Positions 1 through 64,000 of a DNA stretch of 64,000 nt are shown piece after piece. The DNA is from Tribonema minus. Lineage: Eukaryota; Sar; Xanthophyceae; Tribonematales; Tribonemataceae. The DNA lies in assembly GCA_017506865.1 (NCBI GenBank), contig JAFCMP010000024.1, forward strand, positions 1,302,001 through 1,366,000. The letters are read 5' to 3'. The position numbers and the translations under genes are program-made. Numbering within the stretch: the first letter of the stretch is position 1; each line of letters starts with the position of its first letter. A model generated the notes under the pieces. The model had not been told where the DNA came from, did not search any database, and was given only the letters and a program-made list of their open reading frames with translations.

Positions 1-794
1 AAAGCCGTTGTGGAGTACATGGGCTCGTTGAGGAATGCCATGCCGATCGAGTGCATGTGGCGCTGCGACCGGAATCGAGCAAGTGCTTGCGTGCGTTGCG
101 TGCCCTGCGGCAGCTGTTGCAGGTCCGCCTCCACCTTATCTGCAAGCTCGGTAGCGACGGCATCTGCAAGCGCACTCTGATTGGGGCGCTTCAGGCTACA
201 CTGCAACTGCAGAGCACTGGCGTCAAGTACGCAAGCAGCATCCGCACCAGTGCCACCACCTGCTGTCGGCCGCAGCGGCGGCTGCTGCGTAGGTGGTTGC
301 TGCTGCAGTGGCGTTAGCGCTGGTGGCAGTATATGTTCCAGCTTGTCACCTGTTGCTGCACGTAGGGACGCGGCAGCTGTGGCGATCGTCCGCATGAGGG
401 GCAGGCGCGCCACCTCTGCTGCTGCTGCGCCTTGTAGCATTGCTGGTGTGGAACGCGCAGCGCCTGCATTGACGGCTGCCGCTGCTGCTTGCGCTGGTGC
501 TGCAGCTGCGCCGCCTGCCGTTGCTGCTGCTGCCAGTGGTGTTGCTGCTGCCGCAGGTGTTGGTGCAGCACCTGCCGCATTGGCCGCTGCCACCGCCATT
601 GCCGCTGTCGCAGCCGGCACGGATGCGGCGCCGCCTGCCGACGCTGCTCCTGTTGCAGGTGCTGCAGCAGCCCTTGGGCTAGTAGGGCCTGGAGCAGCTG
701 TGTTGCCTATGCCCGCAGCAGCTGCTGTTGATGCTGCAGTTAGTGATGCCGTTGTACTTTTATTATATTCCACTTGTGGCTGTGGAAATGCCAT
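1..794 (-). CDS. Ala-rich protein of unknown function, 5' part only, runs off the left edge
   Basis: Reading the minus strand from an ATG at 794-792 gives 264 codons without a stop to the window edge, so only the N-terminal part is seen. Residues 1-20 are polar (MAFPQPQVEYNKS...). Residues of about 20-130 are an Ala/Gly/Pro/Thr-rich low-complexity stretch. Residues of about 135-264 have mixed composition and look like a folded domain, including the stretches LEHILPPALTP, ALADAVATELADKVEADL and RFRSQRHMHSIGMAFLNEP. No intron is needed. A competing Ala-rich frame on the plus strand (181-801) is a low-complexity shadow and lacks the mixed-composition part. I do not recognise the family; a mobile-element or capsid-like ORF is possible but unsupported. 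Confidence is moderate that it is coding and low for any function. Confidence 0.55.
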   Translation of the reverse strand, partial: MAFPQPQVEYNKSTTASLTAASTAAAAGIGNTAAPGPTSPRAAAAPATGAASAGGAASVPAATAAMAVAAANAAGAAPTPAAAATPLAAAATAGGAAAAPAQAAAAAVNAGAARSTPAMLQGAAAAEVARLPLMRTIATAAASLRAATGDKLEHILPPALTPLQQQPPTQQPPLRPTAGGGTGADAACVLDASALQLQCSLKRPNQSALADAVATELADKVEADLQQLPQGTQRTQALARFRSQRHMHSIGMAFLNEPMYSTTA

Positions 795-868
795 GTTGTA
801 GGTGTGTCGCCTTGTTCTCACTCTTGGATGTAGCATGCAAAGCTTGCACGCCACACCCCGCCCCCCAC

Positions 869-1500
869 ATCACCCCCAACAAAGCACCCGCAAGCGACTG
901 TCCCCCACATACTAGCAGGGATACCAAACAAAGCTACAAGACTCTCCACCCACAGACAGACCCGTCTTAGGGCCACCCAGCTCCACGCAGACTCCATCTC
1001 AAAGTTTTCATGCAGGCCAAGGTCACCATAATGGGCCCTGAACTGGAGATTGTGGCTATCTACGTGAACCCCGATATCATAAAGATAAGCAGAGGGAGTC
1101 ACTGGGCGCCAGGTGCTGACGCTAGAAAGAAAGGCTATATAACTAAGCAAAGCATCGCCTCCTTGATGAGCGGGACGGTGGTTCACCGGGCCTCCCATAT
1201 CACCCCCAACAAAGCATCCGCAAGCGACTGTCCCCCACACACTAGCAGGGATACCAAACAAAGCTGCAAGACTCTCCCCCCACAGACAGACCCTTCTAAG
1301 GGCCACCCAGCTCCACGCAGACTCCATCTCAAAGTTTTCATGCAGGCCAAGGTCACCATGATGGGCCCTGAACTGGAGATTGTGGCTATCTACGTGAACC
1401 CCGATATCATAGAGATAAGCAGAGGGAGTCACTGGGCGCCAGGCGCTGACGCTAGAGAGAAAGGCTATATAACTAAGTAAAGCATCGCCTCCTTGATGAG
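869..1500. repeat. Two-copy direct tandem repeat, 330-bp period
   Basis: The block starting near 869 recurs 330 bp later; for example AAAGTTTTCATGCAGG occurs at 1001 and 1331. The copies are very similar over about 300 bp. Because 330 is a multiple of three, long open frames persist on both strands (1010-1480 plus, 818-1789 minus). I regard these as by-products of the duplication, not genes. Confidence 0.9.
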
Positions 1501-3471
1501 CGAGGTCACGGCTCACCGCAGGCTGCAAGCCTGACAAGATATTGCCATTTACCGCTGCGAGTAACTTGTGGTTGGTGCCGTGGTGTGCAGCCGACTCCGC
1601 TTGCTCTCCAAGCACGCCAAGCCGCTGCCTGTCCCTCCTCCGCACGCCAGCCAGGGCTTCCGAGACACCACCACACGTTTGAAGTTCTCTCGAACTTGAA
1701 GGGGCTACGCACGCTGGCATCACCTGAGGGCCGCTGGTGCTAGCTCCTGCAAGCCCTGCAGCCCAGCCCACCCACCAAACCAGCCGCATTCGCTGCCACG
1801 CCTTTCGGCGTTAACGAGCTTGGGACGCTAGTGTTGTACTTTTTATTAATTCTCGCTTGTGTTGTACTGCACGGAACAGCGCTCGCTGTCGATGCCGGCG
1901 AAGCTCCTGAACAGCGCAAGGTTCGCGTTGGGAGGATGGCCTCACGACCGATGTGAAAGCCGGCAGCAATGCATTTTGCTGTTGGACGGAGGGGGGTAGG
2001 GAGAGGGGGGGGGGAGGTGGGCTTGGCCTGAAATAGGGTCAGGGCAATGCGGTAGTGAGGGTGTGGTGAGTGTGTTTGTGGATAACAATTTTCAGAAGCC
2101 AACTGGTAGCGTCGCGATTGAGCCGCAGTACACTTCAGCTTACGTAGAAGGCCAGCAGCGGCAGTGAGGTCCGACTACTATAGCATATGTTGATTGTTGT
2201 TGAAAACAAATACGATGCGAGCACATGCTTGATGCAAGCATAAGAGCTGCATGATATCTTGCGTTATTTACAGAGTGTCCGCCCCTCCAGCAGAAGCAAA
2301 TGAACTACCTGAATCATTGACAACAGTGGAAGCCTTGCTTGAATCCTGGCTGCGTCCCCAGCTGGGGAAAAGCACAAAGAACAGACACGGCGCATCGGTG
2401 TCCGTCGACTGCATTGATACAGTGACTCACCATGGCCATCATCCACGAGTCGTTGGACGTCGGTATCGTATCACTTGGTATTATAGCACGAGCATGTTGT
2501 TCAACGGCACTCACTACTGGTAGTACTGCTCGAACATAACTCGAAAATGTCAGCAAGGCAAGCCGCTGTGCCGGTGGTACATGGTGCCTCAAGCAGAGCG
2601 CCAGTGAATGAGTGCAGGCAGCGCCAATTGCTTAAGCTGCACGCTTGCCCAGGTCAAATACCTTGCAGCACAACTTCAGTTCATGTTTGTGCCTGGCTGG
2701 GTGTCTGTCACGGCTGAGGCACAGATAAGAACAGCTTTGCTGTCCATTGCTGCAAGTGTTGCGTTCTGTGCGTACGTCAAATGAGCACTCAACAGTCCAC
2801 TGGAACAGTTGTTGACATATGCCCAAGGGATGCGCAGGAGGAAGTGAACGTTGTGACGTTCGACAATAGCTGAAGTTCAACATCAACCGCTTGGAAATGT
2901 GCTGCCAATGTGCTCCAACCTGCACTGGTGCATGGCATCAGCGGCAGTGAGGACTAATGCTCTCCGCAGTCGCCGAGCAAGGCAGATCAGCAAAAAAAAC
3001 TGACCGATTATGAGGTCTTGACGCTTGCAGTCACGGTCACACAACGTGGAGACGACGCATGCACAGACATTGACATTCACACTCTCTATATCATTTGACA
3101 GCAAACCGCTGGGAAGAACAGCTGCCAGCCGTGAACAAAGATGACTCAGCACACAACGCAGAAGCTGAAAGAAGCGCCCCAAAGCATGCCCCCCTCTGCG
3201 TACCCCCGTTCCCCCCCCCCCCCCCCACCTACCTTGTCACCACTGTGCGCCAGACTCTGCAATCTGCGCCAGTCCCGCGCAACAGGCACTGCCATCAGCC
3301 ACAAAGTCAAGGGCACGTGCAACTAGGGCAGCGCAGGTCATGCTAGCACAGAGACACGTGCCAGAACGCAGCGGCCGCTGCAGACCGCCGAAGCGCCGGC
3401 CACAAGCGCGCAGCGCCGCCGGCGCGGCCACAACTGCCGCTGCTGCCTCTATGATGCTGCCGACGTTCGTA
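1501..3471. other. Intergenic stretch without a supported gene
   Basis: Only short overlapping open frames with no coherent splice structure or family resemblance are present. On the minus strand near 1790-1870 lies a segment resembling the start of the edge ORF (compare the AATAAAAGTAC region near 745-775), including a 21-bp sequence found again at 60381-60401. Low-complexity poly-C occurs near 3210-3228. Confidence 0.6.
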
Positions 3472-3648
3472 AGCTGCTGCCGCCGCCGCCCCCCGCCGCT
3501 TTGCGGGCGGCAGCGGCGGCGGCGGCAGCAGCGGCAGCAGCCGCAGCAGCGACAGCCGGAACAGCAGCGGCGGCGGCAGCGGCGGCAGCAGCGAATGCGG
3601 CAGCGGCACCAGCATCGGCGGCAGCAGCAGCGGCAGCGGCGGCGGCGG
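3472..3648. repeat. GC-rich trinucleotide-like repeat directly after the CAP stop codon
   Basis: Interrupted GCC/GCG/CAG/CGG triplets fill the 175 bp immediately downstream (minus sense) of the CAP termination codon, so they would lie in its 3' untranslated region. The Arg-, Pro- or Gln-rich open frames here are compositional artefacts. Confidence 0.7.
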
Positions 3649-3649
3649 C

Positions 3650-6600
3650 TCAGTGCGTGTAGAGGTCGCTGACGCTGCTGGTGACCATGGGCGCGGCGCC
3701 GCCCGGCGCGAGGTTCGTGAGGCTGTGCACGAACTGCTCCGGGATGGGCAGCTCCATGAGCTCGTCGTCGTCGCCGCCAGGGCGCGGGAAGGAGACGTTC
3801 ATCTCGCTCGACTTGGACGTGGTGAAGGTCGTCTCGAGCGCCGTCGCGCTCAGGTAGCACTGGAAGCCGTCCGTCTTGTCGATGGCAACGCTCGGCACGG
3901 CGACGCGCACTTGCACCTGCGGGCGGGGTTAGGGTCAGGGTTAGGGGAAGGGGGGGGGGGAGGGCTTGGAGGGGCAACTGCCAGGGGGGACTTACAATTG
4001 ACAAACTGAAAGAAAAAAGACCAGTAGACATGCGTGAAGTGAAGTGCTTGATGGGGGCAGATGCCATGTGAGCGCTTCGGTGCGATCATCCATGCGCGTT
4101 GAGACACTTCGGCACAAGGTATGATGTAGGGTGCGTAGCAAACGTTACATCGATGTTCCCCCCTTGCTCGCACGAAATAGTCAAAGGAAAGGCACTTGAA
4201 GTTCTGGCGGCCCGGCGTACCTTGATGCGCTGGCAGTTGACGGCCTCCACGCTGCTGATGCACTCGTCCACAAAGACCTGGGACTTGCGGCAGCCGTCGA
4301 TGCAGACGCTCTTGCACTTTCCCTTGATGTCCAGCGTCGCGTCCACGCACCCGTACACGTACACGCTGTGCTTGGTGTCGGTCACCTCCACCGTCACGAC
4401 GCCCGCGTCCTGCGAGTACAGGGGGGCGTACAGGGGGGGGTATATGAGGTGTACTGGTTGCAGAGTACGGGGGGGCGTACAGGGGGGCGTACAGGAGATG
4501 CACAGGTGTACGGGGGGGGGGGTTCAGGCAGGTATGCTGGCTGCGCACCTGGCCAGCGAGGCCCGCTGCCACGCGACTTCGAGGCGTACATTTCTGCCCG
4601 CAAAAACTGCCGGCACACCCAAGCACGCTTGCATGCTTCTCATAACAATTATCGGAGAGTCGCCACTGCGTGCTCTATGGCATCCTCACGCACATTCAAC
4701 AGGACATGCACACCCTGCCGTGGGTCTCCACAACCCGCGCCTGCACGAACGCGACCCTTGGGCGTCAACTGTTTGCTCTCCTTCACCTTTGAAGTACGAT
4801 GTTGAACTACATACACACCTTGCCCTGGTGCTCCACCACCCACTTGTTGCCCGCCTGCACGAACTCCAGCTTGGGGGTCCCCTGGGGCTTATTGGCAGCG
4901 GGCTTGGCAGCGGCGGCGGCGGGCGGTGCCTTGGGAGCGGCAAGCGCCGCGGCGGGAGTGTCGCTGCCCTTGTACTCTGCGCGCCACGTCTGCTGGTCCT
5001 TGGTCACCTGTTGAGCGTAGCGTCAAGGGTAGGGTTACGGTTAGAGGTAGGGTTGGTAGTGTTAAGGTCAGAGTTAGGGTTAGGGTCAGGGAGCGTCACG
5101 TCCTTGTACTCCGCGCGCCACGTCTGCTGGTCCCTGGTCACCTGTTGAAGTTGGCAGTCGCGCCACAAGTTTCAGTGGCAATGGTGACGTTCCACAGGCA
5201 ACGCAGTGAAGAACTTATGGAGCGCGCAGAACAACTTGCAGAGCGCAGGGTTGTCGCTGCTACAGTATGTGGGTATTTTCAATACCAACAAGTACTGGTG
5301 CGTCACCTCCCCTGGTACTGGGTCCGCTCGCTGGCGACGCTCAACTCTTGCTAGCAACGCTCCTAACTGTGACCACAATCTCCGTTGCCTTCTTTAGGCC
5401 CTTGGTGATCTCGAGGCCCTTGCTCAGCTCAAACGTGGATTCTCATGCTGCACCACGGAGGGGTAGGGTTAGGATGAGGATCTGCTTACTGGCAACGCTC
5501 AACTTTTGCCAGCAACGCTCCTAACTGTAACCGCCATATCCGTTGTGTTTCTTCTTGAGGGCCTTGGAAATTTCTAGGCCCTAGCTGAGCTCAAACACAG
5601 ATTCTCATGCTGCACCGAGATGACTTAGCGTAAAAGTGTGCTGGCAGCCCTCAGCGCTTGCTAGCCACCACGTGCATTACCTTCTTCAGGCCCTTGGTGA
5701 TCTCGAGGCCCTTGCTGAGCTCGCCGAATACGGCGCCGAGACCCGCGCCGCCCGCCGCCGCCGGCTTGGGCGCCGCCACCGGCAGCGGCGCGGCGGGCAG
5801 CAGCGGCGCCTTTGGTGGCGCTGCAGCAGCGGCTGCGGTTGCGGTGCATCGGTGAGAATGCGGGCGCAGAGGTTGGCACGAGTGTAGAATGAGAGGGCCG
5901 GTCTTGGGGTTTGAGGTTAGAGTTAGCCGAACTCTAACCCGGCAGCGGCGCGGCGGGCAGGGGCGGCAGCAGCGGATGCGGTGCGGCGGTGACCACGCGG
6001 ACGCAGAGGTTGGCGTGAGTGTAGCGTGGTAGGGTCGGGCTGAGGGTTTAGGGGTAGGGTCAGCCGAACTTTGACCCGGCAGCGGCGCGGCGGGCAGGGG
6101 CGGCGCCTTCGGTGGCGCCGGCGCTGCAGCAGCGGCTGCGGTTGCAGCGGTGAGAATGTAGGCGCAGAGGTTGGCATGAGTGTGGCATGGTAGGATCGGG
6201 CTTGGGGTTTAGGGTTAGGGTTAGCCGAACTCTAACCCGGCAGCGGCGCGGCGAACAGGGGCGGCGGGCAGGGGCGGCGCCTTCGGTGGCGCGCGGCGCT
6301 GCAGCACCAGTGGCTGCGGCGGTGGTGACAGGGGCGCACAGGTGAGCGCCAGCGTGGGCACAGGGGGGCAAATGAATCAACGACCTCTAGGTAACGAAGG
6401 GTTACGGTTACGGCGAGGGGTAGCCGAGCAGAGACTGAGGAGGCACCGCCATGATACGGTATACGGGTACCGATGTGCCTGCTCGAGTTGAGGGGCAGCA
6501 GTGGGAACCATGTTTGCGGTGCTGCGGCGTATTCACGTGGCGCGCGCAGTCATTGCTGTGGTGCCATCCGCGCGTTTCGCAGCGTGAGAGTCGCAGTTCC

Positions 6601-9600
6601 AAATGGGAGTTTGCATGCCTCTGCGGCATTCCATCTGTGTCTGAGTTGCGCACTGGAGCTGACAGGCGCATCGAAGTCTGGTGCAGCCGGCAACGCTGCT
6701 GTAAACTGATGCCCCCCCTTCCCTGTTTGAAGGTGCATTGGAGCGCCACAAGTGGTTCAAACCACGCTGCTGCCCCGTGCCCCGAGTGGACAACGTCTGA
6801 CCCAGTCTGCAACTGGCACGTCACGAAGCGCCCGCAGTCAGGAATGAGGTTCTGTTGACACATCGCAGCATCTGGTGCAGTGGCGGCGCCTGGGAGCGCG
6901 CCACGCATCGGCAGCCTGCTTGGCACACGCACATACATGTGCCACATGCGCTGCTTCATTGTATGTCTTGTCTTGCACGCGTGCTGGTGTACGGCAGACG
7001 CCTGGTGCGGCGGCGGCAGCATGGCGGCTACGTTGTGTGCCTGAAAACACAGCGGTGCTGTGGTCGTTGAATGGGCGCACGCAGACCGCTTGGGGCCCCA
7101 CCGCGGCGCGCACGCCGCTTCCGCGACCATCGCGTGCGCAGCGGTACGCAAGAGCGACGCCGCAGGCCCGCGCCACGCACGCCGCTGCCGCGACCACGCT
7201 GCCGCGCATGCGTAGCGGTTCACAAGAGCGACGTCGCCGGCCGTAGCATGCGTGCCGCTTTCGCAACCACGCTGCGGCGCATGCGTCGTGGTACGCAAGA
7301 GCGACGTCGGTAACACGGGGCGCAACGCATACCTGGCTGCGCGCAGTGGTACGCAAGCGCGACGTCGCCAACACAAGCCGCAGTGCGTACCTGGCGCAGC
7401 AGCGGCGTCGCCAGCGGTGTAGGCCGCCACCTCGCCCCCCCTGGCGTTCCACTCCAGGCCCGCCTTGTGGTGCTCCACGACGTACTCCTCCAGGCCCACC
7501 AGCAGCGCCTTGAAGGTGTCGCAGAACTCCACCTGAGGCGCGTGACGGTGACGCGCCCAAGCCATATGTAGTTCAATTTCAAGAAAACCTGAGGGTGTGT
7601 GACGTGCGCATGCACATGAAGTTCGATTTGAAGATGGTGGCGAGACACGAAATAAGGCGGTGTGAGATCGCGCGGGCCCCCTGTGCCGCGCACGCGCTCT
7701 ATCAGAGCACGGTGACAGCGGCGCACACGGAAGCAGGCGAGAGGGGATCGCCACACACCACGTGCGTGCGCGCGCATGGCAGCGGCGACACGCAAAGAAG
7801 GGGCGCTGCACCAGCCGCCACCTTCTGGCGCTCAACCGACGGGCACATCCGTGGTCCAATCATTCAGATGAAAGTTTCTACTTCAAGTACTTAAAGTATA
7901 TCCCTCGTCAGCGTCGGCGCCCCTTCCCCCGTGGCCATCATGAGCACGAGATGGCCACGAGCACGGTCCACCGCCAGCACGCTCCCCCCCCTTCCCTCAT
8001 AACAACAGGCAAGCGACATGCCGCCAGCAGGGTCCAAGAATGCGAACAAGAACAAGACGCTGCAAGCAGAACCCTCTAATATTCCAGCAGCTCAATCGTC
8101 AAATCGCCGCGCGGAGCGTCACCTGCTCGGGGGGCCCCGTCTTCTTGTACTGCACGCGGATCTTGTTGGCCCAGTAGTCGGAGCCGCCGACGGCGGAGAT
8201 GACAGTGTCCTTGGGGAGGCCCGCGGGCGGCGCAATGGCAACCCACATGAGGCACCCCAGCCCCTCGTTGACGGTCTTGGCGTGCATCTCCCACTCGTCG
8301 CGGGAGACGATGGCGCCGGCGGCCTGATGTACGTCACGCAGAGGGGTGCGTGCATGTGGCGTCGTGAGATGCGAGCGCAGGCGGCTTCTCTGCGCAATGA
8401 TGCGTGAGAGATGTTGAGGGGCGTAATGCATGTTGAGGTTGAGCGTCCGCAGTGACGTGCCGCCTCATGGGTTGTTGCTGATGGGTTTGAATGCGCGCCC
8501 ACGTCAGAACGCGAGTTGGACACAGCATGTACTAGCTCAACAAACAGTGCGGCGCATTGCAAGTGCACCAGAGCAGTCCAATTCGAGTGCACGCAGCATG
8601 CGTGTACTGCGTAATCCACCGCGGAACCCTCCGACCTGACCACCTCCGCGCGCCAACACACACGCCCCCGATGTCAAACTGCACTCTCCCCCCTCTCTCT
8701 GCGCGCTGCAGCATTGCTCAGACGCGCGCCACCACTGGCACCCACGCACCTTGACGAGCTCCTGCAGCGGCTTGAGCTTCGCCATGAGGTCCGCCTGCTG
8801 CGCGGGCTTCTTGCACTTGCTCGCCATCACCAGGAAGTCGCGCTGCGCCGCCCACGCCCGCTTCACAATGTCCCCCTGTCAGCATTGGCCGACAGCGATA
8901 GCGATGATAACAGTGATAGTCACCGACTATGAGTCAGTATGGCGAGGACAACTGCCGCTGCATGTGTGCTTTGATGTTGAGTGCGATTGTACCGCTCTGA
9001 TAGTGATGCATGCTGGTACGTCAGTGTGCACAGAATGATGGTCGACACCGGTACACGTGTCGTGCTCTGCTGGTGCGCACGATTCGTGCTAAGCACGCAA
9101 CGACAGGCAGCCTGCCACGTGAATCGCCATCACTGGCACGCGTGCTTTGCTGCCGTCACTACCTATGCTGCTGCGTTTTGATGGATGGCACTCATGGAGA
9201 GCGCAACCGTAGCGGAGCGCAACGCGAGGCCTGCTGGTGCAACAGTCGCCGGGCCAGGCGACGAACGTTCGACATAGCTACGCCTGCTTCTGATGCGTGT
9301 CTGCTGGGCATGGGTAGTCTGCCTGCCCCCTGTGACACCGAAAATATGATCTATCATTGATGACGCATTGTATCAACCCATGTGTACCTACTTACCCCTT
9401 TTGCCGCTCCGCCACCGAGCTTGGCGCTGGCAGCGACAAATGGCTCCAACTTCAACTGGCAGTAGCTGTCATAGGCCATAACATAGGGCGCGTCCTGCTC
9501 CGCGGCAGCACTCCTGGAGCCTGAGAAACGCAACGTATGGGACGGTGGCGAGCTCGCTTAAGTGCTATATGCACATGTGTACAAATGGCCTTTTCACAAT

Positions 9601-10213
9601 TTGAATTGCACCAAGAACAGAGCAACAGCAGCCGAAAAGCAGATACTAAGAACAAGGTTCGTGTGTACCTTGCACTGTGTACATGGCAAGTGTACGCAAT
9701 GCCCTCACAGCGGTACTGCACACAGCGGAGAATCTCTGCACATGATCATCACGTCTGCGATGGCGTCATCAGTGGAGTGGTTCAGATGTCCATATGACTG
9801 AGCGGTACAGCGCCAACACGCACGAGGTGGCGATGACAGACACAGAGCATGTTTGCACTGATCATGACCCACTAGGGGAGTTGAAAGTTCAACTGCCGCG
9901 TCCCCTGCAGAAGGTAGATAGGGAGTTCACTGCGCTGTTCTTCCGTAGGTCGGCTGCAGGTGTGTCAGGCTGATGGATACTTTACTGCACTTTGTGACCG
10001 CACAATGGCACAGGTGTGTGCGTTGATGCCAACAGAGCTTTCACAGTTGAAATGTATGCATGGCAGCAGCAGAAACCTGAGAGTGCAGGAAAGACCGACA
10101 CGTCGCGCACCTGCGGCGGCTCCAGCAGCAGGAGTGATGGACAGTGACTGCTCCACCACTGCCAGACGTGACTCGAAGTTATCGAGCAGCTGCTGAAGTT
10201 GACTGGTCGCCAT
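3650..10213 (-). CDS. CAP: Adenylyl cyclase-associated protein (CAP/Srv2), complete, 9 exons, 497 aa
   Basis: Actin-monomer-recycling protein of the cytoplasm that works with cofilin and G-actin. Exons in order: 10111-10213, 9396-9520, 8750-8875, 8123-8323, 7391-7532, 5681-5832, 4819-5007, 4221-4409, 3650-3916. All junctions keep frame and sum to 498 codons. Domains: N-terminal oligomerisation helix (MATSQLQQLLDNFESRL), helical-folded domain in exons 2-5 (APYVMAYDSYCQLKLEPFVA, LGCLMWVAIAPPAGLP), short Ala/Pro linker in exon 6, the ELSKGLEITKGLKK segment and, after a second linker, a C-terminal beta-helix CARP domain of about 150 aa (SVYVYGCVDATLDIKGKCKS; FPIPEQ-like LPIPEQF near the end). Human CAP1 has about the same length. 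The poly-Pro tract is much reduced. Six of eight introns are phase 0. The start ATG at 10213 matches the family N-terminus. The gene lies head-to-head with the 10804 gene. Introns 5, 6 and 7 contain exon-edge echoes. Confidence 0.96.
4710..4770 (-). repeat. CAP: Echo of CAP exon 7 3' end and donor
   Basis: This degenerate copy of the exon edge at about 4815-4872 (codons for KLEFVQAGNKWVVEHQGK plus the donor) lies about 105 bp downstream of the true donor in the sense of transcription. Confidence 0.75.
5094..5150 (-). repeat. CAP: Echo of CAP exon 7 acceptor and 5' end
   Basis: About 50 bp, close to 90% identical by eye to 4957-5012, including the CAACAG acceptor followed by codons for VTKDQQTWRAEYKG. 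It lies upstream of the true acceptor and is separated from it by TTAGGG-like intron sequence. Confidence 0.85.
5388..5597 (-). repeat. CAP: Two echoes of CAP exon 6 3' end and donor
   Basis: Copies at 5388-5437 and 5549-5597 reproduce the last codons of exon 6 (ELSKGLEITKGLKK) and the region of the donor at 5680. The nearer copy to exon 7 is better preserved. Both lie in the downstream intron. Confidence 0.85.
5938..6330 (-). repeat. CAP: Three to four echoes of the CAP exon 6 acceptor and linker start
   Basis: Units near 5938-6000, 6076-6150 and 6236-6330 repeat the GC-rich Ala/Pro linker start of exon 6. Each is joined by a spacer of GGGTTAGGGTTAG type, and several spacers contain an inverted GTTAGAGTTAG/CTAACTCTAAC-like hairpin. 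All lie upstream of the acceptor at 5832. Confidence 0.75.
7075..7375. repeat. Minisatellite of about 60-70 bp in CAP intron 5
   Basis: Roughly five imperfect units share the core GGTACGCAAGAGCGACG and CACGCCGCTTCCGCGACCA. The last unit runs into exon 5 at 7391, and a copy of the exon 5 donor context (CGCATACCTGG) appears near 7335, so the array seems to include the exon edge. Confidence 0.7.
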
Positions 10214-10803
10214 GGCTGTAACAGGGCAGCGGACAGCAACAGCAGCGGTACACAACTGAACATGGAGTCGCCCCCAAAGTCTAGGGAGTGAAACTGCAGA
10301 CAAAGGAGCCACAACACAAGCAACTAAGCATCAAATGGCTGGTGATTGTGCAGCAGCACAACAGCAGTGATTTTTTCATAATTCCGTATGCAATCCCTCA
10401 CACGGCAGCGAGTGTGCTGTGAATGCTCTCAGAAACCCCCTGAGGATGCGCAGGCAGATCCGGAGAAAAACACGACTTAAAGACTGACTCAAATGCAACT
10501 GTATGCAATTTTTGCAGCAACTCTTGTTGCGCCTTACCTCACTTGTCCCTCTGCCGTGCCTTTGTGGCGCTCTCCTCCCTGCTTTTTTTGCTTGGTCGCC
10601 GATTTTTTTTTTGGCGTTTTTTGCCGCGAGCGCGCGCGCGCTTTCTCTCTCAGTTCTCTAGGTGAAACCTGCCACAGACGGCTGACGCACCGATAAGGAG
10701 CGTGACAGATTATTCACAAGTGAACAGTGCATTCAGCGGTGATCGAGAGGAACAGCGCGCGGAGGGCGCTGTGCATCCGACGCTCTCGGGCAGAACAACA
10801 AGG
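10214..10803. promoter_or_regulatory. Divergent intergenic region between CAP and the 10804 gene
   Basis: These 590 bp separate two start codons on opposite strands, so both promoters must lie here or overlap. The region has T-runs (GATTTTTT at 10379 and 10601) and a GC-rich alternating CG stretch near 10628-10640. No clear TATA box is visible. Promoter function is inferred from gene orientation only. Confidence 0.5.
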
Positions 10804-13800
10804 ATGCGGCAGGGCAGGTTCTTAGCTCTGGCAGGCTGTGCGCTCGCCCCGCAGCTGGCGCCGGTCGAGAGCTTTCTTGTCCCTCATGTGGCACATACCA
10901 GTGTCGTGATGCATCCCTCCAGAGCAGAGCCCAAAGCCAGGCTGCCGCACCATCAGCTACAGAGCTCGTGGGCACCTCAACGGCGGCTGGGTCATCACGA
11001 CTGCAGATCGGCCAACCGGAGCAGTCGCAGGGTCACCGTCACAGCTGCCACCAAATATGGGCGCAGCAGTAGGCGGTAAGTTGGCGCCCCGGTTCGTCCC
11101 TCGGCTGTCAGGTTCAAAGATCCGGATCTTTTTCGGGCTCGGCTGATTGTGTCGCGCTGCGCAGAAACTACTGTTTCAAGACCAATGCACACAATGCATA
11201 TCATTGAATCAGAAACTACTGTTTCAAGACCAATGCACACAATGCATATCATTGAATCATCGAAATCATATATAGCACTGCTTTGCTGCGGCCTTCGGCA
11301 GCTTCCATAGTGTGCATCCAGTCGGCAACCGCGACATTTCAATCGACAGGCATTACTTGCCCCCCCTAGATCCCTCTATGCTGACACGTTCGTCTGGTCG
11401 AGCAGCAGTTCACTAGCATTCAGAAATCTCGATGCTAAGGTACAGTGCATGCGGCTTGCAGTCATGTTGGTGCATGTCGCAAAATTGCGGTACAGCGCTG
11501 GCCAACCAAATACAACATCAATGTTGAAGTTATGCAATGCACGCTGCTCTGCCATGCGCCGCTCGTTGCATACAGCACTGGCAGGAGAAAAGGAGTCTTT
11601 GGGCTGGGCTACAGCACGCTGGCGCTCGTGGCGACGGCGTTCATGTTCCCGCGGGTGGTGGTGGGGCTGCTGGAGGCGGCGCTGGTGGCGCTGTTCGTGG
11701 GGCCCCTTGTGCTGACTCTGATATTCAGGGTTGTGGTGAGCGCTAACACGGTGAGCGACGCCTCGTTATTGGTGATCAAATTATATATCAGTGAAATGGT
11801 ATCAGGCGGCGCGTCTCGCTGGCGTTGTTTGGTTTTGCTTTGGTCTACCTTGCAGGGGGAGGTGTGCGGTACTCATACATGCGTGTGAGCGCGGTTTGCA
11901 GACATGCGGTGGCAGTCGTGGACCCGCCAATTGGTCAGTCTCGGATTCAATTTGGCACATTGCGAAGAGGACATGCAGATGCGCCGGCAGTGTCGAGCGC
12001 TGCCCTGTTGAGCACTGCCACAGTTGCCGAAGCTGGAACCATTTTTAAAGGCACCATACGCTTTACCCGGTACCTTAGTCTGATGATGTTAATGTTATTC
12101 TCACGGCGGCCTGGCATCGCAGCTCTTGCGGCCTTGAAGTTCAACATCACAGTTCACAACATGTTGGACACCAATGAAGGCAGTCACAAGCACTATGCTC
12201 AGGCGCTCTGCTGCGCTGGTGAATGTGATAAGCAGGTATGCCAACACGCAGTGCAGGGGAACAAAAGGTAGAAGCGCCGCAGGCCGCCCGCAGGCGCCAG
12301 TGGAGGCGCCGCGAGACTAGAATCGCGAACAGTACTATTTGCCAGCGAATCACGAGAACCTAACTGTAACATCTGTCACCAACGAGTAGCCGCAAGTACG
12401 CAACAATGCACCATGCAACCGATGAGTGCTGATACTAACCATACTCAAGAGTACTGATACTAAACTACACAAGAGTACCAGTTAGGTCCCTTATTCCAAC
12501 GGTGAACGATATATGCGCTGGCGCTACGATGTTGACAGCGCAAGCAATGACTGTTGCCTATTTTAAGTAGGCGACTCTCCACCTGAATCTGTCTCTGTGG
12601 TCTGACGCCAATGCTTTACACAGAAGACAGTATAGGGAGCCTGTCTGGATGGTCTGTGTGCCCTCCTGAGGTCTCTGAAGGCAGAAGCTAAGACGAGCGC
12701 TGACGCTCTGTGCATGCATACATGCATACTGCAGTCCATCTGCGCTGGAGTGTCTGTATGTACCGCCGTGTTCAGTATTCAAGCCACGGCTTTTTCTGAG
12801 TTGTTAGTAGTTGCACACCACCCTGCAAGAGCTCGCAGAGACTGAGCCGCTGTTGAATGACAGTACGTGTTCAACATGGTACAACACCATGACCATGCCT
12901 CTGGTATAGCAGTCTGTCTGTGATTCTTTCCGCCAGTGTTGCATGCGATTTGTACGCTTTTGCGACTCGTTCCTTGTTGCTGCGCCGTGCAAGCTGGCGC
13001 TCAGCAGTCGGCGCGGGCCTCTTTGTGCGTTGTTACCCTAACAGTAACCTAACCTTTGACATGTTCTCGTCTTCATGTTAGGAATGCGACTGCGCTGACC
13101 ATGTTCTCCCTGTGTGTTGTTGTTGTGTGTGTCCGCATGTCCTGCCGGCCACGCAACAGCTGCGGAAGCCGTGTCCAGGTTCGTACTTCAAGCGCTTTTC
13201 ACAAACTTCAACTATGTGGCTCTTATGCGTTTGTTTTCGCCTGTCGATTGGCGTCCACGAGGCATCGCTGCCATTATTGGTTTCCACCCGTCTCTGCACA
13301 GCACACGACCACCTATGCATGTCCTCGAGGACGGCCTGCATGCAGAGTACAGTGAAGGTAGAGAAGTAGAGTACACTACAGTGCAGTCCAGGGGGCTGTG
13401 TGTACGGTTGGTGGTCCCGCAGCTGTGACATTGCTCAGCAGAGACTCTCAGTCCGCACAGTGCGTCCTGCAGCTGCCCTGGTGTTGACTTGCAGCCAAGG
13501 GAAAGGCCGGGGCAGGTGTACTGTTGCCAACATGCTGCGGTTGTGAGTTTCACAATGCTGCCATCACGCAGTGCCATGCGTCGCAGTGCTCCGGATTTCA
13601 AGCTTGCATCACCGGTGCTTGTGGTGTGCTTCATGGTCGTGTGCAGCGCTGTTGCTTCTGGAGGTTTGTGTGTCAGTGTGCCCTCATCATCGCTTTCTTT
13701 CCCCTTCACAACCATTTACACTTCATGTGCCCTAATTGCCCCCCCCTCATCATTGCTTCCTTTCCCCTTCACAACCATTCACACTTCATGTGCCACAATG

Positions 13801-14135
13801 CACTAATTGCCCCCTCTCCCCCCCCCCCCTTCCCTCCATGCACATCTGCAACAGCCTGCGGCGCGACCGTCCAGAGTGCCAAGATCGGCAACGCTCAGTG
13901 CATGTCTTGCGGAACGATCCTCACAGTGGAGAACGGCGCGTTCACACGCGCTACTGCGGCGGCGTCATCAGCAGCGGCGTATCGGCGCAGCGGCGGCAGC
14001 AGCATGTACCAGCGCGCTGCTGCCGCAGCCGCCGCCGCCGCGCCGGCGCAGGCCAATACTTACAGTACCGGCAATACGTATAGTACTGGCGGCACCGTCA
14101 TTGACGTGGATGCTGTGGTGGAGTCCGATGATTGA
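10804..14135 (+). CDS. Probable plastid-targeted membrane protein with C-terminal CxxC ribbon; internal exons unresolved
   Basis: Three exons can be supported. Exon 10804-11075 begins with ATG and encodes a hydrophobic signal segment (RFLALAGCALAP) followed by SFLVP and a basic Ser/Arg-rich transit-like region, as in complex-plastid bipartite presequences. Exon 11585 to about 11735 encodes a hydrophobic hairpin (YSTLALVATAFMFP, VVVGLLEAALVALFVGPLVL), probably one or two membrane helices. The last exon 13855-14135 encodes CGATVQSAKIGNAQCMSCGT, a likely zinc-ribbon half, then an Ala/Ser-rich tail ending in VIDVDAVVESDD. The phase between exons 2 and last is not closed, so at least one short exon is missing; a candidate lies near 11858-11884. 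Function unknown; a thylakoid or envelope role is inference from the presequence. Confidence 0.6.
11162..11257. repeat. Two-copy 48-bp tandem repeat in intron 1 of the 10804 gene
   Basis: The unit beginning CAGAAACTACTGTTTCAAG at 11162 is repeated without visible change at 11210. It lies in the intron after exon 1. Confidence 0.95.
13150..13180 (+). repeat. Degenerate echo of the last-exon acceptor of the 10804 gene
   Basis: GCAACAG followed by codons reading CGSRVQ resembles the true junction at 13855 (GCAACAG then CGATVQ). It lies about 700 bp upstream in the same intron. Confidence 0.45.
13682..13797 (+). repeat. Two-copy repeat of about 62 bp before the last exon acceptor
   Basis: The sequence CCCTTCACAACCATT...CACTTCATGTGCC occurs at 13702 and 13764. 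It is pyrimidine-rich and leads into the C-tract of the acceptor at 13854. Confidence 0.85.
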
Positions 14136-14182
14136 GGGCAGTGCAAGCGCAGGTTACATACAGGCAGGGGATTTTACGGGGA

Positions 14183-15045
14183 AGGGGGGCGGGGGGGGGC
14201 TGGCAAGCAGCTTCTCTCAAGGGAGCACACAGGGCTGTCTCCCTCCCATTCGTGCTGCATACGGGGGTTCATTGTACCAGTACAGAGTACACAACACCTG
14301 AGAGGTCATTCAGCATCCGTGTCACACAGGCAGCATACTAGAAATGTAGTGGAAGGCGAGCTGACCACGCTCACTTGTGACTGGCAGCAGATCAACCCAA
14401 CAGCACATGAGGGCAGCAATGCGCACACCTTTCGTATCATAATGGCATCCGTGGTTTAGACTCCCGACGCAGCATCTCGTTCTCTGCTGTCATAAGTTTG
14501 CACCTATGCATGCGTCTTGTTGTTTTTCTGTCGTTAGTTTGCACTTGTGCACGTGGGTGCAGGGAAGGGCCCGGGTGCACTGCAGTAAAGATACCGTCTT
14601 TATCACAACCCGCAGGGGGGCGGGGGGGGGCTGGCAAGCAGCTTCTCTCAAGGGAGCACACAGGGCTGTCTCCCTCCCATTCGTGCTGCATACGGGGGTT
14701 CATTGTACCAGTACAGAGTACACAACACCTGAGAGGTCATTCAGCATCCGAGTCACACAGGCAGCATACTAGAAATGTAGTGGAAGGCGAGCTGACCACG
14801 CTCACTTGTGACTGGCAGCAGATCAACCCAACAGCACATGAGTGCAGCAATGCGCACACCTTTCGTATCATAATGGCATCCGTGGTTTAGACTCCCGACG
14901 CAGCATCTCGTTCTCCTGCTGTCATAAGTTTGCACCTATGCATGCGTCTTGTTGTTTTTCTGTCGTTAGTTTGCACTTGTGCACGTGGGTGCAGGGAAGG
15001 GCCCGGGTGCACTGCAGTAAAGATACCGTCTTTATCACAACCCGC
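14183..15045. repeat. Nearly identical two-copy tandem repeat, about 431-bp period
   Basis: Copy 1 (about 14183-14613) and copy 2 (about 14615-15045) differ by only a few bases, including a 1-bp indel and variation in the G-run at the start of each unit. The array begins just after the 10804 gene stop and probably belongs to its 3' untranslated or downstream region. Open frames here repeat with the unit. Confidence 0.95.
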
Positions 15046-15721
15046 GCGGCATTATGGCTGCAGCAAGTGGCGACGCTCCGAAGCAGACGCAGCGGGCAAC
15101 GTGACGTGTACACAGGCGCACAGTCCGCAGCAACTCCTCCCCCCCCCCCCCCCGCCGCCGCCCGCCCGCTGCTTTCATGCCCATTCCCGCTCGTGCACGC
15201 TGGTCAAACACCATCATCGTCATGATCTGCTGTGCGGGGGCAGACGTCATGCTATACAAGAGAAAAGCTTGTTTGCTAGCTCTGTGCGTGATGGAGGCTG
15301 GCTGCAGTGTGTTGTGGCCGTTGTCGACGCCTCCCAGGCAGTGCTCACATATCACTCATCAACTGCGTGGTGCCCGTTGTGCATTCTTGCAATGCCGCCA
15401 TAGCTGTCTTCTGACACCTGAGCTACGCGTCTACTACAGAAGGATCTTTGACAGCACGACAAACAAGGACTCAGCACGCTGTTTGGTGGGCAAGCAACAC
15501 GGCACAGACAGCGAGCGGCGCACTGGTATAACAAAAAAACGGCAGCGACGACTCAGCACCGCCTGAAACTGGAGAGACCTCAGACACCGTTGCTGTACTC
15601 CAAAAATGGGTGTAGTCATTGTCACCCTCCTCCCCCCCCCCCCCCGTGCGCGATACACGCACGCTGCCACCGCAACGCATGCGGCCACTGTGCGCGCCGA
15701 CCCTAACACACACATCGCTCC
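15046..15721. other. Convergent intergenic region, no gene seen
   Basis: This lies between the 3' end of the 10804 gene and the TPPII stop. It contains poly-C runs near 15138 and 15632 and only short uncoordinated open frames. Confidence 0.6.
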
Positions 15722-18700
15722 TCAGAACGGCGCGTACTTGGCGGGCTTGGACAGCACCGCCCACGCCGCGTCCGCCGCCGCGAGGTGCGCCCAGCCGAGC
15801 TCTCCGTACAGCGCCGCGCGCCGCGTCAGCGCCGCGTCACGCGCCAGCCCCGGCGGCGCCTTGGCCGACGCCGCCGCGCCGGCGACGCGGTTGAGGACCT
15901 TGAGCATGGAGCCGCGGCGCCGCGCGCGCGCGTGGTGCGCGAGCGCCACCGCTGCGTACTTGTCCTGCGCGACGTCGTCCCACTTGCGCAGCTCCGCGTA
16001 CGCCGCGTCGGCGGCCGCGTCCGCCGGCGACGGCGCCGCCACCGCCGCAGGTGCTGCCGCCGCCGCCGCCGCAGCAGCGCTGCCCGTCGCTTCCGCCGCC
16101 GCCGGCGCCGCTGCCTCGGGCGCCGCTGCTGCCGGCTCGTCGCTGGCGTCAGCGGCTGCGGCAGTGTCAGCGGCAGCGGCAGCGGCAGCGGCCTCGCCAT
16201 CGTCGGCGGCGGCAGCGGCAGCGGCAGAGGCAGGGGGCGCAGCAGCAGCTGCCGCGGCGTTGGGCGAGGCGGCGAGCGCTGCGTCCGCGAGAGCGCGCGC
16301 CTTGGCGGCCAGGGCCTCGCGCAATGCGTCGCGGCGCTTGCTCATGTCGGCGCTCAGCTTGTTGGCGGCGGGGTCGTCCGTGGGCAGGCGCGTGCCGTAG
16401 TGCTGCGCGAGCTCCGCCTGGTCCACCTGGCGCATGGCGAGGGGGGGTGGCAGGGGGGCGCACAGGGGGGGGGGTGGGGGGGGTCAGGTGGGTGCGTGAG
16501 TGTGCGCTGTCAAAGACGGCGGGAGGAGGGGGGGGTTGGTGGCCGCATCCGCTTGCGGATCTATCAGATGGAGAGCGCCCGCCTGGGACACACGGCCGCT
16601 GTCTGGGTTGTGCGAGCCCCTGCAGGTCGTGGCCGGCATGCAACGGTTCGCGGTGCGGCAACGACAGCAGGGCGTCACGCGCTCAAGCGCTGTCGAGCGC
16701 CCCGTGTCAACTATGATCTGGCCCAGGATACTGAGCTGCGATGCATCGGCGTGGTGCTGACACACGTAGCTGGGTGGCACAAACGTCAAAGTGCTTGAAA
16801 ACGACGGCACTTATATTCTTCTCCAGACCCAGGATGGTCACTGCAAGGGCCGACAGCCCTGAGGGTAGAATAGGCCAAGGTTTATTAGTGCACATATGTG
16901 CGTGCAAAAAGGGGGCATGAGCTCTGTCGCCAGGAGTGTGGCCTACACAGCGCCAAGACAATATGGCGTGCAGTGCGCCACTCGCCTTGGCTATGATCGC
17001 GTCGGCCGCCTTGACGACAGCCTCACATATTGATTGAAAGCCTGCGTATACAAAGGCTAACCCAAAAGCTAAGCTATTTGGATGTACAATATGTACCACC
17101 GCCACAATGTGCAGTCGACCGCTCGCCTTGGCGATGATCGCGCCGGCCGCTTGACAACATCCTCATACATGGTGCAATCTGGTCGACCTCCTGGTCATAC
17201 AAAGGCTCACCCTAACCCTAACATGTGCCACCGCCACTATGTGCAGTGGACCGCTTGCCTTGGCGATGATCGCGTCGGCCGGCTCGACGACACCCTCGCA
17301 CATGCGAAGGAAAATTCAATTCGAGCCTGCACCTGACAAGGTTGTGAGCATCTGTCCAAGGCCCACGACCGCCACTCCTGAACAGATGTCCTGCGGCCTC
17401 GGACAGCGACGAGACAACAAAAGTGCGCTCGACTGCTTGCCTTGGCGATGATCGCGTTGGCTGCCACGACGACCGCCTCATTCACGAGGCAGTGTGATTG
17501 CAAGCCTGCGTGTGCAAAGGCTTTGCATGTTCAAAATGCACTACTGCCATGCATCCTCAGATGCGCAGTCGGCTTGGGGGCTAACCCACACCTAACTTAA
17601 CCCTAAGCAACAACGTGCAGTCGCAGTTGACCACTTGCCTTGGCGATGATCGCGTCGGCAGCCTCGGCCACTGCGCCAAGCTGCTCCGCGCGCTTGGCAT
17701 CCGCGTCCACGTGCGCCAGGCGCGCCTGCAGCAGCGGCAGGTGGCCCTCGTACAGCGCGCACGCCCTCTTGTACAGGTCGTCGAAAGACGTCTTGCCGAC
17801 GAGCGCCAGCACCTTGGAGACCCAGAGGTCGCGCACGTCGCTCTCCACCTTCTCCTCCTGTCGTGCCGCAATCGATGCACACGGGAGCAGCGCATCGGTG
17901 GTCAGGCGCGTCGTGGTCATGTGGGCCGCCGTGTCCTGTCAGATGCTTCAAAAACGTCAGCAGTGGTGCGCAGTAGAAGTACTCTAACCTAAGCTTATCG
18001 TTGCCGGCGAGCGCCAGCACCTTGGACACCCAGAGGTCGCGCACGTCGCTCTCAACCTTCTCCTCCTGCCGCGTTGTGATCAGTGCACACTGGAGCGGCG
18101 CACGGGCGATTGGACAGCTGCTTGCCGTATCGCGTCAGACGCATGTATTTCCGCAGCGGTTTGCAGCAAAAGTGATCCTCCTGCCGTGCCGCGATCGATG
18201 CACACGGGAGGGGCGCACGGTGGTCAGATGCCTGCTCGCCGCATCGTGTCAGCTGCTGTCTCAACTGTAGCATATCGAAGTGCTTATTCCCTCGATAGAG
18301 TATTGCTGTGTCATTGCTCCTGCCGCTCCGCGATCAGTGCACACGGGAGCGGCGCACGGGCGGTCAGGCATGCCATGTCATGTGGGCCACTGTGTCCTGT
18401 CAGGTACTTGACAGAGTGTCAGCAGTAGTGGTGCGCAACGGAAGGACTTTGACCCGAAGCGCATCGTTGGCGGCGAGCGCAAGCGCCTTCATGTCCGGCA
18501 GCGACGTGAAAGAGCGCGTGGCAGGGCACTGGCTGACCTGACCGGCATCAGTGCAGACCCGCGCAGCAAGCAATGCACACGGGAGCGGCGCAGGGTGGGC
18601 AGGCGTGTCAGGGTCATGTGGCCCGCCGTGTCCTGTCGGGTACTTGTACTAGAAAGGGTGTCGTCGGTAGCACATGGAAGTGCTTGCTCCGTCCCATGAG

Positions 18701-21700
18701 TATTGTTATGTCGTTGCGAGCTCGAGGCCAACACGCTTTCAGATCGATTGTTGGTGATTTGAGATCCAAACGTAGACGACCGCGAAGCACGCGGGAGTGG
18801 CGCAGCGCGGTCGGATGGCCGCTTGCCGTATTGCGTCTGATGCATATGCATGTCAGCAGCGGCCTGCAGCAGAAGTGATGTGGTGTTTGTGTGTACTGGG
18901 CAGTTGGTACGAGCGCGTTAAGGACTTGCTGCGTCACAAGGAAGGAGCGTCAGTCACTGACTGAAACCTGCCCCGATCAGCATCAGTGTTGCAAACCCGT
19001 GATGCCTGTTGATGGCTCACAGTGCCGTTCAGACGGCCTTCCCGACATCACGATGCACTACTATTCTGCAACTATCACCTTGAACTAGCAAATGATCGTG
19101 TGCGCAGGGAGAGAGAGAGAGGGAGAGAGCGAAACGACATAAGCCAGAGTATGATCACGGTTGCTGGGCGTCATGGCACAGTGCTCCGCATGCTGCGATT
19201 CAGCCAATACAAGCCTATATTGGGTGCATGTGCCCTCAGGCATGGGCTTGTCCTAGTCCTTGTTCTTCTCCGCGGGCGCCACGACATATGACACAATAAC
19301 GTGAAAACATGTGTTCCCCAGCACGGTCATCCCTACTGGCCAATCGATGACACAACGTTTGCGATACGTCAATGCTCCGTGTGTCCGCACGCTGTCGCCT
19401 TCCATGCAGCTCGTGCACTGCATGAATTTTCCAAGACTTTTCCCAGACATTTCTCAGACTTTTATGGTTACCTCGGTGCGCGTGTCGTCCGGCATGGGCT
19501 TGTCCTTGTCCTCCTCTACGGGCGCCACGTGTTTGCAATTCGTCAACTGCGTGACTTGGCTCAGACTGTTCTGATTACCTCGGTGCGCGTGTCTTCCGGC
19601 TTGGCCTTGTCCTATAACAATAATCTAACTTTGACTAGGTAAGACGTTGGAGTACGTGGTGACTGCGGGGGAAACGCACCGACATTGGGCATGTAAATGA
19701 GTTGCTGATGCACGCCTACCTCGGTGCGCGTGTCTTCCGGCATGGGCTTGTCTTTGTCCTTGTCCTTCTCCGCAGGCGCCACCGGCCCCACGGCGTACGA
19801 CACGGCCACCTGGCCGGGCCGATCACCCGGCAGCGGCTTGTCGGACTTGACGTACGTGGCAGTGCCCAGCAGAACGTCGCCGGGCTGTCGGCGCGGCGAC
19901 AGCGCAGAAATTGGTTGAGTTGCGCGCGCGGTGAGCGCACTGGCGTTTGAAGTGTTTTGTTGAGGTTTGCGCGTCTGCTAGCCAAATTGGCTGCAGAGGG
20001 GGTCAAGAGCAGGTATTTGCGCGCAGTTTCGTGCCGCAGTGGGAGGTGACGCCTGCTCTGCGACTTGAGGACGTGGCAGTGACCGGCATCAGGAGAGAGT
20101 GGCCGGAAGCTGTAAAGAGTATTGGAAAGGGCACTACGCTGTGAAGAGTACTACGCACCAGGGTCTCTCGCAGCAACATAGCTCAGTAGACAGCCGCACG
20201 CGGCGATGTGCGCGGGCGCGGAAGCGCCACATGCTTTTGAGCCAATGTCTTTGCTGCATGTTGATGCATGCAGCCAAGTGTGTGGTGCGCAGCGTTCCTC
20301 AGCACCTGCATGGCGGCGCCTCACCCCAAACAAAATTATTAGCCAGTTGTAGTTCAAGAGACTGCTAGAGTATTCCGTTTCGTATCTGGCTCAGCCGGCC
20401 ATACAGCTCATCGCTAGCCGAGCTCCCCTATGTGCGTATCAAGCACGCTCCTACTGCTGCAGCAGTCTCGCACCCAGACCCTGATAAGGGCGTGTCGTGC
20501 AGCCAATTGCAGTGGCCCGTCAAGCCACCCAGACCCTAATCCTAGGGCACGTGGCGCATGCCAATCGCGAACCTTGACTTGCCAATTGCGCACCTTGACC
20601 CCCTTCGGCAGCTTGTCAGTATAGAGCGCATGGCGCAGCCGACAGCAGCGCCACTCTGCGGCCCCTAACCCAAACTATAGGGCAGCCAATCGCGCACCTT
20701 GACCCCATTCGGCAGCTTGTAGGCAGAGAGCACATGGCGTGCCACTAGCAGCAGCCACTCTGCAGCCTCTAACCTTAATTACAGGGCAGCCAAACGCGCA
20801 CCTTGATGCCCTTCAGCAACTTATCAGCAGAGAGCACATGGCGCAGCTAACAGCAGCAGCCGCTCTACGGCCCCTAACCCTAATTATAGGGCAGCCAATC
20901 ACGCACCTTGACGCCCTTTGGCAGCTTGTCAGTGGGCGGCTCCGCCCACACAACGGCAACGCTGGTGCCTTGCAGCACGCGCGTGGCACCCATTGCCCTG
21001 CCGCCCACCATCATGTCCTGCGCCAAGGGGGACACGCAGGGGGGGGCGGGGGGGGGAGGGAGGAGGGGGGGGAGGGGGTCAATTGTCATGTTTAAGTGCA
21101 GCAGGTGATATTGTGTGTCAGCAGCATGTACACCACCTCGGTGTCTCCTGGGCGATGTCAACATGGACAGCAGGTGTCGTGTGGTGCGTACTGACGCAAT
21201 CGGAGCGCAGTGCTCATTCGCAGCGCACAGGCCAGGATGTTGAGCACCGCTACGCGCTGCGAGCGCGCGATACGCCTTTGCAGAGGCACATGCATATGCA
21301 AGAGAGCACAGCGAAGCTGTGTAGTCGGGCGGTGGAGCCACGCGCACTGCCGCGTTGTCTGACGAGAGGAGTCGATTGGTCGCTGTAAGTCTGTGACATG
21401 GGCGTATCGGTCACAAACAAACAACTGACATCATTGCGCTCAGCAGTACAGATGCCCGTTTCTTGAGATCTGCTGATTATGCTTGAAGTCAAATACTGCG
21501 GCCACTGGATGATACTGACAGTTCAGTCAACCAACATCCACTCTTGATGGCTGACAGGATTTATTTGGCACGTTCCCTGAAACTGGATGGAAGCAACAAA
21601 GCCAGCGGTGTGGCGGATTGTGGTGTCATGGATTGCACCACCGTCGTCACCCATGTCAATTCGCTTTCGTGCCCCACTCAGGCAGTTGCTGCCGCTACCG

Positions 21701-24700
21701 CTGTCGACAGGGCGCCTGCGATTCGACGCAGCCAATGCGTACAGTGCATGCATATGTGCATGCATGCTTAGACTACAGTACTTCTGTAGACTTCTGCACA
21801 CTGCTATTTGTATTCAAGTGCATGCAATCGTGTAAGCACGTGTACATCCCACTCTTAAATGTAAATCGTCAAATAGTACGAGGTGTCTATGAATAGATAG
21901 ACATCTTGATGCAGTATAACTCACGTATGCGCTGGCGTACGCGGTGATGGACACCTCGGAGCCCGCCCCCTTGATGCTGCGCTCCAGCAGCAGCGGCTTG
22001 CCCTGCAGGCGCTTGAGCAGCGCGGGATCGTCGCTGCGTATGCTCACGCGCGCGACGTAGTCCCCCTGCATCAGCCACCACAGCATCATGGTGTTGATGC
22101 GTGGATGCACTTTGGCAGAGCACAATATGCTCAGGTGTACATGCGTTGCGAGCATACACACTCACAAACGCGTGAATGAGCACGATTGGCGATGACCGCT
22201 GCCGCCGCAACGGATGCTCACGCGCGCCACGTGGTCCACCTGCATCGCTCAGTTACACTCTGTCAAAGTATTCAAGTGAGTGGAAAGGATGCGACTGTGG
22301 TGAAGCAAGTTGATGTTCATGCAATTGGACTGACGCAACAATTTGCAGATCAACAGGTACAGTTGAGCTCAATGTACGACGTTGCTGCGTATGCTCACAC
22401 GCGCAACGTGATCCCCCTGCACCACAGCGCTACGACAATAAAGTGAGTGGGTCACAGCATCACAGATATGAAGTGAGTAGTCTAGATGATAGCGCAACTG
22501 TGGCAAAGCGAGCGAATATTCATGCAACTGGACTGATTTGGAGATCAACATGTAGCTACAGTTGAAATTAATGTATGCCGTCGCTGCGGATGCTCACGCG
22601 CGCGGCGTGGTCCCCCTGCACCACAGCGCTACGACAATCAAGTGAGTGGGTGATAACGCAACTGTGGTGAAGCGAGTGAACGTGCATGCAAGTAGACTGG
22701 CACAACAATTTGGAGATCAACTTGTAGGTACGGTTGACCACGCGATGGCGCGTCGGCGCTTTCCTTGCCTGTCGGCCGCCAAGGTCCACACGCGTGTGGA
22801 CGCTTAATGGCAGCAGAGAGCTGCTCGAGACGAGACACCAGCAGTACGAACATTGCTGCGCACAACCGCTGCCGTGCAGCTCCTTGCTGCAGGCATCAGC
22901 TAGAAGAAGCCAAACTTCAAGTTCTTGAAGCATCACATTGCACTTGATGACCACGATTTACGTTTCTGCGAGGGGCTAGAGCCTCTGTAGGAAAAACATC
23001 AAGCGATGTTGAGGCTGGCAGCAGTCGAACTCCGAATAGAAGTCAATCTTCAGGCTGCTACAATCTCAAGCACAAGTCCAAGTTGAATTTTTGGTAGCGG
23101 GGCGTCACCTCCTTGCACTTGACGGCCGAGGGCCATGCGATGGTGACGCCCACGAGCCTCTTGTTCACGTCGAATATCATGACCATCTGCGCCTCCAGCG
23201 CCGACTCATAGAGGTACTCGTTGAGACACAAGTCAAAGTTGAAGTTTTGGTAGTGAGTCAGTGGGGTGTCACCTCCTTGCACTTGACGGCCGCGGGCCAC
23301 GCATCGGTGACGCCGACAAGCCTCTTGTTGGCGTCAAATATCATGACCATCTGCGCCTCCAGCGCCGACTCGTAGAGGTACTCGTTGAGTCCCGGCAGGC
23401 GCGGCACGACGTCGCCCTTGGCCGACTGGTTGAAGTTGTACTCCAGTATCAGCTGATAGATCTGCGGGGGGGCGGCGGCGGCGGCGGCGGGGGGAGGTGG
23501 ACGTGGCGTCAATTCAAACAACTCTATTAGTTCACTGAGTGTACTCAAGCATTGGCCCGCATGTCATGCTGAGCATTCTCAAGTACATATACCTCAGAGT
23601 ACACGCGCACATTGTGATTATCTATTGACACAGTGCTTCTAAAGTGCCCGCCGCGCATTTCTGGGAATAGGATGACAAGCGGGGCTGAGGTCAACCACTC
23701 CAAACGATTCGCATGCACACATTGAGGGTTATCGAGCGGTAACTCACCCGTACACTGAGGTACTCAACAAGTACATACATACATACCCGAGGTGCCATTT
23801 GGCGGCGGCGGCGTTTGAGTGGTTGTCGTTGAGGCACTTTCAGACTGTCACACGACATGTAGATTCCGTACAGCAAGCTTCAAGTTAGATGCCATTCATC
23901 TGGGCTTTTTCGCGCCGAGAATTAATAAAATGTGCATGCTCCGAGGCATGCGCACACACGCGCATTTCTACATTCATATCATAGCACCTGTCGCGCGTCG
24001 GTGAGCACGTTGCGCCGCTGGGCGAGCTGGGCGGCGCAATTACCTCAAAGAACACAAACGCGAACTGGAACAGAACTTCCGCCGCTCAGGCGAAACATAG
24101 CAAAGTACAGCCCTTCTATAGAAAACAAAGTAGAGTACTTCTGTACAATACCTGTCGCGCGTCGGTGAGCACGTCGCGCTCGCCCAGCGGCGCGATGGCG
24201 GCGCTCGTGGGCAGCAGCTTGGTCACCCATGTGTCGAGCACTGCCGCGGGCTGCACCTCCTCCATGCGCACCTTGGCGCTCACCGTCACCAGCGCGTGGC
24301 CGCAGCCCGTGTGCATCGCGAGGCGCGTGTGCGGCGTCGCGCCCCTGGCGGCAGCAGCAGTGGCGTCAACGATGGTGATGATCATTGCAATCTCTCAGTG
24401 AGTGAGTGATCGAGTGAGTGAGTGAGTGAGTGAGTGAAGAGTGTGTGCGGCGTAGCGCCCCTGGCAGCGGCGGCGGCAGTGGCGCGGCGGCGGTGGCGGC
24501 AGCAGCGGCGTCAATGATGGTGAGGGTCATCATCATTTCTGTGTGAGCGAGTGTGTGATTGAGTGAGTGAGTGAATGAGTGTGTGTGGCGCTCACGGTCA
24601 CCAGCGCGTGGCCGCAGCCCGTGTGCATCGCGAGGCGCATGTGCGGCGTCGCGCCCCTGGCGGCAGCGGCGGCGGCGTGGCGGCGGCAGCGGCAGCAGCG

Positions 24701-27700
24701 TCAAGGATGGTGATGATCATCGTCACCTCTGAGTGGACGAGTGAGTGAGTGAGTGAATGAGTGCATGCGGCGTTGCGCCGCTGGCAAAGGCGGCAGCAGC
24801 GCAGCAGCGGCGTCAGTGATGGCGATGATCGTCGTCGTCTGTCAGTGAACGCAACGATGCTGCTGCAGGCTGTGATGTGACATGCATCAGGCGTGATCAG
24901 GAAGAGCCATGCGCTCTGCTGATGACAGGCACAGCGTGTGTGAGCACATCAGTGGACATGACACAACCTGCATCGAGCACGACCGGAGCCACTCGTACGC
25001 TGCGCAGATGGTGAAAGCAGTACAATAGTGTCACAGGCCTTCACGATATGAGTGAAGTGTCCACACACTGGGGTCTATGTGCGCAGCTCAGGTTCGCCTC
25101 CGAGCCTCCTGACCAACAGTTGGGATGGTCATTGCTAAGGGTGATGTGATGGTGAGTTAAAACTGACGCACTTGTCAAAAAGTGCCCTTGAATTTAGACA
25201 CGACGGCATACATACGGTATGCAAGCACCTGAACTCCACGCTCACGTCCAGGCTGGTGCTCCCCTGCGTGCTCCAATACTGCGCCAATGTCAGCTCCACG
25301 GTGCTGGAGCCCATCACACGCATGCTGAGCACCTGCGTGCGGGGAACATCATACATGAGAGTATTCAGTCACGCGCATTCTGCGCACCTGATTGAGAGGA
25401 GTATCATGCATGAGAGTAATCAATGGCATGACGAGCGCGCGATGGCGCGGTCAGCGAGATATGCATGGCTTCGCACGCAGCGGGCAATGCCATGAATGGT
25501 GAACAAGGGTGTGCAAACCAGCAGATGAGTTTCAGATCCTGATGCTCCGTCATCACCTGCGTGACGCCCCCCCCCCCCCCTCACAAACTACAAAGGTGAT
25601 TGTCAATGAGCATTTAGACACATTGTGATGCAGTTTACATGGACTCTTTGTAGCGAGCTTGATGCTGAACATCTGGGGGTCCTTCCCGCCCTGAATAAGC
25701 ATCAGAAAAGTAGCAGACTTCCCCCCTGACCTTTGAAATAGACCCCTCGCCCCCCTCCTCACTGCACTTCATGGCTGTACACCACACGGCAATGCACCAG
25801 TGGGAGTGACGCAACACAGATGGCGCCACATCCCCACTTCAAAGCAGCTGTCCGAGGCAGGCAGCGCCATCTGCTGAGCCTTGCCACACATGCTTAAGGC
25901 TAGGGTTAGGATTAGGGTTAGGGTCAAGGTTAGGTTAAGTCGCATCTCTCACCTCTGTCTGCCCCGGCAGCAGCTGCAGGTACTTGTGCCTCTCCGTGTC
26001 GCGGTACGGCCGGTGCGGCAGCAGCTGCACCGCGTGCAGCACCATAAGCATCTTCAGCATCTTGTGCGCCGCCCCGCCCCCCCCGCCCTGCGCCCCCCCC
26101 CCCTCCGGCCCCTCCCCCCCCTCCTGCTCCCCCGCCGTCACCTCCCCCTCCTCCTCCCCCCCCGGAACCCTGCCGTCGCGCACCGTGATGTCCATCCAGA
26201 GGGTGCCCTCGGGGGGGGCGACGAACGCGCGCGCGATCGCGCCCCCCGCGCGCAGCGGCAGCGCTCCGAGCTTGAGCAGCTGAGCGCTGGGGGTGAGGGG
26301 CTTGACGACGGTGATGGGGACCTCGAAGAGGGGGCCCGCCGCGGCGGCGCCGGCGCGCGTGTCGGTCGCGACGACCGTCGCAAAGTGGACGCCGGGGGGG
26401 AGGCCCGTGGGGTCCACCTGCAGGGTCGCACGAGGGGGGAGGGATGGGGGGGGGGGGGGGGAAGGAGGGGGGGAGGAGAATTTGGGGAGGTATTTGTGGC
26501 AGAGGTGGGACAGGAGTTTGGCGCAAGCAAGCAAGCTCGCGAGCGCGCATGTCTCCCAAATTGCTGACCTGCAGATCATAGTTTTGCGGTGGTGTTCTGC
26601 AAGCAGCGCCAGCCGAGGTGTGCGCTTCGAGGCACGAGCACGAGCATGAGCACGCGGGAGCGGCGGCTGCTGCGCAGGAACGCGTGAAGGGCGCAGCGCC
26701 ATGTGGGTAACCACAGTCGATGACCGCAGCGGCGGCGCACCTCGATGTTGAAGGAGCGCCCCTTGTGCATGAGCACCAGCACGCCGGGCGCCAGCACCCA
26801 CAGCGCGTCGCTCGCGAGGCGCAGCTGCAGCTCAAAGTTGATCTGCGCGCGCGGGGGGGGGGGGGGGGGGGGGGCACGAGTGGATGGGACGGGTCAGCGA
26901 CGAGGGCGGTTTAGCGGGGGCGGGGGTGGGGGCATGCGCGCGCAGGGGACGCGGCGGGGGGGGGGGGGGGGTGAGTGGATGCGGGCGGTTGAGCGCTGCA
27001 ATGCTGATGATAGTGGCAGCAACCGATGACGCTGCGGGGGCGGCAGCACTGGCCCTCCGGCGACTGCGAGTGCAAGTGCGGGCGTGCATCGCGGCAGCAG
27101 GCCTGCGCGCGGTGGCGGGCACAGGGGCCGGATGCGCGTGGGCGCGCTGCGCGAACAGCGCACTGCCGGCGCCATGTGCCGGCAGCACGGCGCAGCGCCG
27201 CAATCTCTGCGACGCGAGAGGAGGTTGCAGCGGCAGTTGCCGATCAGCGTGCGTTGATGATGCTCAACGCCGTGCTCAGCAGCCAGCGGCGACGCCGCCA
27301 GCTGGCACCTGCGACGCCAGAGGACAGCGCTTTGAGATCCGCTGCAGACCGCCATTCGGACCCCAGGATGAAATGCGCACTCAAGTTGTTAATCTTAAAC
27401 AAAGCGCAACGTCCAGGAAGCGCAGGCGCAGCGCACCTTGTCGGCCGCGGGCGTGTCCTCGTGGATTGTGGGCGCGACGGTCGCCGTGTGCTGCGGCACG
27501 CGCTTCAAGTTGTTGAACTTTGGCAAGGTAGAACCGAAGCAGCAGTGAGCGCACCTTGTCGCCCGCGGGCGCGTCCTCATGGAACGTGGGCGCCACGGTC
27601 ACCGTGTGCTGCGACGCGCGCGGACCTCGCGACTTCCACATGCAAGTCGGCACTTCACGATCGTAACGAAATGCCTACCTCAGGAGACTGAACTTCAAGA

Positions 27701-30700
27701 AAGCAACAAGAAGCACGAGCGCAGCGCACACGCACCTTATCGGCGGCGGGCGCGTCCTCGTGGAACGTCGGCGCGACGGTCACCGTGTGCTGCGACGCGC
27801 GCGCGACCTCGAGAGGCTGCCGCAGGTGCACGCCGCGCGCCGCGCCGTTGACGGTAACCACATAGCGCACGTCCTCTGTGTCGCGCGCCGCGTGCGCCTG
27901 GAGGTGCTCCCACGCCGCCTGCACCTGTATCATGCCGTGGCCCTGGACGAGGCGCTCGAGGCCCGCGAGGGGCGCGGCCGTGTTCTCGACGGCGCGCCGC
28001 ACGCGCTGCGGCGTGCGCGGCAGGCCCTGCGGGGGGGTTCAGGGGAGTGCGGGGGGGGGGGGGGGGGGTCGTAGCTGTGGTCATGTTCAGAACTGAGCGC
28101 CCTGGACAGCGCCCTGAACAGCGTTATAGAGCCGTACTGTATATACATGTACAGGAAGCCATGCGTTCGCGCACGCGCATTCATGCGGTATATACATGTA
28201 CAGGAAGCCATGCGTTCGCGCACGCGCATTCATGCGGCGTGCGCGGCAGGCCCTGCGCGGAACGCTTCAGGAGCGTGCGCGGCAGGGGGCCAAGGTGGAC
28301 CGTTCGCGTTTGCGCGCGCTGACGGGGGGATTGCGTCGTGCACAGCACCTTGGGGCAATGCTGTAGTCTACCCGCGTATACTCCAAGATACAAATTTCAC
28401 TGAGTTCGGTACTGAAGAACGCGCGTCCATATGCGAATCATCGAGCGATGCAGACTGAAACAGCAGGAAAGCGACGGATGCCGCGTCTGCAGCTGCTGCT
28501 GTCGCGAGAGGCGCGCTGTGATGCGGCCTTCGCCCGCGCAGGGCAGCGGCGCCGCAGCACAGCCGGCGGCGCATCGTGCGCGCGCGTGCCTCACCTGAGC
28601 CAGTGCGCACCACCGAGCAAAACAGAGAAAGAACTGGCACACTCGCTGACGCCGGCGGACAAGCGGACTGCTCGCTGTCGACAACTGCGCGGTGCAATGG
28701 GCCGTCCAGCTGCGCGCAGCGCGATGCGCGCCGCCGCCGCGCTGACACAGTGAGTACTCAGTAACACAAAGCGCCAGTGCCAGGAGCGGCGCGCGCTGCG
28801 GCGGAGACACAGCACACAGCCGCATACGCGCACGAGCTCACGTACGCACACTCCGCCAGTAGTACACGGCACCCAAAAGGCAAGCAGAGCCGCGACCAGT
28901 GCACCTGTTAGGGCCGACGTACGCACACTCCGCAGCAGCAAACGGCATTCAAAAGGCAAGCAGAGCAGCGGCCGGTGGTTTAGCGGCGCACCTGGGCCTT
29001 GCACGCGCTCAGCAGCAGAGCGATGCAGCCGCACGCGTTGGGGCTGCTCATGCTCGTGCCATTCATGAGCTGCGACTTCTGCAGCGTCCAGTTGGGCACG
29101 GGCGCAATGGCGCCGCCGGGCGCCATGATGCTCACGCCCCACGAGCCGTCCGCGGCAGGGCCGACGCTGCGACAGCGCATTCACGGGTGGTTCGCAGGTG
29201 AATTCACGAAGAGATGCCGAGGCACCTCCGAACTTTCTTCTTTGAAACAAACAAGAATACGCCTTTTTTTCGCCTCCAAAGCTGTTGCCTGCGAGACCGA
29301 CGCTGCAATTGGGTTCACGCGTGTGGGTGCGCTCACGGGTGAATCCATAAAATGATGCTCACGCCCCACGAGCCGTCCACGGCGGGGCCCACGCTGCGAG
29401 GCCGCGTTCACGCATGTGCATTCACAGTTGAGGCAGGTGAATTCATAAACGGATGCCAACATCTCACAAATTTAAAGCTGCAGCAGGTTAATTCATGAAA
29501 TGATGCTCGTGCCCTTCGAGCCATCGGCGGGACCGACTCTGCGAGATGGCTTTCACGCATGTGGGTTCACAGTAGATGCAGGTGAATTCATGAACACGGG
29601 CCAACACGTCACACATTCACAGCTGCAACGGGTGATTTCATGAAGTTATGCTCGCACCCCTGGAGTCGTCGGCTGCAGGACCCACGCTGCGAGACGGAGC
29701 TCGCGCATGTGGGTTCACGACTGCGAAGCTTACATGTCACTACGGGTGCGTCACCTGCTCCACGTGAAGTTGCAGCCGCCCTTGGGCACGTCGCGCATCG
29801 AGTACGACGCCTCCATCATGATCGGCGAGACGTACGCGCCGATGCCCATGATGGCAGTGCTCGTGCCACCGGGCGACCCCACGGTGCTGATGGCGGGGCC
29901 GTTGTTGCCTGCGGACGCCAAGAAGATGATGCCGTGCTTGTTGACGACTTCCTCCGCGAGCGCGATGAAGCGGCCGCGGTTCGGAATGCTCGTAGCCTCG
30001 CCGAACGACATGTTGATGGCGTCGACCTGGGGCGTCCCCAAATTAGGGCGAAGTTGAGATGTGAAGTTGTGAAATGCCGAGGTGTGCCAGGTGTGAGCGG
30101 CGCAGGGCACGCAAGCGCTGCGCTGCGCCTCACCAGTCTGCATGCTCCCAACTTCAGGTGATGAGCGCTGCTGTCGCTGGGCGCGTCGCTGAACTGCAAC
30201 CAGCAACCAACGCGCAGCTCAACACCGACCGCATAACGCCACTGATGTTAAGCATGGCGTCATTGCTGTCAAGCTCGTGGGAGCTGCAGCGCAGACGCTG
30301 ATGGGGACCGTGCGCGTCGCACCTTGTAGAGGACTTGAAGAGCGCGGCTCGCGCCGGAGGGTGACTCTCCCGTGCTCGAGCAGCTGAGCAGCGTTGCGTG
30401 CGAGGCGCGCGCCAAGGTGGAAAATGCGCCGCAATCCACACCGCAAGCTGCCGGTGCGCTGTACCCAAAGTTCAACATCAAGTTGGATCAAGGGATTGAC
30501 CGCAGAAAGCGTCGCTGACCTTGAGCCTGACGGCCTCCCTGAGGGCCCTGACGAGCCCCACTCCCGTCTCCATGCTGCCGAGGCGCGTGTCGCTGATCTG
30601 CGCACACGGGGGCATACACCAGTGCTTAGTATCGCCTTGTGGAAGGCCGACAACAACGGCTAGCACATGTCAGTGCAAAGTACTGCATATAGAATGCTGG

Positions 30701-33700
30701 TAATGATGGCGTGGACGCGCACGCGGGCGCGGCGAGGCGATCCATGCATCAGTGCTCAGTGGTGCTATGATTAGACGCGCCGCAAACGAGGGCAACCACG
30801 CGCCAGTGCTCAGCATTGCGTAAATTGCTGCTGATAGCAAGAACAACCAGTATTGCATGCAAATGGCTGTGAATAACGTAACACGTGTGCGAGCCACCGA
30901 GGGAGCAAATGCGCCTACACAAGCGGCTGCACGATGGCAGAGCTGGCGTGCCTTCATTCAATCCCGCCGCTTTAAGACCATTCACATCAGTGCTCAGTAA
31001 TGCCCGCGGAAGACAGCTGACAAAGAATGCTGTCGCACGCGGAAGTCACCAAGGCGCGCGACCACCAAGGTTCACAGCCGTCTTTGACGACGACGAAGCG
31101 TACAGTTGTGGAACGACGCACGTGGCGTGCAGCCTGCTTTCCGCATAGCAATCGCAAGCAGTCGCACGATGGAGAGGCATAGGTGCAATCCACCGAGCCT
31201 TCTTTCTGCGGCTAAACGCGCTAGGGGCGTTGCTGGTCCTGATTGTTAAATTGACGTTTCTACTTGAAGTTGATCAGGCGGCGCTCGCTTGCCTTGAGCG
31301 AGATGATCTGCGCCCCAGGCGCCACGCCGTCGAGCTCCGGCTGATCGGGGTGGTGCGCGGCGACGATGCCTGCGCTGCAACGGCGGCAGTAAGGGCACGG
31401 CGGCAGCAAGGCGCAGAGCACGACACAGAGAAGCGATGAGGAGAGGATTGTAAAAAGTTGCGCAGGAGTTCACACTGCACGAAATCGGGGACCGGGGGGT
31501 CCGTACGCGTGTGGTGTGCGCATGGTGCCACATCAAGGGGCAGTCACTGGAGGCTGAGGAGAGCGGCGGAGGAGCAGGCGCTGCGCACGACGCGTGACGC
31601 GGCAAGCACGATGCGTCAACGCTGCGGCAAGGCTGTGTGCTGGGGGGGGCACGTATGCATGCATACCACAGGCTGATCGTCACCACACACATGGCGCTAA
31701 CTGTGCGCGCGCACCGCGTCGCGGCCGGCGCAGCTGGCAGCGCATACCGTTGGCGCACCGACCTCTGCCGCCCATGGGAATGCATGCAAGAGTGCGTGGC
31801 TTCGCACACGCAGTGCACGCATTGCCATCCCCCACGCCTACCGTGAACATTACACCGCAGAGTATCACGCGCGTATGGGCACGAGGGACTCACACAAGCA
31901 TGCCGTGCTCCCCCGCATCGCACACAATGGACAGCGTTGCCCCCTCGTCGTACACGTTGACAGCGCCGTTCGCTTTGTCATTCCCTATACCTACCGTACG
32001 AAGCGCTTTGCCATCCCCACCACCTAACATACACACTCTACGGCAGAGCATCACACGCGTATGCACATGCAGGACTCACACGTGCGTGCCGTGCGCGCCC
32101 GCGTCGCACACGCAGTGGCAACTTTGCACCTGCCGTACGCTTTCTACCGCAGAGCATGATGCGCGCACGCCCACCGTACGCATTCCACTGCAGAGAGTGC
32201 TGCGCGTATGCACATGCAGGACTCACACGTGCGTGCCGTGCGCGCCGGCGTCGCACACAATGGACAGCGTCGCGCCCTCGTCGTACACGTTGATGGCGTA
32301 GTTGAGCTGGTCCACGTCGCTCAGGCGCCCGTACTGCCGCGCGACGTGGTACGGGCGCATGAGCTCCGCCTGCGTCACACAAAAGACGGCGCAGGCGGCG
32401 GCCTATAAGTGCTGAGCGCTGGGATCGCGCTGCACGGCGCTGCGTGAGAGCGGGAGAGCATGCAGTGTGCGCGATACGTGCCGTTGGGCCGCATGTAAAG
32501 CGCTGCGCGAGCTCGTCATGAGCGGTAAGAGTACAGCAACAGTACAGCGACAGTACACAAACACACTGCCTGGCCCGACCTCGCGGCGCGTGCCCACATG
32601 CTCAGAGCTGGTGGCGTTGCTGCCCGCAACAACACAAAGTCTCAAGCACTTCGAGGCAGATGGCAGAACCAGCGGCGCCGGCGATACCAGCACCTTAAAC
32701 TGCAGGGGCACAAATCCCTCTCCAAGGAGGCAGCTCAGCATGAAGCATAGCGACACGAGTGCGAAAGTTCATTCCAATACCTGATGCTCTTAGCACTGTA
32801 AACATACTTCAACATACTGTATGACTATACTTCAAGTTCTTGCCTTGCTGAGGTCGCCGGTCTCGCTGGTGTCGACCACCGCCGCCCAGCCCTCCGAGTC
32901 CTTCCAGACGACGCAGTCGAGGATGGGTCCAGGGTCGTCATAGTCCTTGGCGGCCTGCTGCAGGTGGGCCAGCCGGTCCTCCAGGTCCTGAGAGAGGAGA
33001 GTCACAGGCGGCGGTTGCGGTTTGATCATGTGGAACCAGTCGAATGTGACGTTCGTGATGCGTCTGGGCCCTGCAAGGAGAGTCACAGGTGGCGCTTGCA
33101 ATCAGATGTGGGGGAAACGCGGACATGTAAGGGTCATAAGCAAGATGCAGATTGCTCTATGTCCTGAAAGGAGAGTCACAGGTGGCGCTAATAAGATATG
33201 GGGGACACTCGGACATGCGAGGTATACATCATAGGTATGCAAGATGGAAGATGGGTCCATGTCTTAAACGAGAAGACACGGACAGCACTTGCAATCAGTC
33301 AGATCTGGGGAAAATTCGGACATGCAAGGGGCATACGGTTTCAGGATGGAAGCCTAGAAGGAGAGTCACAGTGAGCACTTGCAGTCTGGGCGTGTGATGC
33401 GCAGCTCCCACTTCAGTCCCCTGCCCGCGCTGCCAGTCATCTTCAGATTACTCGCGATGGTCTGCTCTACATGGAAAAGTGCACCTACGGCGCCTCTCAA
33501 CACCAAATGGGTGGCCTTCCACTCCTCCATCTGGCGCGCCGCCGCCGCCGCCGCTGCCGCCGCCGCCGCTGCCTCAGTCGCGGGCACCATGGATCTGAAC
33601 ACTACCATTCTCTGCTTCGGAACAATCATGAACGGGGTACCTCCAAGCATTGCAAAGAGTACGCATGTACTGTGCGCGTAAACGCCAGCGCGCACCTGCA

Positions 33701-34875
33701 GCGCCTCCTTGTCAGCTGCGCTCGCCGCAGGCGCCGCGTGTGCCGCCTTCCACTCCGCGAGCTCGCGCCGCAGCGCCGCCTCCGCCGCGCGCTGCGCCGC
33801 ATCGAAGCGCTTGCGCCGCTCCCCCTTAACGTACGCCGTGAGCCCCCTCGGGTACAGCTCAAAGGCGCGCTTCAGGCCCACGCGCCACGCGCCGCCGGGG
33901 TTCTCCCACGCCGCGTTCAGGCGCAGCGCGCGCCCGCTGAGGCCCTTGATCTCGCGCACGCCGTCAGTTTCGGCGCCTGTAACTGTTGTTGTCGTGTCGA
34001 CGTCGCCGCTGCCGCCGCAGTCAATGACGTCGATGACCTTGGGCCGCCCGTCGGACGTGGTCTGCAGGCCGATGGCGCCGGGGTCGACGCCCGTGTCCAG
34101 GACTGTGAGGGTTGGGGAGGAATCGCGGGGGTTGGGCGGGGGGGGGGGGGGGGGGTCGGCGGCAAAGGGGGAGGGGAGGGGATGTCAGCGCGCGATCGTA
34201 GGTGAGTATCAATGCACGTGCGAGCAAGTTTAGTGTGCAAAGATAGGCGGCATGCGGAAGCAGGAGGGGGGTGCGGGTCAAGAGCAGAACATGCACGAGT
34301 TGTGATGTCGCAGGGCGGCGTTGATGTGTGGGCACGGGAGGGAGGGGGATGCAGAGAGCGGGGGTCCAGTGCGCGCCTGGGCTTGCTGAAATACTGCGTG
34401 AACCTACTGCTGAAATACTGCGTGACCCTACTGCTGCCCGGCCTGCTGTTGTACGCCAATTATACCAGCGTAACATCTGTGCAGCAGGGTGGAACAGTCC
34501 CCTTGTGTTTCTGGCAGCTACGCACTTGCATGCAGGCCGACATTTCTACACTGTGAAATCGCACATACAGAATGAGGTATATTGCTGCGTTCGGTAGCCA
34601 TGTTGATATGACATCCCTGATTTGCATTTTGCGGGCACACAACAACGTGCATAGACTCGGACGCGCTGACGCGACGATCTGCCACAATAGCACAAGCACG
34701 TTGAGTAACGCCTGCGCAGAACGCACAAAGCACGCATTTCGCTATACATACGTTATTACTCACTTGCAACGACCGTGCCTCGGCCATCGAACTCCGGATT
34801 TGCCTGCACAAAGGCCTCCGCCTGCGTCTCCTGCCGTGGCAGAATGCCTTGCGTGGGGAAGGCTGCATCTGACAT
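15722..34875 (-). CDS. TPP2: Tripeptidyl peptidase II, complete, 19 exons, 1365 aa
   Basis: Giant cytosolic subtilisin-family peptidase that removes tripeptides from proteasome products. Exons in order: 34764-34875, 33696-34102, 32844-32987, 32227-32369, 31293-31374, 30520-30597, 29755-30026, 28992-29166, 27736-28026, 26741-26842, 25953-26417, 25229-25332, 24152-24344, 23273-23461, 21925-22065, 20907-21017, 19720-19884, 17639-17857, 15722-16426. All phases agree. Catalytic Asp40 (ILDTGVDPG, split across intron 1), His265 (GAHGTHV), oxyanion Asn363 (SAGNNGP) and Ser451 ([12 protein letters not shown]) match the family spacing. Other family blocks include [29 protein letters not shown] and [12 protein letters not shown]. 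The length exceeds animal TPPII (about 1250) because of a Gly/Glu-rich insert in exon 11 and a long Ala-rich insert in exon 19. Introns 3, 5 and 18 have GC donors. Fourteen of 18 introns are phase 0. Most introns hold exon-edge echoes. Confidence 0.97.
16984..17476 (-). repeat. TPP2: Four echoes of TPPII exon 18 3' end with its GC donor
   Basis: Copies near 16984-17030, 17112-17158, 17247-17293 and 17431-17476 repeat the exon 18 edge (codons for ADAIIAK). Two (near 17247 and 17431) keep a GCAAGC donor; the other two read GCGAGC/GCGAGT. Spacers also repeat (AGCCTGCGT.TGCAAAGG). All lie downstream of the true donor at 17638. Confidence 0.9.
18000..18600 (-). repeat. TPP2: Echoes of TPPII exon 18 acceptor and 5' end
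   Basis: 18000-18110 closely copies 17789-17885, including codons for [19 protein letters not shown] and the preceding acceptor. Shorter copies of the intron side (CGCGATC.ATGCACACGGGA) recur near 18188, 18330 and 18568, and a decayed exon copy lies near 18465-18500. All are upstream of the true acceptor. Confidence 0.85.
19234..19610 (-). repeat. TPP2: Three echoes of TPPII exon 17 3' end and donor
   Basis: Copies near 19577-19610, 19467-19520 and 19234-19290 reproduce the end of exon 17 (codons for [12 protein letters not shown]); the first two keep CTCGGTGCGCGTGTC next to a donor. The most distant copy extends 40 bp further into exon sequence. Confidence 0.9.
20580..20835 (-). repeat. TPP2: Three echoes of TPPII exon 16 3' end and donor
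   Basis: Copies near 20794-20835, 20687-20725 and 20580-20620 repeat GCGCACCTTGACSCC.TTCGGCAGCTTGTC, the edge at 20893-20935 coding TDKLPKGVK followed by a GTGCG donor. The spacers CCTAACCCTAATTATAGGGCAGCC repeat too, giving a period of about 105 bp. Confidence 0.92.
22203..22625 (-). repeat. TPP2: Three echoes of TPPII exon 15 acceptor and 5' end
   Basis: Copies near 22203-22245, 22388-22425 and 22580-22625 repeat the acceptor CTGCAG... and the codons for [11 protein letters not shown] found at 22030-22070. They lie upstream of the true acceptor, and the spacers between copies are also related. Confidence 0.9.
23095..23225 (-). repeat. TPP2: Long echo (about 130 bp) of TPPII exon 14 3' end and donor
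   Basis: The last 43 codons of exon 14 ([19 protein letters not shown]...KCKE) are copied almost intact, with a donor-like GAG/GTGACG edge. By eye it is above 90% identical to 23262-23400. It could act as an alternative exon end, but the true exon frame meets a stop directly after the true donor, so read-through is not possible. Confidence 0.93.
23786..23930 (+). repeat. Dispersed repeat copy 1, inserted in TPPII intron 13
   Basis: 145 bp from CCCGAGGTGCCATTTGGCGG to GAATTAATAAAA. It matches 60257-60396 in the same orientation at roughly 90% identity, 36 kb away. No ORF; the AATAAA at the end is like the 3' end of a retroposed element. A mobile non-autonomous element is inference. Confidence 0.85.
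23986..24030 (-). repeat. TPP2: Echo of TPPII exon 13 3' end and donor
   Basis: CACCTGTCGCGCGTCGGTGA and the following bases copy the edge at 24150-24195 (codons for [11 protein letters not shown]). It lies downstream of the true donor. Confidence 0.85.
24395..24790 (-). repeat. TPP2: Three echoes of TPPII exon 13 acceptor separated by TGAG microsatellites
   Basis: Copies near 24445-24480, 24588-24690 and 24764-24790 repeat the exon 13 start (codons for [20 protein letters not shown]) and its acceptor. The middle copy covers about 100 bp. Between copies lie runs of GTGA/TGAG (for example 24403-24436). Confidence 0.9.
27436..27620 (-). repeat. TPP2: Two echoes of TPPII exon 9 3' end and donor
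   Basis: Copies at 27550-27620 and 27436-27500 encode [25 protein letters not shown] and [23 protein letters not shown] edges. Both are followed by GTGCGC donors as good as the true one at 27735, and a related spacer containing TTGAAGTT repeats. Confidence 0.93.
28139..28260. repeat. Two-copy 49-bp repeat followed by an echo of TPPII exon 9 acceptor
   Basis: TATATACATGTACAGGAAGC recurs 49 bp apart. The second unit leads into CGGCGTGCGCGGCAGGCCCT near 28235-28256, a copy of the exon 9 acceptor edge at 28010-28030. Confidence 0.85.
29353..29700 (-). repeat. TPP2: Three graded echoes of TPPII exon 8 acceptor and 5' end
   Basis: Copies at 29353-29402, 29501-29555 and 29645-29700 repeat the exon 8 start ([14 protein letters not shown] codons, true edge 29123-29170). 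Similarity falls with distance from the exon. The spacer TTCACGCATGTGGGTTCAC also recurs, with a period of about 145 bp. Confidence 0.92.
30615..31010. repeat. Short motif repeat in TPPII intron 5
   Basis: CCAGTGCTTAG, ATCAGTGCTCAGT, CCAGTGCTCAG and ATCAGTGCTCAGTAATGC occur near 30622, 30749, 30809 and 30986 (upstream of exon 6). They look like decayed units of one array; no exon part is recognisable. Confidence 0.5.
31862..32115 (-). repeat. TPP2: Two echoes of TPPII exon 4 3' end and donor
   Basis: Copies at 32040-32115 and 31862-31965 repeat the catalytic-His exon edge (codons for [21 protein letters not shown]) and its GTGAGT donor. The farther copy is longer, about 80 bp of exon sequence. 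Confidence 0.92.
32990..33385 (-). repeat. TPP2: Intron 2 array of about five units upstream of TPPII exon 3
   Basis: GGAGAGTCACAGGTGGCG and related forms recur near 32996, 33076, 33170, 33275 and 33360 with irregular 80-105 bp spacing. The unit nearest exon 3 overlaps the pyrimidine tract of its acceptor. Confidence 0.8.
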
Positions 34876-35679
34876 CGCGCGAGGGTGATGCCTGATGTAT
34901 CACCGACCTCCGCTAGCCGTCCACTTGCAGCTTCTCCCGATCGCCACGCCGCTTACGCCTGGATCTGCAGATCTGTCGAAGTCAGCTTAGGATCGAACCA
35001 AAACTCAACTTCTGTACCATGTGACACTCCATTTTGTGCCCGAAGCTCGCTGTGCGCACGTAGAGAGGCAGGCCATAGCTCAAATGCCTTGGTAAGTTGC
35101 CAGAGACAGAGAGCACGCGAGCGAGTGTGACCACTGCAGCTTACGACAGTACATGTTGCAGTTGTAGACCCCGACGAACAGCGAGGCCCGACAACCATCA
35201 AGTGTATTCCTGTTGAGCTGAGATTGAGCGCAGCTGCACCTTCCTCTCGGTTGAAGTCCTGGCGCTGAAGACCACCTAGCGCGCTTGCCTGCATCAGCTA
35301 ACAGCAGGCAGGATGCCGGGCATGGATTCTCTGATGCGCTTCGGCTCCGGGCAGAATTATGACAGCCTGCCAGATTTCGAAGGTGTGTGCCGAAACACAT
35401 GTAGAATCCTCGCCTGTCCTGTCTGTGAATGGCACGTTGACTGCACGCGAGCGATGCAATTGCCAGTGCTTGCTCTTGCAGCAATGATTCTAGCTGCATG
35501 AACGCCTGACGCCAGTTGTTATAAAGCGATTTTTTGCAATTCTGATATATTGTCCACCACTGCAACCTGAGCAGATGCAATTGCCCTGCGACGCTACACT
35601 TGATACACCGACTGGCAACTATATTTGACGTGCTTGTTGAAAAGCGGGCGATGCAGCGTGCGATGTGCCGCTCTTGCGC
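34876..35679. promoter_or_regulatory. Divergent intergenic region between TPPII and the 35680 gene
   Basis: 804 bp between opposite start codons. It contains TATAAAGCGATTTTTT at 35520-35535, whose TATAAA is a candidate core element for the plus-strand gene. The rest shows short open frames only. Function is inferred from orientation. Confidence 0.5.
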
Positions 35680-38600
35680 ATGCGCCATCGTATCCACTCG
35701 ATTTCACAGCAAGCCTTCAACTCGCGCCTGCTTGCAGTTCCCGAGGTGTACGTCGTGCCGGGCAGTCAGCCGCGCAGCTGGACGCGCCTCGCAAGGGGCG
35801 CCGCTGCCGCGCTGGCCGTGCTAGCTCTGGCATGTGTGCTCTTCACGCCCCCTGGCTCGTATCACAAGAGCACCATCGGGCCCGCTTCCAATCTGGATAC
35901 GCTCCCGATCACCAACGCGGCCGATGCCGCAGCTGCTGCTGCTGCGCCGGGGGTGGTGGCCCCACTGCCCCCCCCCGCTACACCTGAGCCAGCCCCTGAA
36001 GCACCCGAGGCGCCTGAGGCTGAACCGGAGCCGGAGCCAGAGGACGAGCCGGAGGAGCCAGAGCCGGAAGCGCCAGAGCCGGAGAAGCCAGAGACGGAGG
36101 AGCCAGAGGCAGAGGCGCCTGAGACTGGAGCGGAGGCTCCTGCAACAGGTAATTGCTTGAAATCTCCATGATAGTGGGGTGTGCAAAACGTGAGCGAACG
36201 GCATGTGCGCTGCTTGTCGGGTATACCTGCCTGTTGGCACGTAAAACAGGACTGGAGCGCCACTACTGTAAGCAGATCCAGGTTCATCAGCAGTTGCGCG
36301 GCCATGTAGGTTACCTCTGGAGCTCACTCAACGATCAGAGGGGGGGCAAGTTCGAACTCGCTGGTCTGCGCGTCTCGACTCCGCCATCCCACCTGCCAAC
36401 AGCACAGGCTGCAGCGTCAACGCGCGCCCTTCGCCACCAGCGTAGTCCACTCGTTTGCGTTCTGCGCAATCAGCGCTGAAGCGCCTCTTACTGTACACAG
36501 TAGGTAGCACTGCGAGCGCTCAGAGGCGGTGACGCCCCAACTTCAAGATGGCTGATGCGCGATCGCGCTCGACCTCTGCGCGTGCCGTCCAGAGTCTGAG
36601 ACGGAGGCGCCGCCCGATGTCGCAGTGAACCCTGCCGCCGCTACGCGAGCGCAGGGGCCCGAGGGCATCATCGGTGTGCAGCAGCCCGGGCCGCAGTCAG
36701 GTGTGGCATTACAGCAGTACAGTAGTTGCTGAGCGAGCAGCGGTTTCGGCGCCAGCGTAGCGCGCAGTGGTTCTTTCCTCACACGAGGCTCAAGGTGCCA
36801 AAGCTCTGGTATCAAAGTAGCTGTCAGCGCCGCGATCTGAGGCGAGTGCGAGTGTTGCATGATGCGAGCATGGTGGTATATCAGCAAAGTGAGTTGGCGT
36901 TTCTGAGCAGCATTGGGCACTGCTGCTTCCCACAAATGCAAGGCTTTTAGTAATTTTGTCTCACCTGGTGATCCCGCTATGCCAGTGTAGAGACTTTCAC
37001 ATATGTAGAAGTCGATGTTTTCTCTGCCTGTGCTCATGTGCAAGCCAAGCCTGCTGCAGCCGTATTCTCCAGTGCATTCGCGTTTGTAGCGGCTACCATT
37101 TGCTTCCTGCATTGCACGAGCGCATGCAATAGTCAGAGGCAGTTTGCAGGCACGTCAGGCACGAGGCACATGGTGCCTGAGCTGGAAGTGTCAAACAAGC
37201 AGCAGCTCGTCTCATGCCTGCAGCAGTGTCAGGGCTCTCAGTAACGCACATCATGTCGGAACTTCAAGTGGTGCACACCATATGCTGGGACTTCAAGTAC
37301 AAGCACGAGCCTTGCCTCGGCCATGTTTACACCAAATGCAGACACGGCCCGACGCACGGTTCGACGGCCTCCACCCTCTCCAGTGATTGTGCACAACTCC
37401 CCCCCCCCCTTCCCCCTCCGCCGTTACTCGTGCCTTGCGCATCACCGCGCCCCCCCCACCGCACCGACCCCCCCTCCCTCGTGCACCCACTCTCATCCCC
37501 CCCTCCCCCCCCCCTCCCCATTACGCCCTGCCCCCCCTCGTGCACCCACTCTCATTCCCCCCCTCCCCCTCCCCCCCCCCTTCCCCCACCACACGCCCCA
37601 CCGCGTCCGGCGCAGAGCCCGCGCCGGAGGCCCCCGCGGAGCTCCCGCCCGCTCAAGTCGGCCCCACATTATTCCCAGCCGTGCGAGGCCCCGAGCAGCC
37701 CGCCCCGGAGGAGGAGGCCCCCCCCGCCACCGAGTCCCCGGTGGCCGCCGAGACGGAGGCGCCGGAGAGCGAGGCCCCCGCTACGGAGGCCCCGGAGACC
37801 CCCAAGGAGGAGGAGGAGGGGGAGGAGGAGACAGAGGCCCCCGCGACAGAGGCGCCGAAGGAGACGGAGGCGCCCAAGGAGACGCCTGCGCCGACGGAGG
37901 CGCCGGAGACGCCCGCGCCCGAGGTTCGATGATTAGTGTCAGGGTTAGTTGGGTTTCGGATTACGGTTTGGGGTTAGGGTCAGGGGGGGGGTCTGGTGTG
38001 TGTGTGCCGACGGAGGCGCCGGAGACGCCCGCACCGGAGGTTCGTCAGTTAGGGTTAGGGTCAGGGTTAGGGTCGGGGTTAGGGTTAGGGGCGGGGTCAG
38101 GCATGATGCTGGTGTGTGGGCCGACGGAGGCGCCGGAGACGCCCGCACCCGAGGTGCGTCGTCAGTTAGGGTTAGGGTTAGGGTTGAGGTTAGGGTTGGG
38201 GTAGGACAAGGGTTGAGATTGGGGTTGGAGGTAGGATTGTTGCCCGCGCCCGAGGTTCGTCGTCAGCTAGGGTTAGGGGTAGGGGGGGGGGGGGGGAGGT
38301 CAGGCATGGTGGTATGTGTGTGCACAAGGGGCTTGGATTGCCTGTGGAGATGCCCGCGCCCGAGGTTCGTCGTCGGTCAGCGTTAGGTTTAGGATGCGGG
38401 GGGGGGGGGGGGGTCAGGCGTGATGGTATGCGTGTGCACATGAGGGGTGAATTGTGTGCGGAGACGCCCGCCCCCGAGGTTTGTCAGCTAGGGTCAGGAA
38501 TTACGTGGGAAGACGCCCGCGCCCGAGGTGCGTCGGTTAGGGTCAGGTTGGGGTCGGGGTTAGGGGGTTGAATTTGGGATTGGGATTGGGGTGAGGGTTG

Positions 38601-41600
38601 GGGGGGGGGGTCAGGCATGATGGTGGTGTGTGTGTGTGTGTGGGGAAATGGATGGCTTGCGCGCAAAGAGACGGGGGCGCTGCTTGAAGTGCGGCCGGAG
38701 AAACTTGTCTCCGAGGCTTGTCCTTGGGGGTTGGGGGTAGGGCGGGCGCTGCCGCCATTGCTAGCATGACTTGCACGCGCGGGAGTCGCTCGTTCTCTGC
38801 GTGACACTTCTCTGCGTAGCACATTTTCGGTCCACTTGCATATCTGCATGACCACTTTGACTCGCTTCGAACCTCGATTGCAGGGGTTGAGGCGCCAGAG
38901 TTGGAATCCAGCACTGCGCCACACATGCTGCTGGCGCACCTCACATGTGTGAAAGAGCTCCAAGTAGCCATCAGTGTACTCATGATGCTGAGCGTCTCCG
39001 CGTATGCAGAGCGAGGAGAAGAAGCCCTGCCCCGGCAAGCACAACCATGCGCTGCAACACAAGAAGCACGGCCACATAATCTGCGTCGCCTGCCCGCACC
39101 GCAAGAGCGTCGTCTGGTTGGGCGAGCAGCCAGGTACGTACAGTAGGAATCCGCAACTGACCAGCCAGGGAATGTAGGTATCCATATTGACCAGCCAGGT
39201 ATGTAGGTATCTGCTGCTGACCAGCCAGGTACGTCGGTACCTGCTGTGACCAGACAGGCATGCGGGTATCCGCATGGGATCGCCAGGTACGTAGGTATAT
39301 GATTTGGTATGGATGGTTTGTCCAGCCCGGTATGCATGGTATGCAGACTGACCAGCCGGGTACGTGGGTATCCTTCAACAGCACTGACTGCTCCTCGTCT
39401 GCAGGTCACTACGTCTGCGGTGTAGACAGTGAAAACGAAAGGTGGCACCCAGCCTCCATATGTTCATATGCATAAAGTTGCTTTCTTGAAAAGGCCTGCC
39501 AATGAGACATGAGTGCGTCCCTGTAAATTGATGTGCTATCACGCAGTGGGACTGCAGATTGCAGCTTGTGCACTGCTGCCTAACACGTAGTACACTCCAG
39601 GTGGTTGCACAATCACCATCAGCACTCCACGTATCTACATGTGTGCGCGTACACAGTCGTCAGCTGCGCGCGGTACGTCATGGTGTCTGCTGTGTGCTCG
39701 TGTGCACGTACCAAGTGCAGAGACCTAGAATTAGGGTTTAGTCAGGGCTCTATGTGCGTGCCCATGGCTTCTCGGTGTGTATCGAATGCGGAGCAGCAAA
39801 CATGATCAGAAGATCAGAGCTTGCCATGTTGAACCCCCCCCCCCTTCCCCCTTCATTCTCCCCCCCCCCCCCCCCCCCCCCCCACTTGCAGTGTGCGTCC
39901 TGAACGAGGAGGGCAATGCCTGCGAGACGATCCGCTTCTACAACGGCGCGCCCGTGTGCTTCGACTCGTGCACTAAGGTGAGCCCGGCGCGCTGCGCTTT
40001 GATCATCGCAGAGGCCAGTATTTGAACTTCGTTTGCGTTTTGCTGAGACATTGAGGTGCCATCTGCTGGAACGTGAACAGTAATGGTGTTCACGTTTTTT
40101 CATGTGACATTACCTGGCGCGCGCCTGCATGGTCATGTAGACTGTGCCCCTAAGTGGGTGCCTTGCGGCATACGTCATTACACGTCCTGGGCAGGCCTCG
40201 CAGACGAGCCTTGTCAGAATTGCGGTGCGGTGCAACACGACGAGAGGCGGGCGGCGCTGGCGACTGACATTGCTGGGCGCTGCTGCTGTGCTGCTGCCGC
40301 GCGCAGCACGCGCTGGTGTCAGAGGACGGTGTGCCCAAGCGCGTCCTCAACGCCAAAATAATAGATTGCTCGTGTACGCTAAGTGCTTTATAACCCAATA
40401 TGGTGTTGATATGCAGTGTCGACAATGCTTTCAGGGGGCAACGCTCAACAGTGCGCTTGCTCACTCGGTTGACCAGCATTACTGAGCGCTGCTGCTGTGC
40501 TGCGGCGCGCGCAGCACGCGCTGGTGACGGAGGACGGCGTGCCCAAGTGCGTCCTCAACGCCAGTATAATACGGTGTGGTGTTTGTATACAGTGTCACAA
40601 TGTGACGAATATCACATTGCAAATATTACTGAGCGCTGCTGCTGTGGTTCGCGCAGCACGCGCTGGTGACGGAGGACGGCGTGCCCAAGTGCGTCCTCAA
40701 CGCCAAGGGCAAGCCGTGCAAGGACGTGGAGAAGGACATGGGCGTGCACAAGTGAGTGACTCACTCGCACGGCCGGCGCGAGTCAGACTCTGCTGACGCT
40801 GAGCACGCGCTCTGCCTAGCGGACCGAGCCTCGTCAGCCTGATGAACGTGCATGTGTTGTAGCCGTGCGGTTCTCTCAAGTGGCAGTAGCTTCATTTGCC
40901 AACAGCTAACATCGGCATCAGATGAGGTCTAGGTTGTGTGCTCTGTCGCTACTGCAGCCGCTCATTCACGTAGTCACAGCAGCGCTCAACTCGTCTCCGC
41001 TTCGCCGGGCACCCCGCGCACTCTGCGTCAGCCCGTTTGCACGCCAACCTCGTACAGGAGCGCACTCCGTCATGGCAGTGTGGAGCGCAACTTCATGTGC
41101 ATCTTCTCTCCACACTTCTTGCAACGTCGGAGGTGCGCTGACCGATCCAAGCTGAAGTTTTGTGCACGTGCATGCTCGTGCGCGCGCTCGCACGGACGCG
41201 CTTGCATCAGCGCTCAGCACATTCAACTGCTTGTCTGACTGCGTGCCGCGCTGCTGCCGCTGTCGTTGCGCGCAGATGCTTCGATGAGTGCCCCAAGGGC
41301 GCCAAGCAGCACCACCACCACGCCACCGCGTGCGTCCTCAACGACAAGGGCAAGGCGTGCAAGAAGGTGCGCACACGCTGCAAGCGAGCGGCCTGCGCAT
41401 GACGTTGTGCGGTCACTTGAGATTAGGGCTGCCTCTAAGTAGTCCTAAACGTAGCCCTGAGTGGAGCGCCACAGAGTCTTGCCAAGCGCGTGAGACCAGC
41501 AGCAACCGCCAGTGACGAAGCGATGAGCCGTGGGACGTGCTGCTGCGATCCCCCTTGGCGCTGTAGTCATTTTGCAAGTTGGAGTACTCACTGCCGCCCT

Positions 41601-42383
41601 CGCGCAGCCGTGGCAGCGCTCTGCTGAGCACGCTTTCAAATTCCGCACCGGCGTGGTGCGTCGCCGGCAGCAGCAGCACCTAGTCGGACCGCACTGCAGC
41701 AGCGCTCAGGGCTCCTCGCACGCTGGCGCGCTCCCAGTCCCCTACGCTTACGTGTGAGCCACCACCGCCAATCGCTGTTACGCCCCGGCGCACTCACGTA
41801 CGCTTACGTGTGTGCCATCACCATCAATTACTGTTGTTGTCCGGCGCACTCACGTCATGTCGGAACGCAATGCGCGGGGCACAGGAGGTGTGAGGACCCG
41901 GACTCTGACTCATCACCCATATGCGCGTGCACGCGTGTTGAAAAAAAGCCTGGCTGGCGTCACCACCAGCACAAGGTCTTACCGGAGCGCCGACCATGTC
42001 GTACTTGAAGCTAGCCGTCCTGACAACTTGCAACACAATTGGTCGTCAGCTAACATTGGCACACCGCTGAGGTAAAGCTGGATCAGCCCAAAGGCGCAAA
42101 TGCCAAACCCTTTGGCGCTCAGGTGGATCAGCTGCGCACAATCAGCACAGACACCACAGCACGGTGTGCGGCACGCAAACGCCACTCAACGCTCTCTCTA
42201 AGGTACTGGTTGCGGGCAGACTGAGCATAGCTGAGTAACGTCACCGCCTGACCCGCCCCTCCCTCTGCGCGAACTCAGGTGGAGTGGATCCCCGGCGCCC
42301 ACGCCGCCGCGTGCTTCGACCACTGCAAGCACGTCAAGCATGAGAAGCACACGCACCTGCCGTACTGCTCCAAGAAGAAGTAA
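35680..42383 (+). CDS. Unrecognised type II membrane protein with Pro/Glu-rich stalk and repeated Cys-motif domain, 8 exons, 461 aa
   Basis: Exons: 35680-36148, 36593-36700, 37616-37923, 39010-39133, 39892-39977, 40657-40751, 41276-41366, 42279-42383; all phases agree. A basic N-terminus precedes one membrane helix (residues 40-57, GAAAALAVLALACVLF), so a type II orientation is likely. A long stalk of EPEPEPEDEPEEPEPEAPEP type and TEAPE/ETEAP repeats follows. The C-terminal part has the unit CVLN-x2-G-x2-C three times, alternating with CFD-x-C (CFDSC, CFDEC, CFDHC), each near exon borders, plus His clusters (QHHHHA, HKHVKHEKHTH) that could bind metal. Exon 4 adds CPGKHNH and CVAC. No family recognised; a Golgi, cell-surface or scale/wall role is inference. 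Introns carry donor and acceptor echoes. Confidence 0.8.
38008..38530 (+). repeat. Six echoes of the 37923 exon end and donor with TTAGGG-like spacers
   Basis: Copies of CGGAGACGCCCGCRCC.GAG followed by GTTCG or GTGCG occur ending near 38042, 38154, 38257, 38369, 38479 and 38528. Each is followed by a spacer of GTTAGGGTTAGGGTCAGGG type and often a G-run. Some echo donors (GAG/GTGCGT) fit the consensus better than the modelled donor GAG/GTTCGA, so the true exon end could be one of them. Confidence 0.9.
39134..39385 (+). repeat. Minisatellite built from a 5' splice site, after the exon ending 39133
   Basis: About seven units contain GACCAGCCAGGTACGTAGGT or close variants, spaced 28-50 bp. The core CCAG/GTACGT is the exon 4 end and donor itself (39129-39139), so the unit is an amplified donor edge. 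Confidence 0.9.
40276..40575 (+). repeat. Two echoes of the 40657 exon acceptor and 5' end
   Basis: Copies at 40276-40357 and 40486-40563 contain GCTGCTGCTGTG, the CGCGCAG acceptor and about 50 bp of exon start (codons for HALVTEDGVPKCVLNA). The nearer copy differs from the exon by few bases. They lie upstream of the true acceptor. Confidence 0.95.
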
Positions 42384-44594
42384 GCGCCACGCGCACTCGC
42401 GCTTCAAGCGCACGACGCTCCCCCGTGCCGATGGGGGGCCGAGCGCTGATTGAGGAGGAGGGGGCAACGCGGCGCATGGGGGGAGGGGGCGGGGGGGATG
42501 GGCAATCTCAGGAGAGGGGAAGAGGGCGGGGGGTGCATGGAGTCGAAAGCTAACAGCAGTGGGCGCACTCTATACGTGGGTGCTGGCATCAGGAGTCCCG
42601 ACCCCGGCCGTTTCCATGCAAACTAAACATTGGGCACGCCCTCTTGGCAGCCAGCCGGCGACCGCTCCCGGGGGGTAGTTTCATCCATGCGTGTTCCATA
42701 GATAGGGGGGGGCTTTTCATGCCGGACATGAGCCGGCCAAAGCAGGAAGGTACAGTAGGTACATGACGGGAGTGCTGCATAAGCAGATCACTCAATACTG
42801 CGGAATGCGGGGGTGGGCGGGGTGGTTGAACGGAAGCGGAAGCGGGGGGACGTGATGGCTTGCCTCTCCTCCCCCCCCGTTTTTCCATGTCGTGCGTTGC
42901 AGCGATCAGAGCCTAGGGGCGCGGTTTGCACGTGTGACGACACCGTGCTGCCGCTAGATGCGGTTTTCACATGCCAAACGAGGCACTACACTGGGTCCTA
43001 CTGTAGCAACCCCCCCCCCATTGCATACATGAATAAACACAGGCATCATATATTCGAAGAACATGGTCGAATCGTGCAGTCCTTTGTTGCCATGCAACCG
43101 GCTGCGTCATGCTGGCATTGTGTCACTGAAATGATCTTTTAAAGATGCTGGCCGTCATTTGTAAACTCCTGGCAAAACATGCACCAGTGTTGAACGCCAG
43201 TGGAATCTGGAGCAGCCGCCGGGCACAGCAGAGTTTCATGCGGCTTTCATGGTTTCCTTGCTGAAGCTCAGAAGGTCATTCCAGTGCATCACAAAGCACT
43301 TGGCGCATAAGCGGCAAGTTGATGTCGCATTGGTAGGCGCTTACTTCAAGAGGACATGTTATAAATACTCTCAGAGTTAGCAGAGCATCGGGCAGGCACT
43401 GCCAGGCTTTGTCCTAATTGTTATACTTTGTGCGTCTGTGTGTGTTGGTCAGCTCTCTGGGAAACAACATGTTGAGAACTGATCAACCAAAACTGATCAA
43501 CCAAATCCTCCCTGTTGATCATCACATTCAGGGGGGGTGAGCACTGGCGTCGTTTGGAGTCGAATGAGCTTCACCAGCCAGCAGACCTTGGGATCTGCTC
43601 AATGTTGGGGCTTTTTCGCACCTCAAACCAAAACTCGATCACAATACTTCTTTGAGCAGTCTCCAAGTATGTGAGCAGTGCCGTGCCAATGGCACTGCGC
43701 CGTGCAAACCATCGCCGTGCAGCCGTATCGCGGTCACAATGTGTCAGCCTGCACCCCTTTATGGTCAAACATCACCTCACAGCCATGCCCTCTACACATG
43801 CACGCGTCATGGCACAACGTGTGCGTGCAGTGGCGAAAACATATGCCCTGCATTGTCACAAGATGCGCATGCATCCGCCTCATGGTCGCATCAAGCCGAA
43901 GCTGGTGGATGCATTGGTCCTTTCTGGGAGCACAGGCAATGTAGGACACCGAGCGAGCATGGCAGCTGACATTATGTAGGGCGGGGCAGCAGCGCTTACG
44001 TGCCACATACACACAGAAGATGCGCGACTGCGGTAAGGTTTACGGCGAATCGACGCCTTGGCATGGAAAACGTGCCGCCATGCGGGCGCGCGCTGCGGCG
44101 ATGGACCGGCCGTGCCAGCGGCACCCGCTGCCTGCTGACCGCGCGGCATCTATCGGTGATTCGCCCCCGACGCTGTGCGCTCAGAGAACGCTTCTACGGG
44201 CAGCAGCACGCCTAGCCAGCCCCTGAGCACTGCAGCTGCCACTCTCTCAGGCTGATGGCGCTGTGCGCACTCGACGCGTCACAAGCCTAGGCTGTGCCAA
44301 ACCTGGAGCTGCACCTGCACCCGCTGCCGCCCTCGCAAGAGAAAAAGATGCTCTGTGATGTGTGCCTGGGGAAAAGGGGAGCATCCCCAATGCCATTTCC
44401 TGTGCTGCTGCTGCCGCCCCGCCCCCAGCCCCTGCCGCCGCCACCACCCCTGTAAGGGAGGCTGCGGACGCAGCGGCGGCAAGAGCGTTTGTTATCGCAT
44501 TTATTGAGGGAGCTGCCGCCCGCCGCGCCGCGCCGCGCCGCGCCCCGACCGCAATCCACCTACTGCGCCGCCACCACCCCCTGCGCCCGCAACT
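42384..44594. other. Convergent intergenic region without a supported gene
   Basis: This lies between the 3' ends of the 35680 gene and the ALY/REF gene. Open frames at 43652-43969 (plus) and 43571-43768 (minus) lack splice partners or recognisable motifs. GC-rich low complexity occupies 44400-44590. I see nothing else supportable. Confidence 0.5.
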
Positions 44595-47500
44595 TCAAGT
44601 AGCCCCTACTACGCCCGCTTCTTGAAGTAGTCGTCCATGTCCTCGTCCATCCTGTCCGCGGTGACCGCGCCGCCGCTGCGGCGCGCCCCCCTGCCCCCCC
44701 CCCTCCCCCTCCCCCTCCCCCGCGCTGCCCCCCCCGGTCGTCCCCCCCCCGCCGCCGCCGTCCTTGCCGGGGCGGCTGCGCGTGTACGCCGGGTCACCGC
44801 GCGCCGCGCGCGCCGCCGACTCCTGTATGGCCGCCTCATACTCCTCCTCGTCGTCGCGCACGAGCGCGTCGTACTTGTGGCCGGAGAAGCCGCGGCCCTT
44901 CATGACGCTGCGGCGGGCCCGGGGGGTGGGGGGGGGGGGGGGGGGGGGGTCATGACATCTACTTGAAGTGTGATATGCGCTGATTACATGATATGGCCGC
45001 CTCGTACTCCTCCTCGTCGTCGCGCACGAGGGTGTCGTACTTGTGGCCGGAGAAGCCGCGGCCCTTCATGACGCTGCAGTGCGCCGAGGGGGGCCAGGAA
45101 GGGGGGGGGGGGGGGGGGGGGGGCACTCAATACATGAGGTGCGCTGATTACGTGATGTGCGTTGAGCCTCCCATGGTGGCGTCGCAGGATCTGCGTAAAG
45201 GCAGCATCAATATGTGCTCATGGCCAAAGAACGCGCGGCCGTCTCAAAAAGTGATCACGGGGAAGTCGGGAAGCCGGCAATTCACAGCACTGAAATGTAT
45301 GCCAGAATACGCGATCCATGCTCTGTGCAGGCAGGTAGAATACCTGCTACCTCACGGCCGGCATCTAGGTGGACTGGAGATCGTCAGCACTTCCGCAGAC
45401 GCCGCGGTGCTGGGCGCGGGAGCAGCTCAAGCATGCGGGCTCAATTGTTGGGACATGCCTCCCCTCGCCTCGTCTCAGCTGCGTGGCGACACTGCATTGG
45501 CATGTGACACTGCCAATAAACCCCCAAAGGACCGGCCGCGCTCCTGAGCAAGCCTCCCGTGGCGCTCCCGTGCACCGTCAGCAGTGTTGTCGTGTATTGC
45601 TGGGGGCGTCGTGTGGTGAGGTCCGGGCAGAGCGCGCTGACCCCCCCCGCTGGCCCAGCATTACCATACATACATACAGCACCCAGGCCTGGCAATCACG
45701 GCTCCCGGCCGTCGTCAGAGCACCCGCTCGCCTCCGCGATTTACGAAACTCGCCTATGCGCGCGCTTCGCGTGAGACCAAATCCAATGCCTCAAACCTAT
45801 GCAGGTGTGCCCAGACGCACCTGCCGCCGGTGCCAGCCCTGCTGCCGCCGTTGCTCGCCTTGACCATGCCCTCCTGCTCCAACGAGAAGCCTGCGCTGCC
45901 AAAACTCGCCTACGTGCGCTACGTATGATATTAGCGCTGCCTCCAAACCTATGCACGCATGCGCTACACACCTGCCGCCAGTGCCAGCCCTGCTGCCGCC
46001 GTTGCTCGCCTTGGCCCTGCCCTCCCTCCCGCTCCAACGCCCAAACACAAGAAGCAAGCGCTGCCGAAATTCGCCTACGCGCGCGCTTTGTGTGTGAAAC
46101 TTACCTTCAGGCCTTAAAACCTACTGAAGTATGTGCGCGCACGCAGAAAACGCACCTGCCGCCAGTGCCAGCCCTGGCGCCGCCGTTGCTCGCCTTGACA
46201 ATGCCCTCCCGCTCCAACGCCGAGAACGAGAAGCCGGCACTGCCGCGCCCCCTGCAGAATCGCAATGCGATCAGGATTATAGGGGCAAGTGACTCAATGC
46301 TCACTTCATGCTGAACGTCTTGCGAGAGTACGGCCATTGCGCGCATGTACGCGCCAGTTATGATGTTGTCAGCGACAACGGCGCTGTTGCGCAAGCATCG
46401 CAACCGAGCAGCTGAGCAGCACTAGCAAAGCAGCAATAGCGGGCGCGTCACGCATGAAGATGACGGCCTCTATTTCTGAAAAAAGACGTACTGGCTTCCG
46501 AAACTGCCACAACATCACCGTGTGTTTTCCGAACTTGCCGCAATATCAGAGTGACAGCCTGTTCCTGCGCAGGCGCACATTCCTGAACCTGCTTCGGCTT
46601 GTTAACGTCTGTAGCGGCGAGTGATGGACTGCCTGTACTGTACCTTACGCCGTGATGTTCAACTCTCTGGTTGACGTTCAAAACGGCAGTTCAACTCTCT
46701 GTTTAAAGTTTAACGCGGCAGACATAGCAACTTGATGGGATGATCAACGACACACGTGCATGTAGCAGCGTCACACTTGAAGTACGAGGGAGTGTGGCCC
46801 CTTGCATGCACGAGCAGCGTCACACTTGAAGTACGAGAGACTGCGACTCTTCGCACTGGCTGCACACACACACATATACGATCTTTTGATTCGTTTCCAT
46901 GCGGCCATTTGCAGGTACAGCGTCCATGCGTGGCGTGTCACGTACCGCGCTCGTGGCTCCTCCGCAACAAACTGACTGCGCCCGGCACCGCCGCCGCCGC
47001 CGCTCACCGCCGCGGGCACCCGTGCGCCGCCCACCGGCCCCAGCATCTTGACCTGCATCGCACAGCCGGCACGGAGCGCGAGCGGTTGGTAACGCGGGCA
47101 AGCGGTCGTGACGCATGCAGGCGCCGTGGCAGCAGCCGACAATGGCGGAGCAGAAGCACGTGACGCTCCACGCTGCTCGGGGTTGCGGCACGCGTGCGGA
47201 TACCGGAGGTGCTCTCTCGCAATTGGGCACGGCGAATGTGCTGTGAGCCCTGAGGTAACTTCAATAGCATAACTTCAACACACTATGAAGGAGCCCCCCT
47301 CGTTTCACAAGTGGCACCGCCCACCCTTTGCCTGCCCCTGACGCGCGCCTGCGCAGGCGTCCGTCGCTTGAAGCATGCGCGGACGGCAGCTCGCGAGCGG
47401 CAGCCAGTACATGCGCGATGCACCGGCGAGCCATGTTTGGCTGCTGCGGTAGAAGGTGGCTCGATACTTGGTACGGTACGAGCATCACCGGATGTATGCT

Positions 47501-50363
47501 TCAATCTCCAGAGTACACCTCTGTGTGACAACGACCAACTTACAAGTTGGTGAGCGCTGATGTCATGAGCTTACGTCATGATCGGCGCGGTCGTGCATGC
47601 GCGGCTCCGCGTAGCGGCGCCTCATTATGGCCGCTGCGAAACGACGAATGACGCGTCCGCACAGCCGCAGGGCGTCACATCGCCCCCCTAGGACGACAAG
47701 CAACCATTCCTAAACTTCAAGCGGCAGGCTGCGTGACGACTCCAACCCAAACCTTCCAGCAGCGCGCAAAGCTCAAGAGACCTCGTCCCACTGCGCCCAG
47801 ACATCGCCACAAAGCCCGGCAGGTACCAGTCGCGAAAAGCGCCGTGATGGCGCCCTGCGCTAGCTGCTGATGCGGATGTGCGGACGCCAAGCGCCAGCCC
47901 GCAATACACTTCCATCACAGCAGTACATACATGCATCCGCGCTTTGTGAGCGCTGCGCAGCGCCGCGCCGCCAGCAAACGCCCACCGCCGAGTGCCCGCC
48001 CGCTCGAGAGTCAACGAGAAACGACGATCGTGAGCGCCCCCCCCCCCCCCTGTGGCCCTGAATGCTTGAGAATCAAAGAGACACATTGCGAACGACCCCC
48101 CTCCCCCTCCCCGTGACCCTGACCCTGCCGGTCAGACCCCCCCGCGTACCTGCATGGGGGTCCCGTCCAGCGTGCGCAGGTGCAGACTCGCGACGGCCTC
48201 CTGCGCGTCCAGGTAGCGCGCGTACGTGACGATTGCCTTGCCCTCGCTGCGCCCGGTGCTGTCGTACTGCATCTCCACGTCATTCACCTACGGGGCGCGC
48301 GTGCGCGCACAGATGCGAGTAGAGCGGTTGCAGAATACATGAACACTGCATCCCCACGTCGTTCGCCTGGCGCGCGCGCGCAAATGCAGATGCGAGTGAA
48401 GCATTCGCATGGTATGTGAAAGCCGCATCTCCACGTCGTTCACCTGGCGCGCGCGCACGCCAATACGAGTAGAGCGGTCATGCATACGTGCACGAGTTAC
48501 ACAACACGAATTACATGAGAGCTCTGCTGGCGCGGACGACGGCGCTGTGCGACGTGCAGAGGTCGACGAGGCGCGTGACTGCGCCAATTGCCGTTGAAGT
48601 TGAAGTGCAAGAGAGGCGCACCCGCCCCCGCGTGCTCGCACTGCTGCGTCCTGAGCGTTTGCGGCAGGCTAGGCGCAGCTGTTGCCGGCAACCTACATAG
48701 TCAACATGTTGCATGTGGCGGTCACAGGCTTCACATGATGGGGTCGCCATGAAGTGTACTTGATAGATATTGCATTGTAATCTTCGTGCCGCAACATCCT
48801 AGACTGTTGGTCAGCACGTCATTCCAATCTTCAAGACACGGCTCAGTGTCACCAGCAAGGCGATGGCTGCAGCCTCAAGAGGGCGGTCGCCAATTGAATA
48901 TGACCATAGCAGCATTCGCTTTCCTTGTCAGATCGGCCAATGGTGTGCATCTACTGCATGCCCCAAAGCAGTGGCGATTTCGACGACAATTGAAAGTGAA
49001 CCAAAAGGTCACTACATGGCATATGATAATATTATGATTTGTGTTTGACTGCAAGACAAATGCAACGTGGCACTTCGCGCGTGCAATGTACTGTAGTTTG
49101 ATTCAGTGACTTCATGGTCACTACATGGCATATGACTTGTGTTTGACTGCTATTATAATATGTAACGAGGCATTCCGAGCATGGCTGTATATTGCAGTTT
49201 GCTTCAGTTTGATGTACTTTAGTTCAGTTGACTTCACTATATAGCATATAACTTGTGTTTGGTTGCTAAAATAAAGTTCAATATGAGGCATTCCAAGCGT
49301 GGCTGTGTATTGTAGTTTGCTTCAGTTTGTTGTAGTTCAATTCAGTTGACTTCATACCTGTCCAACTGTTGCCGCCACCTCCTTGATGTCCTCCAGATCC
49401 ACATCATGGTTCAGGTTGCTGAAGCCCACCTGCGTCCCGAATACCTTCTTGGTGTCGCGCTGCGTGCCACTGAGAGGGGGAAGTGAATGCGCTAAGCACA
49501 TAAGGTGTTGGCGCTGACGGCAAGTGCGCGCGCAAGCAAGCTGCTGCGCATGATGCATTCAACAACAGGGGACGTGGGTAATTCCATCTGACCACGTGTA
49601 TATATATACACACTGGGGATTGATCTGGCCTTGCATGGCGCGGTTGAATGGTAGGTAATTTCATCTCTGACTTCATACACACACTGAACTTGGCTAAAGT
49701 GTCCTCGCCCAGGCCAACGTGGGACAAAGCACATGAGCGATCAAACATCAACACAATAAACGCCTGCACAAGCACACGCAACGGTGCACCAGACTCACAG
49801 TCGAGAAAGAATGGAGGACTTTGGGGCACCGCCGTTGCGCGCCGCCGAGTACGGAGCAGCTGCTTGCCGCCGCTCCTGCCTGCCGCCAGCTCTCCTCGCA
49901 GGGCCTGCGCCGCCGCCGCCTCCGCCGCCAGAGCCAGCCTGCAGATATACCAGGGTGCACTGGAACAATCATGACGCTGCTGCAACCAAGCAGCCTTTCC
50001 CGCCCTGCCAAGCGAAGATGGGTGCGCTGCGAGGCAGGTCTCCGCGCTAGTGGTCGCGCCCGGTGAAGCCTTGCACCAAGAAACCGGCTAGAGGATAGGA
50101 TCCAATTCACGCACCGGATGGAGGTCGTGCTGCCACTTGCCCACCATGTCGCTGCGACCTGTCCGTCGATCAACATTATCGTTGCCTCTGGGCGGCCTTT
50201 GACGCTGCGGCGGCTTGCTGACGACGCCTCCTCCTTGCTTCCTGGGTACAGCCGGTTGCTTCGCTTTCGGTTTGGGCTTGGTCTTACTGGCAGCAGCAGC
50301 CTGCTGCTTCTTGGCCTTCAGAATGTCGTCCAAGGACATCGACAGAAGGTCGGTCGTGTCCAT
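44595..50363 (-). CDS. ALYREF: ALY/REF-type mRNA export adaptor (THO complex subunit 4), 5 exons, about 300 aa
   Basis: Nuclear RNA-binding adaptor that links spliced mRNA and UAP56 to the export receptor. Exons: 50115-50363, 49358-49459, 48150-48287, 46946-47052, 44595(or 44609)-44907. Exon 1 carries the UAP56-binding motif LLSMSLDDILKAKK and the family block KWQHDL. Exons 2 and 3 form one RRM (VGFSNLNHDVDLEDIKEVAA; GKAIVTYARYLDAQEAVASL). Exon 5 has KGRGFSGHKYDALVRDDEEE and a Gly-rich tract. The main frame ends at 44595, but the overlapping frame ends DRMDEDMDDYFKKRA at 44609, the typical ALY C-terminal motif, so a one-base difference in a G-run probably separates the two. The fourth intron is phase 2, the rest phase 0. 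Head-to-head with the TPR gene. Confidence 0.92.
44993..45079 (-). repeat. ALYREF: Recent echo of ALY/REF exon 5 acceptor and 5' end
   Basis: 87 bp with only a few mismatches to 44828-44913, including the acceptor and codons for MKGRGFSGHKYDALV.DDEEEYEAA. The upstream copy has a better acceptor (CTGCAG) than the true one (CCGCAG). The two copies are separated and followed by long G-runs (44923-44949, 45100-45122). Confidence 0.95.
45740..46260. repeat. Tandem repeat of about 160 bp, over three copies, in ALY/REF intron 4
   Basis: Units share CACCTGCCGCCRGTGCCAGCC and TGCCGCCGTTGCTCGCCTTG, starting near 45818, 45970 and 46155, each followed by AARCTCGCCTAYGCGCGC-like sequence. Open frames on both strands repeat with the unit and are not taken as genes. 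Confidence 0.9.
46764..46838. repeat. Two-copy repeat containing ACTTGAAGTACGAG, 49-bp period
   Basis: AGCAGCGTCACACTTGAAGT occurs at 46764 and 46813 within ALY/REF intron 4. Confidence 0.9.
48345..48455 (-). repeat. ALYREF: Two echoes of ALY/REF exon 3 acceptor and 5' end
   Basis: CTGCATCCCCACGTCGTTCG near 48348 and CGCATCTCCACGTCGTTCAC near 48427 copy the exon 3 start (codons for VNDVEMQ at 48266-48287). The flanking GCGCGCGYGCGC and ATGCGAGT.GAGCG spacers repeat too. Confidence 0.9.
49008..49352 (-). repeat. ALYREF: Three-copy intronic repeat of about 105-120 bp starting exactly at the ALY/REF exon 2 donor
   Basis: Units share CTACATGGCATATGA / ACTTGTGTTTG..TGCTA and TTTGCTTCAGTTTG.TGTA. 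The first unit begins within a few bases of the donor at 49357, and unit borders (GTTGACTTCA) coincide with the donor-proximal sequence. No exon part is included. Confidence 0.85.
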
Positions 50364-50780
50364 GATGCCAGCTGCTCTCGCCGTCAGCGAGCAAGAGGGT
50401 TTTGTTGATAAATCACACGCATGGCATCGCGACAGCCGTGCTCAACTTTTGTGTAAAAAAAAAGGTGAGCAAAGCAAGCTTGAGCAAGCAGGAAGCGAAC
50501 ATCAGCGGCAGCTCGCTCTCCATCTGATCTGCACCGGTGCGCGACGCTGTTAGGTAAGCGGCTGCTGGCTTGGGCTCTGCGACCTTGAGGTCAACACACG
50601 CAAGATCGTGCGCGATCATGATTTTTTGGGGGCATGCAGTGCGCCGCTTTGCTTCAGCGTATGACAGCGCGCATGTATATTTTGTCGCAGGCCTGTTTTC
50701 CAAATGCAAGCTCCTATTGCCACAAGGCCCGACACAACTCAGTATGTGCAATTTCAACTGTGCTGTCAACCAATCCCAGC
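50364..50780. promoter_or_regulatory. Divergent intergenic region between ALY/REF and the TPR gene
   Basis: 417 bp between opposite start codons. It contains an A-run at 50455-50463 and GATTTTTT at 50620-50627. An ATG at 50634 is in frame with the TPR gene but would add 49 residues before a good mitochondrial presequence. Confidence 0.5.
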
Positions 50781-53749
50781 ATGAACTCGGCGGCGAGGCT
50801 CGCTCTGAGGAGAGTGAGGGGGCACTGCTGTAAGCTGCCAGCATGCAACACCACCACCACCAGCAGCCGCAGGAGCACCAGCAGGCTAGCTACGACATGG
50901 GCATGCGCCGATGCACAGCTGGAAGCGCTCTCAGAAGTGAAAGACGCAGAAGTCATGGACGCTCGAGGGCAGCAGCATCTAGCCATACCGCTGCTGCAAA
51001 GGGCTGTAAATATTTGCGAGACGTCAATGGGCAAGGAGGCGCTGCTGACCCAGGCGGCGAATAGGCGGTTAGGGCTTACACTATATCGGGCAGGGCGGCT
51101 AGCTGAAGCTGAGGTGAGTGCAGTGTTTGCCATGTTCAAGTTGCTTCATGCTTCTGAATGAGGTGCCAGCATCACCAGGTTTGATCGTGCAGCACAACCT
51201 CTGCTTCAAATGTGTGTGTTTTTGCTGGCTGAACAAAGGTGCTGGTGCTAATGCACAGTTAGCTTGTCGCCAGCTGCATGCCTTGCAGCACCACTGCGAT
51301 GAGCATCTTCAACAGTGCACAACGCCTGAAACACCGACCGCGCAGCCACCTGTTGAACCGGTGTATCGCGACGTCATTCTGCATTGCACACTGTGCTCGC
51401 TCCTCCCCACGCGCGCCAACACTCACGGACACACATTGCGCAGCGCCGCATCAAACACACATTTGGCACCGCTCACCGCAAAGCCACCCGCGCTTGACGC
51501 CCCGACTCGCGCGCGGGGCACCGCACATTCCTCATGTCACCACCCGGCGCCACTTTGCAAAAACCACCGGCAAACGCGTGCCCCTTCGGCGAACGCCCAA
51601 ACGTGACAGTTCAAAACCTTCACGGCGCCGCTTTAGAAACACAACCGGCAAATCAGTAACCCATCAGCGAAAGCGCAAACGTGACAGTCTTCGAAACTTT
51701 GATGTACGGAATTGCAGGCGGCGGTGCGCGCCGCCGTCGGCGCGGGTGATGGCGCGGCGCAGCTCGCCGAGTACGTGGGCGCCGTCCTCCTCGTCGCGCG
51801 CGCGCAGCTCTTCCAGGGCAAGCTCGCCGCCGCCGCGGCCACGTGCGCGGACGCCGTGCGCGCGTGCGAAGACGGTGTCAGCGGCGCGACGCCCGACACG
51901 GCGGCGCTCGGCAACGCGCTGCGCAGCCTCGGCGTCGTGCAGCTGCTCCGCGGCGACGGCGACGCCGCGGAGACGAGCCTGCTGCGCGCGGCGCGCCTCA
52001 GCGACGGCGCCGCCGACCAGGCCAAGGCGAGGATTGCGCGTGCGGTGTGCGGGTGCTGCTGCGTGTGTGCTCGTTGCGGTCCGTTCTGACTGCGTTGCTG
52101 CTCAGGCCAGGGGCCGGCCGTGGCGCGGGTGCTGGTGGTCTGCGTCCGCTGTCCAGATTGCTGACAGCGCCGGCGAGCAACAGGTGCATTGTCAACGCGG
52201 GCTGCTGTGAGCTGCAGCAGGCTTGCCGCCAGCCTGTGCGATTTACGGGGCAAGGAGTGCTGTCGTCTCAGGCATGGCTGTGCGCGTATTGCGCCCATTA
52301 GAACGCGCGCCGGTGCGGCGGGAGGCGGTGCGTTGTACGCGGTGCCTACTGCAATTGCGTTTGGTCAGTCTGCCGCTGCGGAGCCTGGGTGCGGTGCGGG
52401 TGCTGATGGCACAGATCGCAACAGTATTTGACGTGTAATGTGCTACTGTCTCTGCATTCATCCCCGCCATGCCTGATCAGATTTCGTGCGTGTGTGCCAC
52501 GACCGCCGCTGCCGCCGCAGGCGCTATCATCCCTCGCTGCGTATAGCATGTCTATCGAGACGGCGGAGGGGCACCGAGACGCACTGGAGTACTGGCAGGA
52601 GGCGGTGTCAGTGCTCACCGCGGCAGACGCACAAGCAGCAGCGTCGGCGTGCGCAAAAACTAAGGTACTGCCGTCTGCAGCGGCTTATGGTGTGTTGCTA
52701 TTCGTGCGGCTTGCACTTGGCGCCTTGCGGGAGCGAGGGGCGCAACTTCAACACCACACCATATGGCGCATGCGCTACATGTTGTGACTGCCTAGTGCAT
52801 CATTGTGCATCAATGTGCATCCCCTTTGCAAATTGATGTCCTGCTTCAGATTGACGGCTCGATTCAGATTGACGGCTCGACACTTAGTGTGGTCGACGCA
52901 TCAGCTGCAGCTGTGTTGCTGCCGCTGCACAGCGGGACTTGCCAGCACACGGTCGCCGTCACGCTCTCCCACCTTGCAGTGGCCATTTGAACACGGCGGC
53001 TCGATGATCAGCTCACTCGAGCTGCCGTTTCAAATGCGCTCTAGCGAATGGATGCTTGCGTCCGAGCCATGCGCGTCCGCCAGGCGCTGCAGCGCTGCGT
53101 CCCATACGCGCGTCACCACCACTTTCACTCACCTCACACACGCTACGCAAAGTGCCCCCCCCCACACCCCCCAATGAGACCAATGCAGGCCGTCGACTTG
53201 CCGTCGTGAACGCGAGCTCGCTCATCTGCACCCCGAAGTGGCTGCCATCACGCCGCACTCGCCGCTTGCATCCGCCGCCGTTCCCACCTCGCGCAGGCCA
53301 CTGTGCAGTGCTCGCTCCCGTTCGATATAACCAATTCAAGCCGTGGCTTGCGTTCGCGCACTCGAACACGCTCACTCGCACCCCAAAGCGGCTGCCCTCA
53401 CGCCAAAATACGCCTCACCCGCCCCATGCCCCGTCGCCACCGCCACCGCCGCAGCGCGAGCTCCAGGAGACGCACGCCATCACCCTCACCAACCTCGCCG
53501 AGGCGGCGCTGACCGGCGCGCCGGGGCCCTACGAAACCGCCGGCGCCGGCGGCAAGGCCGACACGGAGCGCCCCTCGGCGCACCTGCGCGAGGCGCTCAA
53601 GCTCAGCGAGCAGTCCATGGGGCACAACGACCCGTACCTGGGGTGGGTGCTCGCGCAGCTGGCGCGCTGCTGCCACCTGGCGGGCTCCGCGGTGACGGCA
53701 GAGGGGCTCTTCAGGTGCGTTTGTTGTGTGTTGGTGTGTGCGTGTGCAT

Positions 53750-53780
<31 letters not shown>

Positions 53781-56028
53781 GCGTGTGTGTATGTGTGTGT
53801 GTGTGTGTGTGTATGTGGGTGCTCGTGCAGCTCGCGCGCTGCTGCCACATGGCGGGCTCCACGCGGTGACAGCGGAGGGGCTGTTCAGGTGCGCGCGTGT
53901 GTGGGGGTGTGTGTGTGTGTGGCTTGTGTGTGTGTGAGTGTGTGTGTGGCACATCGGTGTGTGTGTGTGTGTGTGTGTGTGCGTGCGCGTAGGTGGGTTT
54001 GTGTGGGTGCGTGTGTGTGTGATGAGGCACATGGTGTGTGTGTGTGTGGCACGTGTGCATGTAAGTGGCTGCAGTCGGCGCGCTGAGGGGTCGCTGCGGC
54101 AGCGGACGCAGGCAAATGATGCCATGGACGGCGTTTTCTGGAACACTTGGTCCAGTGTGCAAAAGCCCTGTAGACCACAGGCCCTGTTGCTTGCGCAAGC
54201 GCTGAGCGCGCATTGCACGATGTGATGACTGGTTCCAATCATCCACTCAACTGAAACTGGATCAACCGGTTGTCAATCTGAACGTATGCAGTGTGGATTG
54301 TACGACTACGTGAGTCCTAAGCATGCTGTCATGTGTGACCTCCGCTTCGCCGCGCATGACTGGGAATCTTTCAATGACTTCCTCTCACGTACTCCAGCCT
54401 TGTTGGTGTTATGCAGTCCACAACTGCGGCTTTGCTGATCGCCACACTCTTGAAACCTTTTGTAAGAAGTCGCCAGCAGCAGCCCAAGAAGCTGAAGTTG
54501 ATGTTACCTGCTCTTGCGACGTCAAGGACGCGTCAGCAGCTGTGCTTACATGTCACACAGTGCTCAAACACTAGAAATGACATGCAACACTGTGGTGGTT
54601 ATTGGAGTATATCGGAGTATGCATCAATCCAAAAACGTCAACAGCACGGCAGTCAGCGCAGCGGCAGCCGCGAGCAGCAGTGCTCACATGCAGCTGCCGC
54701 TGCGCCCCCGCTGAATCTGTTCAGCGCGGCGTTGCCCAGACCAATCGCTGATTCCCCTCCCCCCTCCCGGGGGGGGGGGGGTCTCAGCAGCGGCCAGACA
54801 ACCGCTCACGGACTCCACAGATGCCGCACTCGCCCCCCACGGCGCGCGTCTACTATATCACCTGTGAACATACCGTGCACTATGGGCTGCTGCGTGTGCA
54901 CTCGCCTCCCACGGCGCGCGTCTACTATATCACCTGTGAACATCACCGCGACCGCGCACGGCACTATGGGCTGCATTTCGTCTCAGTTGTCGGTATTGCC
55001 CCCCCCCCCCCCCCTCCAATGACGTCCTGGACATGACAGAGACAGTGCTCAAGCGTTGACCCAAGCCTCGCATGTGGTCACAACGGCCCAAGCGTTGACC
55101 CAAGCCTCGCATGTGGTCACAACGGCCCCGTTTTCATTGCTGTGCAGATCCGCAATGGAGAAAATGGACCCCGAGGACGTCCGGGGCAAGCAGGCGCTAG
55201 CGATGCATCCGTCGCCAGCAAATATATTTCTGGTAAGCTGGCTTAAAGGCACACCGTCACTAGTAGTGCGTTCTTGCCATGACCTGCAGTGGAGTTGATA
55301 TATTGTTGAAACATGATGTGGGTTGTGCCATAGCGTTGGCTTGAGCGTATCTAGAGACTGAGCCTCATCAGAGCATCAATCAACTGGATGCTGCATATCA
55401 CAGTTGGACTGCACAGGTATCCACAACCGGCACTGCGTTTAACATATAAGCGGACAAAGTGGCGGAAGCATGTAATGGAAGGTCTGGCGATGAGTGCGCA
55501 TCCATGCTGCTGCTTCGTAGGGTTCAACCGCATGCGACCCCACTCTATGAGTGAGTTATGACCGCAACAAGAGTCATAGTGCCATTGCTGTGTTCTGCTT
55601 CCTTGGCACAGCGCGTGCGCGCGAGCCAGGAGCAGCGCGTCTCATGTGCTTCACGCTATGTACATCTCAGACACGAGTCCAAAGATCTTGCTGTCGTGTG
55701 CGCTGCACGACTTCAGCCGTTGCTGCCTTGCGCTGCACGACTTCAGCCGTTGTTGCCGCAATCCCACGACCATGCAGATTCAGTAAGCAGACCCGCAGTT
55801 ATGGCTACATGGTCACGCCTCACACACCGCTCCGCTCTCTTGCTGCTGTTCATCTTGTGAGCACAGCTGCAGGGCACTCTGTCCATGTACTCGCAGCTGC
55901 TGCTCCAGTGGGAGAAGCGCGAGGCCGTAGGGCGCAAGATGCAGCAACGAGCACAGGACTTGGAGGCAGGCCTGCCATTGAAGCTGCCGCCGAGAGTGTC
56001 CCTCCCCATGCTACACTTGTGCCGCTAA
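50781..56028 (+). CDS. Probable mitochondrial TPR protein, 6 exons, 434 aa
   Basis: Exons: 50781-51113, 51718-52044, 52521-52664, 53455-53714, 55148-55232, 55873-56028; phases agree throughout. The N-terminus (MNSAARLALRRVRGHC and a Ser/Thr/Arg-rich stretch to about residue 42) is a typical mitochondrial presequence, which is why I start at 50781. About five TPR-like helical pairs follow: LAIPLLQRAVNICETSMG, GKLAAAAATCADAVRACEDG, LGVVQLLRGDGDAAETSLL, AEGHRDALEYWQEAVSVL, HAITLTNLAEAAL and LAQLARCCHLAGSAVTAEGLF. The C-terminus ends in an amphipathic helix, MYSQLLLQWEKREAVGRKMQ. The donor of exon 2 (GTGTGC) is weak. A further TPR-like piece, HTVAVTLSHLAVAI near 52951-52990, has no fitting phase and may be a relic or missed exon. 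Partners are unknown. Confidence 0.75.
51535..51705 (+). repeat. Repeat of about 75 bp upstream of the TPR exon 2 acceptor
   Basis: CGGCAAA...AAACGTGACAGT units occur near 51570-51612 and 51646-51690, including CGCCRCTTT..AAA upstream parts. They lead toward the acceptor at 51717 but contain no exon sequence. Confidence 0.65.
53740..54065. repeat. GT-rich microsatellite with a donor echo inside
   Basis: Long interrupted (GT)n and a G-run near 53764-53780 fill the intron after the TPR exon 4. Within it, 53816-53889 copies the exon 4 end (LAQLARCC codons through the donor, parent 53640-53720) with two 1-bp changes that break the frame. The His/Thr-rich minus-strand frames are artefacts of the GT repeat. 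Confidence 0.93.
55050..55130 (+). repeat. Two-copy 38-bp repeat before the TPR exon 5 acceptor
   Basis: AAGCGTTGACCCAAGCCTCG and the following bases through ACAACGGCCC are repeated in direct tandem just upstream of the pyrimidine tract for the acceptor at 55147. Confidence 0.95.
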
Positions 56029-56090
56029 ATAAACCTATGAAGTATACACGCACCTCTGTTCTTGGATTATGTGCGTGTGCATTGTGTAGG

Positions 56091-56430
56091 GAGGCCTGCG
56101 TTTTGAAGCTGCGCTGAGAGTGTCCCTGCCCATGCTGCACTTGTGCCGATGACCGCGTTCCACGCCGCAAGTAATACACGAACCTATAAAGAATTCACGC
56201 ACCTCTGTTCTTGAACTATGTGCATATGCATTGTGTTAGGGAGGCCTTCATGTTCAAGCTGCGCTGACGGTGTCCCTGCCCATGCTGCACTTGTGCCGCT
56301 GACCCAAGTGACGGCAGCGAGTAATGTGAACCCTTGCATATATATCATATGAGTGTGTGAATTGTGTTGAGGAGGCCTGCCATGTGTGCCGTTGCTGAGA
56401 GTGTCTCTGCCCATTGCTGCACTGGTGCTT
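56091..56430 (+). repeat. Three echoes of the TPR terminal coding end in its 3' flank
   Basis: Copies at 56091-56151, 56241-56302 and 56371-56430 repeat the last 60 bp of coding sequence (GAGTGTCCCTSCCCATGCT.CACT) around the stop codon at 56026. The intervening CACGCACCTCTGTTCTTG spacer repeats, giving a period of about 150 bp. Here the echo lies outside an intron, in the presumed 3' UTR. Confidence 0.88.
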
Positions 56431-56494
56431 CAAGTTCAACTCCCCCCAAACCAAGTTGAACTCTGAAAGAATAAACACAGATTAATTAGAGATC

Positions 56495-56747
56495 ATGGCA
56501 CGTTTTGCTTGTGGCGCGAGAGGCGAAGCGGCTGTGCGATGATATTTTCGCTACCTTCTCCACAAGCAGCCTGAAGCTCTGGCTGAGGCACGAAGCGGTT
56601 TGAAGGCGGCCAAGGCGGCTTGGCCTTGGTGGAGCACCGAATGGCAGGACGACATGCGAGAGGAGATAGAGTGCCGGCTTCGTTTGCTGGACGCCCTGCT
56701 CCCTTTTGAAGCTCCCACGCAAGAGGAGTTGCAATCTCAGGGCACAG
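56495..56747 (+). CDS. Candidate first exon of an unknown gene, interrupted by one in-frame TGA
   Basis: From ATG 56495 the frame reads MARFACGARGEAAVR, then TGA at 56540-56542, then a clearly protein-like 68-codon stretch (YFRYLLHKQPEALAEARSGL...EEIECRLRLLDALLPFEAP) ending at a GTGGGT donor after 56747. Alternatively the exon begins at 56570 after CCACAAGCAG. I do not recognise the protein. A nonsense change, UGA recoding or a separate upstream exon are all possible. Confidence 0.4.
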
Positions 56748-57661
56748 GTGGGTGACCTTGACCCTGTGGCCTTTGCCTGCTAGCTGCCGCTGACGCCGCT
56801 GAGAGCAAGGCCTGAATTTGTCTCGCGTGGCCATGCCAAAGAAGGCTGATCAGCGACCTTGTCGTACGTCGAGAATCGAGCGCGAACAGAGCAGCGCATG
56901 CGGCGGCATGGAGCGATATTCCTGGCATGGCATGGGTGCTTAGGCCAATTCTTCAGGAACCCAAATTTGGCCGCATGAACTGCTTCCAGCCCTCACCTTG
57001 CTATGCCCAGGTCGCTTCACAGCACTTCAGCTGAACCACCTTATAGAAACGAATCAACAGATCATAGAGCTCTAGGTGGCAACTATACTTCTCTAGCGTT
57101 GAAAACAGCAATTGCACACGGTTCACTCCAGCACTACTGTATTAGCTTTCAGCGGGTCAGTTTGTTCGGCCTCCTCCAGTTTGCCAGCAGCAGCTGAAAC
57201 TGATTCGAGCAGCTTTGTCCAGGAAGAGAGCTCTAAGAAGTGCTGGAGGGAACTGTTGCATACACAGAACTGTGGACCTGTTATTTACAGGAGGGCAATC
57301 TGCTGCTGCTGCTGGTTTTGTAAGAATCGGCTTTACAGTACAGAATGTTGGCTTACGCTGTGATACTCTCGAACCTTGCAAAGATGTCAGATTGTGCACA
57401 CCAGAGTTGTTGGCTTGTGTGAGGGTTCTGTTTGTACGCAGGGATCAGGGTTGATCACCAATTGTCGGATACCCAAACAAAAACACACTGCAAACATGCA
57501 AGTCGCAACCACAAGTGTCATCAAACATGCTTGTCAGCGGTGATCCTATTGAATTCCTTCATGTATAGAATCGTGCTCACTGGTGCGTGTGGCTGTAGGA
57601 TTTTTGTTGCACAAGCGTACATCACTCCTTTTTGCCTTCACTTACTGCACGTCCCTGCCAG

Positions 57662-58320
57662 GAGCACTATGGCAATCTGCAAGCAGTCAAACCAAGCGAG
57701 ATGTCACAAACACATTGCTATGCTTACACGCCGTATAGCGTTCAACGAATTTCTGTCGCACAAACGTCAAGTCTACCTTTGCTGACTACAGGTCATCGCC
57801 AGCTCAAACCCTGGCAATCAGCAACCAATTGGTCTGTGCTAACAAGCCGTATAGCATCAACTGGAAAGGACTGCCAGCCACCGCAGATTCGTCTTCGATA
57901 CATCTTTGTGTCACAAAGGTTGAGTGCAATGCTGAGGCCAAGTTAGCTCTGCCTCTTTGGTTTTTGTGCCTGTTCTGCGACAATGCGTGTGTGCGCTGAC
58001 AAGCCTGGTGTGCTGTCTCTCTCGTCGCCGCTCACATTCAGGCAACTCTTTGGAGGGAGTCTCTTTCGCTGATCTCCCGTTCGCCGGTCAAAAGCTTCAC
58101 GCGGGCCTGCTCAACAGCCCCTGTTGCCAGTGCCGGACGCAAAACTATTCATGTCCGTATTGCTGGGCGCTCATGGAGCGTCGACTTGGGAGCACGCTGT
58201 CCGTCTCACTCATTGCTCGCCGTGTTTCCGCGCCATTCCGGACTGGCTGGTGGTGCGCTGCCTGGCGACCATTGAGCGCATGAAGGCTGTCGATGCCAGA
58301 TGTGAGTACTGAGTGATGTG
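57662..58320 (+). CDS. Candidate exons of an unknown Cys-rich protein
   Basis: An exon at 57662-57791 (EHYGNLQAVKPSEM..., ending in frame +1) joins in phase with one starting at 58042, giving GNSLEGVSFADLPFAGQKLH and CCQCRTQNYSCPYCW, a zinc-finger-like cluster. Downstream in another frame lies HCSPCFRAIPDWLVVRCLAT and IERMKAVDAR before a GTGAGT-like donor near 58301, so either a frameshift or a missed intron separates the two. Relationship to the 56495 exon is unproven. Confidence 0.3.
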
Positions 58321-58403
58321 CTGCTGTGCCGACATGCAATGTTTGCGCATGTAGGGACAGCCTTGCAGGCGCGATGCCAGATAGCAGCATCTTATTGAAG
58401 TAG

Positions 58404-58441
58404 AAATGGATCAACAGATTGTAGAGCTCTAGGTGACAAGG
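58404..58441 (+). repeat. Repeat of 57046-57083
   Basis: GATCAACAGATTGTAGAGCT with flanks closely matches 57052 onward, 1.36 kb away in the same orientation. It is a short dispersed repeat of unknown nature. Confidence 0.75.
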
Positions 58442-59781
58442 TGTGGTTAGCCGTCAAACCGAATGCCTTCCACCAATACCATGGTCGTCGCTGCTGCAGC
58501 AATTGGCCACAAGTCAAACAGTGCCATCATATCCACAGTTGTCAAAAGACTTATGTGTGCAAGCTTCTTAGCGTTCGAGGCATGGGTGTTCAGTATGGAA
58601 GGGTCTCACGTGTTCGGTAGGCCAGCTCCAGCTGGCAGCCAACACAGGAGGTTCAGCAGCTATCGACAGCGCTTTTGAATGCGCGTGGTGCAGAAGGTGA
58701 TGAACGGGCTTTGAACCAATCCGTGCGGCGACGCGTTGTTTAGCACGAGCTTTCTGTAGCGTGCTCCTTTTCTCACCTCCGAGCAGTATTGTAGCAGGCG
58801 GAGCGCGTGTCAGGAGCGTTGTCTGTCCTGTAGCTTCGCCGCGTTGGAGGTGTAATCCTCTAGCTCCAGCTACCCAGTTTCCGCTCCATCTCGAGTTGCC
58901 TGTTGGCAAAAAGTAATGTATGTGGTATGTAATAGCTTCATTCTCTTCAACTCATTGATTATGCAAGAACACAGATATGTGCTCCCCTGCACAGGCGAAT
59001 CATCTACAAAGATTCACATGATGTAACTTCCCCTTACATACCGCTGCTACGATTGTCTCGTCTTTAAACTTCTAGTTGAAGTTGAACAAAAAGAGTTGGT
59101 ACGGGCATCACTTGGGTGAGAAGTCCCATCTGTATTTGCAGGGAGGTTCCCCTACGCACCATTTGTACCGCACGGATACATTCAGTCAGTTCTGCTTCGT
59201 CGCATTGTCTCGTTTGCATACGATGCGTCGCAAATGCAGTGTTTATGACGATCAGCAACTGTGCATAACGAGCTCCGCCATCGTTGCTCGCAGCAACACG
59301 CGTCGGCACCAACGCTGGTCACCAGTGAAATTGCTCTGTTCCTATGAACCGCCATATTCATCCGTCCTGCAAGCTGTTTTGGCGCGATTGGTAATCCTCA
59401 GAGCGCATCAAGGCAAGAGATTCCAACCCAGCAGCCTTTGTCGTAGCATCGCCCGAACAGAGTAAGCTCAGGCGACAATGCTTAATGATAGCACTAGGCA
59501 GAGGGTCGGAGATAGGGACGATTGTGCAATTGTGCAATAGGGTAGCGTTAGGTAGAGGAGCGGAGTCAGGAGTGAGCGTGCAGAGATCGCTAGGTGCAAT
59601 TGTCAGAGTGACAATGCCACATTATGCTCGTGCGGTAACCGCCATGGCCCATGATGCATTTGTTATGGCGAGTACGCATATGTCAACACTCAATTCAACA
59701 CTCAATGCAGGTTTTGTGTTCTGTGGTGACCTGTGCCTTGGTGCTATTTGACGCTCATCCCTTGAGACACTTCTTGCGCAG

Positions 59782-60008
59782 GCAAGGCTGTAAGCACAAA
59801 GGATGCATTGTGCTGGCAGGTCACTGACAGCTGGTCACTGATTGTGCCAATTGCACCCACCCTCATGCCCGCAGCATCGCTGGCGTGGACTGGCAGGGTT
59901 CTGAGCTGTGCAGCACAGTGGGCAAGCGACATCTTCGGAGTCTCAGACACTCGCTTGACATCAGCAACAGCTGGGCGGGAACATCAAGAGTCCCGGAAAG
60001 GCGTTTGA
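59782..60008 (+). CDS. Candidate terminal exon of an unknown gene
   Basis: After TTCTTGCGCAG at 59781 a frame of 75 codons (KAVSTKDALCWQVTDSW..., hydrophobic SLIVPIAPTLMP) ends at TGA 60006-60008. It needs one base from a previous exon, which the exons at 56747 and 57791 could supply in phase. No family recognised. Confidence 0.22.
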
Positions 60009-60256
60009 GCTGGTGGCGCACAAGCCATGTCAAAAGGGCTGGGGTTAGAGTTAGGGCTAGGGATAGCTAGACACGACATGCAAAGCGTCGGCGACGCACG
60101 CATCACCGTGGGCGACGAGGACAGCAGCTGCACAATATTTCATGTTGAAAAGGGATCATTATTCAGTGCAGCACGAAGCTCCTTGGAAGTTGTGTGCACA
60201 GCCCAGGTGGTTGAGTGACACCAACGTGTACACGTATGGAGGACGTAGGGGAGGAC

Positions 60257-60396
60257 CCCGAGATGCCATTTGGCGGCGGCGGCGTTTGAGTGGTTGTCGT
60301 TGCGACACTTTCAGACTGTCATACGACATGTAGATTCCTTACAGCTAGATGCCAATCATCTGGGCTTTTTCGCGCCCTGAGCGAGAATTAATAAAA
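60257..60396 (+). repeat. Dispersed repeat copy 2
   Basis: This is the partner of 23786-23930. It includes TTTGGCGGCGGCGGCGTTTG, TTTCAGACTGTCATACGACA and the TGGGCTTTTTCGCGCC...AATAAAA end. The last bases (60381-60401) are shared as an exact 21-mer with the minus strand at 1836-1856. Confidence 0.85.
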
Positions 60397-60401
60397 AGTA
60401 C

Positions 60402-62659
60402 ACGTATGCCTGAAGTCTCGTGCGTAACGAGCGCATGGCAATAGCGACGGCTGCAGTTCTCGACATGCGCTTGCCGGCTGGGGTCCGCTTGCAGAGGGTG
60501 ATGCTACATGCATGAGCACTGTGCACATGCAAGTTGCAGCTATGAAAGTGCTTTGTGTGCCATGCTGTCCCCAGGCTGTATGGCGCTTGAGTACATTCAC
60601 AGTTCATTGTACAGATTGTGCAGTTCACAGTGATCGGCAGCGAACATAACATAACACATTGGCTCTATACACCCATATCGTTTCATCTGGGGCCTGTTTG
60701 TGTCTCCCGCTTGTTGCCTTGCATCAGCGCCGCCTGTCTGCAAGATCATGTGAGCCTTTCAAGAGCTGAGCATGCTTGATTCCCTTGTCGAACCTTGCCT
60801 GGTCCTTAGAAACTGTGTTCTTGGCGAGGGACCCTTCAGCCCTAGAGCGTTAGCCTTCTTTGAGTCATGGCGCGTGCGCAATTCTCCGCACTCTTAATGT
60901 ACCTGGCCGTGTTGATTTTAGCGGGCGGGTAATGCGTACGTTCGTATCACTACAACCGTTCACCACTCAGCGCAGTGACGTTTAGTTGCCGGCTGGTGTC
61001 GCTGCTCCTCGCATCATGGAGCTCCGAGCTTTTTGTGACGCAGGCTCTCCAGCGCTTCTGATGTTGCTGCCTAGAGCGCGCTGACCGCTGTCAGTGCGCT
61101 ATGTAGCGACAGGCACGCCACGGGCCATCAAGCTGACGGCCACGCTTGAAATTCCCGCCGGATGAGTTACGTTTTCTTGTGCGGGGGTTTCTAAAATGGT
61201 GATGGGGTGCTGCTCTCCATCAGACGTGTGCATGTGCTGGTGATCAGATACAAGCCGAGCTGACAATCTGCTGAGTCGTGGTGTCACTTTTCAAATCTTG
61301 CTGTGAACTCACTACCTGGTGCAGTGGTCTCACATGGCAGACTGACGCTATTACAAGGCATGGATTTTTGGCATGATCCTTGACTCCGGTACTGTTGCTT
61401 CTCATTCTTGAACACATTGAGGAAGGTAGCACTTCTGCAAGCCAGCTTTCCAGGCACACATTTTGAGATGCTCTCAATTACCAGAGTCTCTCTGTCCACC
61501 CCTGTCCTCACTTCCTTTGTGGTGGCACTGTGTGAAAACAAATCACCTGTGGCCAGGCAACCTTGTACAGGGCAAGCACGACTCCATATGACCACCCAAG
61601 CAAGCGACTCCATTGATTTTTGCAGGCGAAGTTGTGACACTCCAACTTCCACTGCAAAACCCCTGACCAAGGACAACAAGCAATGCTACCTAATTATTTT
61701 CCTGTCAATGATGATGATGACAAGTTTGGATATCAGTACTTGTTTATTTTATTGCAGCCATGGTGTCAGCCACGTCCTGGCACATGTTGGTATTGCAAGT
61801 GTGCCCCAAAATGCGAGCCCTGCTGCGGCAGGTGCTGCTGTGCCTGCTGCTGCCGTTGTCGATGTACACCGCAGCGGTGATTGGCTGATCATCCGCCGCT
61901 TGCCTCCGATGGATGTAGGGCACCGATCCATGATGTATGCTGAATGGGTTTGAGGTTTTGTACGTATGAACTTGTATTTATAAAGGCCCAAGGGAGGCCG
62001 GGTTGCCTATGCAATCGAAAAGCTTGCGTCAACGCAGCAGCCTAGTCTGCGCTGTGCCCTGTAGTGGTCCTTTGAGTGAATCCTCACAATTGCATGTGTG
62101 CCATGGCAGCTGAAATGTATCCTCAAATGAGCAAAATTGAATGCATGCCTTGGCAGTTAAGACTGCACCAAATATCAGCAAGCTCGATACGGCCACGATA
62201 TGTAGATATCGGAGCTCGGCCCGCTTTCCTTTTGTATGCTGTGGATGCACACCAAGCTCAATGCAAGCGTCTTTTTTTGTTTCTTCAAAATTCAATACGG
62301 CAACCCAGCGTCTGAATTGAAAGATCCACACACACTCACCCCAAACAGTGCATACATCGAAAGTGGCTACCAACTGACAATAGGCTGGTTTTTATTTTTT
62401 TTTTCAGTTCAAGACAACAGCAGCAAGCGACGAGTCTTTCTAAAGTAATGACAAACAATTGTCAGTATTTAGAAGCCGGGCAGAGATGTGCCTGTTGTGT
62501 GCATTAAGTGTACATTGTCTCTCATGCTCTTCATGCTCCTTGCTCGTGACAGAGATGGTTATGAGCACGTTTTTGGTTGTGGCAACAGGCCATCCCTATG
62601 TACAAGGTATGTACAGCTTATGTACGGGCAGCAGAGAGAAGTGGTGAACTACCATGCTG
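60402..62659. other. Stretch without a supported gene
   Basis: Lower GC than the rest. Two overlapping open frames, 61408-61953 plus (181 codons) and 61284-61679 minus (131 codons), are the longest, but neither has a recognised motif or clear splice context, and each could be chance. A pyrimidine-rich TTTTATTGCAG at 61747-61757 is an isolated acceptor-like site. Confidence 0.4.
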
Positions 62660-63506
62660 CTACATCCACTTCCACCAAGTCTTCTGCTTTTTAGTGGCAG
62701 CGCCGCTGTCATCGGCGGCCTCCTGCAGTTGTGAGCGCAATCTGTCCAGTATCCGGTTGGTTTCTCTCCGCGCATGTTGGCTGCATTCAATGAAACACAG
62801 GCAGATGGAGCTGGTGTTAAAACCATTGGTGCTGTATGTCAAGCAGCGCCAGAGCAACGCAGGTAGCAGACATCTAGACAACATGCAGCGTGAATTTGTG
62901 ATGGCTGGGGAAGATGAGACGGTTTACATTGCAAGCGCAATGTCATGCATGTCATGCGATAGTGAAACGATGGCTGCTGCCCAATGCTGCCTGTCTGTTT
63001 ATCTGCGCTGCCGCCCTGAACGCGTCTGGGACAATCTGCTCACAATCGACGGCACTGACGTCGGGTCTGCCAGGTCCAGGTACTTCTTCACAAGAGTATG
63101 CATGTGCGAGCTATTGTGCACTCTATATGAACTCATCTTCGTGACTCAGCAGCATGCTCTTCGTGACTCAGCAGCATGCACGCACAACAGGTCACATCAT
63201 AGCCCTGCAACATTATGTACACTTATGGTTGCCGTAGCAGATGCACTGCTGACCTTGCGGGTACCTCCATGTGCACTTCATATGAACTCATCACCGTGAC
63301 TCAGCAGAATTCACGCGCAACGGGTCGCATCATAGCCCTGCAACACTCTGTACGTTAATGGTCGCCATAGCATATGCACCGCTGACCTTGCGGGTACGTC
63401 CATGTCCTCCAGCGCCAGCACCTTGAGGAACAGCTTGGGGTGCGCAAAGACGCTGAGCTTGGCCTGACCCGTGTCCACCGTGTCGCGCCAGCACTCGCCG
63501 TGCACC
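62660..63506 (-). CDS. 3' end of an unrecognised gene, last two exons
   Basis: Exon 63387-63506 encodes VHGECWRDTVDTGQAKLSVF and AHPKLFLKVLALEDMDVPA and ends in phase 2 at an AAG/GTCAGC donor. Exon 62660-62780 starts in the matching phase and gives QHARRETNRILDRLRSQL, EAADDSGAATKKQKTWWKWM and a stop. The C-terminus is a charged helix plus a basic, Trp-rich tail. The upstream exon must end with two bases of a codon and was not found before the window edge. A small piece coding YLDLADPTSVPSI near 63050-63090 is protein-like but does not fit the phase. I do not recognise the family. Confidence 0.5.
63190..63275 (-). repeat. Echo of the 63387 exon donor edge
   Basis: CACTGCTGACCTTGCGGGTA and the upstream ATCATAGCCCTGCAACA copy 63325-63410, spanning the donor and the last 20 bp of the exon. 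Period about 137 bp; it lies downstream of the true donor. Confidence 0.85.
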
Positions 63507-64000
63507 CTGCGGCGCACGCGCACGCGGCTTGTGAGAATAGGCGTTGACTGTGCGCGTTGACTGCGCTGCACGCTCAGAACTGTCATTGCCGAAGGTGCAA
63601 GAGGTCAGCAAAGTCGATGGCTCAGGAGCGCATTGCCAGTCCCCGTGGTTTAGGAAGGATTGCAATTGACCTCGCGTCACCTGCAATGTTAGTAGGACCA
63701 CTTGTGCCACGCTTCAAGAGCCTGCTTATATATACATGAGTATTGCTGAAGACTGAAATTATGACACAGGCACTACGAAATTTTGGCAAAAAGGCAACTG
63801 GCAGCAGACCAGGCCTGCATATTTTCAGATCACAAGCACGCTCGTGACTGAAGTCGAAAAATATTGAAGAGTTTCAAGGGCCTCGGACATGAAGCACGTG
63901 CTGAGGTAATGAGATGTTTCGGTTCTTCCGGTGTGCCTCATATAGCTAGTCAGTGGTGTTTTGGGCTTGTGTTGTATCGTTGGCAAAACTCCAGCAACCG
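63507..64000. other. Right edge, presumed intron of the 62660 gene
   Basis: No exon with fitting phase was seen on the minus strand, and no independent gene on the plus strand. Confidence 0.4.

What the first reader, a model, noticed from the sequence alone, without database searches (positions are those of the whole stretch)
3650..63506. Exon-edge echoes: introns built from graded copies of their own exon-intron junctions
At more than 20 exon edges in CAP, TPPII, the 35680 gene, ALY/REF, the TPR gene and the 62660 gene, the flanking intron holds one to six tandem copies of that same edge, splice site included. The polarity is strict: copies of exon 3' end plus donor are always downstream, copies of acceptor plus exon start always upstream. 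Copies often decay with distance, and the spacers repeat with them. This is what repeated tandem duplication across a splice junction would leave, with splicing restored at the exon-proximal or best copy. Intron gain by tandem duplication and introner elements are known ideas, but a genome region where nearly every intron grows this way, from both ends, is not something I know to be described.
Basis: partly seen in the sequence, partly recalled or inferred. Interest (0 to 1): 0.92.

Follow-up and report, generated by a model that had tools for sequence, protein, structure and literature searches.

The report
Exon-edge copies stacked inside introns
In the yellow-green alga Tribonema minus, about one exon edge in five of the genes examined has one to six partial copies of itself, splice site included, in the neighbouring intron, and the copied exon piece often stays far more similar to the exon than the DNA around it, which simple duplication followed by decay does not explain.

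Summary
In 10 modelled genes (76 introns, 152 edges), 33 edges carry 68 echo copies, 17 donor and 16 acceptor edges, in 27 introns. Over 324 kb of two contigs, arrays with 60-250 nt units touch coding exons in 69 of 118 cases (19.7 expected); with at least 3 pairs, 41 of 45 (7.1 expected); shorter or longer units show no excess. Detection with exons masked still finds most such arrays tied to exons (53 of 95). So exon edges are favoured places.

Three points fail: strict polarity follows from where introns lie; decay with distance is not significant (12 down, 7 up, 1 tie); "nearly every intron" is about one third.

New point: a copy's exon-derived block is decoupled from its spacer. At 68 edges their similarities do not correlate (rho 0.015; neutral simulation about 0.7), and 95-100% identical blocks lose similarity soon after the splice site. 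I favour exon-anchored arrays renewed by exchange with the selected exon; selection on the copies, or re-copying of short edges, is not excluded.

The parts
15725..34875 (-). TPPII gene, 19 exons, 18 introns (mean 833 nt); 7 donor and 5 acceptor edges echoed by blastn, 7 and 6 by the gapped search
   Evidence: Spliced alignment of P0001, translation identical; intron mean; echoes
31818..32303 (-). TPPII exon 4 donor array: two downstream copies of exon 3' end plus GT
29125..29718 (-). TPPII exon 8 acceptor array: three upstream copies
27998..28289 (-). TPPII exon 9 acceptor edge with one upstream copy
27419..27814 (-). TPPII exon 9 donor array: two downstream copies, exon part 88-90% identical, spacer weakly alignable
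25314..25422 (-). TPPII exon 12 acceptor edge, 19 nt of exon in a 55-nt unit, one copy
24274..24812 (-). TPPII exon 13 acceptor array, two copies by the gapped search
23986..24204 (-). TPPII exon 13 donor edge with one downstream copy
23071..23389 (-). TPPII exon 14 donor edge: 117 nt of exon plus donor copied at 87% together with part of the spacer
22029..22737 (-). TPPII exon 15 acceptor array: 37 nt of exon start plus AG in three upstream copies (81, 86, 92%, rising with distance)
20581..20933 (-). TPPII exon 16 donor array, unit 104 nt, three copies
19223..19782 (-). TPPII exon 17 donor array, three copies
17793..18879 (-). TPPII exon 18 acceptor array, copies near 18001, 18176, 18317, 18560 (three by the gapped search); the deposited exon start may be too early
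16968..17674 (-). TPPII exon 18 donor array, four copies; the deposited GT donor is doubtful, a GC donor upstream is likely (by eye); left out of the splice-site statistics
3653..10213 (-). CAP gene (CAP_N and CAP_C domains)
   Evidence: Pfam; own model
5779..6327 (-). CAP acceptor array upstream of exon 5681-5832, three copies
5320..5722 (-). CAP donor array of the same exon, two copies
4954..5148 (-). CAP acceptor echo of exon 4819-5007, 90% identical
45744..46251 (-). ALY/REF donor array of exon 46156-46251, two copies, exon part 92%
48266..48478 (-). ALY/REF acceptor array of exon 48150-48287, two copies
44826..45159 (-). ALY/REF: deposited exon 7 (44963-45073) begins with an 82-nt copy of the start of exon 8 (3 differences), separated by a 55-nt intron; probably an echo annotated as an exon
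53643..53893 (+). TPR gene donor array of exon 53455-53714
40507..40751 (+). Predicted exon 40657-40751: its first 49 nt plus CGCGCAG copied 142 nt upstream with 49 of 49 exon bases identical, while the spacer scores 0.18 per nt (shuffle -0.1)
   Evidence: gene-finder exon only

Best explanation
Exon-anchored tandem arrays. Step 1 (inferred): a tandem duplication of about 100-200 nt spans a splice junction; it is tolerated because splicing keeps using the exon-proximal site, so the extra copy becomes intron. Step 2 (shown as an outcome): copies number up to six, and echoed introns are longer. Step 3 (inferred): the exon copy is held constant by selection and so stays a good partner for unequal exchange or gene conversion; the exon-like block of the intron copies, with the few selected bases of the splice site, is renewed from it again and again, while spacers, free in both partners, drift until only a trace of likeness is left. 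A duplication wholly inside an intron has no constant partner, diverges and falls silent, so multi-copy arrays of this unit size remain almost only at exon edges.
For: With exons masked, 53 of 95 arrays (60-250 nt) belong to exon-touching arrays, 22 of 29 with two or more pairs, and in modelled genes 21 of 32 and 9 of 9 (no expected value computed there). Exon blocks decoupled from spacers: Spearman -0.19 (n=30) against about 0.7 in simulation, 0.015 over 68 edges. At 21 edges with exon identity >=95% the ungapped match runs a median 12 nt past the junction against 31-54 simulated (P 4e-7 to 0.002). Spacers are still related: 52 of 60 steps beat their shuffle by more than 8 points, so arrays began as tandem units. 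Copies of one array differ in identity to the exon more than chance gives (P 0.033). No strong sign of coding use: exon-copy mismatch by codon position 0.118, 0.111, 0.177; 23 of 64 copies frameshifted.
Against: No conversion event was seen directly; no allele or sister species was at hand. Average exon and spacer divergence at the first step (identity 0.858 and 0.767) is close to what plain neutral duplication predicts; it is the lack of correlation that breaks that model. Simulations use one mutation rate everywhere; fast-slipping spacers (poly-C, TTAGGG-like) could explain part. For exon identity below 0.88 the match past the junction fits the neutral simulation; for 0.88-0.95 the difference is P 0.006, 0.03 or 0.30 by indel rate. 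Repeat coverage does not peak at edges: flat in TPPII introns, 0.10-0.11 at 1-30 nt from exons and 0.15-0.19 at 100-200 nt. In exact models the more diverged arrays (best segment <0.85) show no edge excess: 5 of 20, 5.0 expected. Splice dinucleotides are intact in 55 of 62 copies against 133 of 167 matched controls (P 0.12), the direction that selection would also give. Copy-copy mismatches differ by codon position (0.219, 0.161, 0.238, P 0.0006). A mutational hotspot in exons or at junctions is not excluded. The 324-kb counts rest partly on a home-made gene finder that returned 16 of 28 known exons exactly, although trained on them.
Confidence: 0.4

Rival explanations
1. Plain neutral tandem duplication everywhere; edges stand out only because the exon copy is frozen by selection and so the pair stays recognisable twice as long.
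For: Background tandem duplications exist (21 young arrays by TRF). Average divergences fit a neutral simulation. Two-copy arrays (60-250 nt) at edges are no more frequent than a twofold retention allows (23 of 64, expected 18.8, P 0.16). Repeat coverage does not peak at edges.
Confidence: 0.2
2. The intron copies are kept by selection because they do something in splicing, for example as decoy or reserve splice sites or enhancer-bearing pieces.
For: Preserved blocks stop close to the splice consensus (examples); GT/AG intact in 55 of 62; donor copies keep strong contexts such as CAGGTGCGC; only 6 of 64 copies carry an in-frame stop.
Against: Intactness is not significantly above matched controls (P 0.12) and 23 of 64 copies are frameshifted; copy number differs freely between edges, and 119 of 152 edges have no detected copy.
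Confidence: 0.15
3. Short exon-edge pieces (about 40-100 nt with the splice site) are copied again and again into the nearby intron by a templated mechanism, independent of the spacer.
For: Young blocks end abruptly at both sides, e.g. predicted exon at C533:494050, about 95 nt at 97% with only GCAG contiguous upstream; identities of copies in one array are heterogeneous (P 0.033).
Against: Spacers are usually related too (52 of 60 steps), which separate insertions would not give; copies are almost only in direct orientation (88 to 1), whereas end-joining with templated insertion gives both (recalled).
Confidence: 0.15
4. Tandem duplication of this size is a hotspot at exons or exon-intron junctions; the ones inside exons are lost and only edge-spanning ones survive.
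For: Edge arrays have their own unit range (10-90%: about 95-205 nt, median 130 and 144 on the two contigs) while non-edge arrays are broader and mostly single-pair.
Against: Does not by itself explain the exon/spacer decoupling.
Confidence: 0.1

Closest known systems
Tandem duplication across an intron-exon boundary in the potato RdRp gene (PMC4974935, abstract and outline read)
   Same: A duplication crossing an acceptor edge, with splicing signals inherited from the parent edge; the ALY/REF exon 7/8 arrangement here looks alike as annotated
   Different: There a single recent event that made a new intron; here 33 of 152 edges, both kinds of edge, up to six copies, existing introns lengthened, exon blocks preserved apart from spacers
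[quoted passage not shown] PMC2891723, passages read)
   Same: Tandem duplication resolved by splice-site choice
   Different: Model makes a new intron equal to the unit; here the unit (median 130-144 nt) is a fraction of a long intron and repeats one edge with its intron part
Introners / introner-like elements (recalled; one listing seen)
   Same: Large-scale change of introns in one genome
   Different: Dispersed near-identical introns; here repeats are local (88 of 117 same-strand pairs in the window lie within 3 kb)
Tandem exon duplication and mutually exclusive exons (recalled)
   Same: Exon copies in introns
   Different: Copies here are partial, with one splice site and no steady reading frame

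Membership tests
[quoted passage not shown]
   Repeated units with related spacers; real edge joined in transcript-derived P0122 at 5 of 5 echoed edges
[quoted passage not shown]
   Edge-array units mostly 95-205 nt in echoed introns of median 965 nt; likeness of intron start to the next exon was not tested separately
Boundary-crossing duplication (potato RdRp type) | Unit spans an exon-intron boundary | tested here: met
   33 of 152 edges
Boundary-crossing duplication (potato RdRp type) | A new intron results | tested here: inconclusive
   Only ALY/REF exon 7/8, and only as annotated
Introner elements | Similar introns dispersed through the genome | tested here: inconclusive
   64-kb window only: 29 of 117 same-strand pairs are not local; whole-genome search not answered
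Ordinary tandem duplication / minisatellite background | Position independent of exon edges | tested here: not met
   Units 60-250 nt: 69 of 118 against 19.7; units <60 nt (3 of 27, 1.5 expected) and >250 nt (3 of 22, 6.0 expected) do fit background
Tandem exon duplication | Whole exon with both splice sites copied | tested here: not met
   In exact models 32 of 60 intron-containing arrays take in 8-143 nt of one exon at one edge; one ALY/REF pair takes in parts of two exons
Gene conversion | Tracts shared with the donor, polarised by an outgroup | not testable with these tools
   No second strain or sister species genome at hand

The most novel reading that the evidence does not exclude
Exon edges seed self-renewing arrays in their introns: the exon, kept constant by selection, acts as a lasting template that keeps re-supplying exon-plus-splice-site blocks to the intron, so conserved coding sequence drives intron growth from both ends and fills introns with good but unused splice sites.
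Probability: 0.35. Interest if true: 0.86.

Novelty: new variant of a known kind. Interest (0 to 1): 0.74.

Why it matters
If right, selected exons, usually seen as passive borders, drive the growth of their own introns. It also gives a natural test of splice-site choice: the same donor with about 50 nt of the same exon before it, repeated about 100-1000 nt downstream, is passed over in the gene models, and in the one transcript-supported gene checked. In practice, echoes can mislead gene prediction (ALY/REF exon 7).

Tried and rejected
Polarity as evidence: rejected, it is implied by intron position. Decay with distance: tested, not significant. Copies as cassette exons: 23 of 64 frameshifted; of the 10 strand-labelled pairs displayed, only 2 have an AG or GT at the far end of the block (read by eye; an eleventh pair had no strand label). 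Assembly artefact: thought unlikely because exon-to-copy identity is 0.68-0.96 at the first step and spacers differ more; no reads were available. Inverted copies: almost none. First repeat searches by blastn missed short-period tandem copies; replaced by an own finder. Home-made gene finder: 21 of 28 known exons exact at first, 16 of 28 after iteration, so exact models are reported apart. A young-duplication test has too few arrays with 60-250 nt units to speak about births at edges. Of 8 WD40 bait loci, the own finder (no shuffle control) shows repeats across an end of the open frame around the exon in L004 (C346, both ends), L006 and L008 (both inside the C533 stretch already used); L005 has none, the other four show repeats elsewhere or inside the frame; splice sites were not modelled there. 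Papers: intron-gain searches and Tribonema/Ectocarpus searches listed nothing whose title or opening abstract describes edge echoes; the library lacks most subscription journals. Ectocarpus TE paper: passages read.
Full report
WHAT THE WINDOW IS. The window is G000:C24:1302001-1366000, in an assembly of 158,181,000 bases and 554 contigs. A TPPII query joined from window exons hits the deposited Tribonema minus protein P0001, whose contig length, 1,569,067, equals that of C24. Spliced alignment of P0001 gives 19 exons whose translation is identical to it. So the genome is that of T. minus, a xanthophyte alga related to brown algae (relationship recalled).

WHAT FAILS. No wrong-way copies were found, but that polarity is a matter of definition. 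Identity falls with distance in 12 arrays, rises in 7 and ties in 1. In 49 of 76 introns no echo was detected.

IS IT MORE THAN RANDOM DUPLICATION. The fair null is tandem duplication anywhere, with those breaking coding sequence removed; edge-touching arrays are then expected from geometry, and a frozen exon copy at most doubles the time they stay visible. In exact models, for units of 60 nt or more, 31 of 49 arrays touch exons against 16.4 expected (P 1e-5), or 24.2 with the doubling (P 0.03); among the more diverged arrays there is no excess (5 of 20, 5.0 expected). Over 324 kb with predicted exons added, units of 60-250 nt give 69 of 118 against 19.7 (33.5 with doubling, P 5e-12), and arrays with at least 3 pairs 41 of 45 against 7.1; single-pair arrays are within the doubled expectation (23 of 64 against 18.8), and units below 60 or above 250 nt show no excess. 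To remove the frozen-copy bias I masked exons and found arrays from noncoding DNA alone: of 95 with units of 60-250 nt, 53 belong to exon-touching arrays; with two or more pairs 22 of 29; in modelled genes 21 of 32 and 9 of 9 (a looser cut gave 55 of 102, and 12 of 13 in modelled genes; no expected values were computed there). Against a simple hotspot, repeat coverage does not peak at the edge itself: it is flat through TPPII introns and, on both contigs, highest 100-200 nt from exons. Young tandem arrays by TRF (at least 93% matches) touch no exon in 20 of 20 noncoding cases, one more being wholly coding; 17 of the 21 have units below 50 nt and 3 near 330 nt, so they represent the background rather than edge births.

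THE DECOUPLING. In 30 edge-to-first-copy comparisons the exon part is 85.8% identical with 3.3 gaps per 100, the intron part 76.7% with 12.1 (shuffle 71.4% and 16.9). Averages fit neutral duplication with a frozen exon. But neutral decay ties both parts to one clock and predicts a correlation near 0.7; observed is -0.19. Over 68 edges, 27 of them exactly modelled, it is 0.015; the 19 edges with exon identity of at least 96% have spacer score 0.14 per nt, shuffle -0.06, where the simulation gives about 0.6 for exon identity of at least 92.5%. From the junction outward, matches at 21 edges with at least 95% exon identity run a median of 12 nt into the intron, simulation 31-54; below 88% identity observation and simulation agree. 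Eleven alignments are shown. Between two intron copies, too, the exon-derived part is better kept (82.5% and 4.5 gaps) than the spacer (77.8% and 10.1), while the simulation gives nearly equal identities. Selection of the best short segments inflates exon identity somewhat; blocks of 57-95 nt at 96-98% remain.

HOW IT MAY WORK. Spacers are related in 52 of 60 steps, so arrays began as tandem units. The exon part must then have been renewed or conserved. Coding constraint is not evident: mismatches of copies against the exon are 0.118, 0.111 and 0.177 by codon position, the third-position excess being what the exon's own silent changes would add; 41 of 64 copies are free of frameshifts and 6 have an in-frame stop. 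Copy-copy mismatches differ by position (0.219, 0.161, 0.238, P 0.0006), without the low first and second positions of a coding exon. Splice dinucleotides are intact in 55 of 62 copies against 133 of 167 matched control dinucleotides (P 0.12). Renewal by exchange with the selected exon explains the persistence of multi-copy arrays at edges, the decoupling, uneven identities within one array (P 0.033), and the stop near the splice consensus, which selection also freezes in the real edge. This is inference; no conversion event was seen.

RNA. P0122 comes from a transcriptome record, aligns at 99% and joins the exon-proximal sites at its five echoed edges. In ALY/REF the deposited model uses an echo as exon 7: 82 nt of the start of exon 8 with 3 differences, then 29 nt of other sequence and a 55-nt intron. 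That is either a prediction error or a case like the potato gene of PMC4974935 (abstract and outline read).

PLACE AMONG KNOWN THINGS. Intron gain by tandem duplication is established (passages of PMC3443670 and PMC2891723), and one boundary-crossing case is described. I found no account of edge-anchored arrays across a genome in the searches named in Tried and rejected. The pattern is a new variant of a known kind. The mechanism is open.

LIMITS. Exons outside the ten genes are predicted by a gene finder of modest accuracy. No other eukaryotic genome was compared.

Noticed in passing
window with its 60-kb left flank, and C533:300001-500000: Telomere-like GGGTTAGGG is hugely over-represented: 27 on both strands in 124 kb and 109 in 200 kb against about 0.3 and 0.6 expected; TTAGGG hits lie in edge arrays at about twice their share (51 of 277 against 9-10% of noncoding bases).
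   Followed up: partly
window 44963-45073: Deposited ALY/REF exon 7 is an 82-nt near-copy of the start of exon 8 plus 29 nt; possible annotation error or exonised echo.
   Followed up: partly
window 17615-17935: Deposited TPPII exon 18 looks extended at both ends; by eye a GC donor after IIAK and a later acceptor fit homologues better.
   Followed up: no
window 860-1502 and C533:339416-340058: Both hold a 330-nt unit, 1.9 copies, 95-96% alike; possibly one dispersed element, not compared with each other.
   Followed up: no
window 14183-15045: Tandem duplication of about 431 nt, 99.3% identical, between the end of TPPII and the CAP gene.
   Followed up: no
C24:1280600-1289000 (window -21400 to -13000), minus strand: Predicted exons reading as triosephosphate isomerase followed by GAPDH on one strand, probably a TPI-GAPDH fusion gene (names by eye and recall).
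   Followed up: no
C533:373900-427000, plus strand: Very long series of predicted exons with SPRY-like and, at the end, HECT-like peptides, perhaps one giant ubiquitin ligase gene (names by eye).
   Followed up: no
C533:302858 and C533:317636, minus strand: Two nearly identical predicted WD40 exons 15 kb apart, a recent local gene duplication; could date echoes between paralogues.
   Followed up: no
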